Source: Talpa occidentalis (taxonomy: Eukaryota; Chordata; Mammalia; Eulipotyphla; Talpidae). Taken from it: a DNA stretch of 64,000 bases. Shown piece by piece: positions 1 through 64,000 of this stretch. The stretch lies in contig NW_023605305.1 of NCBI RefSeq assembly GCF_014898055.3, positions 111,572,734 to 111,636,733 of the forward strand, given 5' to 3'. Position 1 is the stretch's first letter; every line of letters begins with the position of its first letter. A program made the translations under genes and the position numbers. The notes under the pieces are model-generated. The model had not been told where the DNA came from and did no database searches. It saw nothing but the letters and a program-made list of their open reading frames with translations.

Positions 1-78
1 CTGCAAACGCGCCCTGACCTGTCCCTGAGACACAGCTGTCACCAGGTCGACCCTCCCCTGCCAACTGGGGAAACTCAC

Positions 79-549
79 CGGTGTCCAGGACGCGGATGCT
101 GATGGGGGCCGACTCCTCCTTGGCCAGCCGGTACCAACCTCCCTGAGGGCTGGGCAGCCGCTCCTCCACGCGGCAGGAGTAGTTGCCCGTGTCCTGCGGG
201 CTGGCCTGCAGCACCGTGAGCCGGAAGAGCAGCGGCGAGGGCCTCTGGAAGCGGAGTCTGCCCTCCCAGGGGCCACCCTCTGGGCCAAAGACCCCGTCAG
301 GGCCCACGCACAGCAGCGCCGTCCTCTCCGTGGGGTTCCCCCCCTGCTCCTCCTCCTGCTCCTCCTGTCCTGCCAGGCCAGGGCTGCCCTTTTCCCTGCC
401 GACTTTCGTCCTCAGGGAAAACCAGGCCACAGTGAAGCGGGAGTCCTGGCTCGAGCGAGATGTGATGCTGCAGCCCAGCTGGAAGGCGGCCTTCTCGGGC
501 ACCGTGGCATTGGGGACCACCAGGATCACTTGCAGGGCCACACCTGGGA
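79..549 (-). CDS. IGSF3: IGSF3-like last Ig domain exon, copy alpha
   Basis: Phase 1-1 exon of 471 bases encoding one V-set Ig domain, open throughout. Visible hallmarks are the first cysteine in FQLGC, the core tryptophan in VAWFSLRT, the second cysteine in DTGNYSC and the ending SAPISIRVLDTG. These match the last Ig domain of IGSF3. The acceptor is CCCTAG at 550-551 with a possible alternative CAG six bases further in; the donor is GTGAGT at 73-78. The Glu-rich insert is QEEQEEEQGGNPTER, where other copies read QGEDPTER. Glycosylation sequons lie at PNATV and in NYS. The reading frame continues past the donor to the window edge. Confidence 0.92.
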
Positions 550-1976
550 CTAGGGACAGAGACGGGAGGTGTGTCCATCACTGAAGACATGACAGGAGCA
601 CCCAGGAACTGGCACCGCAGTGGGGTGGGCGGGGTGGTGCCCGAGTGGTGGGGTCACAGCCCCCGGGAGAGCAGGAGCTCAAGGAGCAGAGCAGACGCGT
701 CACGAAGATGCTCTGAGCACGGAGACTGAATGTGGGGGGTAGCTGAGGAAGGGGGGGCCGTGAGAGGCCCTCAATCCCCCTGCTTGTGTTCTGGGGGAGG
801 AGCCCCGCTCCCGGGGAATCACAAGCAGAGCTGGACAGACTGACCCGCGTCACATCGCCAGCACAGCAGAGGGGAGGACAGGGGCGGGAGGGTCGGGCCC
901 AGGGGAGGAGTGAGCAGGTCAGAAGGGGGAGGCAGAAAGTGGGGGGGGGAACAGTCCCCCAGTCTCGCTGCACGGGGAGGCGTGTGCGGGGCTGTCCTCA
1001 GGGCTGTCTTTAGCCCCGCACAGGCAGCAAAGCTGCAGTTCCCGAAGGAGGTGGGACCAGGGGCTCAGGGTCTGAGGAGATAAAAACTCGGGGAAAGCGA
1101 GGACACCAGGCCTGATTAGATTAAGTGGGTGACCCGGATTTAAAGTGTGGGGACCCGGGGGTGACGTGTTTTGCGGCGGCCCCGGGTGGTGAGCACAGAA
1201 CAGGGGAGCGCCGGACTCAGCCAGGTGGAGATGGAGTCAGGTGCGTCTAAGCCATGGAGAACCTGGCAGGTAAGCTGTGCCTGTGCACCAGCCTGAGCCC
1301 AGGAGGGAGCACCCCACTGGGGGGCGCAAGTGGTTGTGAGGACTCCAGGTGAGGCAGGAACTTCACAGTTGGCCCAGTGGAAGAGGCCAGTGTCCCACAG
1401 AGGAGTAGGACCCCAGACCCTCAGACAGTGGGGAATCAGAATTACTGGTGAGGTTCGAGGTTCTGTCTGCGGGGAGAGGCCAGGTAGATTGGGGGACAAG
1501 ACCACTGCGGGATGGGGGAGCAAGGACTGAGGAACCAGGAAACTAGAAAGGACTTTTGTCTCAATACTATTAAGTGATAGCCGCATGCCTGACGGGAAGG
1601 GTGAAGCCCAGCGCCAGGCGATCTAGCGGCAGTGCAGCCTGACGGCGGACCAGGGGCCAGCAGGGACTCCACAGCCCCTCCTGTCCAGGGAGCTCAGCTC
1701 TGAGTTCCCTGCTGCTACTCCCGCTCTTTCCAGAACATTCTGAGCAAGACAAGTGACACTGCTGCAGTCGCTCTGCCCCCGGTGCAGTGCCTCCCCCCTT
1801 GATCATTTCCTTTGATCACCCAGAAGGTGACAAGGGGCTCGAGTGGCTCCTGCAGGCCAGAAAGAGGACACATGCCTGACCCATGTGACGGCCAGTTCTC
1901 GCCTCGTGACCCATTTTTTGTAACAGTCTCTTTGAATAGTTGGGAATGCGTCATTTTAAGCAAATCACATTATTCA

Positions 1977-2288
1977 AATCACTTTAAGAGTAAACTTGGT
2001 GCTGCCCTTAGTTCTGCCGTATTCCACTTTGTACTCATCTTGGTCTGCAAGGTTACATTGAGGATGGTGAGGTCCCTGGTCTGGGTGTCTAAATGAGCCC
2101 TGTTTATAAAGGGCGGGAAAGATCTGGGCTCCGGGTAAAGGTTCTCCTCCCATTCGATGACTTTATTCTTGCCTTTTTCCACAGGATATCTTTAGAGGCT
2201 ACAGGTTCTCCTATTTTGAAAGTTACATTCCGATTCATGCCTCCAGATAGAACCACATTTTGGGGCTGGGCATCACAGATGATGAGAT
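1977..2288 (-). pseudogene. CD58: CD58-like V-domain exon remnant, copy alpha
   Basis: The acceptor CCTAG lies at 2289-2293. The sequence then reads DLIICDAQPQNVVLSGG, NRNVTFKIGEPVASKDILWKK, matching the N-terminal V domain of CD58 (human has GNVTF and VLWKKQKDKV at these places). After LWKK a 1-base loss in the A-run shifts the frame (ARIKSSN) and translation stops at 2104. The conserved frame resumes as FPPFINRAHLDTQT, then shows the second frameshift shared by all copies near LNVTL. The donor expected after FTLKVI is deleted. Phase is 1-1, so skipping the exon keeps the frame. Confidence 0.85.
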
Positions 2289-2840
2289 CTAGGAGGGGGA
2301 AAAATTGGTTGGGAAGCAGCACATGATTTTAGTGAAAACAGAAAAATATCTTCCAGGATGCCCTTTCAGGGAGAAACAAGTTACATTACACATCTGTTAC
2401 TTTGAGCTGTGCTAAAGTGAAAATTGCCGGCAGCAAGCAGGACACCCGTGACCTTGTAGTTGACTCTTTACAAGGGAACTCAGGCCCGGAAATCTAAGGA
2501 ATGATCCAGCTTATGGAGCCCTGGCTATGTCAGGGGCTGGGGATGACACTGGGAATGAGGCAGCAAGCCGCCAGGCACCATCCTGAGCCCCGGGAACCCC
2601 AGGTGAGGGAGAGGACTCAGAGCAGGCCTGGGAGCCTCCAACCCAAGGGCTTTCAGGGAAGTCAGGCTGAAACTGATCCAGGGCGACAAATCACTGAAGG
2701 AGAGAGGAGTTAGCCTGGCCAGCAATGGTAGGGGAGGAAGAGACAGTCACACAGAGGGAGGAAGCACCTCCCAAGGCAGTTCCTGATAAAATGAACAGCC
2801 TGGGACTGAGGAAACAAAAGTCTATCCAAATGGCTAGAAT

Positions 2841-3112
2841 GGGGGTCTCCTTGATGGCTCAAGGGGAAGCGCCTCAACACCGTGAAGCTATTGGCAGCCA
2901 CTGTGACATGAGTTCTATCCCAGGCCAGGGAGCTACCCACATGGCCCAGCAGAGCTCTCCTGTCTCCCCGCTGCTCCCCTCAGCAGAGCATTTCAGTAGA
3001 TCTACCTGTTCTGCTCCCTACTCTGTCTCTGGTGAATCCTCTAACCCCTGCCCCCACCTCTGGCCTACAACCCAGCTCTTGCAGACATAAATAAATAAAT
3101 CTTAGAAAAAAT
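2841..3112 (+). repeat. tRNA-derived SINE, intron 1 of alpha
   Basis: About 270 bases with the family layout: a decayed tRNA-like head (gtggctcaagg...), the TCTCCTGTCTCCCCGCTGCTCCCCTCAGCAG body, CTGTTCTGCTCCCTACTCTGTCTCTGGTGAAT, and an (ATAA)n AATCTTA tail. Orthologous copies occupy the same place in the other units, so it predates the array. Confidence 0.85.
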
Positions 3113-4515
3113 TGTGTAAACTTTTCATTGCTAAGGAATATCAATATATTTAAAAACAGAGATAGAAAATTGTTGCCATCTAAGAACCTTTTAGTGATAA
3201 TGGGCTTAGGGCTGAAATCCTCACTGGATGCTAAAAGATTAGAGGAAAGATTGTCAGGGATCAAGAGATCCCCACAATCTTAGTCAATTGCTTATTTGCA
3301 AAGCAGAAAAGGTGCCTGTAAAGTGAGAAATCTGTTGGCCATCAGGTTGACCAAGCCGTAGACATTCACACCTCCACAGTGGGACCTATGGACAGAGTTT
3401 GCTTCATGATGAGGTAAGTGGAGCTGACCAGGACACACCTACAAAGAGAATCCTGCCAGACAACCACGTTTTCACCAGAACCCAATCACCACCAAAAGGT
3501 AGACAGTCCAAATCAAGGCATATTCTGTAAACTAACTGGTCGGAACCCTGGAGAACAGCAGCCATAAAGTAAAAAGCAAACTGGTAGACGCAAGGGGCCG
3601 AAAGAGGTTCCACCACCAGATGAAGTGCTGACCCAGATGTGACTCAGCCAGAAAGTAGCCCAGGACAAGGCTGTGTTTGCTGAGCAGGCTCTGGGGCTCA
3701 CTGAGATGCAGGGTCTTAGAAGACAAGCCGGATCATTCAGGGGCAGGTCGTCCTGAGGTTTGCATCTCTCAAAAGGTTTTGCGAAAAATAACCCATTTAA
3801 GTGCATGCGTCTGTGTGTGGGCTCCTATCTATAAAGGAAAAGTCAACCAATGTGGCGATATTGAGGAGAGAGGTGTGTAGTGTCCATTGTACTATTTTTA
3901 CTGTTCTAACGCTTTTGCGTGTTCCAAAATTGTGAAAATTTGAAAAGAAATATGAACGGCTCCCCACCTCTCTGCTTTCCTAATCTCTGTATTAGTAACT
4001 GTGTGCTGTGCCATCACCCCACATTTCTCTATTTGCTCTTTTTCACTGTCTCCCCCTCCCCCAGCACCTGAGCAGGGAGTAGTTGTTCCCTTCCGTGTGC
4101 TCAACACCTTGTGCAGTGCCGGACACACAGCTGACACTCAGTATTTGTTGAGCAACTGATGTTCACAGTAATTGTATGAATTCTTACGGACACTATTATC
4201 CTTTCTCTCCCAGAAAGGGCGCCCTCAGAAACTGCCCTCGGCACACCTGGAGTGTGTGTCCACTGTCCCTGGGGGACACAGAGGAGGGGCCATATATTGC
4301 CCAAGTTCACCTGTAAACTCTTGCTCCCTGGCTTCCTTGCCTGGCTTCCTCCTCCTGGGATCTCTTCCCACATCACTGCAGCTCCAGCACCTCCCTCCTA
4401 GGAAGCCAGGTTCCACCACCCTCCCTCCCTGGAAGGCTTTGCTTCACAGAGGATGCCTGATTTCACAAAAGACAAGGCTCTCCTCCTCTGCAGGCCCAGG
4501 GAGCTTGGGGCTTCC
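3113..4515. other. Intron 1 sequence of alpha, no gene seen
   Basis: AT-rich intronic sequence shared with beta (15486-16863) and delta (44716-46050). Around 4100-4165 it resembles the 3' end of an old MIR/L2-type repeat (CAGTGCCGGACACACAGCTGACACTCAGTATTTGTTGAGC). No reading frame matches a known protein. Most of this stretch is deleted in gamma. Confidence 0.5.
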
Positions 4516-4781
4516 TTTTTTTTTTTTTTTTTTTTTTAAAGATTTATTTATTTATGCATACAAGAGCTGGAGTGCAGGCCAGAGATGAGGTGGGTGAGAA
4601 GATTCACCAGAGACAGTGGGGAGCAGAACAGGCAGATGTCCTGAAACACACTGCTGAGGGGAGCAGCAGGCTGGGCAGGAGAGGTCTGCTGTGTCCTGTG
4701 GGTCAGCGCCCTGGCCAGGGATCAAACTTGTGCTGCAGTGGCTGGTGAGCTTCATAACCCCTTGAGCCACCAGGGAGGCCC
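4516..4781 (-). repeat. tRNA-derived SINE upstream of alpha V exon
   Basis: Minus-oriented SINE with a long T-run at its left (the A-tail complement), ATTTATTTATTTATGCATACAAG, body and head ending in GAGCCACCAGGGAGGCC. It is flanked by GGGCTTC-like and GTGCTTC-like direct repeats. Full copies occur at 16864-17115 and 31426-31686. Delta has the empty site at about 46054-46075, so this insertion marks alpha, beta and gamma. Confidence 0.85.
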
Positions 4782-5592
4782 TGGTGCTTCTTTTAATCCC
4801 TCTTCCTGTACTTCTCTACCTGACACTGCAGTACCTTTGAGTCTTCCTCCAACTCTCCCCAGGGCGTGCACCTGGGAAAATGTGCAGAGGAGTCACTCAG
4901 GAAAGGCTGAAGACTGGAGTGGAAGGTGGATCTGAGATTGTACAAAGGGCTCACACAGGAACAGCCCCCCCCCAGGCAAGGAAGAATGAGTTAGGGGGCC
5001 AGCACTACCCTCCAGGGGTTCACTGTGACTTGCCCCCAGACTGGAGGTGTTGGGGAGGGTGAGGAGGTCACAACCAAGGCAAAGATACCCATGTCCTGGG
5101 TCTGTCCTGCTGATTTCCTGAAGCTAGAAAGGGAACCAGGCGGTTCTAGACAGTCATTGGTTCTTTCCTTGAAGACCAAAGGAGGGGAAGGCGCCATCAC
5201 TGCCTGCTGAGGAACCCAGAAGTGCAGACTAGGTCCCCTGCTCAAACCCTCTCTCTGCCCTCCCCCTGCCAGGGTTGGCTTCCCACCCCACCGTGGCCTG
5301 CTGGGGCACAGAGGCCACCCCCACTTGCAAGCAATCCCAGCACTGGCAGAGGGGGAGTTCGCAGGGTGGGGTGGGGGGTGTGGTTGTGGGGGCAGATCGG
5401 CACCCCAGCAGGGATCCACACCCTAGGCGCTGGTGGGGGAGCCCGGGGGGCGGCCCAGCCTGGTTCTGTCCCCTCAAGTCTAAGGCCAGGGCACCTCGGA
5501 AGGCCGAGAAGTAACTGAATTTCAGTGAAAAGCCACAACCTTCCCGGGCAGGCTGTGTGAGGTGGGAGCCTGGATCTGCCTGTGGGGCTCAG

Positions 5593-5595
<3 letters not shown>

Positions 5596-5639
<44 letters not shown>
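5596..5639. repeat. (GA)n microsatellite
   Basis: A run of AG dinucleotides with one AAAG interruption, just downstream (gene sense) of exon 1 of alpha. Other units have only a short GAGAGAGA at the same place, so the expansion is specific to this copy. Confidence 0.95.
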
Positions 5640-5853
5640 TGAGCCCCGCGGAGAGCCCTGGAGCCTCCACTTATTCCCCAGCCAGATCCAGATGCCCAAG
5701 GGCAAAGTTTCCTCCTGAGCCCCAAGGATGGGGCGAGGTGACACTTTCTCCTGGACAGCTGGCTCGGGGAGTCCTTACCCCACCCTCTCAGCACCGACCT
5801 CACAGCAGCCTCTGGGCGCCGCCAGGCCCGGGCAGACCCGAGGGGTCACTCAC

Positions 5854-5908
5854 CGAGCAGGAGCAGGAGGAACAAGCTGCAGACCCCCGCGAGCCCGAGG
5901 CCGGCCAT
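5854..5908 (-). CDS. CD58: Signal-peptide exon 1, copy alpha (CD58-like)
   Basis: The ATG lies at 5908-5906 in a strong context (G at -3 and +4). It encodes MAGLGLAGVCSLFLLLLL plus one base and ends at a GTGAGT donor (5853-5848), phase 1. The peptide has a 10-residue hydrophobic core typical of a signal peptide. Its position upstream of the CD58-type V exon, a loose likeness to the human CD58 leader and the GC-rich 5' flank support identity as CD58 exon 1. Joined to the V exon it gives GAT (Asp); joined to the Ig exon it gives GTC (Val), both in frame. Confidence 0.8.
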
Positions 5909-5978
5909 GACGCGGCCCAGGCCGGGGTGCGCTGGCGGGAGTCCCACCTGCCTTAACGGTCGCTATTTTGTATTGATT

Positions 5979-6170
5979 TACTTTTTTAAAAAGATTTACT
6001 AAATTACCGGTACAGGAAAAAGGGCACCGCCCAAATCAGAGAATGAGGGGAGCAGCTGGCGAGTTAGGTGATGTCTCTGCCACAGGCAGGGCGCTCCCTG
6101 TTGGGATGTTACTGGTATTGTGGCTACTGACTGTGGTCAGCTCCACCCAGCCGCCCCTAACCCCCTGAGC
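5979..6170 (-). repeat. Decayed SINE beside exon 1 of alpha
   Basis: Minus-oriented, diverged and shortened SINE: TTAAAAAGATTTACTAAATTACC at the tail end, then a much altered body. Equivalent copies sit at about 20157-20350 and 34760-34960. Delta has no counterpart. Confidence 0.55.
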
Positions 6171-6460
6171 CCCCGGGGCGCACTTTAAACCTGCCACGCA
6201 CAGCGGAACCCCTGTCCCCATTCGCTGCCCCCCTCCCGCGGCACCCCGCCCGCCCTCCGCCCTCCAGGCCACTCTGGGGGTGCCACGCCCACCGCCCGCC
6301 CAGGGCTATTCTGTGGGCCCTGCTAGTGTTTGGATGATGCTGGGGTCAGAGCTGGGGCAGCTGGAGGGGGGGGGCGGGGGGGGCGGCGGCAGGAATTGCG
6401 GGTGTCAGTCCCCAAACCTCCAAGCACGGGGCAGCTCCAGGAAGGGAGGCCCCGCCCTAT
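6171..6460 (-). promoter_or_regulatory. Decayed exon-1 promoter region of alpha
   Basis: GC-rich stretch upstream of exon 1 with G-runs. The motif that is GATTGG (CCAAT on the minus strand) in delta and gamma reads GTTTGG here, and TTATGCTGG reads TGATGCTGG, so the CCAAT box is lost. Promoter role is inferred from position and composition only. Confidence 0.4.
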
Positions 6461-8930
6461 CCTCTGTGGCTTGTGGCAGCCAGACCCACCCAGGCTCTCT
6501 CCTCCCCTGTCAGAACAAGAGGAACCCGGACTGTTCAGACACCGCTGGGGTGTGGGGGTGCCTGTTGCACCCCACCCGCTTTTCCTTAATCCCGATCCCA
6601 GCCGCCCCTTGTGCCCAGAACTGGATTCCAGCCTCGGTGTCTCCTCCTCACTCTCTCTGGCTCCTCTTCGGTTTCAGCTGTGGCTTTTCCCTCAGGCTGA
6701 GGAGTTCACCCCCTCAGTGGCTCCCCGAATTTCTCTCTGCAGAGCAGCCACTGCCCTCTGGAACGCCCCTCTTATTGGTCAGTCTTCTCCACTGACTTGC
6801 TCCCCCAACCCCTGCAGCCCCAGGGGGGCCAGACCCAAGGACTCCACCCCAGGAAGGGGCCCTTTACCTTCAGAGAAGCCCAGAGCTGTCCCAGCCCAGC
6901 TGAGGCAGGTGGAGACTCTTGCCCAGACCAGGACTCCCCGCCCCTCCCACATGCCACCAGGTGCAGCTGGGAAGCAGGTGGAAATCCATTTCCTGTGGCT
7001 CAACTCCCTAGCACCCCCACTTGGGCCCCAGCATCCAAGTCACGTGGCCTGTACTTTCAGAAATCACGAACTATTTCTTCAATGAACCTAAAATCTTACA
7101 AGGCATCTCTCATGGGTGAAATTTCAGAAGCCAAAGTCCTATCTCAGGAAGCTGGTGGGTGACCTTAAGACACCCCCTACCATCTGTAGATACTGGGGGC
7201 ACATGACAAGTGCAGTGTTTACCTCAAGATGTGAGGAAATCGGGGTCCTCCGAGCCCGGGGCTGGCAGGACCTCGGGCAACCTGAGAAGGGAGGCTGGGG
7301 TCTGACAAGTGATGAAACATCAAAGTGGAGCCCATTCCGTGCCCTGCGTTAAGTGCGCGGCCTGGATTAGCAGGATGTGACCACTGTCCTGTGTCTACAG
7401 AGGAGGAAACTGAGGCTCAGGGCACGTGCCTGCCCAAGGACACGCACAGGGAGTGGCCGAGTCCAACCCAAGCCAAGTTCAAGGCATCACACTCATCTTT
7501 CACCTGGGGGAACACAACTTTGGGACTAGCAGCAAGGGTCAGCCCCCTAAAAGCAGGGCTGAGGGGAGCAATGCCCACTTTCCTGGGGTGGAAGTACCCC
7601 CCAAGGTCATCGTCTCTGCACATCAGATGAGGAAAGACTCATTAGTCTTCCTTGGTGGATGCACAACTGACCAAGCAGCAGTGCCAGCTCCTTTAGCGAG
7701 AGAAACACATTTATAAGAGCCCCAATGTGCCTGGCCTGGCAGACTCCAAGCATCACAGTGGCTCAGGGCCTGGACTGTTCATGCTCTGAGCACCTGCCAC
7801 CTAAAGGGCTCACGGTATTTTTCATTCTGCAACTGGCGTTAAAAGTCTAGGTGTCATCTGCTTGTCCTTGCAGATTTCACCGCTAGGTAAGAGAGGTGGC
7901 TTTTTCAGCTGCTCTCCTGGCGCAAGGCTGTTGCTCTTCCTAGCACATCCCTCTGGTTCTGGTTCTAGCTAAAGCCCAGAAGGCTCGGGGCCCAGCACGT
8001 AGTGGACAAAGCACTGCCTCGACTCCTGCCTAGTGTGGGAGGGGACTTTCTTGAGTCTATGTAAACACTGGGCAGCTCTGCCCTGGGGCTCTAGAGGCAC
8101 AACATTATTTCATCAAGCTCTAATTCCCTAGTTCCCCTTTAAAAATGATTCCTGGCAAAGAGCGCGTTTGAGCGAAAACCAGGCAAAAATAATACATAAA
8201 ACTGACATGGAAACATGCTGGGTACGCAAGGGAGAGACAGTGCATCTCAACTCTTGGCCAAGTCAGCAGCTGCCAGAAGTTGATAAGCAGGCAGCAAGTG
8301 GGGTGGGGTGCAGAGGCCACACATCTTGTGTCCCAGGAAGGCTGAGGTTTTAAAGAGAAGAAAAAGGAAGCACTTCCCTGAGCCTCTCACTCTGTATCTA
8401 GAGCCTCTTGTGTAGTGGCCCGTGGATTTCAAAGAATAACAGGTGGGCCCTGACCGATCACGCAACACTGCTGTGCTTTAATCATCCTGTCATTCTTCTC
8501 AACTTGCAGCTGGGATGAACTCCAAAACACCCCAGATTTAGGCTGTGCAGCAACCAGGGTCTGGGCTGCTGTGCACAGAACAGGCGCCAGGCCTTGCTCT
8601 TTCCTCCATCCTGAAAGTGCTTGCTGAGCCTTCGGGGCCAGGGCAAGGCCACCCACTGCGGATCATGCTGTGGTCTTGCTGCAGAGGCCCTTGGTGGCCA
8701 AGAAGGTTGCCGTTGACATGATCCTGCTCCCCTTCTCCACCAGCTTCTCTCCCCCCTCCTTCCCGCCTAGCCCACACCCCACCCCCCAGACAAAAATGGA
8801 AGTTAGAGTTGGTAAGCGCTTCGCTCTTTATGAAGCCCTTCAGCAGCTGGCTGTGGTGTGGAGAAAGGAGTGTGTTGTGTCATTTGCATGAAGGCACCAC
8901 TCAGGCTGGGGGAGGAAGGACAGCGAGCGA
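6461..8930. other. Spacer between beta 3' flank and alpha promoter
   Basis: Non-coding spacer matching 20640-23560, 35230-38180 and 47530-50080. It corresponds to the short IGSF3-CD58 intergenic interval. Long plus-strand frames are open here because the DNA is GC-rich, but their frame is not kept between copies. It contains a MIR (see 7340-7475). Alpha and delta keep about 0.23 kb at 8690-8930 and 49800-50070 that is replaced by an LTR in the other two. Confidence 0.6.
7340..7475 (+). repeat. MIR SINE fragment
   Basis: Contains the MIR core: CTACAGAGGAGGAAACTGAGGCTCAGG followed by TGCCCAAGGACACGCACAGGGAGTGG. Unit copies lie at about 21535-21665, 36175-36300 and 48450-48575. An ancient mammalian repeat that supports the mammalian assignment. 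Confidence 0.85.
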
Positions 8931-10261
8931 TTCCAGGTAATGCAAACAGCCATATTTTCAACACAATTTACTACAGGTCTCTGAAATGTATATAAAAAAT
9001 TTAATGCAACATCTTACAAAGAGTGTTCCTTAAAAAAAAAAAAGCAAACAAAAGCAAACCAACAACTCTCTACATCATGCACGGGGAGCTTTCTGACCCC
9101 ACCTTCTTTTTCCTTCAACAATCAACGCAGAGAAACCATTGTTTGAAAAGAATAGGAAAATTTGCTACAGAAACCCCCAGGGGAGAGAGGGTGCGGTCCT
9201 CTCCGTGTCCTGGAACGGGCCTTGCACAGTGTGGTGTTTCCTCAATGCAGCCTCCGAGATGTGCCCAAGTCAAGCCAGTGGCTGCAGATTTCCTCTTGGT
9301 CCAGACCACGGAAGCGCCGGCGGGCAACGTGCAATGAGGACCCGCGGCCACTGGAGGGCACCATCTCCTTTCCTCGGACACCACAGTTCCCAAGACATGG
9401 GCAAAGCAAGCAGGTCCTGGGGATTTTCCTAGAAAGCTTGGAGAGGCTCACCTTTGGAAGGTCTCCCCCAGGTCAATAGAAAATACAGAGGAAAAAAACA
9501 TATTAAAATACTGGCTCCGGTTTCTTCTTGTCTTTCAAGTTTCCTGCATGTGCTTCACATATTGAATTACTTACAGAACCTACTATTTTACAGCTGTGAA
9601 CCCATTCAAACCCAGATCTTAGTTGCACACCCATCCCAGGCAGCCCTCTGCATCTTTCCAATCAGAAAACAGGCAGATATCGCCCTTCCCTGACTCAGTT
9701 TCTAAGTTAGGGTAGGCAATTTCCACCACCAAATGGGGCGAGCATGCCTTCCTTCCTCACCACTGAGTCGATTCTGCACCTCAGAAGTGTCGATGCAGCG
9801 TAATAAATAGGGATGACCATGGGGGCAGCGGGGGGACCAGGGTGTCTCCAAAAAGCACCCTGGGCTACCTGGGAGGAAAAGCAGTTTACACCCACCTGCC
9901 AGAAACGGGCTTAGTAGCTGCTGTGCACCCAGCCACCTGCAGAGCCCGAAAGGACCAGCAGTACCCACTTGGCCTCGGGAATCCCACTGCTCTCCCTGTC
10001 TGTTCAGTATCAGAACAAGATGTTGCAACGATCTCTCCATCCATCAAGTTCCAGAATTCCTGGTGGCTTATTGCAAATTGGCATCTCCCGGGATTCAAGA
10101 TGCAAGTTCACAGAGGAAGGGAGATGACACTCTTCGCCACAAAACATGGGAGCTCCAGGGCATAAACATCTCCACGGAGGGTGACACTGACTCCAGGCAC
10201 GTCAGGGAGTAGGTGAGGTGTGGCTCTTTGATCCAAAACAGGGGCGCCCCATCTCCCCTTT
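8931..10261 (-). other. 3' flank / likely 3' UTR of beta
   Basis: Conserved between beta, gamma (23560-24869), delta (38180-39502) and partly epsilon (50080-51004). Just past the tail SINE the minus strand still reads GCGCCCCTGTTTTGGATCAAAGAGCCACACCT, the remnant of the IGSF3 C-terminal codons (LLWIKEPHL), now beyond the new stop. Further down, ATTAAA in TGCATTAAATTTT near 9000 could be an old polyadenylation signal. Confidence 0.6.
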
Positions 10262-10276
10262 GAAGTTCCGGCTCTT

Positions 10277-10549
10277 TTTCTTTTTTAAAAAAAGATTTAT
10301 TTTTATTTATAGAAGAGCTGGGGTAGAGGCCAGAGGCACGGGAGGGTGAGAGGATTCACCAGAGACTGAGTGGGGAGCAGAACAGGCAGATGGATTGAAA
10401 ACACTGGTGAGGGGAGCAGTGGGCGAGAGAGGAGAGGTCTGCTCTGCCATGCAGGAATCTCCCTGGCTGGCTGGGAATCGAACCCGTGCTGCCGAGGCTG
10501 TGGACAGCGCCATAGCACTGTGCTCAACCCGCTCCCTCCTGTAGACCTT
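10277..10549 (-). repeat. SINE exonised in beta terminal exon
   Basis: The SINE lies in gene sense and interrupts the IGSF3 cytoplasmic-tail codons. Target-site duplications of 15 bases flank it: GAAGTTCCGGCTCTT at 10262-10276 and GGAGCTCTGGCTCTT at 10550-10564. The body is read as protein up to TAA at 10309-10307, inside the SINE tail ATAAATAAAAATAAATC, which also carries AATAAA. The same insertion is present in gamma and delta and absent from epsilon. Confidence 0.9.
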
Positions 10550-10677
10550 GGAGCTCTGGCTCTTGAAGAGCAACTGCAGGATCATGACGATGAGGATGCC
10601 GAAGATGAGGAAGGGGTAGAAGAGGAGGAAGTAGAAGAGCGAGTCTTTGGAGCCAGTGCTGGGCTGCAGGGTGGAGC
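10307..10677 (-). CDS. IGSF3: IGSF3-like TM exon with SINE tail, copy beta
   Basis: The acceptor CTTCCAG ends at 10678; the exon starts in phase 1 and completes the Gly of LDTG. It encodes STLQPSTGSKDS, a hydrophobic span LFYFLLFYPFLIFGILIVMI, then a basic stop-transfer FKSQSSK. Human IGSF3 has the matching FYFVFFYPFPIFGILIITI. After KSQSS the frame enters the SINE and runs about 80 more residues (VYRRERVEHSAMALS... to ...PALL), ending in TAA. The SINE part has no homology to the ancestral IGSF3 tail and is Ser/Pro-rich with several Cys. No ITIM or ITAM is visible. Confidence 0.88.
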
Positions 10678-12446
10678 CTGGAAGGGGCCAGAGGGAGACA
10701 AGTCAAGAGGCTGAGAACCTGCGCTTTGTTCCCGAGGACCTCGCCCAGCCCAAGGGAAGCTACTTGGTGGACCCCCCCACCTCCCCATCCAACACTACCT
10801 TTCTGTCCCCTGCTTACCCTTGGCATCCTTTTTTCACAACAGCGCTTCCTCCAGCTCAGTGTAAATAAAGCAATGCTCCCAAGCCCTGGTGGGAACCTGA
10901 GTCCCTACTTGGAAAGCCACGTGACACAGATGGTTTATAAGCTCAACTCTATGAGGAAGGCAAGAAGCTGACCCCAGTTTCTCTCATTCTCCTGCATGGT
11001 TGTAGTTTATACTTTCCCTTTGCACTCAGTTCTGCTCCAGAGTCCTTCTTTGGCAATATAAATGTTACCTTCCTGACAGCTCCTGAGAGTAGTTTTCCCA
11101 GAAATAATGCTTCTTCAATTAACACAATCAACAAAAATATCACTGTGGGGCCCCAGATGTCCCCGGGGTGTCTGTGGCTGCAGAGGACACAGCCTCCTCG
11201 CCCTGGACATGGAGGGCTACGAGCCAGCCCACCGCCCTCGTCCAGGTTGGCCCTTGCACTTGGAAGAACTCAGCAGGAGCCTGGTCTCTGAGGCTGCTGG
11301 ATAGTCTCTGTTCCTTGAAACACCATACACAGGGGTCGCACAGTGGGCAGAAAATACGTGGTCTCTACACGCTCCGTGGGCTTTTGGACTGGAGCTTTTT
11401 CAGCAATGTGTTGGGGGTCTGAGCACAATACAGGTCTTTCCCTGCCTTCCTTTCTTGTGCACAGCTCTGCTTATCAGTATGCTCAAGAACATTCAACATA
11501 CACTTATACCTATTAGATCTCTAAAGCATGAGAAATTGTTGAAATTCAACTACTTTGACCTGTGAACTCTCAACGTCATAGGAGTCAATGTGAAGCAATG
11601 TAAACAAGGTGATCAAAGGAAAAAAAAGCATATGAAATTCAAAATCTCAAATCAAAATTATCTGGTAAAATATTTTGACTGAAACAAGTAGAAATTTCTA
11701 GTTACATTTTTACTTCTGCATTATAGGTTAATTGTGCTAATAACTGACACCATTTTCAGTCTGAGAGAGCCACATTTTGAGAGAAGCCAATCAAGAGTGC
11801 CTCGTTCGAACAGATGATTCAAATTCAGCAAGAATATACTCCCTGTTGTTTATAGAATCCTTCTTTACTCTCTAAACTCAGAGTTCTGGAACATTCTGTA
11901 ACAACATCGATGGCAAGCTCAACTGGTCTCTGACCCCTGTGAGGGGTTTGCCCTTTCTAGGCTGGCCCTTCCCAGGTGACCATGAAAATCCACCTACACC
12001 CATGTCACCCTCTAAATAAAAATGACCCAGGAAAACAGAAAGCGTGACAGTGAGGCGTGGGGCTTCATTTTCTCTCCACTGAGTCTGAAGCACTTGTTAA
12101 TTGGCTAAAGGAGATTAGAGTGAATATTCTAAAGTGTAACACAGTAACCCCTGACCATGATTAGTATGATGAACTCTACAATAGGCTGGTGAAAAATAGA
12201 GGAAACAACAGACTCGGTGTGGCATCAGGATTATTGCACAGATGGACGATGACTGTGTTATCACTGCCGTTCACACTCCTGAGTTGGCCTGGGCCATCAG
12301 GGTCAGTGACATGAACGGTGTGTCAAGTCCTCAGTGCCCGGGACAGGCGAGGAAAGTGCTTATTAACCTGCAAACGCGCCCTGACCTGTCCCTGAGACAC
12401 AGCTGTCACCAGGCACGACCCTCCCCTGCCAACTGGGGAAACTCAC
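10678..12446 (-). other. Ig-to-TM intron of beta
   Basis: Intron of about 1.77 kb, closely matched by gamma (25286-27044) and delta (39912-41677). Epsilon has the same intron with two young SINEs added (51255-53687). No coding or repeat feature recognised in it. Confidence 0.7.
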
Positions 12447-12941
12447 CGGTGTCCAGGACGCGGATGCTGATGGGGGCCGACTCCTCCTTGGCCAGCCGGT
12501 ACCAACCTCCCTGAGGGCTGGGCAACTGCTCCTCCACGCGGCAGGAGTAGTTGCCCGTGTCCTGCGGGCTGGCCTGCAGCACCGTGAGCCGGAAGAGCAG
12601 CGGCGAGGGCCTCTGGAAGCGGAGTCTGCCCTCCCAGGGGCCTCCCTCTGGGCCGAAGACCCCGTCAGGGCCCATGCTCAGCAGTGCAGTCCTCTCCGTG
12701 GGGTCCTCCCCCTGCTCCTCCTCTTCCTCCTCCTCCTGCTCCTGCTCCTGCTCCTCCTGTCCTGCCAGGCCAGGGCTGCCCTTTTTCCCACTGACATTCG
12801 TCCTCAGGGAAAACCAGGCCACAGCGAAGCGGGAGTCCTGGCTCAAGCGAGACGCGATGCTGCAGTCCAGCTGGAAGGCGGCCTTCTCGGGCACCGTGGA
12901 GTTGGGGACCACCAGGATCACTTGCAGGGCCACACCTGGGA
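12447..12941 (-). CDS. IGSF3: IGSF3-like last Ig domain exon, copy beta
   Basis: Phase 1-1 exon of 495 bases, the longest of the five because the acidic run is expanded (QEEQEQEQEEEEEEEQGED). It is open throughout. Ig hallmarks are FQLDC, VAWFSLRT and DTGNYSC. The donor is GTGAGT at 12446-12441 and the acceptor CCCTAG at 12942-12947. It carries an added sequon, NVS, in RTNVSGKK where the other copies have KVS or KVG. PNSTV replaces PNATV and keeps that glycosylation site. EEQLPSPQGG and WYRLAKEESAPISI complete the domain. Confidence 0.95.
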
Positions 12942-14346
12942 CTAGGGACAGAGACGGGAGGTGTGTCCATCATGAAGACATGACAGGAGCACCAGGGAAC
13001 TGGTGCTGCAGCGGGGCGGGGGTCGGGCGGTGCCCGTGTGGAGGGGTAACAACCCACGGGAGAGCAGGAGCTCAAGGAGCAGAGCAGACGCGTCACAAAG
13101 ATGCTCTGTGCACGGAGACTGAATGTGGTGAGTAGCTGAGGAAGGGGGCCCATGAGAGGCCCTCAACCCCCCCTGCATGTGTTCTGGGGGAGGAGCCCCA
13201 CTCCAGGGGAATCACAAGCAGAGCTCCACAGATGACCCCGTCATGTCACTGGCACAGCAGAGGCGAGGACGGGGGCGGGGAGCGTCGGGCCAGGGGAGGA
13301 GTGAGCAGGTCAGAAGGGGGAGGCTGAATGGGGGGGGAAACAGTCCCCCAGTCTCGCTGCATGGGGGGAGGCGTGTGCAGGCCTGTCCTCAGGGCACGTC
13401 TTTAGCCCCGAACAGGCAGCAAAGCTGCAGCTGCCGAAGGAGGTGGAGACCAGGGGCTCAGGGTCCCAGGAGATAAAGACTCTGGAGGAGCAAGGATGCC
13501 AGGCCTGATTAGATTAAGTGGGTGACCCAGAATTTAAAGTGTGGGGACAGCGGGGATGACGTGTTTTGGGGAGGCCATGGGTGGTGAGCACAGAACAGGT
13601 GAGCGCCGGATTCAGCCAGGTGGAGATGGAGTCAGGTGCGTCTAAGCGATGGAGAACCCGGCAGGTAAGCTGTGCCTGTGCACCAGCCTGAGCCCAGGAG
13701 GGAGCACCCCACTGGGGGGTGCAAGTGGTTGTGAGGACTCCAGGTGAGGCAGGAACTTCAGAGTTGGCCCAGTGGAAGAGGCCAGTGTCCCACAGAGGAG
13801 TGGGCCCCCTGACCCTCAGACAATGGGGAAACAGAATTACTGGTGAGGTTCGAGGTTCTGTCCGCGGGGAGAGGCCAGGTAGATTGGGGGACAAGGCCAC
13901 TGCGGGATGGGGGAGCAAGGACTGAGGAACCAGGAAACTAGAAAGGACTTTTGTCTCAATACTATTAACTGATGGCCGCGTGCCTGACGGGAAGGGTGAA
14001 GCCCAGCGCCAGGCGATCTAGCGGCAGTGCAGCCTGACGGCGGACCAGGGGCCAGCAGGGACTCCACAGCACCTCCTGTCCAGGGAGCTCAGCTCTGAGT
14101 TCCCTGCTGCTACTCCCTCTCTTTCCAGAACATTCCTAGCAAGACAAGTGACACTGCTGCAGTCACTCTGCCCCCGGGGCAGTTCCTCCCCCCTGGGTCA
14201 CTTCCTTTGCTCACCCAGAAGGTGACAAGGGACTGGAGTGGCTCCCGCAGGCCAGAAAGAGGACACACGCCTGACCCATGTGACGGCCAGTTCTCGCCTC
14301 GTGACCCATTTTTTGTAACTGTCTCTTGAATAGTTACATTTATTCA
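12942..14346 (-). other. V-to-Ig intron of beta
   Basis: About 1.4 kb, homologous to 550-1976, 27522-28940 and 42161-43572. It should contain the duplication junction where CD58 intron 2 meets IGSF3 sequence. I cannot place the junction from this sequence alone because every copy carries it. Confidence 0.6.
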
Positions 14347-14659
14347 AATCACTTTAAGAGTAAACTTGGTGCTGCCCTTAGTTCTGCCGTATTCCACTTT
14401 GTACTCATCTTGGTCTGCAAGGTTACATTGAGGATGGTGAGGTCCCTGGTCCGGGTGTCTAAATGAGCCCTGTTTATAAAGGGCGGGAAAGATCTGGGCT
14501 CCGGGTAAAGGTTCTCCTCCCATTCGATGACTTTATTCTTGCCTTTTTTCCACAGGATATCTTTAGAGGCTACAGGTTCTCCTATTTTGAAAGTTACATT
14601 CCGATTCATGCCTCCAGATAGAACCACATTTTGGGGCTGGGCATCACAGACAGTGAGAT
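14347..14659 (-). pseudogene. CD58: CD58-like V-domain exon remnant, copy beta
   Basis: The best preserved V exon. The acceptor CTAG lies at 14660-14663. It reads DLTVCDAQPQN, MNRNVTFKIGEPVASKD, ILWKKGKNKVIEWEENLYPE and PPFINRAHLDTRTRDLTILN, aligning with human CD58 residues from GNVTF through LDTVSGSLTIYN. The A-run is 6 long, keeping the frame that alpha and delta lose. The shared 1-base deletion after LNVT then shifts the frame away from the expected ADQDEYKVEYGRTKG to TLQTKMSTKW, which stops at 14349. The 3' donor is deleted. Confidence 0.87.
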
Positions 14660-15210
14660 CTAGGAGGGGGAAAAATTGGTTGGGAAGCAGCACATGATTT
14701 TAGTGAAAACAGAAAAATATCTTCCAGGATGCCCTTTCAGGGAGAAACAAGTTACATTACACATCTGTTACTTTGAGCTGTGCTAAAGTGAAAATTGCCG
14801 GCAGCAGGCAGGACACCCGTGACCTTGTAGTTCACTCTTTACAAGGGAACTCAGGCCCGGAAATCTAAGGAATGATCCAGCTTATGGAGCCCTGGCTATG
14901 TCAGGGGCTGGGGATGACACTGGGAATGAGGCAGCAAGCCGCCAGGCACCGTCCTGAGCCCCGGGCACCCCAGGTGAGGGAGAGGACTCAGAGCAGGCCT
15001 GGGAGCCTCCAACCCAAGGGCTTTCAGGGAAGTCAGGCTGAAACTGATCCAGGACGACAAATCACTGAAGGAGAGAGGAGTTAGCCTGGCCAGCCCTGGT
15101 AGGGGAGGAAGAGACAGTCACACAGAGGGAGGAAGCACCTCCCAAGGCAGTTCCTGATAAAATGAACAGCCTGGGACTGAGGAAACAAAAGGCTATCCAA
15201 ATCCTAGAAT

Positions 15211-15485
15211 GGGGGTCTCCTTGATGGCTCAAGGGGAAGCGCCTCAACACCGTGAAGCTATTGGCAGCCACTGTGGCATGAGTTCTATCCCAGGCCAGGG
15301 AGCTACCCACATGGCCCAGCAGACCTCTCCTGTCTCCCCGCTGCTCCCCTCAGCAGAGCATTTCAGTAGATCTACCTGTTCTGCTCCCTGCTCTGTCTCT
15401 GGTGAATTCTCTCATCCCTGCCCTCACCTCTGGCCTACACCCCAGCTCTTGCAGACATAAATAAATAAATCTTTAGAAAAAATTG
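15211..15485 (+). repeat. tRNA-derived SINE, intron 1 of beta
   Basis: Orthologue of the SINE at 2841-3112, with the same flanks, so it was duplicated with the unit. Confidence 0.85.
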
Positions 15486-16863
15486 CAAAAACTTTTCATT
15501 GCTGAGGAATATCAATATATTTAAAAACAGAGCTAGAAAATTGTTGCCATCTACAAAGGTTTTAGTGATAATGGGCTTAGGGCTGAAATCATCACTGGAT
15601 GCTAAAAGATTAGAGGAAAGATTGTCAGGGAACAAGAGATCCCCACAATCTTAGTCAATTACTTATTTGCACTGCGGTAATGGTGCCTGTAAAGTGAGAA
15701 ATCTCTGGGCCATCACGTTGACCAAGCCATAGACATTCACACCTTCACAGTGGGACCAATGGACAGAGTTTGCTTCCTCATGAGATAAGTGGAGCAGACC
15801 AGGACACACCTACAAAGAGTATCCTGCCCGACAACGTTTTCACCAGAACCCAATCACAACCAAAAGGTGGACAGTCCAAATCAAGGCATATTCTGTAAAA
15901 CAACGGGTCGGAACCCTCGAGAACAGCAGCCATAAAAGTAAAAAGCAAACTCGTAGATGCAAGGGGCCGAAAGAGGTTCCACCACCAGATGAAGTGCTGA
16001 CCCAGATCTGACTCAGCCAGAAAGCAGCCCAGGACAAGGCGGTGTTTGCGGACCAGGCTCTGGGGCTCACTGAGATGCAGGGTCTTAGAAGACAAGCCGG
16101 ATCATTCAGGGGCAGGTCGTCCTGAGGTTTGCATCTCTCAAATTGTTTTGCAAAAAATAACCCATTTAAGCACATGCGTCTGAGTGGGGGCTCGTATCTA
16201 TAACAGGAGCTGTCAACCATTGTGGTGAAATTGATGAGAAGGGTGTGTAGTGTCCATTGTACTATTTTTACTGTTCTAAAGCTTTTGCGTGTTCCAAAGT
16301 TGTGAAAATTTAAAAAGAAATATGAACGGCTCCCCCTCCTCTCTGCTTTCCTAATCTCTGTATTAGTAACTGTGTGCTGTGCCATCACCCCACATTTCTC
16401 TATTTGCTCTTTTTCACTGTCTCTTCCTCCCCCAGCACCTGAGCATGGAGTGTTGTCCCCTGCTGTGTACTTGGGCCTTGTACAGTGCCCCCCACACAGC
16501 TGATGCTCAGTGTTTGTTGAGCAACTGATGTTCACAATAATTCTGTGAATTCTTAGACCCTATTATCCTTTCTCTCCCAGAAAGGGCGCCCTCAGAAACT
16601 GCCCTCGGCACACCTGGAGTGTGTGTCCAGTGTCCCTGGGGGACACGGAGGAGGGACCATTTATTGCCCAAGTTCACCTGTAAACTCTTGCTCCCTGGCT
16701 TCCTCACCTGGTTTCCTCCTCCTGGGATCTCTTCCCACATCACTGCAGCTCCAGCACCTCCCTCCTAGGAAGCCAGGTTCCACCACCCGCCCTCCTTGGA
16801 AGGCTTTGCTTCACAGAGGATACCAATTTTCATAAAAGACAGGCCCTGGAAGCTTTGGAGCTT

Positions 16864-17115
16864 CTTTTTTTTTAAATTTATTTATTTATGCATACAAGAG
16901 CTTGAGTGCAGGCCAGAGATGAGGTGGGTGAGAGGATTCACCAGAGATAGTTGGGAGCAGAACAGGCAGATGTCCTGAAACACACTGCTGAGGGGAGCAG
17001 CAGGCTGGGCAGGAGAGGTCTGCTGTGCCCTGTGGGTCAGCGCCCTGGCCAGGGATCAAACTTGTGCCTCAGTGGCTGGTGAGCTTCATAACCCCTTGAG
17101 CCACCAGGGAGGCCC
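16864..17115 (-). repeat. tRNA-derived SINE, beta exon-1 region
   Basis: Orthologue of 4516-4781: same orientation, same flanks (TTGGAGCTTC and CTGGTGCTTC). Confidence 0.85.
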
Positions 17116-18117
17116 TGGTGCTTCTTTGAATCCCTCTTCCTGTACTTCTCTACCTGACACTGCAGTACCTTTGAGTCTTCCTCCAACTCTCCCCAGGGCG
17201 TGCACCTGGGAGAATGTGCAGAGGAGTCACTCAGGAAAGGCCGAAGACTGGAGTGGAAGGTGGATCTGGCAGATTGTACCAAGGGCTCCCAGAGGAATGG
17301 CACCCACCCACCCCCGCCCCCAGACAAGGAAAAATTAGTTTCCTGGGCTAGCACTACCCTCCAGGGGTTGACAGAGACTTGCCCCCAGACTGGAGGTGTT
17401 GGGGAGGGTGAGGAGGTCAGAACCAAGGCAAAGATACCCATGTCATGGGGCTGTCCTGCTGATTTCTGAAGCTAGAAAGGGATCCAGGCATTCTAGACAC
17501 ACTGGTTCCTTCCTTTAAGACCAAAGGGAGGGGAAAGGCGCCCTCACTGCCTGCTTAGGAACCCCAAAGTGCAGACTAGGTCCCCTGCTCAAACACTTCT
17601 CTCCACACTCTGCCCTGCCAGGGTTGGCTTCCCACCCCAAGCAAGCCTGTTGTGTCTGGGGTGCAGAGGCCACCCCCACTTGCAAGCAAGCCCCGCACTG
17701 GCAGAGGGGAGGAGCTGGGGAGTGGGCAGGGCGGCACCCCAGCAGGGATTGAGGTCTCCCCAGCCAGGTTCTGTCCCCTCAAGTTCAAGGCCAGGGCACC
17801 TCCAAAGGCTGAGAAGTAACTGAATTTCAGAGAAAAGCCACAACCTTCCAGGGAACCCTGCCCAGGGAGGGAGCCTGGATCTGCTCATGGGGCTCAGAGG
17901 CCCCCAAGAGAGAGATGAGTGCCTCCCAGTTTCCTCCCCAGACAGATGCAGATGCTCAAGGGCAAAGTTTCCTCCCTAGCCCCAAGGGAGGGGGTGCAGT
18001 GATGTCCTTCTCTGGGACAGCTGACTTGAGGATTCTTTGGCCCCACCTGCTCCCCCTGATCAGAATGGACCTCACAGCAGCCCAGGCAGTCCCAAGAGGC
18101 CCCAAGGGGCTACTTAC

Positions 18118-18166
18118 TGAGCAAGAGAAACAAGCAGCTGATTCCTGCGGGCATGAGGTCGACCAT
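18118..18166 (-). CDS. CD58: Signal-peptide exon 1 of beta
   Basis: The ATG lies at 18166-18164 with A at -3 and G at +4. It encodes MVDLMPAGISCLFLLL plus one base and ends at a GTAAGT donor (18117-18112), phase 1. It is 49 bases, like the gamma first copy and delta. The hydrophobic stretch CLFLLL is short, but splicing onto the Ig exon adds IPGVALQVILVV, lengthening it. It lies in the proximal of two duplicated exon-1 blocks. Confidence 0.72.
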
Positions 18167-18243
18167 GATGCGGCCCAGGCTGGGATGTTCCTGTGGGTGC
18201 CCCACTTGCCTTATGTGGCAGCAAGGCGCGACTCTGATAGCTG

Positions 18244-18503
18244 TTTTTTTTTTTTTTTTTAAGGGTTACTTAATTACGCATACAGGAACTGGGGTACTGG
18301 CCAGAGGTGGGAGTAGAATTCACCAGAGACAGAGTGGGGAGCAGAACAGGCAGTCTGACTGAAAGCACTGCAGAGGGGAGCAGCGGGTGAGACAGGAGAG
18401 GTCTGCTGGGCCATGTGGGTAGCGCCCTGGCCAGGATCGAACTCGAGCTGCACTGGCTGCTACCAGCTTGACAGTGCTGCGCCTTAACCCCTAGAGACAC
18501 TGG
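18244..18503 (-). repeat. tRNA-derived SINE between twin exon-1 blocks, beta
   Basis: A minus-oriented SINE with a T-run, AAGGGTTACTTAATTACGCATACAG and a B-box-like remnant (GGATCGAACTCGAGC). The gamma orthologue is at 32816-33078. It sits 78 bases upstream of exon 1 in gene sense. Confidence 0.85.
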
Positions 18504-18910
18504 ACCCACTTCAAGTTTGCCGCCCAAAGCGGACACCCTTTCTCCAATCCCCTCCCCCCTCCCCCTCGCATTCCCCCCGCCACCCCAATTCCCCCCACCA
18601 ACCCCCCCCCCGGCACCCCCCCACCCCTTCGCCGACCCCAGGGCCACTCTCTCACTGGCGCATGTCCCTCCTTGTGGCCACCCCGCCCACCCCGCTGCCC
18701 TCCTGGGCGGGTCTCTGTCAGGTGCACACGCCCATCTCCCGCCCAGGGCTGTTCAGCTGCCCTGCCCAGCAGATTTCCTTAGTATTTGGATTATGCTGGG
18801 GTCGGGAGCTGAGGCGGCCAGAGTGGGGGGGCGGCGGGAACCTGGTTCGGTGGGAGTGGGGGGGTGTCAGTCCCCAAAAGCCACGCCCCGCTCCGCTGGC
18901 GACTGAGGTG
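18504..18910 (-). promoter_or_regulatory. Promoter-like block of beta first exon
   Basis: C-rich block upstream of exon 1 (18118-18166), matching the GC-rich 5' flank of delta. The CCAAT-containing element is altered here (GTATTTGGATTATGCTGG). It abuts a truncated SINE at 18911, the duplication junction. Promoter role inferred. Confidence 0.4.
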
Positions 18911-19060
18911 ACAGAATGGGCAGATGTCCTGAAACACACTGCTGAGGGGAGCAGCAGGCTGGGCAGGAGAGGTCTGCTGTGCCCTGTGGGTCAGCGCCCT
19001 GGCCAGGGATCACACTTGTGCTGCAGTGGCTGGTGTGAGCTTCATAACCCCAGGGAGGCC
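18911..19060 (-). repeat. Truncated SINE at internal duplication junction, beta
   Basis: Promoter sequence breaks into the middle of a SINE (AGAATGGGCAGATGTCCTG...), which is identical in layout to the inner part of 16864-17115. The break marks the join of an internal duplication of about 1.9 kb. The gamma equivalent is at 33440-33598. Confidence 0.75.
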
Positions 19061-19984
19061 CTGGTGCTTCTTTGAATCCCTCTTCCTGTACTTCTCTACC
19101 TGACACTGCAGTACCTTTGAGTCTTCCCCCAACTCTCCCCAGGTCGTGCACCTGGGAGAATGCGCAGAGGAGTCACTCAGGAAAGGCTGAAGACTGGAGT
19201 GGAAAGTGGATCTGACAGACTGTACAAAGGGCTCCCAGGGGAACAGCCCCCGCCCCCACGCAAGGAAGAATGAGTTAGGGGCCAGCACTACCCCCCAGGG
19301 GTTGACAGTGACTTGCCCAGACTGGAGGTGTTGGGGAGGGTGAGGAGGTCAGAACCAAGGCAAAGATACCCATGTCCTGGGTCTGTCCTGCTGATTTCCT
19401 GAAGCTAGAAAGGGAACCAGGCGGTTCTAGACACTCACTGTTTCCTTCCTTTAAGACCAAAGGGAGGGGAAGGCATCATCACTCCCTACTTAGGAACCCC
19501 TAAGTGCAGACTAGGTCCCCTGCTCAAACCCTTCTCTCCACCCTCCCCCTGCCAGGGTTGGCTTCCCACCCCACGCTGGCCTGCTGGGGCTGGTGTGCAG
19601 GGGCCACCCCCACTTGCAAGTAATCCAGCACTGGCAGAGGGGGGAAGGTGGCAGGGGGGCACCCCAGCAGGGATCCACACCCAAGGGCGGGTGGGGGAGC
19701 CCGAGGGCAGCCAGTGCAGTTCTGTCCCCTCAAGTCTAAGGCCAGGGCAGCTCTGAAGGCCGAGAAGTAACTGATCTCAGAGAAAAGCCACAACCTTCCC
19801 GGGCAGGCTGCGCGGGGCGGGAGCCTGGATCTGCCCATGGGGCTCAGAGGTCCAGAGAGAGATGAGCCCCGCGGAGAGCGCTGGAGCCCCCACTTCCTCC
19901 CCAAGGCGAAGTCTCCTCCTGCGCCCCAAGGATGGGGTGAGGTGACCCCTTTCTCCGGGACAGCTCGGGGAGTCCTCCCCCCAC

Positions 19985-20090
19985 CCTCTCAGCACTGACC
20001 TCACAGCGGCCTCTGCCCGAGGGGTCACTCACCGAGCGGGAGGAACAAGCCTCAGCCCCCCGCGCCCCGAGGCCGCCACAACGCGCCTAG
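19985..20090 (-). pseudogene. CD58: Second exon-1 copy of beta, start codon lost
   Basis: Homologous to the exon 1 of alpha and delta, keeping the GTGAGT donor and the LFLPLG-like end. The ATG context GTCATGGCC has become GTTGTGGC with an indel, so no start codon remains at the expected place (around 20080). Confidence 0.72.
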
Positions 20091-20359
20091 GCCGGGGTGC
20101 GCTGGTGTCTGCGCTTCCTGCCTCACATCGCTGCGCGGCGCGGCTCTGGGCCGTTTTTTTAACGGTTTTTTTGTTTGTTTGTTTTTTTAAGATTTACTAA
20201 GCTACAGGAAAAGGGGAACCGGCCAGATCAGAGACTGAGGGGAGTAGCGGGCGAGTCACGTGATGTCTCTGCCCCACTTGGGGCGCTCCTGGCGGGGATC
20301 ACAACCGTACTGCGGCATCTGCGGCCAGCTCCACCCAGCCGCGCCCCTGAGCCCCCGGG

Positions 20360-20640
20360 GCGCGCTTTAAACCTGCCGCGCAGAGCAGAACCCCTGTCCC
20401 CATTCGCTGCCCCCCTCCCGCGTGCACATGTCTCTCCCGTGGCACCCCGCCCACCAGCGCCCCCCCCCCACTCCCGGCCTCTCCTGGGGGTGCGCACGCC
20501 CACCGCCTGCCCAGGGCTATTCTGCGGCCCCCGCAGCAGGTTTCCTTAGTGTTTGGATTATGCTGGGGTCAGAGCTGCGGCGGCGGGAGCGGGGGCGGTG
20601 GGGAGGCAGCGGGTGACTTCAAAACTCCAAGCACTGGGCA
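20360..20640 (-). promoter_or_regulatory. GC-rich promoter-like region, beta distal block
   Basis: CpG-rich block with CCGCCC-type motifs and TTCCTTAGTGTTTGGATTATGCTGG, the delta CCAAT element with one change that removes the box. It lies upstream of the dead second exon 1. Confidence 0.4.
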
Positions 20641-22537
20641 GCTCCAGGAAGGGAGGCCCCGCGCTGTCCTCTGTGCCTTGTGGCAGCCAGACCCGCCCAG
20701 GCTCTCTCCTCCCCTGTCAGAACAAGAGGAGCCCAGACTCTTCAGACACCGCTGGGGTGTGGGGTTGCCTGTTGCACCCCACCCGCTTTTCCTTAATCCC
20801 GATCCCAGCCGCCCCTTGTGCCCAGAACTGGATTCCAGCCTCGGTGTCTCCTCCTCACTCTCTCTGGCTCCTCTTCTGTTCCACTGTGGCTTTTCTGTCA
20901 GGCTGAGGAGTTCACCCCCTCAGTGGCCTCCCCGAATTTCTCTCTGCAGAGCAGCCACTGCCCTCTGGAACGCCCCTCTTATTGGCCAGTTTTCCCCACT
21001 GGCTTGTCCCCCTGCAGCCCCAGGGGGCCCAGACCAAAGGACTCCACCCCAGGAAGGGGCCCTTTTCCTTCAGAGAAGCCCAGAGCTGTCCCAGCCCAGC
21101 TGAGGCAGGTGGAGACTCTTGCCCAGACCAGGACTCCCGCCCCCCCCCACATGCCACCAGGTGCAGCTGTGGAGCAGGTGGAAATCCATTGACTGTGGGT
21201 CTCCTCCCCAGCACCCCATCTGGGCCCCAGCATCCCAGTCACGTGGCCTGTACTTTCAGAAATCATGAACTGTTTCTTCAATGAACCTAAAATCTTACAA
21301 GGCATCTCTCATGGGTGAACTTTCAGAAGCCAAAGTCCTGTACCTGGAAGCTGGAGACCTTAAGACACCCCCTACCATCTGTAGATACTGGGGGCACATG
21401 ACAAGTGCAGTGTTTACCCCAAGATGTGAGGAAATCGGGGTCCTCCGCTGCCCGGGGCTGGCAGAACCTCGGGCAACCTGAGAAGGGAGGCTGGGGTCTG
21501 ACAAGTGATGGAACATCAAACTGGAGCCCATTCCGTGCCCTGCGTTAAGTGCGCGGCCTGGACTAGCGGATGTGACCACTGTCCTGTGTCTACAGAGGAG
21601 GAAACTGAGGCTCAGGGCACGTGCCTGCCCAAGGACACGCACAGGGAGTGGCCGAGTCCAACCCAAGCCAAGTTCAAGGCGTCATACTCATCTTTCACCT
21701 GGGAGGACACAACTTGGGGACTAGAAGCAAGGGTCAGCCCCCTAAAAGAAGGGCTGAGGGGAGCAATGCCCACTTTCCTGGGGTGGAAGTACACCCTAGG
21801 TCATCGTCTCTGGACATTGGATGAGGAAAGACTCATTAGTCTTCCTTGGTGGACGCGCCTCTGACCAAGCAGCAGTGCCAGCTCCTTTAGCGAGAGAAAC
21901 ACATTTATAAGAGCCCTGATGTGCCTGGCCTGGCAGACTCCAAGCATCACAGTGGCTCAGGGCCCGGACTATTCATGCTCTGAGCACCTGCCACCTAAAG
22001 GGTTCACGGTATTTTTCATTCTGCAACTGGCGTGGAAAGACCAGGTTTCATCTGCTTGTCCTTGCAGATGTCACCACTAGGTAAGAGAGGCGGCTTTTTC
22101 AGCTGCTCTCCTGGCGCGAGGCTGCTCTTCCTAGCACATCCCTCTGGTTCTGGGTCTTGCCAAAGCCCAGAAGACTCAGGGCCCAGGACGCAGTGGACAA
22201 AGCACCGCCTCGACTCTTGCCCAGCGTGGGGGGAGAGGCTCACGCGTCTGTGTAAACACTGGGCAGATCTGCACTGGGGATGTAGAGGCACAAGCTTATT
22301 TCATCAAACTCTAGTTCCCTAGTTCCCTTTTAAAAATGATTCCTGGCAGAGAGCGTTTGAGGAAAAACAGGTAAAATAATACATAAAACTGACACAGACC
22401 ATGCTGGGTACCCAAGGGAGAGACAGTGCACCTCAACTCTTGGCCAAGCCAGCAGCTGCCAGAAGTTGATAAGCAGGAGGCAGAGGCCAGCACATCTTCC
22501 AGTCTCAGGAGGTTTGAGGTTTTAAAAAGAAAAAAAA

Positions 22538-22803
22538 GGGGCCTCCCCGGTGGCACAGCAGTTGAGCGCTGGGTTGCAAAGCTGCCCACAGCCTCTGCAA
22601 CTCCTGTTCGATCCCGGCCCTCGGGTCAGGGTCCCACATGGCGCGCAGACCTTTCCTGCCGCCCGCTGCTCCCCTCAGCAGTGTACTTTGGTCCTTCTGC
22701 CTGCTCTGCTCCCCGCTCTGGCTCTGGTGAATTCTCTCACCCTCCCGCACTTCTGACTGTACCTGGTGCTTATGTAAATATATAAATAAATCTTAAAAAA
22801 AAG
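22538..22803 (+). repeat. Young tRNA-derived SINE, beta spacer
   Basis: Intact head GGGCCTCCCCGGTGGCACAGCAG and B-box-like GTTCGATCC, full body, and an (ATAA)n CTTAAAAAAAAG tail. The gamma orthologue is at 37180-37443. Alpha and delta have the empty site (TTAAAGAGAAGAAAA), so the insertion occurred before the beta/gamma split only. Confidence 0.92.
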
Positions 22804-23115
22804 AAGAAGAAAAAGAATGACTTCCCTGAGCCTCTCATTCTGTATCTAGTGCCTCTTGTGGATTTCAAAGAATTACAGATGGGCTCAGACTGATCACACA
22901 AAACTGCTGTGCTTTAATCATTGTCAATCTTCTCAACTTGCAGATGGGATGAACTCCAAAACACCCCAGATGTGAGCTATGCGGGTACCAGGGTCTGGGA
23001 TGCTGGGAACAGGTGTCAGGCCTTGCTCTTTCCTCCATCCTGCAAGTGCTTGCTGAGCCTTCGGGTCCAGGGCAAGGCCACCCACTTAGCAGAACATGCT
23101 GTGGTCTCGCTGCAG

Positions 23116-23530
23116 TGGACGCCACCCCCACGCCATCAAGACTCTGGGAACTACAAATCCCATGATCACCAAACGGAGGGCTGGGTGGACCTGAGGGTGG
23201 AGTTAAGCAGCGATGTTCTCTGAGTATTTAACCAGCCATCTGGCCAGGGGCTGGGGAGCTGGGGGGTCACTCTGTTGGCCTGATGGCACGTGGTTTTTTG
23301 CCAGCTCGGTGGGTCATTGGGATTTCAGGTCAGCGGAATGGGTAGGATGCAATTACGAACTTATCTCCCTCCTTTTCTCCCTGAGTTATTCATTTCCCCT
23401 TCCCTGGTAAAGAAACCTGTGATTAACCTTTTGCGTGTGTCTGCAGTTTAGCATGAATAAGTCCCTTTAAGCGTGCGGGTGAGGGACCATAGTCACGGAA
23501 CCTGTTTTTATCGGGGTTGCTCGGTAACAG
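23116..23530 (+). mobile_element. Solo LTR fragment, beta
   Basis: LTR-like sequence (CCATCAAGACTCTGGGAACTACAAATCCCATGATCACCAAACGG... then TTAACCTTTTGCGTGTGTCTGCAG) that replaces the 0.23 kb found at this place in alpha and delta. The gamma copy at 37755-38165 keeps AATAAA. A longer relative at 63037-63419 shows that about 50 bases of the 5' end (TGTTAGGGGG...) are missing here. No clear target duplication, consistent with a later deletion. Confidence 0.7.
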
Positions 23531-24884
23531 GACAGCGGACGCCAGTTAATTAAACAGCCATATTTTCAACATAATTTACTACAGGTCTCTGAAATGTATA
23601 TAAAACATTTTAGTGCAACATCTTACAAAGAGTGTTCCTTAAAAAAAAAAAAAGCAAACAACAACAAACCAAAAGCTCTCTAGATCATGCACGGGGAGCT
23701 TTCTGACCCCACCTTTTTTTTCCTTCAACCATCAACGCAGAGAAACCATTGTTTGAAAAGAATAGGAAAATCTGCTACAGAAACCCCCAGGTGAGAGAGG
23801 GTGCGGTCCTCTCCGTGTCCTGGAACGGGCCTCGCACAGTGTGGTGTTTCATCAATGCAGCCTCGGAGATGAGCAGCAAGTCAAGCGAGTGGCTGCAGGT
23901 TTCCTCTTGGTCCCAGACCATGGAGCTCCAGCGAGCAACGTGCAATGAGGCCCCGCGGCCACTGGAGGGCGCCATATCCTGTCCTCCACACCACAGTTCC
24001 AAAGACATGGGCACAGCAAGCAGGTCCTGGGGATTTTCATAGAAAGCTTGGAGAGGCTCACCTTTGGACGGTCTCCCCCAGGTCAGTAGAAAATACAGAG
24101 GAAAAAAAAAACAATTATTAAAATACTGGCTCCGGTTTCTTTCAAATTTCCCGCAACTGCTTCACATAGTGAATTACCTGCAGCACCTGCTATTCTACAG
24201 CTGTGAACCCATTCAAACCCAAATCTTAGTTGCACACCCGTCCCAGGCAGCCCTCTGCATCTTTCCAATCAGAAAACAGGCAGACATCGCCCTCCCTGAC
24301 TCAATTTCTAAGTTAGGGGTAGGCAATTTCCACCGCCAAATGGGGCAAAGCATGCCTTCCTTCCTCGCCACTGAGTCGATTCTGCACCTCAGAAGTGTCG
24401 ATGCAGCGTAATAAATAGGGATGAGCATGGGGGCAGCAGTGGGACCAGGGTGTCTCCAAAGAGCACCCTGGGCTACCTGGGAGAAAAAGCAGGTTTACAC
24501 CACCTGCCACAAACGGGCTTAGCAGCTGCTGTGCACCCAGCCACCTGCAGAGCCCGATAAGGACCAGCAGCACCCACTTGGCCTCGGGAATCCCACAGTC
24601 TCTCCGTCTGTTCAGTATCAGAACAAGATGTTGCAACGATCTCTCCATCCATCAAGTTCCTGAATCCCTGGTGGCTTATTGCAAATTGGCATCTCCCGGG
24701 ATTCAAGATGCAAGTTCACAGAGGAAGGGAGATGACACTCTTCGCCACAAAACATGAGAACTCCGGGGCATAAACATCTCCATGGCGGGTGAGGCTGGCT
24801 CTAGGCACATCATGGAGAAGGTGAGGTGTGGCTCTTTGATCCAAAACAGGGGCGCCCCTTCTTTCCTTTGGAGTTCAGATACTT

Positions 24885-25155
24885 TTTCTTTTTTGAAAAA
24901 AGATCTATTTTTATTTATACAAGAGCTGGGGCACAGGCCAGAGGTACGGGAGGGTGAGAGGATTCACCAGAGACAGAGTGGGGAGCAGAACAGGCACATG
25001 GACTGAAAACACTGATGAGGGGAGCAGTGGGCGGGACAGGAGAGGTCTGCTCTGCCATGCAGGAATCTCCCTGGCTGGCTGGGAATTGAACCCGCGCTGC
25101 AGAGGCTGCGGACAGTTCCATAGCACTGTGCTCAACCCGCCACCACCTGTAGGTC
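24885..25155 (-). repeat. SINE exonised in gamma terminal exon
   Basis: Same insertion as 10277-10549, with duplications GGAGTTCAGATACTT (24870-24884) and GGAGTTCTGGCTCTT (25156-25170). It supplies tail codons, TAA and AATAAA. Confidence 0.9.
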
Positions 25156-25285
25156 TTGGAGTTCTGGCTCTTGAAGCACAACTGCAGGATCATGATGATG
25201 AGGATGCCGAAGATGGGGAAGGGGTAGAAGAGGACGAAGTAGAAGAGCGAGTCTTTGGAACCAACGCTGGACTGCAGAGTGGAGC
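24915..25285 (-). CDS. IGSF3: IGSF3-like TM exon with SINE tail, copy gamma
   Basis: The acceptor CAG ends at 25286, phase 1. It reads STLQSSVGSKDS, TM span LFYFVLFYPFPIFGILIIMI, then LQLCFKSQNSK and TYRWWRVEHSAMELS into the SINE, ending ...CAPALV and TAA at 24917-24915. Close to human IGSF3 through the membrane segment. The SINE part is open for about 80 residues, the same frame and stop position as beta, and includes SQGDSCMAEQTSPVPP. Confidence 0.88.
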
Positions 25286-27044
25286 CTGGAAGGGGTCAGA
25301 GGGAGACAAGTCAAGAGGCTGAGAACCTGCGCTTTGTTCCCGAGGACCTGGCCCAGCCCAAGGGAAGCTACTTGGTGGACCCCCTGCCCCCAACCCTGAC
25401 TTTCTGTCCCCTGCTACCCTTGGCATCCTTTTTGCATAACAGCACCTCCTCCAGCTCAGTGCAAATAAAGCAATGCTCCCAAGCCCCTGTGGGAACCTGA
25501 GTCCCTGATTGGCAAGCCACATGACACTGATGGTTCATGAGCTCAACTCTATGAGGAAGGCAAGAAGCTGACCCCAGTTTCTCTCATTCTCCTGACAGTT
25601 GTATTTTACACTTTTCCTTTGCACTCAGTTCTGCTCCAGAGTCCTTCTTTGACAATATAAAAGCTCCCTCCCTGACAGCTCCTGAGAGTACTTTTCCCAG
25701 AAACAATGCTTCTTTAATTAACACGATCAACTAAAATATCACCAGGGGCCCAGATGTCCACAGGGTGTCTGTGGCTGCAGAGGACACAGCCTCCTCGCCC
25801 TGGACATGCAGGGCAATGAAGCCAGTCCCCCTGCCCTTGTCCAGGTCGGCCCTTGGACTTGGAAGAACTCAGCAGGAGCCTGGTCTCTGAGGCTGCTGGA
25901 TAGTCTCCGTTCCTTGAAACGCCATACACAGGGGTCGCCACAGTGGGCAGAGAATACCTGGTCTCCACACGTTCCCTGGGCTTTTGGACTGGAGCTTTTT
26001 CAGGAGTGTGTTGGGGGTCTGAGCACAATACAGGTCTTTTCCTGCTTTCCTTTCTAGTGCACAGCTGCTGCTTATCAGCATGCTCAAGAACATTCAACAC
26101 ACACTTACACCTATTAGATCTCCAAAGCATGTGAAATTGTTGACAGTCAACTACTTTGGCCTGTGAACTCTCAACGTCATAGGTGTCAATCTGAAGCAAT
26201 GTAAATGAGGTGATCAAAGAAAAGAAAAAGCAAACGAAATTCAAAATCTCAAATCAAAATTATCTGGTAAAATATTTTGACTGAAAACAAGTAGAAACTA
26301 CTAGTGACATTTTCACTTCTGCATTATAGGCTAATTGCGCTAATAACTGACACCATTTTCAGTCTGAGAAAGTCCACATTTGAGAGGGGCCAATCAAGAG
26401 CGCCTCATTAGAACAGATGACTCAAGGTCAGCAAGAATTTCCTCCGTGTCTTTTATAGAATTCAAACTCAGATTTCTGGAACATTCTGTGGCAACACTGA
26501 TGGCAAGCTCAACTGTTCTCTGACCCCTGTGAGGGGTCTGCCCTTTCTAGGCTGGTCCTTCCAGGTGACGATGAAAATCCACCTACATCCATGTCACCCT
26601 CCAAAATAAAAATGACCCAGGAAAACAGAAAGAGTGACAGGGAGGTGTGGGGGCTTCATTTTCTCTCCTTATGAGTCTGAAGCCCTTGCTAATTGGCTAA
26701 AGGAGATTAGACTGAATATTCCGAAGTGTAACACAGTAACCCCTGACCATGTGTTTGTGTGATGAACTCTACCATAGGCTGGTGAACAACAGAGGAAACA
26801 CTACAACAGACTCGGTGTGGCATCAGGATTATTGCACAGATTGACGATGACTGTGTTATCACTGCCGTTCACACTCCTGTTCAGGCCTGGGCCATCAGGG
26901 TCAGTGACATGAACGGTGTGTCAAGTCCCAAGTGCCCAGGACAGGTGAGGAAAGTGCTTATTAACCTGCAAACGTGCCCTGCCCTGTCCCTGAGACACAG
27001 CTGTCACCAGGCACGACCCTCCCCTGTCAACTGGGGAAACTCAC

Positions 27045-27521
27045 CGGTGTCCAGGACGCGGATGCTGATGGGAGCCGACTCCTCCTTGGCCAGCAGGTAC
27101 CAACCTCCCTGAGGGCTGGGCAGCCGCTCCTCCACGCGGCAGGAGTAGTTGCCCGTGTCCTGTGGGCTGGCCTGCAGCACCGTGAGCCGGAAGAGCAGCA
27201 GCGAGGGCCTCTGGAAGCGGAGTCTGTCCTCCCAGGGGCCTCCCTCTGAGCTGAAGACCCCGTCAGGGCCCACGTGCAGCAGAGCAGTCCTCTCCCTGGG
27301 GTCCTCCCCCTGCTCCTCCTCCTCCTCCTGCTGCTCCTGTCCTGCCAGGCCAGGGCTGCCCTTATCTCCGCTGACTTTCGTCCTCAGGGAAAACCAGGCC
27401 ACAGCGAAGCGGGAGTCCTGGCTCGAGCGAGACGCGATGCTGCAGTCCAGCTGGAAGGTGGCCTTGTCGGGCACCGTGGCGTTGGGGACCACCAGGATCA
27501 CTTGCAGGAAAACACCTGGGA
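27045..27521 (-). CDS. IGSF3: IGSF3-like last Ig domain exon, copy gamma
   Basis: Phase 1-1, 477 bases, open. It starts VFLQVILVVPNATVPDKATFQLDC where others have VALQ and EKAA. VAWFSLRTKVSGDKGSPG, acidic run QEQQEEEEEQGEDPRER, DTGNYSC and SAPISIRVLDTG follow. Donor GTGAGT is at 27044-27039 and acceptor CCCTAG at 27522-27527. Two sequons (NAT, NYS) are kept. No inactivating change. Confidence 0.95.
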
Positions 27522-28969
27522 CTAGGGACAGAGATGGCAGGAGTGTCCATCACTGAAGACCTGACAGGAGACCAGGGAACTGGCACCGCAGCAGGGGGTG
27601 CCCGTGTGGAGGGGTAACAGCCCACGGGAGAGCAGGAGCTCAAGGAGCAGAGCAGACGTGCCACGAGGATGCTCTGTGCACTAAGACTGAATGTGGAGGG
27701 TAGGTGAGGAAGGGGGGCTGTGATAGGCCCTCAACCCCCCTTCTTGTGTTCTAGGAGAAGGAGTCCTGCTCAGGGGAAATCACAAGCAGAGCTGAACAGA
27801 CTGACCCGCGTCACGTCCCCGGCACAGAGGAGGCGAGGACAGGGGCGGGGAGGGTCGGGGCCAGGGGAGGAGTGAGCAGATCAGAATGGGGAGGCTGGAG
27901 GAAGGGGGGAAAACAGTCCCCAGTCTCGCTGCACGCAGGGAGCATGTGCGGGGCTGTCCTCAGGGCCTCTTTAGCCCCGCACAGGCAGCAAAGCTGAAGC
28001 TGCAGAAGGAGGTGGAAACCAGGGGTTCAGGGTCTGAGGAGATAAAGACTTTGGAAGAGCGAGAATGCTAGGCCAGACAGATTTAATGGGTGACCCAGAA
28101 TTTAAAGTGTGGGGACCCCAGGGGGCGATATGTTTTGCGGCGGCCACGGGTGGTGAGCACAGCACAGGTGAGCGCCGTACTCAGCCAGGTGGAGATGGAG
28201 TCAGGTGCGTCTAAGTGATGGAGAACCCGGCAGGTAAGCTGTGCCTGTGCACCAGCCTGAGCCCAGGAGGGAGCACCCCACTGGGGGGGCGCAAGGGGGT
28301 GGGAGGACTCCAGGGGAGGCAGGAACATTGGAGTCCACCCAATGGAAGGGGGAACATTCCACAGAGCAATTTGACTCCTGACCCTCAAAGAAAGGGGAAT
28401 CAGAATTACTGGAGATGGAATTCTAGGTTCTGTCACAGGGAGAGGCCAGGTAGATTGGGGGACAAGACCACTGCGGGATGGGGGAGCAAGGACTGAGGAA
28501 CCAGGAAACTAGAAAGGACTTTTGTCTCAATACTATTAACTGATGGCCGCGTGCCTGACGGGAAGGGTGAAGCCCAGCCCAGGCGATCTAGCAGCAGTGC
28601 AGCCTGACGGCGGAACAGGGGCCAGCAGGGACTCCACAGCCCCTCCTGTCCAGGGAGCTCAGCTCTGAGTTCCTGGCTGCTACTCTCTCTCTTTCCAGAA
28701 CATTCTGAGCAAGACAAGTGACACTGCTGCAGTTGGTCTGCCCCCGGGGTAGTTCCTCCCCCCTTGGTCACTTACTTTGCTCACCCAGAAGGTGACAAGG
28801 GACTGGAGTGGCTCCCTCAGGCCAGAAAGAGGACACACGCCTGACCCATAGGACGGCCGGTTCTCGCCTCATGAGCCATTTTTTGTAACAGTCTCTTCAA
28901 ATAGTTGGGAATTCGTCATTTTAAGCAAATCACATTATTCAAATCACTTTAAGAGTAAACATGGTGTTG

Positions 28970-29091
28970 GGCGGGAGGGGAGGGATTGAGGTCAGAATGG
29001 GGTGGTTTAAACTGTATGGGGAATATAAAAATAAAATTTATTATTATAAAAAAATAAAATGTCTTAAGAATTTGTGAAAAAAAAAAAGAGA
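28970..29091 (+). mobile_element. Short L1 3'-end insertion
   Basis: A 5'-truncated L1 3' UTR: GGGAGGGGAGGGATTGAGGTCAG..., GTATGGGGAATATAAAAATAAAA, then an A-run. It resembles the 3' end of the long L1 at about 62460-62600. Target duplications AAACATGGTGTTG (28957-28969) and AAACGTGGTGTTG (29092-29104) flank it exactly. Confidence 0.85.
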
Positions 29092-29172
29092 AAACGTGGT
29101 GTTGCCCTTATTACCGCCGTATTCCACCTCATACTCATCCTCCTCTGTGACGTGACATTGAAGATGGTGAGA

Positions 29173-30104
29173 TGCTGCAGGAGGCCTTGATGCCCCAGCC
29201 AGATAAGACACTGGCAAGCAGGAAGGTAAAGGGCCTCACATCGTGGGGCTGAAGCTAAAGAGCCTCACACCGTGGGGCTGAAGATTCCTTGTGCCTCACA
29301 CTGTGGGGCTGAAGATCTAACATTCCTTCATTTTTTGTTCTTGGCCATAAAAAGAGAAAAATTTATCAGAAAAGTACATTATGCAATAAATTATATGTAT
29401 CAGTAGACGGCAAGCAATTGGCATGGAAAATTACCTGTTTAGATATTAGTTACTACACAATTTGGCCCACTTGACAATGGAAGATGATTTATTGTACATA
29501 TCTGACAAGCAATCCAGCATAACAATTATAGTATATCCTTGTTTTGTTTTTTAGAAGTTTCCTTTTATTTAGAAGTTTCTTAGGAAAGTTTTTAAATGGA
29601 GTTAACTGTGTTAAGAAGTTTGTAAGTAGAAAAACTTCTGATAGCTGAGCAGCAGCTGGCCTCTGACTGAAGGCCATGTGAATAGTCTCTTGAAGCTGAG
29701 GCTTTAGCTGATAGGGATGCACTGGCGGCTCTCCACTGTCTTAGATAATTGTCTAGCTGGAAAAATAAGTTTTAGTGTTAGGTCTGGTTTTTTATCTATT
29801 AACCTTGAAGGCTACCGTCTAGCTGGGACCCGTAGGAGCCAGTAGTCCATGGGAACATAACACACTAATTGTTTTTGCTTTACACATGGTAATGTATTTT
29901 TTTGATTACTAATAATGAATAAATAAAGACCTGCTGAGTCTCTCAGCAGAGATACTTGCACCTCATCCAAGTGTTAGTGTCTCCTCACTACCTCATCCCC
30001 TTCCCCTTAGCCCTTAAGTTTCAGCCCCTTACAGGTCGCCAAGGCCCTCACATCCTTTCAGGAACCCCTGACACGACATTTTTCCAGGGGGCTGCTCCCT
30101 GGCA
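29173..30104. mobile_element. Solo LTR inserted in gamma V exon
   Basis: 932 bases starting TGCTGCAGG and ending CCTGGCA, with 6-base duplications GTGAGA (29167-29172) and GTGAGG (30105-30110) of exon sequence. AATAAATAAAG near 29925 on the plus strand suggests plus orientation. It contains three copies of a GGCCTCACAyyGTGGGGCTGAAG-type motif at 29230-29315. The 6-base duplication suits an ERV2/betaretrovirus-like LTR; no internal viral genes remain. Confidence 0.82.
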
Positions 30105-30876
30105 GTGAGGTCCCCGGTCTGGGTGTCTAAATGAGCCCTGTTTATAAAGGGTGGAAAGATCTGGGCTCTGAGTAAAGGTTCTCCTCCCATTCGATGACTT
30201 ATTCTTGCCTTTTTCCACAGGATGTCGTTAGAGGCTACAGGTTCCCCTGTTTTGAAAGTTACTTTCTGATTCATGCCTCCAGATATGACCAGATTTTGGG
30301 GCTGGGCATCACAGACAATGAGATCTAGGAGGGGGAAATATTGGTTGGGAAGCAGCACATGATTTTAGTGAAAACTGAAAAGCATCTTCCAAGATGCCCT
30401 TTCAGGGAGAAACAAGTAAAAATACACATCCATTATTTTGTGCTGTGCTAAAGTGAAAACTGCCACAGCAGGCAGGACACATGTGACCACGTAGAGTTGA
30501 CTCTTTACTAGGGAACTCGGGCCCGGAAATCTAAGGAATGATCCAGCTTATGGAGCCCTGGCTATGCCAGGGGCTGGGGACGACACTGGGAATGAGGCAG
30601 CAAGAAGCCAGGCATCGTCCTGAGCCCCGGGCACCCCAAGTGAGGGAGAGGACTCAGAGCAGGCCTGGGAGGCTCCAACCCAAGGGCTTTCAGGGAAGTC
30701 AGGCTGAAACAGATCAGGATGACAAATCACTGAAGGAGAGAGGAGTTAGCCAGACCAGCCCTGGTAGGGGGAGAGGAGACAGTCATAGGTAGGGAGGAAA
30801 CACCTCCCAAGGCAGTCCCTGATAAAATGAACAGCCTGGGGCTGAGGAAACAAAAGCCTATCCAAATGGCTAGAAT

Positions 30877-31126
30877 GGGAGTCTCTCTGGTGGCTCAAGG
30901 GGAAGCGCCTCAACACCGTGAAGCTATTGGCAGCCACTGTGGCATGAGTTCTATCCCAGGCCAGGGAGCTACCCACATGGCCCAGCAGACCTCTCCTGTC
31001 TCCCCACTGCTCCCTTCAGGAGTGGATTTCAGCAGATCTACCTGTTCTGCTCCCTGCTCTGTCACTGCTGAATCCTCTAACCCCTGCCCTCGCCTCTGGC
31101 CTACACCCCAGCTCTTGCATACATAT
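30877..31126 (+). repeat. SINE truncated by deletion, gamma intron 1
   Basis: Orthologue of 2841-3112, but it stops at CTTGCATACAT and jumps straight to ATCCTTTCTCTCCCAG, the equivalent of 4197 in alpha. The tail and about 1.1 kb of intron are gone. Confidence 0.85.
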
Positions 31127-31425
31127 CCTTTCTCTCCCAGAAAGGGAGCCCTCACAAACTGCCCTCGGCACACCTGGAGTGTGTGTCCAGTGTCCCTGGG
31201 GGACATAGAGGTGGGACCATTTATTGCCCACGTTCACCTATAAACTCTTGCTCCTGGCTTCCTTGTCTGGTTTCCTCCTCCTGGGATCTCTTCCCACATC
31301 ACTGCAGCTCCAGCACCTCCCTCCTAGGAAGCCAGGTTCCACCACCCTCCCTCCCTGGAAGGCTTTGCTTCACAGAGGATGCCTATTTTCATAAAAGACT
31401 GGCCCAGGAAGCTTTGGAGCTTCCT

Positions 31426-31686
31426 CTTTTTTTTTTTTTTTTTAAGATTTATTTATTTATGCATACAAGAGCTGGAGTGCAGGCCAGAGATGAGGTGGGT
31501 GAGAGGATTCACCAGAGACAGTGGGGAGCAGAACAGGCAGATGTCCTGAAACACACTGCTGAGGGGAGCAGCAGGCTGGGCAGGTTAGCTCTGCTGTGCC
31601 CTGTGGGTCAGCGCCCTGGCCAGGGATCACACTTGGGCTGCAGTGGCTGGTGAGCTTCATAACCCCTTGAGCCACCAGGGAGGCCC
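31426..31686 (-). repeat. tRNA-derived SINE, gamma exon-1 region
   Basis: Orthologue of 4516-4781 and 16864-17115. Confidence 0.85.
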
Positions 31687-32689
31687 TGGTGCTTCTTTGA
31701 ATCCCTCTTCCTGTACTTCTCTACCTGACACTGCAGTACCTTTGAGTCTTCCTCCAACTCTCCCCAGGGCGTGCACCTGGGAGAATGTGCAGAGGAGTCA
31801 CTCAGGAAAGGCTGAAGACTGGAGTGGAAGGTGGAGCTGACAGATTGTACAAAGGGCTCCCAGAGGAACAGCCCCCCCAACCCCACCCCCAGTCAAGAAA
31901 GAACTAGTTAGGGGGCCAGCACTACCCTCCAGGGGTTGACTGTGACTTGCCCCCAGACTGGAGGTGTTGGGGAGGGTGAGGAGGTCAGAACCAAGGCAAA
32001 GATACCCATGTCCTGGGGCTGTCCTGCTGATTTCTGAAGCTAGAAAGGGAACCAGGCATTCTAGACACTCACTGGTTCATTCCTTTAAGACCAAAGGGAG
32101 GGGAAAGCGCTCTCACTCCCTGCTTAGGAACCCAGAAGTGCAGACTAGGTCCCCTGCTCAAACCCTTCTCTCTGCCCTCCCCCTGCCAGGGTTGGCTTCC
32201 CACCCCAAGCTGGCCTGTTGGGTCGGGGTGCAGAGGCCACCCCCACTTGCAATTAAGCCCCGCACTGGCAGAGGGGAGGAGCTGGGGGGGTGGTTGCCAG
32301 GGCGGCACCCCAGCAGGGATTGAGGTTGCCAGAGCTCGGTTCTGTCCCCTCAAGTTTAAGGCCAGGGCACCTGGGAAGGCCTAGAAGTAACTGAATTTCA
32401 GAGAAAAGCCACAACCTTCCAGGGAATGCTGCGCAGGGAGGGAGCCTGGATCTGCCTGTGGGGCTCAGAGGCCCACTGAGAGAGAGATGAGTGCCCCCCA
32501 GCTTCCTCCCCAGACAGATGCAGACCCCCAAGGGCAAAGTTTTCTCCTGGGCCTCAAGGGAGGGGGTGCAGTGATGTCCTTCTCTGGGACAGCTGACTCC
32601 AGGATTCTTTGGCCCCACCTGCTCCCCCTGATCAGAATGGACCTCACAGCAGCCTGGGCAGTCCCGAGGGGCCCCGAGGGGCGACTCAC

Positions 32690-32738
32690 CAAGCAAGAGA
32701 AACAAGCAGCTGATCTCTGCGGGCCTGAGGTCGGCCAT
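32690..32738 (-). CDS. CD58: Proximal signal-peptide exon 1 of gamma
   Basis: The ATG lies at 32738-32736 with A at -3 and G at +4. It encodes MADLRPAEISCLFLLL plus one base, donor GTGAGT at 32689-32684, phase 1. Orthologous to beta 18118-18166 but lacking its second Met. Splicing to the Ig exon gives ...LFLLLVPGVFLQVILVV. Confidence 0.75.
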
Positions 32739-32815
32739 GATGTGGCCCAGGCTGGGATGTTCCTGTGGGTGCCCCACCTGCCTTATGTGGCAGCAAGGCG
32801 TGACTCCTATAGCCG

Positions 32816-33078
32816 TTTTTTTTTTTTAAAAGAGTTACTTAATATGCATACAGGAACTGGGGTACCAGCGACCAGAGGTGGGAGTAGAATTCACCAGAGA
32901 CAGAGTGAGGAGCAGAACAGGCAGATTAACTGAAATACACTGCTGAGGGGAGCAGCGGGTGAGACAGGAGAGGTCTGGAACACCATGTGGGTAGTGCCCT
33001 GGCCTGGGTCCAACTGGAGCTACACTGGCTGCTACCAGCTTGACACTGCTGCGCCTTAACCCCTTGGGAGACACCCTG
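32816..33078 (-). repeat. tRNA-derived SINE, gamma
   Basis: Orthologue of 18244-18503, in the same place upstream of the proximal exon 1. Confidence 0.85.
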
Positions 33079-33439
33079 ACCCACTTCAAGTTTGCCGCCC
33101 AAAGCGGACACCCTTTATCCAATTCCCTCTTCCCACCCCCTCCCCCTACCGTTCTCCTGCCACCCCAATTCCCCCATAGCCCCCCAGGGCCACTCTCTTG
33201 CTTGGGCACTTCCCTCCTTGTGGCCACCCGGACCACACCGCTGCCCTCCCAGGCGGGGCTCTGTGACATACACAAGCCCATCTCCTGCCCAGGGCTGTTC
33301 CGCTGCCCTCGTGAGCAGATTTCCTTAGTATTTGGATTATGCTGGGGTTGGGAGCTGCGCGGCCAGGAGTGGGGGGGCGGCAGGAGTGGGGGGTGTCAGT
33401 CCCCAAAAGCCACACCCCGCTCCGCTGGCAACTGAGGTG

Positions 33440-33598
33440 ACAGAACAGGCAGATGTCCTGAAACACACTGCTGAGGGGAGCAGCAGGCTGGGCAGGTTAG
33501 CTCTGCTGTGCCCTGTGGGTCAGCGCCCTGGCCAGGGATCACACTTGGGCTGCAGTGGCTGGTGAGCTTCATAACCCCTTGGGCCACCAGGGAGGCCC
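33440..33598 (-). repeat. Truncated SINE at internal duplication junction, gamma
   Basis: Same breakpoint as beta 18911: GAGGTGAC joined to AGAACAGGCAGATGTCC. It shows the exon-1 doubling was inherited by beta and gamma together. Confidence 0.75.
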
Positions 33599-34611
33599 TG
33601 GTGCTTCTTTTAATCCCTCCTCCTGTACTTCTCTACCTGACACTGCAGTACCTTTGAGTCTTCCTCAAACTCTCCCCAGGGCGTGCACCTGGGAGAATGT
33701 GCAGAGGAGTCACTCAGGAAAGGCTGAAGACTGGAGTGGAAGGTGGATCTGACAGATTGTACCAAGGGCTCCCAGAGGAACATCCTTGCCCCCACCCCCA
33801 GTCAAGGAAGAACTAGTTAGGGGGCCAGCACTACCCCCCAGGGGTTGACAGTGACTTGCCCCCAGACTGGAGGTGTTGGGGAGGGTGAGGAGGTCAGAAC
33901 CAAGGCAAAGATACCCATGTCCTGGGGCTGTGCTGCTGATTTCCTGAAGCTAGAAAGGGAACCAGGCGGCTCTAGACACTCACTGGTTCTTCTTTTAAGA
34001 TCAAAGGGAGGGGAAGGCGCCATCACTGCCTGCTTAGGAACCCCAAGCACTGACTAGGTCCCCTGCTCAAACCCTTCTCTCTGCCCTCCCCCTGCCAGGG
34101 TTGGCTTCCCACCCCATGCTGGCCCGTTGGGGCTGGGGCGCAGGGGCCACCCCCACTTGCAGGTAAGCCAGCACTGTCAGAGGGGGGAAGCTGGTAGGGG
34201 GCAGGGCAGCACCCCAGCAGGGATCCACACCCAGGGCGCAGGTGGGGGAGCCCAGGGCGGCCCAGTGGGGTTCTGTCCCCTCAAGTTTAAGGCCAGGACA
34301 CCTCGGAAGGCCGAGAAGTAACTGAATTTCAGAGAAAAGCCACAACCTTCCAGGGCAGGCTGCGTGGGGCGGGAGCCTGGATCTGCCCGTGGGGCTCAGA
34401 GGTCCCTGAGAGAGAGAGATGAGCCCCGCGGAGAGCACTGGAGCCACCACTTCTTCCCAGCCAGATGCAGACACCCCAGGGCGAAGTTTCCTCCTGCGTC
34501 CCAAGGTTGGGGTGCAGTGACACCTTTCCCCGGGACAGCTGGCTCGGGGAGTCCTCCCCCCACCCTCTCAGCACCGACCTCACAGCGGCCTCTGCCCGAG
34601 GGGTCACTCAC

Positions 34612-34684
34612 CGAGCAGGAGGAACAAGCCGCAGCCCCTTCCCCTCCCCCCACCCCACCCCGCTGCGCGCCTGAGGCCGGCCAT
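34612..34684 (-). CDS. CD58: Distal signal-peptide exon 1 of gamma, expanded
   Basis: The ATG is at 34684-34682 in a strong context, donor GTGAGT at 34611-34606. The 73 bases encode MAGLRRAAGWGGGRGR, then GCGLFLLL plus one base, phase 1. A G-rich insertion of 24 bases keeps the frame but puts Gly and Arg ahead of a short hydrophobic end, which may weaken secretion. Its upstream CCAAT element is intact. Confidence 0.65.
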
Positions 34685-34959
34685 GATGTGACCCAGGCTG
34701 GGGTGCGTCGGCGGGAACCCCTCCTGCCTTAAGGGTCAGGCAGGGCGGCTCTGGCCGTTTTTTAATTTTTTTTTTTTTTTTAAGATTTACTAAACTACAG
34801 GAAAAGGGGCACCTGCCAAATCAGAGACTGGGGGAGCAGCAGGCGAGTCAGGTGATGTCTCTGCCCCAGTGGGGCGCTTCCTGGCCGGGGATCTTACTGG
34901 TACTGTGGCAATTGCGGTCAGCTCCACCCAGCTGCGCCCTCACCCCCTGAGCCCCCAGG

Positions 34960-35230
34960 GCGCACTTAAAAGCTGCGGCTCAAAGCTGAACCCCTTTCCC
35001 CATTCGCTGCCCCGCCTCCCGCGTGCTCAAGTCCCTCCCCACATCCATCCTGCCCATCTGCAACCCTCCCAGCTGCTCTTGGGGGTGCGCACATCCACCG
35101 CCAGCTTAGTGCTATTCTGCGGCCCCCGCAGCAGGTTTCCTCAGTGATTGGATTATGCTGGGGTCAGAGGTGCTGCGGGGGCGGCAGAAATTGGGGGTGT
35201 CAGTCCCCAAAAGCCTCTCCCCACTCCCCT
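34960..35230 (-). promoter_or_regulatory. Promoter-like region of gamma distal exon 1
   Basis: GC-rich with an intact CCAAT box on the minus strand (GATTGG at 35146-35151) in the conserved element TCAGTGATTGGATTATGCTGG, about 460 bases upstream of the ATG. Role inferred. Confidence 0.45.
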
Positions 35231-37179
35231 GGCAGCTGCGGTGACTTCAAACCTCCAAGCACAGGGCAGCTCCAGGAAGGGCGGCCCCTTGCTCTCAACT
35301 GTGCCTTGTGGCAGCCAGACCCGCCCAGGCTCTCTCCTCCCCTGTCAGAATAACAGGAAACTGGACTGTTCCAACAACCGCTGGGTGTGAGGGTGCCTGT
35401 TGCACCCCACCCGCTTTTCCTTAAACTCAACCTCAGCTGCTCCTTGTGCCCAGAACTGGATTCCAGCCATGGTGTCTCCTCCTCACTCTCTCTGGCTCCT
35501 CTTCTGTTTCAACTGTGGCTTTTCCCTCGGCCTCAGGAGTTCACCCCCTCAGTGGCCTCCCCGAATTTCTCTCTGCAGAGCAGCCACTGCCCTCTGGAAT
35601 GCCCCATCTTATTGGTCAGTGTTCCCCACTGGCTTGCCCCCACACCTCCCCCTGCAGCCCCAGGGGGCCCAGACCCAAGGACTCCACCCCAGGAAGGGGC
35701 CCTTTTCCTTCAGAGAAGCCCAGAGCTGTCCCAGCCCAGCTGAGGCAGGTGGAGACTCTTGCCCAGACCAGGACTCCCTGCCCCCCCCACATGCCACCAG
35801 GTGCAGCTGGGAAGCAGGTGGAAATCCATTGACTGTGGGTCTCCTCCCAGCACCCCACCTGGGCCCCAGCATCCAAGTCACGTGGCCTGTACTTTCAGAA
35901 ATCACGAACTATTTCTTCAATGAACCTAAAATCTTACAAGGCATCTCTCATGGGTGAAATTTCAGAAGCCAAAGTCCTTTACCTGGAAGCAGGAGACCTT
36001 CAGACACCCCCTACCATCTGTAGATATTGGGGGTATATGACAAGTGCAGTGTTTACCCCAAGATGTGAGGAAATCGGGGTCCTCCGCTGCCCGGGGCTGG
36101 CAGGACCTCGGGCAACCTGAGAAGGGAGGCTGGGGTCTGACAAGATGGAACATCAAACTGGAGCCCAATCCGTGCCCTGTGTTAAGTGCGCGGCCTGGAT
36201 TAGCGGGATGTGACCACTGTCCTGTGCCTACAGAGGAGGAAACTGAGGCTCAGGGCACATGCCTGCCCGAGGACACGCAGAGGGAGTGGCCGAGACCAAC
36301 CCAAGCCAAGTTCAAGGCATCACACTCATCTTTCACCTGGGGGAACACAACTTTGGGACTAGCAGCAAGGGTCAGCCCCCTAAAAGCAGGGCTAAGGGGA
36401 GCAATGCCCACTTTCCTGGGGTGGAAGTACCCCCAAGGTCATCGTCTCCGGACATTGGATGAGGAAAGACTCATTAGTCTTCCTTGGTGGACGCGCCTCT
36501 GACCAAGCAGCAGTGCCAGCTCCTTCAGTATGAGAAATGCATTTATAAGAGCCCCGATGTGCCTGGCCTGGCAGACTCCAAGCATCACAGTGGCTCAGGG
36601 CCTGGACTGTTCATGCTCTGAGCACCTGCCACCTAAAGGGCTCACGGTATTTTTCATTCTGCAACTGGTGTTGAAAGAGCACGTTTCATCTGCTTGTCCT
36701 TGCAGATGTCACCGCTAGGTAAGAGAGGCGGCTTTTTCAGCTGCTCTCCTGGCGCGAGGCTGCTGCTCTTCCTAGCACATCCCTCTTGTTCTGGGTCTTG
36801 CCAAAGCCCAGAAGACTCAGGGCCCAGCACGTAGCGGACAAAGCACTGCCTCTACTCCTGCCCAGCGTGGGAGGGGACGATCACTTGTCTATGTAAACAC
36901 TGGGCAGCTCTGCCCTGGGGATGTATAGGCACGAGCTTATTTCATCAAACTCTAGTTCCCTAGTTCCCTTTTAAAAAGGATTCCTGGCAGAGAGCGTTTG
37001 AGGAAAAACAGGCAAAAATAATACATAAAAGTGACACAGACCATGCTGGGTACCCAAGGGAGAGACAGTGCACCTCAACTCTTGGCCAAGCCAGCAGCTG
37101 CCAGAAGTTGATAAGCAGGCGGCAGAGGCCAGCACATCTTGCAGTCTCAGGAAGTTTGAGGTTTTAAAAAGAAAAAAAA

Positions 37180-37443
37180 GGGGCCTCCCCAGTGGCACAG
37201 CAGCTGAGCGCTGGGTTGGGAAGCTGCCCATAGCACCCTGCAGTGCCTGTTCGATCCTGGCCCTCAGGCGAGAGTCCCACATGGCGCACAGACCTCTCCT
37301 GCCGCCTGCTGCTCCCCTCAGCAGTGTGCTTTGTCACTCTGCCTGTTCTGCTCTCAGCTCTGCTCTGGTGAATTTTCTCACCCTCCCGCGCTTCTGACTG
37401 TACCCAGTGCTTGTATAAATAAATAAATAAATCTTAAAAAAAG
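37180..37443 (+). repeat. Young tRNA-derived SINE, gamma spacer
   Basis: Orthologue of 22538-22803, same insertion point in the GTTTTAAAAAGAAAAAAA flank. Confidence 0.92.
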
Positions 37444-37754
37444 GATGACCTCCCTGAGCCTCTCACTCTGTATCTAGTGCCTCTTGTGTATTCTCCCGTG
37501 GATTTCAAAGAATTACAGATGGGCTCAGACTGATCACACAAAACTGCTGTGCTTTAATCATTGTCAATCTTCTCAACTTGCAGATGGGATGAACCCAAAG
37601 CACCCCAGATTTGAGCTGTGTGGGGACCTGGGTCTGGGATGCTGGGCACAGGTGCCAGGCCTTGCTCTTTCCTCCATCCTGCAAGTGCTTGCTGAGCCTT
37701 CGGGGCCAGGGCAAGGCCACCCACTTAGCAGAACATGCTGTGGTCTCGCTGCAG

Positions 37755-38165
37755 TGGACTCCACCCCCACGCCATCAAGACTCTGGGAACTACAAATCCC
37801 ATGATCACCAAACGGAGGGCTGGGTGGACCTGAGGGTGGAGTTAAGCAGCGATTTTCTGAGTATTTAACCAGCCATCTGGCCGGGGGGCTGGGGGCTAGG
37901 GGGTCACTCTGTTGGCCTGATGTCACGTGGTTTCTCGCCAGCTCGGTGGGTCATGGGGATTTCAGGTCAGCAGAATGGGTGGGATGCAATTACGAGCTTA
38001 TCTCCCTCCTTTTCCCCTGAGTTATTCATTTCCCCTTCCCTGGTAAATAAACCTGTGATTAACCTTTTGCGTGTGTCTGCAGTTTAGCATGAGTAAGTCC
38101 CTTTAAGCGTGTGGGTGAGGACCCACAGTCACGTAACCTGTTTTTATCGGGGTTGCTCTGTAAGA
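37755..38165 (+). mobile_element. Solo LTR fragment, gamma
   Basis: Orthologue of 23116-23530; here the polyadenylation motif is intact (GGTAAATAAACCTG near 38040). Confidence 0.7.
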
Positions 38166-39517
38166 GGACAGCGGACGCCAGGTAATGCAAACAGCCATAT
38201 TTTCAACATAATTTACTACAGGTCTCTGAAATGCATATAAAACATTTTAGTGCAACATCTTACAAAGAGTGTTCCTTAAAAAAAAGCAAAGAAAAGCAAA
38301 CCAACAGCTCTCTACATCATGCACGAGGAGCTTTCTGACCCCACCTTCTTTTTCCTTCAACCATCAACGCAGAGAAACCATTGTTTGAAAAGAATAGGAA
38401 AATCTGCTACAGAAACCCCCAGGGGAGAGAGGGTGCGGTCCTCTCCGTGTCCTGGAACTGGCCTCGCACAGTGTGGTGTTTCATCAATGCAGCCTCAGAG
38501 ATGTGCCCAAGTCAAGACAGTGGCTGCAGATTTCCTCTTGGTCCAGACCACGGAAGCTCCGGCGGGCAACGTGCAATGAGGCCCCGCGGCCACTGGAGGG
38601 CGCCATATCCTGTCCTCGGACACCCCAGTTCCCAAGACATGGGCAAAGCAAGCAGGTCCTGGGGATTTTCCTAGAAAGCTTGGAGAGGCTCAACTTTGGA
38701 AGGTCTCCCCCAGGTCAGTAGAAAATACAGAGGAAAAAAAATTATTAAAGTACTGGCTCCAGTTTCTTCTTGTCTTTCAAGTTTCCTGCAACTGCTTCAC
38801 ATATTGAATTACCTGCAGCACCTGCTATTCTACAGCTGTGAACCCATTCAGACCCAAATCTTAGTTGCACACCCGTCCCAGGCAGCCCTCTGCATCTTTC
38901 CAATCAGAAAACAGTCAGACATCGCCCTCCCTGACTCAGTTTCTAAGTTAGGGGTAGGCAATTTCCACCACCAAATGGGGCGAAGCATGCCTTCCTTCCT
39001 CGCCAGAGTCGATTCGCACCTCAGAAGTGTCGATGCAGCATAATAAATAGGGATGAGCATGGGGGCAGCGGTGGGACCAGGGTGTCTCCAAAGAGCACCC
39101 TGGGCTGCCTGGGAGGAAAAGCAGGGTTACACCACCTGCCAGAAACGGGCTTAGCAGCTGCTGTGCACCCAGCCACTTGCAGAGCCCGATAAGGACCAGC
39201 AGCACCAACTTGGCCTGCAGAATCCCACTGCTCTCCCTGTCCGTTCAGTATCAGGACAAGATGTTGCAGCGATCACTCCATCCATTAAGTGCCAGAATTC
39301 CTGGTGGCTTATTGCAAATTGGCATCTTGCGGGATTCAAGAGGCAAGTTCACAGAGGAAGGGAAATGACACTCTTCGCCACAAAACATGGGAATTCCAGG
39401 GCATAAACATCTCCATGGAGGTTGACACTGGCTCCAGGCATGTCTGGGAGTAGGTGAGGTGTGGCTCTTTGATGCAAAACAGGGGTGCCCCATCTTCCCT
39501 TAGGAGTTCAGGCTCTT

Positions 39518-39783
39518 TTTCTTTTTTAAAAAAAGATTTATTTTTATTTATACAAGAGTCAGGGCACAGGCCAGGGAGGGTGTGAGGATTCACCAGAGAC
39601 AGAGTAGGGAGCAGAACAGGCAGAAGGACTGAAAACACTGGTGAGGGGAACAGTGGGCGAGAGAGGAGAGGTCTGCTCTGCCATGCAGGAATCTCCCTGG
39701 CTGGCTGGGAATCGAAACCGCGCTGCAGAGTCTGCGGACAGCTCCATAGCACTGTGTTCAACCCGCCCACACCTGTAGGCCTT
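39518..39783 (-). repeat. SINE exonised in delta terminal exon
   Basis: Same insertion as in beta and gamma; duplications GGAGTTCAGGCTCTT (39503-39517) and GGAGTTCTGGCTCTT (39784-39798). Past it, the minus strand carries remnants of the old IGSF3 tail. Confidence 0.9.
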
Positions 39784-39911
39784 GGAGTTCTGGCTCTTGA
39801 AGCGCAACAGCAGGATGGTGATGATGAGGATGCCGAAGATGGGGAAGGGGTAGAAGAGGACGAAGTAGAAGAGCGCATCTTTGGAGCCAATGCTGGACTG
39901 CAGGGTGGAGC
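39559..39911 (-). CDS. IGSF3: IGSF3-like TM exon with SINE tail, copy delta
   Basis: The acceptor CAG ends at 39912, phase 1. It encodes STLQSSIGSKDA, TM LFYFVLFYPFPIFGILIITI, LLLRFKSQNSK, AYRCGRVEHSAMELS and the SINE tail. This copy is the closest of the three to human IGSF3 in the TM segment. A small deletion in the SINE moves the stop to TGA at 39561-39559, ending ...SHPPWPVP, six residues earlier than beta and gamma. Confidence 0.88.
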
Positions 39912-41677
39912 CTGGAAGGGGCCAGTGGGAGACAAGTCAAGAGGCTGAGAACCTGGGCTTTATTCCCAAGAACCTGACCCAGCCCAAGGGAAGCTACTTG
40001 GTGGACTCCCTGCCCCCAACCCTGACTTTCTGTCCCCTGCTACCCTTGGCATCCTTTTTGCATAACAGCGCCTCCTCCAGCTCAGTGCAAATAAAGCAAT
40101 GCTCCCAAGCCCTAGTGGGAACCTGAGTCCCTACTTGGAAAGCCACATGACACTGATGGATTATAAGCTCAACTCTATGAGGAAGGAAAGAAGCTGACCC
40201 CAGTTTCTCTCATTCTCCTGACGGTTGTATTTTATACTTTCCCTTTGCATTCAGTTCTGCTCCAGAAGTCCTTCTTTGGCGATATAAATGTTCCCTTCCT
40301 GACAGCTCCTGAGAGTAGTTTTCCCAGAAACAATGCTTCTTTAATGAACACAATCTTTAATTATCACTGTGGGGTCCCAGATGTCCACGGGGTGTCTGTG
40401 GCTGCAGAGGACACAGCCTCCTCGCCCTGGACATGGAGGGGTATGAAGCCAGTCCCCCAGCCCTTGTCCAGGTCAGCCCTTGGACTTGGAAGAACTCAGC
40501 AGGAGCCTGGTCTCTGAGGCTGCTGGATAGTCGCTGTTCCTTGAAATGCCATACACAGGGGTCGCCACAGTGGCAGAGAATACGTGGCCTCCACATGCTC
40601 CCTGGGCTTTTGGACTGGAGCTTTTTCAGCAGTGTGTTGGGGGGTCTGAGCACAATACAGGTCTTTCCCTGCCTTCCTTTCTAGTGCACAGCTGCTGCTT
40701 ATCAGTATGCTCAAGAACATTCAACACACACTTACACCTATTAGATCTCTAAAGCATGTGAAATTGTTGACAGTCAACTACTTTGACCTGTAAAATCTCA
40801 GCATCATAGGCGTCAATCTGAAGCATGTAAACGAGGTGATCAAAGAAAAGAAATAGCAAATGAAACTCAAAATTTCTAATCAAATTTATCTGGTAAAAAG
40901 TTTTGACTGAAAACAAGTAGAAATTTCTAGTGACCTTTTTGCTTCTACATTATAGACTAATTGTGCTAATTACTGACACCATTTTCAGTCTCAGAGAATC
41001 CACATTTTGAGAGTAGCCAATCAAGAGCACCTCGTTAGAACAGATGATTCAAGGTCAGCAAGAATTTCCTCCATGTCTTTTATAGAATCCAAACTTAGAG
41101 TTCTGGAACATTCTGTAGCAACACCAATGGAAGCTCAACTGTTCTCTGAGAGAACTGTTCCCTGTGAGAGGTCTGCCCTTCTAGGCTGGTCCTTCCCAGG
41201 GGACCATGAAAATCCACCTACATCCATGTCACCCTCCAAAATAAAAATGACCCAGGAAAACAGAAAGAGTGACAGGGAGGCGTTGGGGCTTCATTTTCTC
41301 TCCTTATGAGTCTGAAGCACTTGTTAATTGGCTAAAGGAGATCAGAGTGAATATTCTAAAGTGTAACACAGTAACCCCTGACCAGGTATTTGTGTGATGA
41401 ACTCTACCACAGGCTGGTGAACAACAGAGGAAACACTACAACAGACTCGGTGTGGCATCAGGATTATTGCACAGATGGACGATGACTGTGTTATCACGGC
41501 CGCTCACACTCCTGAGTTGGCCTGGGCCATCAGGGTCAGTGACATGAACGGTGTGTCAAGTCCTCAGTGCCCGGGACAGGCAAGGAAAGTGCTTATTAAC
41601 CTGCAAACCGCCCTGCCCTGTCCCTGAGACACAGCTGTCACCAGTGCGACCCTCCCCTGCCAACTGGGGAAACTCAC

Positions 41678-42160
41678 CGGTGTCCAGGACGCGGATGCTG
41701 ATGGGGGCCGACTCCTCCTCTGCCAGCAGGTACCAATCTCCCTGAGGGCCGGGCAGCCACTCCTCCACGCGGCAGGAGTAGTTGCCCGTGTCCTGCGGGC
41801 TGGCCTGCAGCACCGTGAGCCGGAAGAGCAGCAGCGAGGGCCTCTGGAAGCGGAGTCTGCCCTCCCAGGGGCCTCCCTCTGGGCCGAAGACCCCGTCAGG
41901 GCCCACACGCAGCAGTGCAGTCCTCTCCGTGGGGTCCTCCCCCTGCTCCTCCTCCTGCTCCTCCTCCTGCTCCTCCTGTCCTGCCAGGCCAGGGCTGCCC
42001 TTTTCTCCGCTGACTTTCGTCCTCAGGGAAAACCAGGCCACAGCGAAGCGGGAGTCCTGGCTCGAGCGAGATGTGATGCTGCAGTCCAGCTGGAAGGCGG
42101 CCTTCTCGGGCACCGTGGCGTTGGGGACCACCAGGATCACTTGCAGGGCCACACCTGGGA
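41678..42160 (-). CDS. IGSF3: IGSF3-like last Ig domain exon, copy delta
   Basis: Phase 1-1, 483 bases, open. Hallmarks are PNATVPEKAAFQLDC, VAWFSLRTKVSGEKGSPG, acidic run QEEQEEEQEEEQGEDPTER, DTGNYSC, EEWLPGPQGDWYLL and SAPISIRVLDTG. EEWLP.PQ..WY matches human IGSF3 more closely than the EERL or EEQL of alpha, beta and gamma. Donor GTGAGT at 41677-41672; acceptor CCCTAG at 42161-42166. Confidence 0.95.
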
Positions 42161-43572
42161 CTAGGGACAGAGACGGGAGGTGTGTCCATCACTGAAGACC
42201 TGACAGGAGCACCAGAGAACTGGCACCGCAGCGGGGGGTACCTGTGTGGAGGGGTAACAGCCCACGGGAGAGCAGAGCTCTAGGAGCGGAGCAGACGCCT
42301 CACGAGGATGCTCTGTGCATGGAGACTGAAAGTGGGGAGTAGCTGAGGAAGGGGGGCCGTGAGAGGCCCCCAGTCCCCCCTGCTTGTGTTCTGTGGGAGG
42401 AGCCCTGCTCCTGGGGAATCACAAGCAGAGCTGGACAGACTGACTGGAGTCACTTCCTGGCACAATGGGGGCGGGGAGGGAAGGGGACCAGGGGAGGAGT
42501 GAGCAGGTCAGAATGGGGGCGCCAGAGGGGAAGGGGGGAAAACAGTCCCCCAGGCTAGCTGCAGGCAGGGAGGCATGTGCGGGGTTGTCCTCAGGACCTC
42601 TTTAGCCCCACAAGGGCGGCAAAGCTGCAGCTGCAGAAGGAGGTGGAGACCAGGGGCTCAGGGTCTGAGGAGATAAAGACTCTGGGAGAGCAAGGACGCT
42701 AGGCCAGACAGATTAAGTGGGAGACCCGGAATTTAAAGTGTGGGGACCCCGGGGGTGACATGCTTTGCGGCGGCCACGGGTGGTGAGCACAGAACAGGTG
42801 AGCGCCAGACTCAAGCAGGTGGAGATGGAGTCAGGTGTGTCTAAGTGATGGAGAACCCCGCAGGTAAGCTGTGCATGTGCACCAGCCTGAGCCCAGGAGG
42901 GAGCACCCCACTGGGAGGGCCAAAGTGGTTGTGAGGACTCCAGGTGAGGCAGGAACTTCGGATTTGGCCCAGTGGAAGAGGCCAGTGTCCCACAGAGGAG
43001 TGGGCCCCCTGACCCTCAGACAATGGGGAATCAGAATTACTGGTGAAGTTTGAGGTTCTGTCCGCAGGGAGAGGCCAGGTAGATTGGGGGACAAGACCAC
43101 TGCGGCATGGGGGAGCAAGGACTGAGGAACCAGGAAACTAGAAAGGACTTTTGTCTCAACACTATTAAGTGATGGCCGCGTGCCTGACGGGAAGGGTGAA
43201 GCCCAGCGCCAGGCGATCTAGCGGCAGTGCAGCCTGACTGCAGAGGAACAGGGGCCAGCAGGGACTCCACAGCACCTCCTGTCCAGGGAGCTCAGCTCTG
43301 AGTTCCCTGCTGCTACTCCCTCTTTCCAGAACATTCCTAGCAAGACAAGTGACACTGCTGCCGTCGCTCTGCCCCAGGTACAGTTCCTCCCCCCTCAGTC
43401 ACTTCCTTTGCTCACCCAGAAGGTGACAAGGGACTGGAGTGGCTCCCGCAGGCCAGAAAGAGGACACACGCCTGACCCATAGGACGGCCGGTTCTCGCCT
43501 CGTGACCCATTTTTTGTAACAGTCTCTTCGAATAGGTGGGAATGCGTCATTTTAAGCAAATCACATTATTCA

Positions 43573-43883
43573 AATCACTTTAAGAGTAAACTTGGTGCTG
43601 CCCTTAGTTCTGCCATATTTGACTTTGTACTCATCTTAGTCTGCAACGTTATATTGAAGATGGTGAGGTCCCCGGTCCGGGTGTCTAAATGAGCCCTGTT
43701 TATAAAGGGCGGGAAAGATCTGGGCTCCGGTAAAAGTTCTCCTCCCATTCGATGACTTTATTCTTGCCTTTTCCCACAGGATATCTTTAAAGGCTACAGG
43801 TTATACTATTTTGAAAGTCACATTCTGATTTATGCCTCCAGATAGAACCACATTTTTGGGCTGGGTATCACAGACAATGAGAT
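43573..43883 (-). pseudogene. CD58: CD58-like V-domain exon remnant, copy delta
   Basis: The acceptor CCTAG lies just above 43883. The sequence is homologous to the beta V exon. The A-run is one base short and changed (TGGGAAAAGG), shifting the frame to ENFYRSPDLSRPL and a stop. Later the conserved frame also has CAA changed to TAA, plus the shared 1-base deletion and the lost donor. Confidence 0.82.
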
Positions 43884-44441
43884 CTAGGAGGGGGGAAAAT
43901 TGGTTAGGAAGCAGCACATGATTTTAGTGAAAACAGAAAAGCATCTTCCAAGATGCCCTTTAGGGAGAAACAAGTTACATTACGCATACGTTATCTTGTG
44001 CTGTGCTAAAGTGAAAACTGCCAGCAGCAAGCAGGACACCCGTGACCATGTAGTTGACTCTTTACTAGGGAACTCGGGCCCGGAAATCTAAGGAATGATC
44101 CAGCTTATGGAGCCCTGGATATGTCAGGGGCTGGGGACGACACTGGGAACTGGGAACGAGGCAGCAAGAAGCCAGGCATCGTCCTGAGCCCCGGGCACCC
44201 CAGCTGAGGGAGAGGACTCAGAGCAGGCGTGGGAGCCTCCAACCCAAGGGCTTTCAGGGAAGTCAGGCTGAAACTGATCCAGGACGACAAATCACTGAAG
44301 GAGAGAGGAGTTAGCCCAGCCAGCAATGGTAGGGGGAGAGGAGACAGTCACACAGAGGGAGGAAGCACCTCCCAAGGCAGTCCCTGATAAAATAAACAGC
44401 CTGGGACTGAGGAAACAAAAGCCTATCCAAAGGGCTAGAAT

Positions 44442-44715
44442 GGGGGTCTCTGTGGTGGCTCAAGGGGAAGCGCCTCAACACCATGAAGCTATTGGCAGGC
44501 ACTGTGGCATGAGTTCTATCCCAGGCCAGGGAGCTACCCACATGGCCCAGCAGACCTCTCCTGTCTCCCCGCTGCTCCCCTCAGCAGAGCATTTCAGCAG
44601 ATCTACCTGTTGTGCTCCCTGTTCTGTCTCTGGTGAATCCTCTCATCCCTGCACTCACCTCTGGCCTACAACCCAGCTCTTGCAGACATAAACAAATAAA
44701 TCTTTAGAAAAAAAT
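44442..44715 (+). repeat. tRNA-derived SINE, intron 1 of delta
   Basis: Orthologue of 2841-3112 and 15211-15485. Confidence 0.85.
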
Positions 44716-47024
44716 TGCAAAAACTTTTCATTGCTAAGGAATATCAATATATTTAAAAACAGAGCTAGAAAATTGTTGCCATCTAATAACGTTTTAGTGA
44801 TAATGGGCTTAGGGCTGAAATCCTCACTGGATGCTAAAAGATTAGAGGAGAGATTGTCAGGGAACAAGAGATCCCCACAATCTTAGTCAATTACTTATTT
44901 GCAATGCGGTAACGGTGCCTGTAAAGTGAGAAATCTCTGGGCCATCACGTTGACCAAGCCGTAGACATTCACATCTCCACAGTGGGACCAATGGACAGAG
45001 TTTGCTTCCTCATGAGATGAGTGGAGCAGACCAGGACACACCTACAAAGAGTATCCTGCCCGACAACCACGTTTTAACCAGAACCCAAACACCACCAAAA
45101 GGCAGACAGTCCAAATCAAGGCATATTCTATAAACTAACTGGTCGGAACCCCCGAGAACAGCAGCCCTAAAGTAAAAAGCAAACTCGTAGACGCAAGGGG
45201 CCGAAAGAGGTTCCACCACCAGATGAAGTGCTGACCCAGATCTGACTCAGCCAGAAAGCAGCCCAGGACAAGGCTGTGTTTGCTGACCAGGCTCTGGGGC
45301 TCACTGAGATGCAGTGTCTTAAAAGACAAGCTGGATCATTCAGGGGCAGGTCGTCCTGAGGTTTGCATCTCTCAAAAGGTTTTGCGAAAAATAACCCATT
45401 TAAGTGCATGCGTCTGAGTGTGTGTTTGATCTATAAAGGAGAAGTCAACCACTGTGGTGAAATTGACGTGTGTAGTGTTCCAAAGTTGTGAAAATTTAAA
45501 AAGAACTATTAACGGCTCCCCCTCCTCTCTGCTTTCCTAATCTCTGTATTAGTAACTGTGTGCTGTGCCATCACCCCACATTTCTCTATTTGCTCTTTTT
45601 CACTGTCTCCCCCTCCCCCAGCCCCTGAGCAGGGAGTGTTGTGCCCTGCTGTGTGCTCAGGCCTTGTACAGTGCCCCCCACACAGCTGATGCTCAGTATT
45701 TGTTGAGCAACAGATGTTCACAGTAATTGTATGAATTCTTACGGACACTATTATCCTTTCTCTCCCAGAAAGGGCGCCCTCAGAAACTGCCCTCGGCGCA
45801 CCTGGAGTGTGTGTCCAGTGTCCCTGGGGGACACGGAGGAGGGACCATTCACTGCCCAAGTTCACCTGTAAACTCTTGCTCCCTGGCTTCCTTGCCTGGC
45901 TTCCTCCTCCTGGGATCTCTTCCCACATCACTGCAGCTCCAGCACCTCCCTCCTAGGAAGCCAGGTTCCACCACCCCCCCTCCCTGGAAGGCTTTGCTTC
46001 ACAGAGGACGCCTGATTTCACAAAAGACAAGGCTCTCCTCCTCTGCAGGCCCAGGGCTTTGGTGCTTCTTTTAATCCCTCTTCCTACACTGGTACCTGAC
46101 ACTGTGGAAACTCTGAGCCTTCCCCAAACCCTCCCCCAGGTCCTACACCTGGGAGAACGCAAAGGGCAGTGACTCAGAAAAGCCTGAAGACTGGAGTGGA
46201 ATGTGGATCTGGCAGATGGTCCCAAGGGCTCCCAGCAGGCCCCGCCCCCACGCCCCACCCAAAGGAAGAATGAGTTAGGGGGGCTGCTCTCCAGGGGTTC
46301 ACTGTGACTTGCCCCCAGACTGGAGGTGTTGGGAGGGTGAGGAGGTCAGAAACAAGGCAAAGATACCCATGTCCTGGGGCTGTGCTGCTGATTTCCTAAA
46401 GCTAGAAAGGGAATCAGAAGGTTCTAGACACAGGTTCATTCCTTTAAGACCAAAGGGAGGGGAAGGCATCATCACTGCCTGCTTAGGAACCCCAAAGTGC
46501 AGACTAGGTCCCCTGCTCAAACGCTCTCTCTGCCCTCCCCCTGCCAGGGTCGGCTTCCCACCCCAAGCTGGCCCGTTGGGGGGCAGAAGCCACCAGCACT
46601 GGCAGGGGGGGAACCTGCTGAGGGGGGGTGCAGATCGTCACCCCAGCAGGGATCCACCCCCAAGGCGCGGGTGGGGGAGCCTGAGGTAGGCCCAGCGCGG
46701 TTCTGTCCCCTCAAGTCTAAGGCCAGGGCAGCTCAGAGGCCGAGAAGTAACTGAATTTCAGAGAAAAGCCACAACCTTCCAGGGCAGGCTGCGCGGGGCG
46801 GGAGCCTGGATCTGCCCAAGGGGCTCAGAGGCCCCGAGAGAGAGATGAGCCCCGCGGAGAGCGCTGGGGCCCCCACTTCCTCCCCAGCCAGATGCAGACA
46901 CCCCGGGGAGAAGTTTCCTCCCGCGCCCCAAAGGAGGGGCGAGGTGACCCCTTTCCCCGGGACAGCTGGCTCGGGGAGTCCTCACCCCACCCTCTCAGCA
47001 GCCTCTGCCCGAGGGGTCACTCAC

Positions 47025-47073
47025 CGAGCAGGAGGAACAAGCCGCCGCCCCCCTCGCGCCCGAGGCCGGCCAT
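47025..47073 (-). CDS. CD58: Signal-peptide exon 1 of delta
   Basis: The ATG lies at 47073-47071, G at -3 and +4. It encodes MAGLGREGGGGLFLLL plus one base, donor GTGAGT at 47024-47019, phase 1. The hydrophobic core is short (LFLLL) until joined to VPGVALQVILVV. It lies at the edge of a CpG-rich island. Confidence 0.75.
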
Positions 47074-47530
47074 GACGCGCCCAGGCCGGGGTGTGCCCGT
47101 GGGTGCCCCATCTGGGCAGATTCGGAGAGGTTTCGTTTTGCGTTTCAAATGCGAAATTACTGATGCAAAGTACCTGGAATACCAGATGGAGGTGAGGGGG
47201 CGGGGAAGCCACCGGGGTGCACTAAATTTGCCTTGCAAAGCAGACACCGTTTCTCAGCGTCCCCGCCCCCGCCCAGGGCCACTCTCCACCTGCTCACACC
47301 CTCCCGCGGCGCCCCGCCCGCCCGCGGCCCTTCCGGCCGGCTCTGGGGGTGCGCACCCCAGCGCCCGCCCCGGGCTGTTCCGCCGCCCCGAGCAGGTTTC
47401 CTCAGTGATTGGATTATGCTGGGGTCGGAGCTGCGGCGGCGGGAACGTGGGGGCGGCCGGAGGGGGAGGGTCAGTCCCCAAAAGCCTCGCTGCACTCCCC
47501 TGGCGGCTGCTTTGACTGAAAACCCCCAGA
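47074..47530 (-). promoter_or_regulatory. CpG-island promoter of delta
   Basis: The most CpG-dense stretch of the window (for example 47260-47400, with many CCCGCC/CCGCCC boxes). A CCAAT box on the minus strand (GATTGG at 47407-47412) sits 334 bases upstream of the ATG. No TATA box is evident. This fits a housekeeping-style CD58 promoter; transcription direction is inferred from exon 1. Confidence 0.55.
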
Positions 47531-50500
47531 GCACAGGGCGGCTCCAGGACTTGAGGGCCCCGCGCTTCCATCTGTGTCTGTGGCAGCCAGACCCGCCCAG
47601 GCTCTCTCCTCCCCTGTCAGAACAAGAGGAACCCGGACTGTTCAGACACCGCTGGGGTGTGGGGGTGCCTGTTGCACCCCACCCGCTTTTCCTTAATCCC
47701 GATCCCAGCCGCCCCTTGTGCCCAGAACTGGGTTCCAGCCACGGTGTCTCCTCCTCACCCTCTCTGGCTCCTCTTCGGTTTCAACTGTGGCTTTTCCCTC
47801 AGGCTGAGGCGTTCACCCCCTCAGTGGCTCCCCGAATTTCTCTCTGCAGAGCAGCCACTGCCCGCTGGAACGCCCCTTCTTATTGGTCAGTGTTCCCCAC
47901 TGGCTTGCCCCCCACACTTCCCCCTGCAGCCCCAGGGGGCCCAGACCCAAGGACTCCAAGCCAGGAAGGGGCCCTTTTCCTTCAGAGAAGCCCAGAGCTG
48001 TCCCAGCCCAGCTGAGGCAGGTGGAGACTCTTGCCCAGACCAGGACTCCCCGCCCCCCCCACATGCCACCAGGTGCAGCTGTTGAGCAGGTGGAAATCCA
48101 TTTCCTGTGGGTCTCCTCCCCAGCACCCCCACCTGGGCCCCAGCATCCCAGTCACGTGGCCTGTACTTTCAGAAATCACAAACTATTTCTTCAATGAACC
48201 TAAAATCTTAAAAGGCATCACTCATGGGCGAAATTTCAGAAGCCAAAGTCCTGTACCAGGAAGCTGGTGACCTTAAGACACCCCCTACCATCTGTAGATA
48301 TTGGGGGCACATGACAAGTGCAGTGTTTACCCCAACATGTGAGGAAATGGGGGTCCTCCACTGCCTGGGGCTGGCAGGACCTCGGGCAACCTGAGAAGGG
48401 AGGCTGGGGTCTGACAAGTGATGTGACATCAAACTGGAGCCCATTCCGTGCCCTGCCTTAAGTGCACGGCCTGGACTAGCGGATGTGACCACTGTCCTGT
48501 GTCTACAGAGGAGGAAACTGAGGCTCAGGGCACGTGCCTGCCCGAGAACACGCACAGGGAGTGGCAGAGCTGAGAGGCCAACTCAAGCCAAGGTCAAGGA
48601 ATCACACTTACCTTTCACCTGGGAGGACACACCTTTGGGACTAGCAGCAAGGGTCAGCCCCCTAAAAGCAGGGTTAGGGTTAGGGCTGAGGGGAGCAATG
48701 CCCACTTCCCTGGGGTGGAAGTACCCCCAAGGTCATCGTGTCTGGACATTGGATGAGGAAAGACTCATTAGTCTTCCTTGGTGGACGCACCTCTGACCAA
48801 GCAGCAGCGCCAGCTCCTTGAGCAAGAGAAACACATTTATAAGAGCCCTGATGTGCCTGGCCTGGCAACTCCAAGCATCACAGTGGCGCAGGGCCCGGGC
48901 TGTTCATACTCTGAGCACTTGCCACCTAAAGGTTTCATGGTATTTTTCATTCTGCAACTGGTGTTGAAAGACCAGGTTTCATCTGCTTGTCCTTGCAGAT
49001 GTCACCACTAGATAAGAGAGGCGGCTTTTTCAGCTGCTCCTCTGGCGCGAGGCTGCTGCTCTTCCTAGCACAGCCCTCTGGTTCTGGGTCTTGCCAAAGC
49101 CCAAAAGACTCAGGGCCCAGCATATAGTGGACAAAGCACTGCCTCTACTCCTGCCCAGCGTGGGAGGGGACGTTCACACTTCTATGTACACACTGGGCAG
49201 ATCTGCACTGGGGCTGTAGAGGCACAAGTTTATTTCATCAAACTCTAGTTCCCCACTTCCCTTTTAAAAATGATTGCTGGCAGAGAGTGTTTGAGGAAAA
49301 ACAGGCAAAAATAATACATAAAACTGACACGGACCATGCTGGGGACCCAACGGAGAGACAGTGCACCTCAACTCTTGGCCAAGCCAGCAGCTGCCAGAAG
49401 TTGATAAGCAGGCGGCAAGTGGGGTGGGGTGCAGAGGCCACACATCTTGTGTCCCAGGAAGGCTGAGGTGTTAAAGAGAAGAAAAGGGAAGCACTTCCCT
49501 GAGCCTCTCACTCTGTATCTAGAGCCTCTTGTGTAGTGGGCTGTGGATTTCAAAGAATAACAGATGGGCCCTGACCGATCACCCATCACTGCTGTGCTTT
49601 AATCATCCGGTCATTCTTCTCAACTTGCAGATGAGATGAACTCCCAAACACCCCAGATTTGAGCTGTGTGAGGACCAGGGTCTGGGCTGCTGTGCACGGA
49701 ACAGGCGCCAGGCCTTGGTCTTTCCTCCATCCTGAAAGTGCTTGCTGAGCCTTTAGGGTCAAGGCAAGGCCACCCACTGCAGATCATGCTGTGGTCTTGC
49801 TGCAGAGGACCTTGGTGGCCAAGAAGGTTGCTGTTGACATGATCCTGCGCCCCTTCTCCACCAGCTTCTCTTCCCCCTCCTTCCCCCCAGCCCACACCCC
49901 ACCCCCCAGAAAAAAAGGAAGTTAGAGTTGGTAAGCGCTTCCCTCTGCACCTGCTCATCAGCGCAGGCCTGACTCTTTATGACCCCTTCAGCAGCTGGCT
50001 GTGGTGTCGAGGAAGGAGTGTGCTGTGTCATGTGTACGAAGGCACCACTCAGGCTGGGGGAGGAAGGACAGCGGCCGCCAGGGAATGCAAACAGCCATAT
50101 TTTCAACATAATTTACTACAGGTCTCTGAAATGCATATAAAACATTTTAGTGCAACATCTTACAAAGAGTGTTCCTTAAAAAAAAGCAACAAAAGCAAAC
50201 CAACAGCTCTCTACATCATGCACGGGGAGCTTTCTGACCCCACCTTTTTTCCCTTCAATCATCAACGCAGAGAAACCATAGTTTGAAAAGAATAGGAAAA
50301 TCTGCTACAGAAACCCCCAGGGGAGAGAGGGTGCGGTCCTCTCCGTGTCCTGGAACGGGCCTCGCACGGTGTGGTGTTTCATCCATGCAGCCTCGGAGAT
50401 GTGCCCAAGTCAAGCCAGTGGCTGCAGATTTCCTCTTGGTCCAGACCACGGAAGCTCCGGCGGGCAACGTGCAATGAGGCCCCGCGGCCACTGGAGGGCG

Positions 50501-51004
50501 CCATATCCTGTCCTCGGACACCACAGTTCCCAAGACATGGGCAAAGCAAGCAGGTCCTGGGGATTTTCATGGAAAGCTTGGAGAGGCTCACCTTTGGAAG
50601 GCCTCCCCCAGGTCAGTAGAAAATACAGAGGAAAAAAAAATTATTGAAGTACTGGCTCCAGTTTCTTTTGTCTTTCAAGTTTCCTGCAACTGCTTCACAT
50701 ATTGAATTACCTGCAGCACCTGCTATTCTACAGCTGTGAACCCATTCAAACCCAAATCTTAGTTGCACACCCGTCCCAGGCAGCCCTCTGCATCTTTCCA
50801 ATCAGAAAACAGTCAGACACCGCCCTCCCTGACTCAGTTTCTAAGTTAGGAGGCAGCCTGGCTCTGTGGCGCGGCGCCTCCGCCCGCTGTCCAGTCTGAA
50901 CATCTCTGGGCACCGCAGCGCGGGCGCGGCCGGCAGGACAGTCACGGAGCAGAGGCGGCAAAGAGTCTCTCGGCTCCTCCCAGGTCGACATCCACGGAGG
51001 CCCC

Positions 51005-51254
51005 TTAGTCTATGGCTCCTGGGTGGATGCTGAGCACCGGGGGCTCCAAGCAAGTCGGGGAGTAGTTCAGGTGTGGCTCTTTGATCCATAACAGGGGCAC
51101 CCCATAATGCCCTTCGGAGTTCTTATGGGATTTCAGCAATCGCAGCACCGCTTCAGGAACCTGATGACGATGATGCCTAAGATGGGGAGGGGGTAGTAGA
51201 AGACGAAGTCGAAGAGTACCTTGTTGGAGCAGACCCTGGACTGCAGGGTGGAGC
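51005..51254 (-). pseudogene. IGSF3: IGSF3 last exon, copy epsilon, frameshifted
   Basis: The acceptor CTTCCAG ends at 51255. It reads STLQSRVCSNKV, LFDFVFYYPLPILGIIVI, then RFLKRCCDC and TGA at 51135-51133. One base is missing near ATCATCAGG; in the next frame the ancestral IGSF3 tail continues as LLKSHKNSEGHYG, VPLLWIKEPHLNYSPTCLEP and PVLSIHPGAID to TAA at 51005. The end matches human IGSF3. No SINE is present. The exon could still give a membrane protein with a very short tail. Downstream, 50850-51004 is GC-rich and unlike the other copies, probably the native 3' UTR. Confidence 0.88.
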
Positions 51255-52141
51255 CTGGAAGGGGCCGGAGGGAGACAAGACAAGAAGCTGAGAACCTGCA
51301 CTTTTGTTCCCGAAGACCTCGCCCAGCCCAAGGGAAGCTTTGGCGGACTCCCCCAACCCTGCCTTTCTGTCCCCTGCTACCCTGGGCATCTTTTCGCACA
51401 ACAGCACCTCTTCCAGCTCAGTTCAAATAAAGCAAAGCTCCCAAGCCCATGTGTGAGCATCACTGCTTGGAAAGCCACGTGACAACTGGCGGTTCATGAG
51501 CTCAACTCCAAGGAGGACAGAAGAAGCTGAGCCCAGTTTCTCTCACTCTCCTGCATGGTTGTGTCTTACACTTTCCCTTTGCACTCAGTTCTGCTCCAGA
51601 AGTCCTTCTTTGGCAATATAAATGTTCCCTCCCTGACAGCTCCTGAGAGTAGTTTTCCCAGAAATAATGATTCTTTAATTAACACGATCAACTAAAATAT
51701 CACTGTGGGCCCACAAATGCCCACTGGATGTCTAGGCTGCAAAGGATACAGCATGCTCGCCCTGGAAGTGGAGGGCAATGAAGCCAGGCTCCCTGCCCTC
51801 GTCCAGGTCTGCCTTTGGACTTGGAAGAAATAAGCAGGAGCCTGGACCCTGAGGCTTCTGGATAGTCTCTGTTTCTTGAAACGCCATACACAGGGGTCGC
51901 CACAGTGGGCAATAATACGTGGCCTCCACACGCTCCCTTTGTTTTTGGACTGGAGCTTTTTCAGGAGTGTGTTGGGGGGTCTGAGCACAATACAGGTCTT
52001 TTCCTGCCTTCCTTTCTAGTGCACAGCTGCTGCTTATCAGTATGCTCAAGAACATTCAACACACACTTACACCTATTAGATCTCTAAAGCACGTGAAATT
52101 GTTGACAGTCAACTACTTTGACCTGTAAAATCTCAGCATCA

Positions 52142-52456
52142 GGGCCTCCCCGGTGGCGCAGCGGTTGAGCGCTGGGTTGCGAAGCTGCTCGTGGCCTCTG
52201 CGGCGCCAGTTCGATCCCCGGCTGCTCCCCGGCCACCGGAGGAGGGTCCCGCATGGCGCGCAGACCTCTCCTGCCGCCCGCTGCTCCCCTCAGCAGTGTA
52301 CTTCGGTCCTTCTGCCTGCTCTGCTCCCCGCTCTGGCTCTGGTGAATTCTCTCACCCTCCCGTGCTTCTGACTGTACCCAGTGCATGTATAAACAAAAAA
52401 CAAACAAACAAATAAATAAATAAAAACATGCCTCTATAAAATAAAAAAAAAAAAAA
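52142..52456 (+). repeat. Young SINE in epsilon Ig-to-TM intron
   Basis: Full-length SINE (GGGCCTCCCCGGTGGCGCAGCGG head, GTTCGATCCC B-box-like) with perfect duplications AAAATCTCAGCATCA at 52127-52141 and 52457-52471. Found only in this unit. Confidence 0.95.
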
Positions 52457-52971
52457 AAAATCTCAGCATCATAGGAGTCAATTTGAAGCAATGTAAATGA
52501 GGTGATGAAATAAAAGAAAAAGGAAATAAAATTTAAAATCTCAAAGCAAAATTATCTGGTAAATATTTTGACTGAAAACAAGTAGAAATTTCTAGTGACA
52601 TTTTTACTTCTGCACTATAGGCTAATTGTGCTAATAACTGACACCATTTTCAGTCTGAGAGTGTCCACATTTTGACAGAAGCCACCCATACGAGTGCCTT
52701 GTTAGAACAGATGATTCAAGGTCAGCAAGAATTTCCTCAGTTTTTTAAAATAGAGTCCTTTGGCACTCTCCAAACTCATTGTTCTGGAACATTCTGTAGC
52801 AACACCGATGGCAAGCTCAACTGTTCCCAGACCCAAGTGACCCCACTGCCCTTCTACGCTGATCCTCCCAGGCTACCCTAAAAATCCACCTAGGTCCATG
52901 TCACCCTCCAAAATAAAGATGACCCAGGAAAACAGAAAGAGTGACAGGGAGGCGCTGGGGCTTCATTTTCT

Positions 52972-53303
52972 TTTTTTCTTTTATTTCTTTTATTTTTTTT
53001 AAGAGGCACGTATTTTTATTTATGATTTTTATTTATTTGTTTGTTTGTTTTGTTTGTACATGCACTGGGCACAGTCAGAAGCGCGGGAGGGTGAGAGAAT
53101 TCACCAGAGCCAGAGCGGGGAGCAGAGCAGGCAGAAGGACCGAAGTACACTGCTGAGGGGAGCAGCGGGCGGCAGGAGGGGTCTGCGCGCCATGTGGGAC
53201 CCTCCTCTGGTGGCCGGGGAGCAGCCGGGGATCGAAGCCGTGCCCCAGAGACCGCGGGCAGCTTCGCAACCCAGTGCTCAACCGCTGCGCCACCGGGGAG
53301 GCC
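52972..53303 (-). repeat. Young SINE in epsilon Ig-to-TM intron, minus
   Basis: Minus-oriented full SINE with perfect 17-base duplications CTGGGGCTTCATTTTCT at 52955-52971 and 53304-53320. Unique to this unit. Confidence 0.95.
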
Positions 53304-53687
53304 CTGGGGCTTCATTTTCTCTCCTTATGAATCTGAAGCACTTGTTAATTGGCTAAAGAGAGATTAATCTGAATATTCTAAAGTGTAACACAATAACCCC
53401 TGACCATGATTTGTATGATGAACTCTTCAAAAGGCTGATGAAACACTACAACAGACTCGGTGTGGCATCAGGATTATTGCACAGATTGACGATGACTGTG
53501 TTATCACGGCCGCTCACACTCCCGAGTTGGCCTGGGCCATCAGGGTCAGTGACATGAACGGTGTGTCAAGTCCTCAGTGCCCGGGACAGGCGAGGAAAGT
53601 GCTTATTAACCTGCAAACCGCCCTGCCCTGTCCTGAGACACAGCTGTCACCGGGCGCGACCCTCCCCTGCCAACTGGGGAAACTCAC

Positions 53688-54146
53688 TGGTGTGCAGGAC
53701 ATGGATGCCGATGGGGGCCGACTCCTCTTCCCTTGGGCGGTACCAATCTCCCTGAGGGCTGGGCACCCACTCCTCCACGCGGCAGGAGTAGTTGCCCGTG
53801 TCCTGCGGGCTGGCCTGCAGCACCGTGAGCCGGAAGAGCAGCAGCGAGGGCCTCTGGAAGTGGAGTCTGTCCTCCCAGGGGCCTCCTTCTGGGCTGAAGA
53901 CCCCGTCAGCATCTATGCTCAGCAGTGCCCTCCGCTCGGTGGGGTCCTCTCCCTGTTCCTCCTGTCCTCCCAGGCCAGGGCTACCCTTTTCCCCGCTGAC
54001 TTTTGTCCTCAGGGAAAACCAGGTCACAGCGAAGCGGGAGTTGTGGCTGGAGCGAGACAGGATGCTGCAGTCCAGCTGGAAGGCGGCCTTCTCAGACACG
54101 GTGGTGTTGGGGACCTTCATGATCACTTGCAGGGCCACATCTGGGA
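53688..54146 (-). CDS. IGSF3: IGSF3-like last Ig domain exon, copy epsilon
   Basis: Phase 1-1, 459 bases, open, the shortest copy: acidic run only QEEQGEDPTER. It reads MKVPNTTVSEKAAFQLDC, VTWFSLRTKVSGEKGSPG, LSIDADGVF, DTGNYSC, WYRPREEESAPIGIHVLHTS. SAPIGI matches human IGSF3, where the other copies have SAPISI. Donor GTGAGT at 53687-53682, acceptor CTAG at 54147-54150. Most diverged of the five. No usable exon 1 for it is seen in the window. Confidence 0.93.
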
Positions 54147-55748
54147 CTAGGGACAGAGAAGGGAGGAGAGATTTTTCATTTCTCTACTCAGAGCAACCCA
54201 AGTGCCTGTCACTGAAGACCTGACAGGAGCACCCAGGGAACTGGCACCGCAGCGGGGGTTGCCCATGTGGAGGGGTAACAGCCCACGGGAGAGCAGGAAC
54301 TCAAGGAGCAGAGCAGACACGTCACGAATATGCTCTGTGCATGAAGACGGAAAGTGGAGGGTTGCTGAGGAAGGGGGGCTGTGAGAGGGCCGTCAAACCC
54401 CCCTGCTTGTATTCTGGAGGACGGAGCCCAGCTCCCGGGGAATCACAAACAGTGCTGGACAGACTGACCCGCCTCACGTCCCTGGCACAGCGGAGGCGAG
54501 GACAGGGGCAGGGAGGGTCAGGCCCAGGTGAGGAGTGAGCAGTTCAGAATGGGGGCGCTGGAGGGGAAGGGGGAAAAAGGTCCCCCAGGCTCCCTGCACA
54601 AGGGGGAGGCGTGTGCACGGCTCCCCTCAGGGAACATCTTTACCATCACACAGGCAGCAAAGCTGCAGCTGCAGAAGGAGGTGGAGACCAGAGGCTCAGG
54701 GTCTGAGGGGATAAAGACTCTGGGAGAGCGAGGACGCTAGGCCAGAAGATTTAGTGGGTGACCCAGAATTTAAAGTGTGGGGCTTCCAGGGGATGATGTG
54801 TTTTGTAGCGGCCACAGGTGTGTGAGCACAGAACAGGTGAGCGCAGGACTCAACCAGGTGGAAATGGAGTCAGGTGCATCTAAGCGATCTAGAAAGGGCA
54901 GGTAAGCTGCACGTTTGCAGAAGACTGAGCCCAGGAGGGAGCACACCACTGGGAGGCACAAGGGGCTGGGAGTACTCCAGGCAGGGCAGAAATTTCGGAG
55001 TTGGCCCAGCAGAGCAAGGGGGCATCCCACAGAGGAGTGGGACCCCTGACCCTCAAGTGGGGAATCAGAATTAGTGGTGAAGTTCTAGGTTCTGTCTGCG
55101 GGGAGAGGCCAGGTAGATTGGGGGACAAGGCTACTGTGGGATGGGGGAGCAAGGACTGAGGAACCAGGAAACTAGAAAGGACTTTGGTTTCAATACTATT
55201 AAAACACCAAGAACGGTGGCATGTGACTGCCAGAAAAGGTGAAGAAGAGCCAGGCAATCTGGGAGGGCTGCACCCTGATGGCTAAACAGTAAGGACCTAC
55301 GTGGGTACAAGAAGGAGGACCCCAGGCTTCAGCTGGGGGTAGGAGGGAGGCTGTGTCCTAGCTCCAGGACCAGTGCAAAGTGACCCAGGAGGACAAGAAC
55401 CCACCTCCTGCAGGCTGCCGGGGCCAGCAGAAACTCTACAGCACCACCTGTCCATGGAGCTCAGCTCTGAGTTCCCTGCTGCTACTCCCTCTTTCCAGAA
55501 CATTCCAAGCAAGACAAGTGACACTGCTGCAGTCGCTCTGCCCCTGGTGCAGTTCCTCCCCACTCCGTCACTTCCTTTTCTCACCCAAAAGGTGACAAGG
55601 GGCTTGACTGGCTCTTGCATGCCAGGAAGAGGGCACACGCCTGACCCATAGGACAGCCAGTTCTCGCCTTGTGGCCATTCATTTGTAACAGTCTCTTCAA
55701 ACAGCTGGGAATTCATCATTTTAAGCCATGACATTATTCAATACTTAC

Positions 55749-55772
55749 CAATCACTTTAAGAGTAAACTTGG
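55749..55772 (-). pseudogene. CD58: 3' stub of CD58-like V exon, copy epsilon
   Basis: Only the last codons survive (TKFTLKVI plus one base) before L1 sequence begins. This stub keeps the canonical donor G|GTAAGT (55748-55743) that is deleted in the four other copies, proving where the V exon ended and that it ended in phase 1. Confidence 0.8.
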
Positions 55773-56919
55773 TAGAAAAACAAAAAAAAAGAAAAAATTA
55801 GGGATCAAGAGGGACAATGAGTGGAGAGGAACTACTGCAGGCACCACATCCATGAACAGGACCTCTGGACAATCCTGCGGGAATTGCCACGGAGGTGAGT
55901 GAACGGCACCAGGTGATAGCAACTCAGCACCATTAGGGGAAGATAAGGACTCCATGGAGAGACCTGCAAATAGCCAAATGCCAGCCATTTCCAAACCCCT
56001 GAAGGAACAGTCCAAAGAGATGCCAGCCATTACCAGTGGAACAACGTCCCGACATGTAGAACTAATTAGGAGAGAAGGAAAAAACACAAATAACCAAGGA
56101 AGCCCACAGGGGAAGGATACACCATAAAAGAAAAAGTCACCTGAGCTCAACAATGACATGGAACAACTTCTCTGCCTGTCAGAGAATTAGTAATCATCAT
56201 GATTAAAAAGCATAAAAAAAAAGAAAAAGGAAAGAATGATATGAGACAAATAATCAATGAACTGAAGAATGAAACTGAGACCTTAAGAAAGCAAGTAAAA
56301 GAAACGCAGGAGATTAAATGATTACAGGAGGAGATAAAGAACTCTGGGGAAAGCAATGAAAAAAGAATCAATGAAATGGAAGAACGGATCAGTACTCTCA
56401 AAGATACAGATATAAAAAGAACCAAGAGAGAAAAGCAGAGAGAAGTTTAAAGGAAGAAGAAGGAGGACAATCTTCAACAATTATCAGGCTCCATGAAGAG
56501 AGGAAAGGTAAGAGTCATAGGCATTCCAGAAGATGAGAAGAGAGACAAAGGAACTGAGAAATTATTCAAGGAGATAATTGAAGAAAACTTCCCAAGCATG
56601 AAAAAGGAAATGAATGTGGACAACAAGAAACAAGAAGAATTCCCAGTTCCCATAATGAAAAGAAAGCTACAGCACGACACATAATAGGAAGGCTCGCAAG
56701 AGTCCAAGACAAGGGAAAAATAATGAAACTGGCAAGAGGGGAGAAACAGATAACTTATAAGGGAAAACCAATCAGGTTAACTTCAGACTTCTCCAAGGAA
56801 GCACTATGGGCAAGAAGAGAATGGAGTAACATATTCAACAAATTTCAAGACAACAAATGCCAACCAAGAATACTTTACCCTGTAAAGTTCTCCTTCCTCT
56901 ATGAAGAAAAAATATGGAC

Positions 56920-57458
56920 TGTGGTTCTGCTACTCCTAAGCAGCCTGTTTGGCCACAATTTTGTCACCTATAGTTCTAAATCCTAAGCAAGGTCAAAATG
57001 GCCTGGGTCAGTTAGGTACAGGAGCCCAACCCTGCAAGGTGCCCTTCAAAGCAAACAAGAGCACAAAGCTGGATCATGGTGGGAAGGCTATGCATCAGGA
57101 GGTATGACCAGGAACATGGTGGCAAGGACTGATGTATAACAAAGGACCCACCTTGTTGATAAGATTAAAACCATGGCTGGGGAACTAGGGCTTAATCTCA
57201 ATGACAATACCGAGTCATCAAGCAGATAAGAAGTACCTGGAGGGCAGATTCACAAACTCTGATCTTCTACATCCATCCCCTTTCTTTAATCTCCTTCCTC
57301 CTAAATCTCCTTCCCTTTTCCTTTTGCTCCTCCCCCTTACAACCAATGCTGTGTATCAATAAAAAGGCCAGGATCTTGCTCTTCAGCAGCATACTGCATT
57401 ATGTAGCCTGGTCCATGACTTCTATTTCTTTATCAGTGTGGTGTTGCCCAATGCAACG
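56920..57458 (+). mobile_element. Solo LTR inside L1 ORF1
   Basis: 539 bases, starting TGTGGTTCTG and ending AATGCAACG (CA changed to CG), with perfect 6-base duplications ATGGAC at 56914-56919 and 57459-57464. AATAAA in ATCAATAAAAAGG near 57357. ORF1 resumes immediately after it. No internal retroviral genes. Confidence 0.8.
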
Positions 57459-57661
57459 ATGGACCTTCTCAGACAAAGAGAAACTCCAGAAATTCATTAC
57501 AACTAAACTCCCACTCCAAAAAATTCTACAAGAAGTCCTAAAGCCAAAACCAACAGAGGAATGAATAAAAAGAACAGAATAAAGCAAGGAATAAAATCAC
57601 AAAAAAGACAAACAAAATGGCAAATACAGATTCCATCATATCAATAATAACTCTAAATGTA

Positions 57662-57939
57662 GGGCCTCCCTGGTGGCACAGGTGGTTGAGCACAGTGCTG
57701 TGAAGCTGTCTATAGCCTCTGCAGTGCCAGTTCAATCCGGCCCACCAGCAAGGGTCCCGCACGTTGCTGCAGACCAATCCTGTCTTGCCTGCTGCTTCCT
57801 TCAGCAGTGTGTTTCGTCAGTCTGCCTGTTCTGTTCCTTGATCTATCTCTGGTGAATCCTCTCACCCTCCTGCGTATCTGGCCTGTACCCTGGTTCTTGT
57901 ATAAATAAATAAATAAATCTATAAAAGGAAAAAAGACCA
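57662..57939 (+). repeat. SINE inside L1 ORF2 start
   Basis: SINE with CTAAATGTA duplications at 57653-57661 and 57940-57948, splitting ORF2 between ITLNV and NGLN. Confidence 0.9.
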
Positions 57940-59708
57940 CTAAATGTAAATGGCTTAAACTCATCAATAAAAAGACACAGAGTAAAAAAAAAAAAAAAAA
58001 AGACACAGAGTAGCAGGCTGGATTAAAAAACAAAACCTAAACTTCTACTCTCTCCAGGAAACACATTTAACCACAAAAGATAAATAGACTGAAAGTAAAA
58101 GATTGGAAAACAATCCTACAAGCAAATGGACCAAAAAAGAAAGCAGGAACAGCTATACTTATATCTGATGAAACAGACTTCAAATTTGAAAAGGTTAAGA
58201 GACATAGATGACACCACATTATGATAAGAGGACAATACATCAGGAAGATATAATCATCAGCATATACTAGCCAAATGAAGGAGCACAAAAATATATTACA
58301 CAATTATTATCAGTTCTGAAAACAGACATTAAAGAAAATACATATACAGTGGGAGACTTCAACACCCCACTCTCACCAATGGACAGATCAACAAGACAAA
58401 AAATAAACAAAGACACTAGAGCCCTAAATAAAGACATAGAACTCATGGACTTAACAGACATCTTTAGGACACTGAACCCAGAAAAATCCAAGTATACATT
58501 TTTATCAAGCGTGCATGGATCATTCTCCAGAAATGATCACATACTGGGCCACAAGACAAACATCAACAGATACATGAAGATCAAAATCATTCCAACTATC
58601 TTCTCTGATCGCAAAGGCATCAAACTAGAAATAAATCATGAAAAAAGAAAAGGAACCTGCCCACTTCATGGAGATTGAAATCCATACTACTGGAAAACCA
58701 CTGGACAAATGAGGAGATCAAAGAAGAAATTAAAAAATACTTTGAGTTGAATAACAAGGAAGACACCAATTTCCTAAACGTACGGAACGCAACAAAATCA
58801 GTAATAAGAGGAAAATATATAGCAATAGAGGCTCACATCAAGAAACAAGAAAGAACTCAAAGAAACAACCTAATCTCAAAGCTCAAAGAACTAGAAAAAG
58901 AACAACAAAAAAACCCCAAAACCAGCAGAAGAAAAGAAATAATAAAAATTAAAGCAGAAATAAATGAAATCAAAACTAAAAAAAAAAATCCAAAAGATCA
59001 ATGAAATCAAAAAGTTGGTTCTTTGAAAAAATAAATAAAATAGAAAAACCCCTAGCCAGGCTCACAAAGGAAAAACAGGAGAAAGCACAAATAAATCATT
59101 GATCACAAATGACAGAGGAGAAATCACAACAGACACAGCAGAAATCAAAAGAATAATCAGAAACTACTATGAACAGTTATATGCAAACAAGTTGAACAAT
59201 CTAAAAGAGATAGGCAAATTCCTACAACTCTACAATCACTCAAAGCTAGATAAAGAAGAAATAGAACACCTAAACAGACCAATTACAAGCAGCAAAATTG
59301 AAATGGTAATCACAAACCTCCCCAAAAGCCTAGGATCTGATGGATTTACAAATGAATTCTACCAAACATTCAGAAACAAATTAGTGCCTATCCTTCACAA
59401 ACTCTTTCAAAAAACTGAGAAGGAAGGAATAATACCAAACATATTCTATGAAGCCAACATTACACTAATACCAAAACTAAACAAGGACAACACAAAAAAA
59501 AGAAAACCACAGGCCAATCTCTCTAGTGAACATGGATGTAAAAATCCTCAATAAAATTTTAGCTGTCAGAATCCAACAATGTATCCATAAGATAATTCAC
59601 CATGCCCAAGTAGGATTTATTCCAGGGACACAAGGATGGTTCAACATCCTAAAATCAATCAATGTTATCCAACACATCAACAAAAAGAAATATAAAAACC
59701 ACGTGATA

Positions 59709-59995
59709 GGGCCTCCCCGGTGGCGCAGCGGTTGAGTGCTGGGTTGCGAAGCTGCCTGCAACCTCTGCAGCACCGGTTCGATCCCCGGCTGCTCCCCGGC
59801 CACCGGAGGAGGGTCCCACATGGCACACAGACCTCTCCTGCCACCCGCTGTCCCCTCAGCAGTGTATTTTGTCACTCTGCCTGTTCTGCTTCCCGCTCTG
59901 GCTCTGGTGAGTTCTCTCACCCTCCCGCACTTCTGACTGTACCCAGTGCTTGTATAAATAAATAAATAAATCTTTAAAATAAATAAATAAATAAA
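59709..59995 (+). repeat. SINE inside L1 reverse transcriptase region
   Basis: Full SINE with GGGCCTCCCCGGTGGCGCAGCGG head, GGTTCGATCCCC and an (ATAA)n tail. Target duplication not clear. Confidence 0.9.
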
Positions 59996-60808
59996 ACCAA
60001 TGTTTAAAAAAAAACATATTATCTATTGATAATATCAATAGATGCTGAGAAAGCTTTCGACAAAGTACAACACCCATTTATGATAAAGGCCCTTGAAATT
60101 CTCGGGATACAAGGAGCATACCTCAACATCATAAAGGCCATATATGACAAGCCCATAGCCAGTGTCATTCTCAATGGCGAAAAGCTGAAAGCATTTCATT
60201 AAGATCTGGAATAAGACAAGGATGTCCACTCTCACCACTGCTTTTCAATATAATACTGGAAGTCCTGGTCAGAGCAATAAGACAAGAGAAAGACATACAA
60301 GGAATCCAAATAGGGAAGGAAGAAGTTAAACTATCACTATTCACAGATGATATGATAATGTACATAGAGAACCCCAAAAACTCCACAGAAAAACTAATTC
60401 AACTAATCAATCAGTTTAGTAAAGTGGCAAGATACAAAATCAACACGCAAAAATCAGTAGCCTTCAAATCATCATACACAAATAAATCTGAAGAAGAAGA
60501 AATCAAAAAAACCATCCCTTTTATTATTGAAACAAAAAAAAAAATCAAATACTTGGGAATAAACCTAACAAAAGAGGTAAAGGACCTATACAAAAAAAAA
60601 AAAAAAAAACCTATAAAACACTGTTAAAAGAAATAGAAGAAGACACAAAGAAATGGAAAGACATATGTCCCTGCTCATGGATTGGAAGAATTAACTATCA
60701 AAATGGCCATCCTACCAAAGGCAATTTACAGATTCAATGCTATTCCAATAAAAACTTCAATGACATTCTTCAAAGAAATAGAACAATTACCAATGAAATT
60801 CAAATGAA

Positions 60809-61078
60809 GGGGCCTCCCTAGTGGTGCAGCTGGTTGAGCGCCATGCTGTGAAGCTGTCCACAGCCTCAGCATGCAGGTTCGATTCCTGGCTGCCCAGGGA
60901 GAAACCCACATAGCGTGGCAGACCTCTTCTGTCTCGCCTGGGGCAACCCTCAGCAGTATCTTTGGTCCATCTGCCTTTTCTACTCTCCGCTCTGTCTCTG
61001 GGGAATTCTCTCACCCTCCTGCACCTCTGACTGTATCCCAGTTCTTGTATAAATACATAAAAATTCTTTAAAAAAAAA
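60809..61078 (+). repeat. SINE inside L1 ORF2 C-terminal part
   Basis: SINE variant (GTGGTGCAGCTGGTTGAGCGCC) flanked by near-identical GAAATTCAAATG and GAAATTCATATG L1 sequence. Confidence 0.88.
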
Positions 61079-62617
61079 GAAATTCATATGGAATCACCAA
61101 AAACCCTGAATAGCCAAAGCTCTCCTGAAAAATAAAAAGAAGGGAATGGAGGCATCACACTCCCAGACTTCAAACTATACTACAAAGCCATAATCATCAA
61201 AACTGTATGGTATTGGAACAAGAACAGACACATGGACCAATGGAGCCAAATAGAATATCCAGAAATAAACCCACAGATTTATGGTCAACTAATCTTTGAC
61301 AAAGGAGCAATGAATATGCACTGGAGCAAAGAAAGTTTGTTCAATAAATGGTGCTGGGAAAACTGGGTCACTATGTGCAAAAGAATGAAGCTTGACCACT
61401 ACCTCACACCATGCACAAAAACCAACTCAAAATGGATTAAAGAAATAGACATAAGACGTGAAACCATAAAATACATAGAAGGAAATATAGGCGAAACACT
61501 ATGTGATATTCACATCAAAGACATCTTTACAGACACATCACCCAAAGCAGTGATAGTGAAGGCAAAGATCAACAGCTGGGACTACATCAAATTAAAAAGC
61601 TTCTGCACAGCAAAAGAGACAATAACCAAAACAAAGAGAAACCCTAAAGACTGGGAGAAGATTTTTGCACACAACACTAATGATAAAGGACTGATCACAA
61701 AAATCTACAAAGAGCTGATGAGACTCAACAAAAACAAAGAAAATAATCCAATCAAAAATTGGCAGAAGAGCTAAAAAGAAACTTCTCCAAAGAGGAAATG
61801 CAAATGGCCAACAGGCATATGAAAAAATGTTCAACATCACTTATAATCAGGGAAATGCAAATCAAAACTACAATGAGATACCACCTTATACCAGTGAGAA
61901 GGCACATATTAAAAAAACTAACAACAGATGTTGGCAAGGTTGTGGAGAAAAAGGAACTCTCCTGCACTGCTGGTGGGAGTGCAAACTGGTCCAACCACTA
62001 TGGAAAGCTGTGTGGAGATTTCTTGACCTACTAAACATAGAGCTTCCATATTATCCAGCAATTCCACTCCTAGGTATTTACCCAAATGACACAGAAACAT
62101 TAATTCCAAAGGGCACCTGCACCCCTATGCAGCAATATTCACAATAGCTAAGCTATGGAAACAACTCAAATACCCAAAAATAGATGACTGGATCAAGAAG
62201 ATGTGGTACATATACACAATGGAATATTACTCAGCAATCAAAAAGATAAACACATGCAGTTTGCAGCAAGGTGGATGGAGCTAGAAGGGATCATGCTCAG
62301 CGAAATAAGTCAGAAAGAAAAAGAAAAATACTGGATGGTCTCACTGATCGCAGGAATTTAGAAAACCTAAATAAGGGACCAGGAAAAAAACTAATTAATA
62401 CAAAGTGAAAATCAAAATCAAAATCAACAAGCAACTATAAACCAAAGACACACTATGGGGGTGAGCCAGGCGGGGAAAGGATCAGGGTCAAAATAAGGGG
62501 GGGATGCAATTGCATAGGGAATATAACCAAAATAAAAATGCATACATTGTGCAAAAATGAGAAATTATGTAAGAATTATATAAAATAAAATGAAAAAAAT
62601 AAAAATAAATAAATAAA

Positions 62618-63036
62618 ACACAAAGGTCATACTATGCATTGAAGATACAGAGACAATCACTGTCAAGGGCATAAAGTGTGAAAGGTCAAATGCCAGTTGG
62701 TATTAGTAATAGAAGTATGACCCCATAAATGAGACTGAATAACACTCAAACACCTACAAAACATGGGACAACTCTACTGCTTCTTCAAGAATGACCAACA
62801 TTACCAGAATGCCTGTAGATCACAATTATGCCTTTCCCAACCTTTGTGCCTCCAGTGTCTAAAATGTATAAAATATTATTTTCATCAAGTTTTCTTTAAA
62901 AATATGCAAGTGTATTTCCTTTCATTGGGCTTTAATCTGTTTTCTTTCCTACAAAATCTTTCTGTTTCTTTCTCTTCTCTCCAGTGAGGTGTAGAATGAA
63001 TTTTTGCAATAAATACTGGCAAACTAAAAAAAAAAT
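62618..63036. other. Unassigned AT-rich sequence
   Basis: No gene, exon or repeat recognised. It does not continue the CD58 V exon broken at 55772, so the array flank on this side is either deleted or beyond the window. Confidence 0.5.
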
Positions 63037-63419
63037 TACTCAACTGCAGGCACATCCAAAAGGTTAATAAAGGGTTTATTTACAAAAGAAGGGGAAATGA
63101 AGAAATGAATAACTCAGGGAGAAAAAGAGGGAGATAAATTTGTGAATGCATCCTACAGTTCCACTGACCTGGAATCCCAATTGCACGCTGTGAGCTGGTG
63201 AAAAGCCAAGAGCTGTGAGGCCAAGAGAGAGACCAAAGGCCCACATGTCTGATTTTATACCAAACCTGGCTGCTTAACTCCACCCTCAGTTCCCAGCAAC
63301 CCTCCCTTTGGTGATGATGGGATTTGTCATTCCCAGTGTCTTGATGGCTTTGGTCTGGAGTGGGGTGGAGTCCCCAAAACCTGTATGGAGTTTGCTCAGG
63401 ACATCTTTTCCCCCTAACA
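63037..63419 (-). mobile_element. Solo LTR, minus strand
   Basis: Same family as 23116-23530 and 37755-38165, reversed. In minus sense it starts TGTTAGGGGGAAAAG, carries CCATCAAGACACTGGGAATG and ATCACCAAAGGGAGG, then GTAAATAAACCC and TTAACCTTTTGGATG. It supplies the 5' end missing from the two array copies. It abuts L1 sequence at 63420. Confidence 0.75.
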
Positions 63420-63908
63420 ATATCAATAGATGCTGAGAAAGCATTCTACAAAGTCCAACATCCATTTATGATGAAGGCCCTTGAAATACTCAGGATAGAA
63501 GGAACATACCTTAACATGATAAAAGCCATATATGAAAAACCTACTACCAATATTATTCTCAATGGCAAAAAGGTGAAGGCCTTTACTTTAAGATCAGGAA
63601 CAAGACAAAGATGTCCTCTCTCACCGCTGCTCTTCAATATAATACTGGAGGTCCTAGCCAGGGCAATAAGACAAGAGAAAGACATACAAGCAATCCAGAT
63701 AGGGAAAGAAGAAGTAAAACTATCACTATTTGCTGACGATATGATAATATACATAGAGAACCCTAAAAAATCCACAGAAAAACTACTCAAAATAATCAAC
63801 CAGTTTAGTAAAGTAGCAGGATACAAAATCAACATGCAAAAATCAGTAGCCTTCACAATCAATCTGAAGAAGAAATCAAGAAAACCATCCCATTTAAAAT
63901 TGAAACAT
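63420..63908 (+). mobile_element. L1 ORF2 fragment (reverse transcriptase)
   Basis: Second, separate L1 piece homologous to 60030-60520 of the long L1: [35 protein letters not shown] and [17 protein letters not shown], keeping the FADD catalytic motif. A SINE interrupts it at its right end. Confidence 0.9.
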
Positions 63909-64000
63909 AGGCCTCCCTGGTGGCACAAGGGGTTAAGCACTGCACTATGAAGCAATCCACAGCCTCTGCAGCACGAGTTCAATCCCCGGCTGGCCAGGGA
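63909..64000 (+). repeat. SINE, cut by window edge
   Basis: SINE head (GGCCTCCCTGGTGGCACAAGGGGTTAAGC) and GTTCAATCCCCGGC, in the L1 fragment; body lies outside. Confidence 0.88.

Follow-up and report, generated by a model that had tools for sequence, protein, structure and literature searches.

A tandem array of CD58-IGSF3 chimeric units in the mole Talpa occidentalis that probably encodes short, single-Ig membrane proteins

A 64-kb stretch of the Talpa occidentalis genome, referred to here as the window, contains five repeat units (A to E), all on the minus strand. The exon order per repeat is a CD58-type signal-peptide (SP) exon, a CD58-type V exon, the last immunoglobulin (Ig) exon of IGSF3 and the IGSF3 transmembrane (TM) exon; the 5′ exons of CD58 thus precede the 3′ exons of IGSF3 on the same strand. 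CD58 and IGSF3 are immune/adhesion genes, same-strand neighbours in human and presumably neighbours in the mole as well. The repeated minus-strand order had been proposed in an initial annotation and is borne out by exon mapping. The SP exons placed there at 5908-5854, 18166-18118, 32738-32690 and 47073-47025 proved exact, each running from an ATG to a phase-1 GT donor, and the proposed phase-1 joins were recovered throughout, as SP donors, Ig acceptors, Ig donors and TM acceptors are all phase 1. Queries for IGSF3 exons comprised the last Ig and TM exons, together with a protein spanning part of the second-last Ig, the last Ig, the TM and the tail; the Ig and TM exons matched IGSF3 of other vertebrates, in keeping with the origin first assigned to them. 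The exons are listed below, with CpG observed/expected ratios (CpG o/e) where determined.

5854..5908, minus strand: unit A SP exon; CpG o/e 0.66
1977..2288, minus strand: unit A V exon, dead; common frameshift, donor deletion, and one base lost from a poly-A run
79..549, minus strand: unit A IGSF3 last-Ig exon, open
about 20035-20085: unit B broken SP-type exon, upstream
18118..18166, minus strand: unit B SP exon; CpG o/e 0.21
14347..14659, minus strand: unit B V exon, dead; common frameshift and donor deletion
12447..12941, minus strand: unit B IGSF3 last-Ig exon, open
10307..10677, minus strand: unit B TM exon (coding portion), ending in a SINE-derived tail and a stop
34612..34684, minus strand: unit C second, upstream SP-type exon (C′), open, ATG to phase-1 donor; CpG o/e of the region 0.56
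32690..32738, minus strand: unit C SP exon; CpG o/e 0.28
28942..30324, minus strand: unit C V exon, dead, interrupted by two insertions
27045..27521, minus strand: unit C IGSF3 last-Ig exon, open
24915..25285, minus strand: unit C TM exon (coding portion), ending in a SINE-derived tail and a stop
47025..47073, minus strand: unit D SP exon, CD58 exon 1 type, ATG to phase-1 donor CTCG/GTGAGT (slash, splice site); CpG o/e 0.68; start of P0001
43573..43883, minus strand: unit D V exon, dead; common 1-base deletion, two more 1-base losses, stops, donor deleted
41678..42160, minus strand: unit D IGSF3 last-Ig exon, open, phase 1-1; part of P0001
39559..39911, minus strand: unit D TM exon (coding portion), ending in a SINE-derived tail and a stop; end of P0001
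55743..55773, minus strand: unit E V exon 3′ remnant, 25 bases (55773-55749) with intact phase-1 donor G/GTAAGT
53688..54146, minus strand: unit E IGSF3 last-Ig exon, open; contained in P0004
51133..51254, minus strand: unit E TM exon, coding part, with a stop ahead of the IGSF3 tail; end of P0004
51008..51130, minus strand: unit E conserved IGSF3 tail, present as an out-of-frame remnant; 92.7% identity to P0002 over 41 aa

Four elements of this map had been missed in the earlier reading: unit E, the second SP-type exon in C, the broken SP in B and the SINE within the TM exon of B, C and D. The surroundings of C′ resemble the unit A SP region, the repeat at 33441-37181 being 85% identical to A 4624-8367. 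For unit A, the left window edge is reached before any TM exon, which is expected beyond that edge, and no SP exon of unit E was found within the window. The window likewise contained no CD58 C2/TM exon at E below 0.05 and no further IGSF3 exons beyond five Ig and four TM exons. Both the last-Ig and the last-two-Ig queries recovered one Ig exon per unit, not multiple IGSF3 Ig domains.

Head-to-tail repetition of the CD58/IGSF3 junction is evident from the five Ig exons, which are unequally spaced at 12.0-14.6 kb, and from long repeats: the four longest self-alignments of the window extend over 5.5-12.6 kb at 89-91% identity, far beyond chance. The V-to-Ig intron measures 1405-1427 bases in A-D and 1602 in E, and its sequence is common to all five units, pointing to one founding junction. 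Tandem duplication of the gene boundary, as originally proposed, is from the sequence the best account of this CD58-5′/IGSF3-3′ family.

The V exon was annotated as CD58-type, and this similarity is clear: it matched human CD58 in the PDB at E 2.8e-15 (query with X at the frameshift). Its use as an exon did not stand, as V is dead in all five units and none retains an intact CD58 V (CD2-binding) domain. A frameshift caused by a missing base is common to all four of A-D, as is a 9-base deletion removing the V splice donor; these 9 bases are kept in E, where V is instead cut by an insertion. Further lesions beyond the common pair occur in A, C and D, and the SP-V-Ig frame is open in none of A-D. 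Thus, the claim of a new SP-V-Ig-TM gene at each junction holds for the placement of CD58 5′ exons ahead of IGSF3 3′ exons, but not for a product that includes V. Because all joins are phase 1, skipping of V leaves SP-Ig-TM in frame.

Such V-less frames are open in B (304 aa), C (298 aa) and D (294 aa), and SP-Ig is open in unit A. Spliced SP-Ig-TM of unit D equals, letter for letter, P0001, a database protein of Talpa occidentalis that carries the name ‘immunoglobulin superfamily member 3-like’, and P0004, from the same species, consists of a 16-residue CD58-like leader and exactly the unit E Ig-TM frame. Neither contains a V domain; in both, a CD58-like leader runs into IGSF3 Ig and TM, as the initial annotation had anticipated. 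These are two of four IGSF3-like Talpa database proteins, the others being P0009, encoded outside the window, in which V reads in frame into Ig, and P0062, which comprises part of an Ig, two whole Ig modules and a TM, derives from units outside the window and begins partway into an Ig module, with no signal peptide. No counterpart of A, B or C occurred among the four returned (best Ig identity 89-91%). Intact CD58 is also present among the database proteins (P0080).

The IGSF3-type last Ig and TM sequence is retained, the five Ig exons being 69-78% identical to the IGSF3-type protein P0002, with Cys25, Trp41, Asp118, Tyr122 and Cys124 among the invariant columns of a 14-row alignment. The conserved IGSF3 C-terminal tail is not: it is lost in all four units showing a TM exon, displaced by the SINE in B-D and out of frame in E. 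No SINE family of the mole was identified in open-licence PMC papers. In an AlphaFold2 model of P0001, pLDDT is 81-95 in most 10-residue blocks of the predicted Ig fold, a TM helix is predicted at 199-219, and overall confidence is moderate (mean pLDDT 69.7, pTM 0.54). Searched against PDB sequences, the Ig exon yielded general Ig matches only, and Foldseek returned V-type Ig domains of many kinds without a specific relative. In a protein tree of Ig sequences from 8 mole and 11 further IGSF3-type rows (of 17 non-mole rows planned, 6 lacked the motif used for cutting and were left out), the mole rows group together (99/100); the mole’s own IGSF3 is absent from this tree, which therefore leaves the onset of the array undated.

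Several measures bear on selection at the Ig exon. Among indel events in A-D, none of 3 in the exon shifts the frame, compared with 33 of 36 in the flanking introns (p 1.4e-4); after homopolymer indels were dropped, which left 24, p was 0.0016. Including E, the counts are 0 of 4 in the exon and 43 of 49 in introns, and dropping homopolymers with the expectation scaled by 0.53 for the lower exon rate gives P 0.016 (A-D) and 0.0085 (A-E). Replacements fall at conserved IGSF3 columns in 7 of 36 cases for A-D and 5 of 29 for E, against 43% expected (p 0.003 each). Each of the six A-D pairs shows less substitution in the exon than in the intron, with odds ratios of 0.45-0.65 and p<0.05 for five of them; the four pairs with E show no difference at p<0.05. 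The A-D changes (17 synonymous, 36 replacement) match a CpG-weighted neutral expectation (0.32 synonymous), dN/dS of the Ig exon is not clearly below 1, and the absence of stop codons in A-D has P 0.32 under neutrality. For the TM exon, dN exceeds dS in five of six comparisons. On these sequence comparisons the Ig exon looks modestly constrained, and gene conversion from functional IGSF3 could mimic such conservation.

The best explanation, which we consider reasonably probable, is an array that arose by boundary duplication and now encodes V-skipped SP-Ig-TM proteins. Its main competitor, credible though distinctly less probable, is a decaying pseudogene array of duplicated gene ends without functional transcripts, in which the database proteins would be automatic models joining open exons. 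The death of V in every unit, the loss of the IGSF3 tail in all four TM-bearing units, the near-neutral substitution pattern of A-D with its unremarkable lack of stops, and the failure to see a database protein for A-C all fit such decay. However, it does not readily accommodate the count of zero frameshifting indels across the five Ig exons when the flanking introns have 43, nor replacements that avoid conserved columns, and the V exons of the same units did gather frameshifts.

The remaining alternatives concern what is joined to what. Read-through, in which Ig modules of successive units are spliced into multi-Ig IGSF3-like proteins, is permitted by the phase 1-1 character of every Ig exon and has a multi-Ig precedent in P0062, from units outside the window; yet P0062 has no signal peptide and begins partway through an Ig module, B, C and D each own an SP and a TM exon, and no multi-Ig protein of window units was among the database proteins returned, which makes this reading improbable. 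Two-Ig SP-V-Ig-TM chimeras encoded by the window units would suit the exon order, the acceptors and the CD58 similarity of V, and P0009 has a V-Ig frame, but lies outside the window; the common frameshift and 9-base donor deletion in A-D, the truncated V of E and the V-less P0001 and P0004 render them very improbable. That a single locus was represented several times through misassembly is scarcely credible: no supporting observation was found, and the copies differ by 7-15% in their introns, carry private insertions and are unequally spaced (12.0-14.6 kb).

Under the preferred account of V-skipped proteins, the array would have grown in the mole lineage from duplication of the IGSF3-3′/CD58-5′ boundary. 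The first chimera would have combined a CD58 leader and V with the IGSF3 membrane-proximal Ig and TM, an arrangement that P0009 may preserve by still reading V into Ig. The A-D ancestor presumably lost the V 5′ splice site and gained a frameshift, and V of unit E was probably cut separately by insertion. With V skipped in RNA and the frame kept by phase-1 joins, the predicted product is a short type I membrane protein with a CD58-type leader, one IGSF3 V-type Ig domain and an IGSF3 TM helix; in place of the IGSF3 tail it would carry a SINE-derived tail in B-D and end at an early stop in E. Display at the cell surface is predicted. Use of the CD58 promoter by the units, also part of the initial proposal, is plausible from base composition: the window median of CpG o/e is 0.28, and the A and D SPs reach 0.66 and 0.68; no such CpG signal marks the SPs of B and C. 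D, E and perhaps A may be live members, and B and C may be decaying. This account builds directly on the exon map, the lesions, the open frames, the identity of D and E with database proteins and the conservation of the Ig frame; from these we infer the order of events, promoter use, V skipping in RNA, surface display and the division into live and decaying members.

Parallels exist in other animals. For example, Sdic of Drosophila melanogaster is a chimera of sw and AnxB10 in a tandem, lineage-specific, copy-variable array; a fragment of a retrotransposon and a presumed AnxB10-like pseudogene are further parts of its repeat, and Sdic affects sperm competition (PMC7475035). The mole array shares the two-parent chimeric gene and its tandem, lineage-specific arrangement, but involves other genes in another animal group. 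In Drosophila yakuba, boundary-crossing tandem duplications make chimeric genes (PMC5460883), a 5′ gene end being fused to the 3′ end of the adjacent gene, as proposed in the mole; those are population-level duplications, whereas the mole array is old and amplified. In gorilla, according to a preprint, an amplified IGSF3-GGT fusion on acrocentric short arms takes its 5′ end from six internal exons of IGSF3 and its 3′ end from GGT, with testis transcripts and 21 copies predicted as coding in one haplotype (PMC12767296). IGSF3 is thus a parent in both mammalian amplified fusions, at the 5′ end in gorilla and, in the mole, contributing the last Ig and TM as the 3′ end behind a CD58 5′ end. Together, the two cases suggest that IGSF3 has been drawn into amplified fusions more than once.

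A literature search of open-licence PMC papers found no described CD58-IGSF3 family. The mole units resemble CD58 (LFA-3) in leader and V exons, but their V is dead and the window has no detected C2/TM exon; they match IGSF3 in the last Ig and TM exons, but have lost its tail. A speculative extension, to which we give rather little credence, is a family of tail-less single-Ig receptors in which the membrane-proximal domain of IGSF3 is supplied with CD58 leaders and promoters. Here V would have been discarded in at least two ways, through donor loss plus a frameshift in A-D and through an insertion in E, and the tail in two, through the SINE in B-D and a frameshift in E. The same Ig-TM core would have been left each time, and an IGSF3-type domain on CD58-expressing cells might act as a decoy or modulator of IGSF3 contacts. 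The array would provide a mammalian example of boundary-crossing tandem duplication making a fused gene, in which symmetric phase-1 exons let the fusion outlive the death of its middle exon and the product was pared down during amplification. T and NK cells carry CD2, whose ligand is CD58; therefore, if expressed, a family with CD58 leaders could be relevant to immune adhesion in moles.

Self-comparison of the window revealed tandem repeats, the four longest alignments spanning 5.5-12.6 kb at 89-91% identity. Five minus-strand units, A to E, place CD58-type exons (signal peptide, SP; V) ahead of IGSF3-type exons (last Ig, Ig; transmembrane, TM). Their 5' to 3' order is E, D, C, B, A, with successive Ig exons spaced 12.0-14.6 kb apart. 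The exons start at the following positions:

Unit E, minus strand: Ig 54146; TM 51254
Unit D, minus strand: SP 47073; V 43883; Ig 42160; TM 39911
Unit C, minus strand: SP 32738; second SP-type exon 34684; V 30324 (split by insertions); Ig 27521; TM 25285
Unit B, minus strand: SP 18166; V 14659; Ig 12941; TM 10677
Unit A, minus strand: SP 5908; V 2288; Ig 549; TM past the window edge

Divergence of the flanking introns (7-10% within A-D, about 15% to E) argues that the units are distinct copies of some age and not assembly doubles. Given the lengths of the V-to-Ig intron (1405-1427 bases in A-D, 1602 in E), the CD58-IGSF3 junction probably arose once. The genome holds at least nine Ig copies, comprising those of A-E and those of two Talpa occidentalis IGSF3-like database proteins, P0009 and P0062. 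Downstream of TM, a 0.8-kb stretch is 97% identical between D and E (38165-38952 and 50065-50850), compared with 84-89% for other repeat pieces nearby in this pair. Candidate causes are a recent gene conversion event and a 3' untranslated region that is unusually conserved.

The parentage of both halves was supported by database matches. A PDB comparison links the V exon to human CD58 (E 2.8e-15), and P0009 shares 85% identity with Talpa CD58 (P0080) across 38% of its own length. By eye, the leader of P0004, another Talpa IGSF3-like protein, MTPLGAAGVFCVLSLL, is similar to that of P0080, MTPLSPAGVLCLLPLLG. The Ig and TM exons match IGSF3 of vertebrates broadly, and DNA for the conserved IGSF3 C-terminus persists in unit E. 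The human CD58 and IGSF3 genes lie on the same strand. That they are close neighbours, as the initial annotation had noted, is stated in two papers (PMC8707797; PMC5990624).

The initial annotation further proposed genes of the form SP-V-Ig-TM, which the window units do not bear out, as V is non-usable in all five and absent from the database proteins P0001 and P0004. Relative to unit E, where the donor is kept (AAAGTGATTG followed across the junction by GTAAGTATTGAATAATG), nine bases including the 5' splice site are deleted in all four of A-D, the site reading AAAGTGATTTGAATAATG in A, C and D and AAAGTGATTTGAATAAATG in B. The unit E donor fits the codon phase seen in P0009 and P0080, namely K-V-V and then a split codon. 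Units A-D also share a one-base loss between the NVT and DEDEY codons, where P0080 and P0009 read NVTSSDEDEY, and a further base is missing from a poly-A run in A, C and D. Private losses occur in C and D, together with stop codons in D and insertions in C. In unit E, 25 bases of V are left, followed by A/T-rich inserted sequence. All joins between SP, V, Ig and TM are phase 1, and skipping of V therefore preserves the frame. With V dead in every unit and its skipping in frame, SP-V-Ig-TM is best read as the ancestral state, a V-Ig frame still being seen in P0009.

Two insertions were located in the unit C V exon (28972-30090). The smaller, about 120 bases long, is A/T-rich at one end and lies between repeated flanks (aaacatggtgttg / aaacgtggtgttg); the larger, about 0.9 kb, contains a 29-base tandem repeat at 29227-29316. 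The region 55774-64000, which starts at the cut point of the unit E V exon, is GC-poor (about 0.38 from 56001), and its reading frames resemble L1 fragments by eye.

The joined SP-Ig-TM translation of unit D equals P0001 exactly (294 aa, "immunoglobulin superfamily member 3-like [Talpa occidentalis]"). P0004, a 209-aa protein of identical name from this species, consists of a 16-residue leader and the exact Ig-TM frame of unit E; this leader has no match within the window, and the unit E SP thus probably lies past 64000. The exact agreement of D and E with these proteins assigns the window to Talpa occidentalis (Iberian mole, Talpidae) or to a source that looks no different here. P0009 has a V domain like the window V exons, and no window unit matches it (best Ig identity 83%). 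P0062, encoded outside the window, contains one partial and two whole IGSF3-type Ig modules plus TM, 74-92% identical to the window units. Units A, B and C have no counterpart among these four proteins in the matches listed, two of the underlying searches being limited by length. Each of the four represents one member sequence; the naming style of the four and of P0080 suggests that they are automatic gene models.

The IGSF3 cytoplasmic tail has been lost in all four units with a visible TM exon, by two routes. The TM exons of B, C and D each contain a SINE immediately 3' of the FKSQ(N/S)SK stretch, which supplies a new, SINE-encoded tail and stop. The frame of unit E stops (RCCDC, stop) ahead of a well-preserved, out-of-frame copy of the IGSF3 tail. 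The C-terminus of P0062 likewise lacks this tail. The same SINE insertion (about 10277-10533 in B, 24883-25137 in C and 39510-39770 in D) is missing from E, which indicates that it postdates the split from E.

Evidence in favour of constraint on the Ig exon begins with indel events, counted in a single alignment of units A-E. The exon carries three events (A-D) or four (A-E), none frameshifting and all within the Glu-rich loop; in flanking introns, 33 of 36 and 43 of 49 events shift the frame (p = 1.4e-4 and 2.7e-5). Removal of 1-2 base homopolymer indels left 24 and 31 (p = 0.0016 and 0.00075); additionally scaling the expectation by 0.53 gave P = 0.016 and 0.0085. Conserved columns (59 of 156 codons, from 45 IGSF3-related proteins) received 7 of 36 replacements in A-D and 5 of 29 in E, versus 43% expected (p = 0.0026 and 0.0031), a change common to two copies being counted once per copy. 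Exon versus intron substitution gave odds ratios of 0.45-0.65 within A-D (six pairs, five of them at p<0.05) and 0.72-0.87 for the four E pairs (p >0.05). Counting against constraint, the 17 synonymous and 36 replacement changes in the Ig exon match the prediction of a CpG-weighted neutral model, and the absence of stop codons has P = 0.32 under neutrality. Pairwise dN/dS by counting is 0.47-0.98 for this exon, and dN exceeds dS in five of six TM comparisons. We read the constraint on the Ig exon as real but modest; gene conversion from the parental IGSF3 could mimic it.

AlphaFold2 modeling of P0001 with 38 relatives (mean pLDDT 69.7, pTM 0.54) yielded an Ig fold, with 10-residue blocks mostly at 81-95 pLDDT and a low-scoring Glu-rich loop. 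The model also has a TM helix at 199-219 and, at low confidence, a tail; Foldseek matches were Ig V-type domains. The predicted products are most likely small type I membrane proteins bearing a single IGSF3-type Ig domain, whose function is inferred. CpG observed/expected at SP is 0.66 in A, 0.68 in D, 0.21 in B, 0.28 in C and 0.56 at the second SP-type exon of C (34612-34684, minus strand), for a window median of 0.28 and 95th percentile of 0.58; on these values, the SP regions of A and D look more promoter-like, and the second exon of C less clearly so. The SP/promoter region is duplicated again in B and C (18912-22539 and 33441-37181), so that each of these units has a pair of SP-type exons; the one further upstream is open in C and has lost its ATG in B.

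Chimeric genes from boundary-crossing tandem duplications are already documented (PMC5460883). Amplification of chimeric genes into families also has precedents, in Sdic (PMC7475035) and in a gorilla fusion of IGSF3 with GGT, for which 21 copies are predicted to be coding (PMC12767296). Searches of the open-licence PMC literature yielded no account of a CD58-IGSF3 family. We file the array as a further case of amplified chimeric families arising from boundary-crossing duplication. The mole proteins themselves were already known in public databases as "IGSF3-like"; the new element is that their chimeric origin and the loss of the V exon are now recognized.
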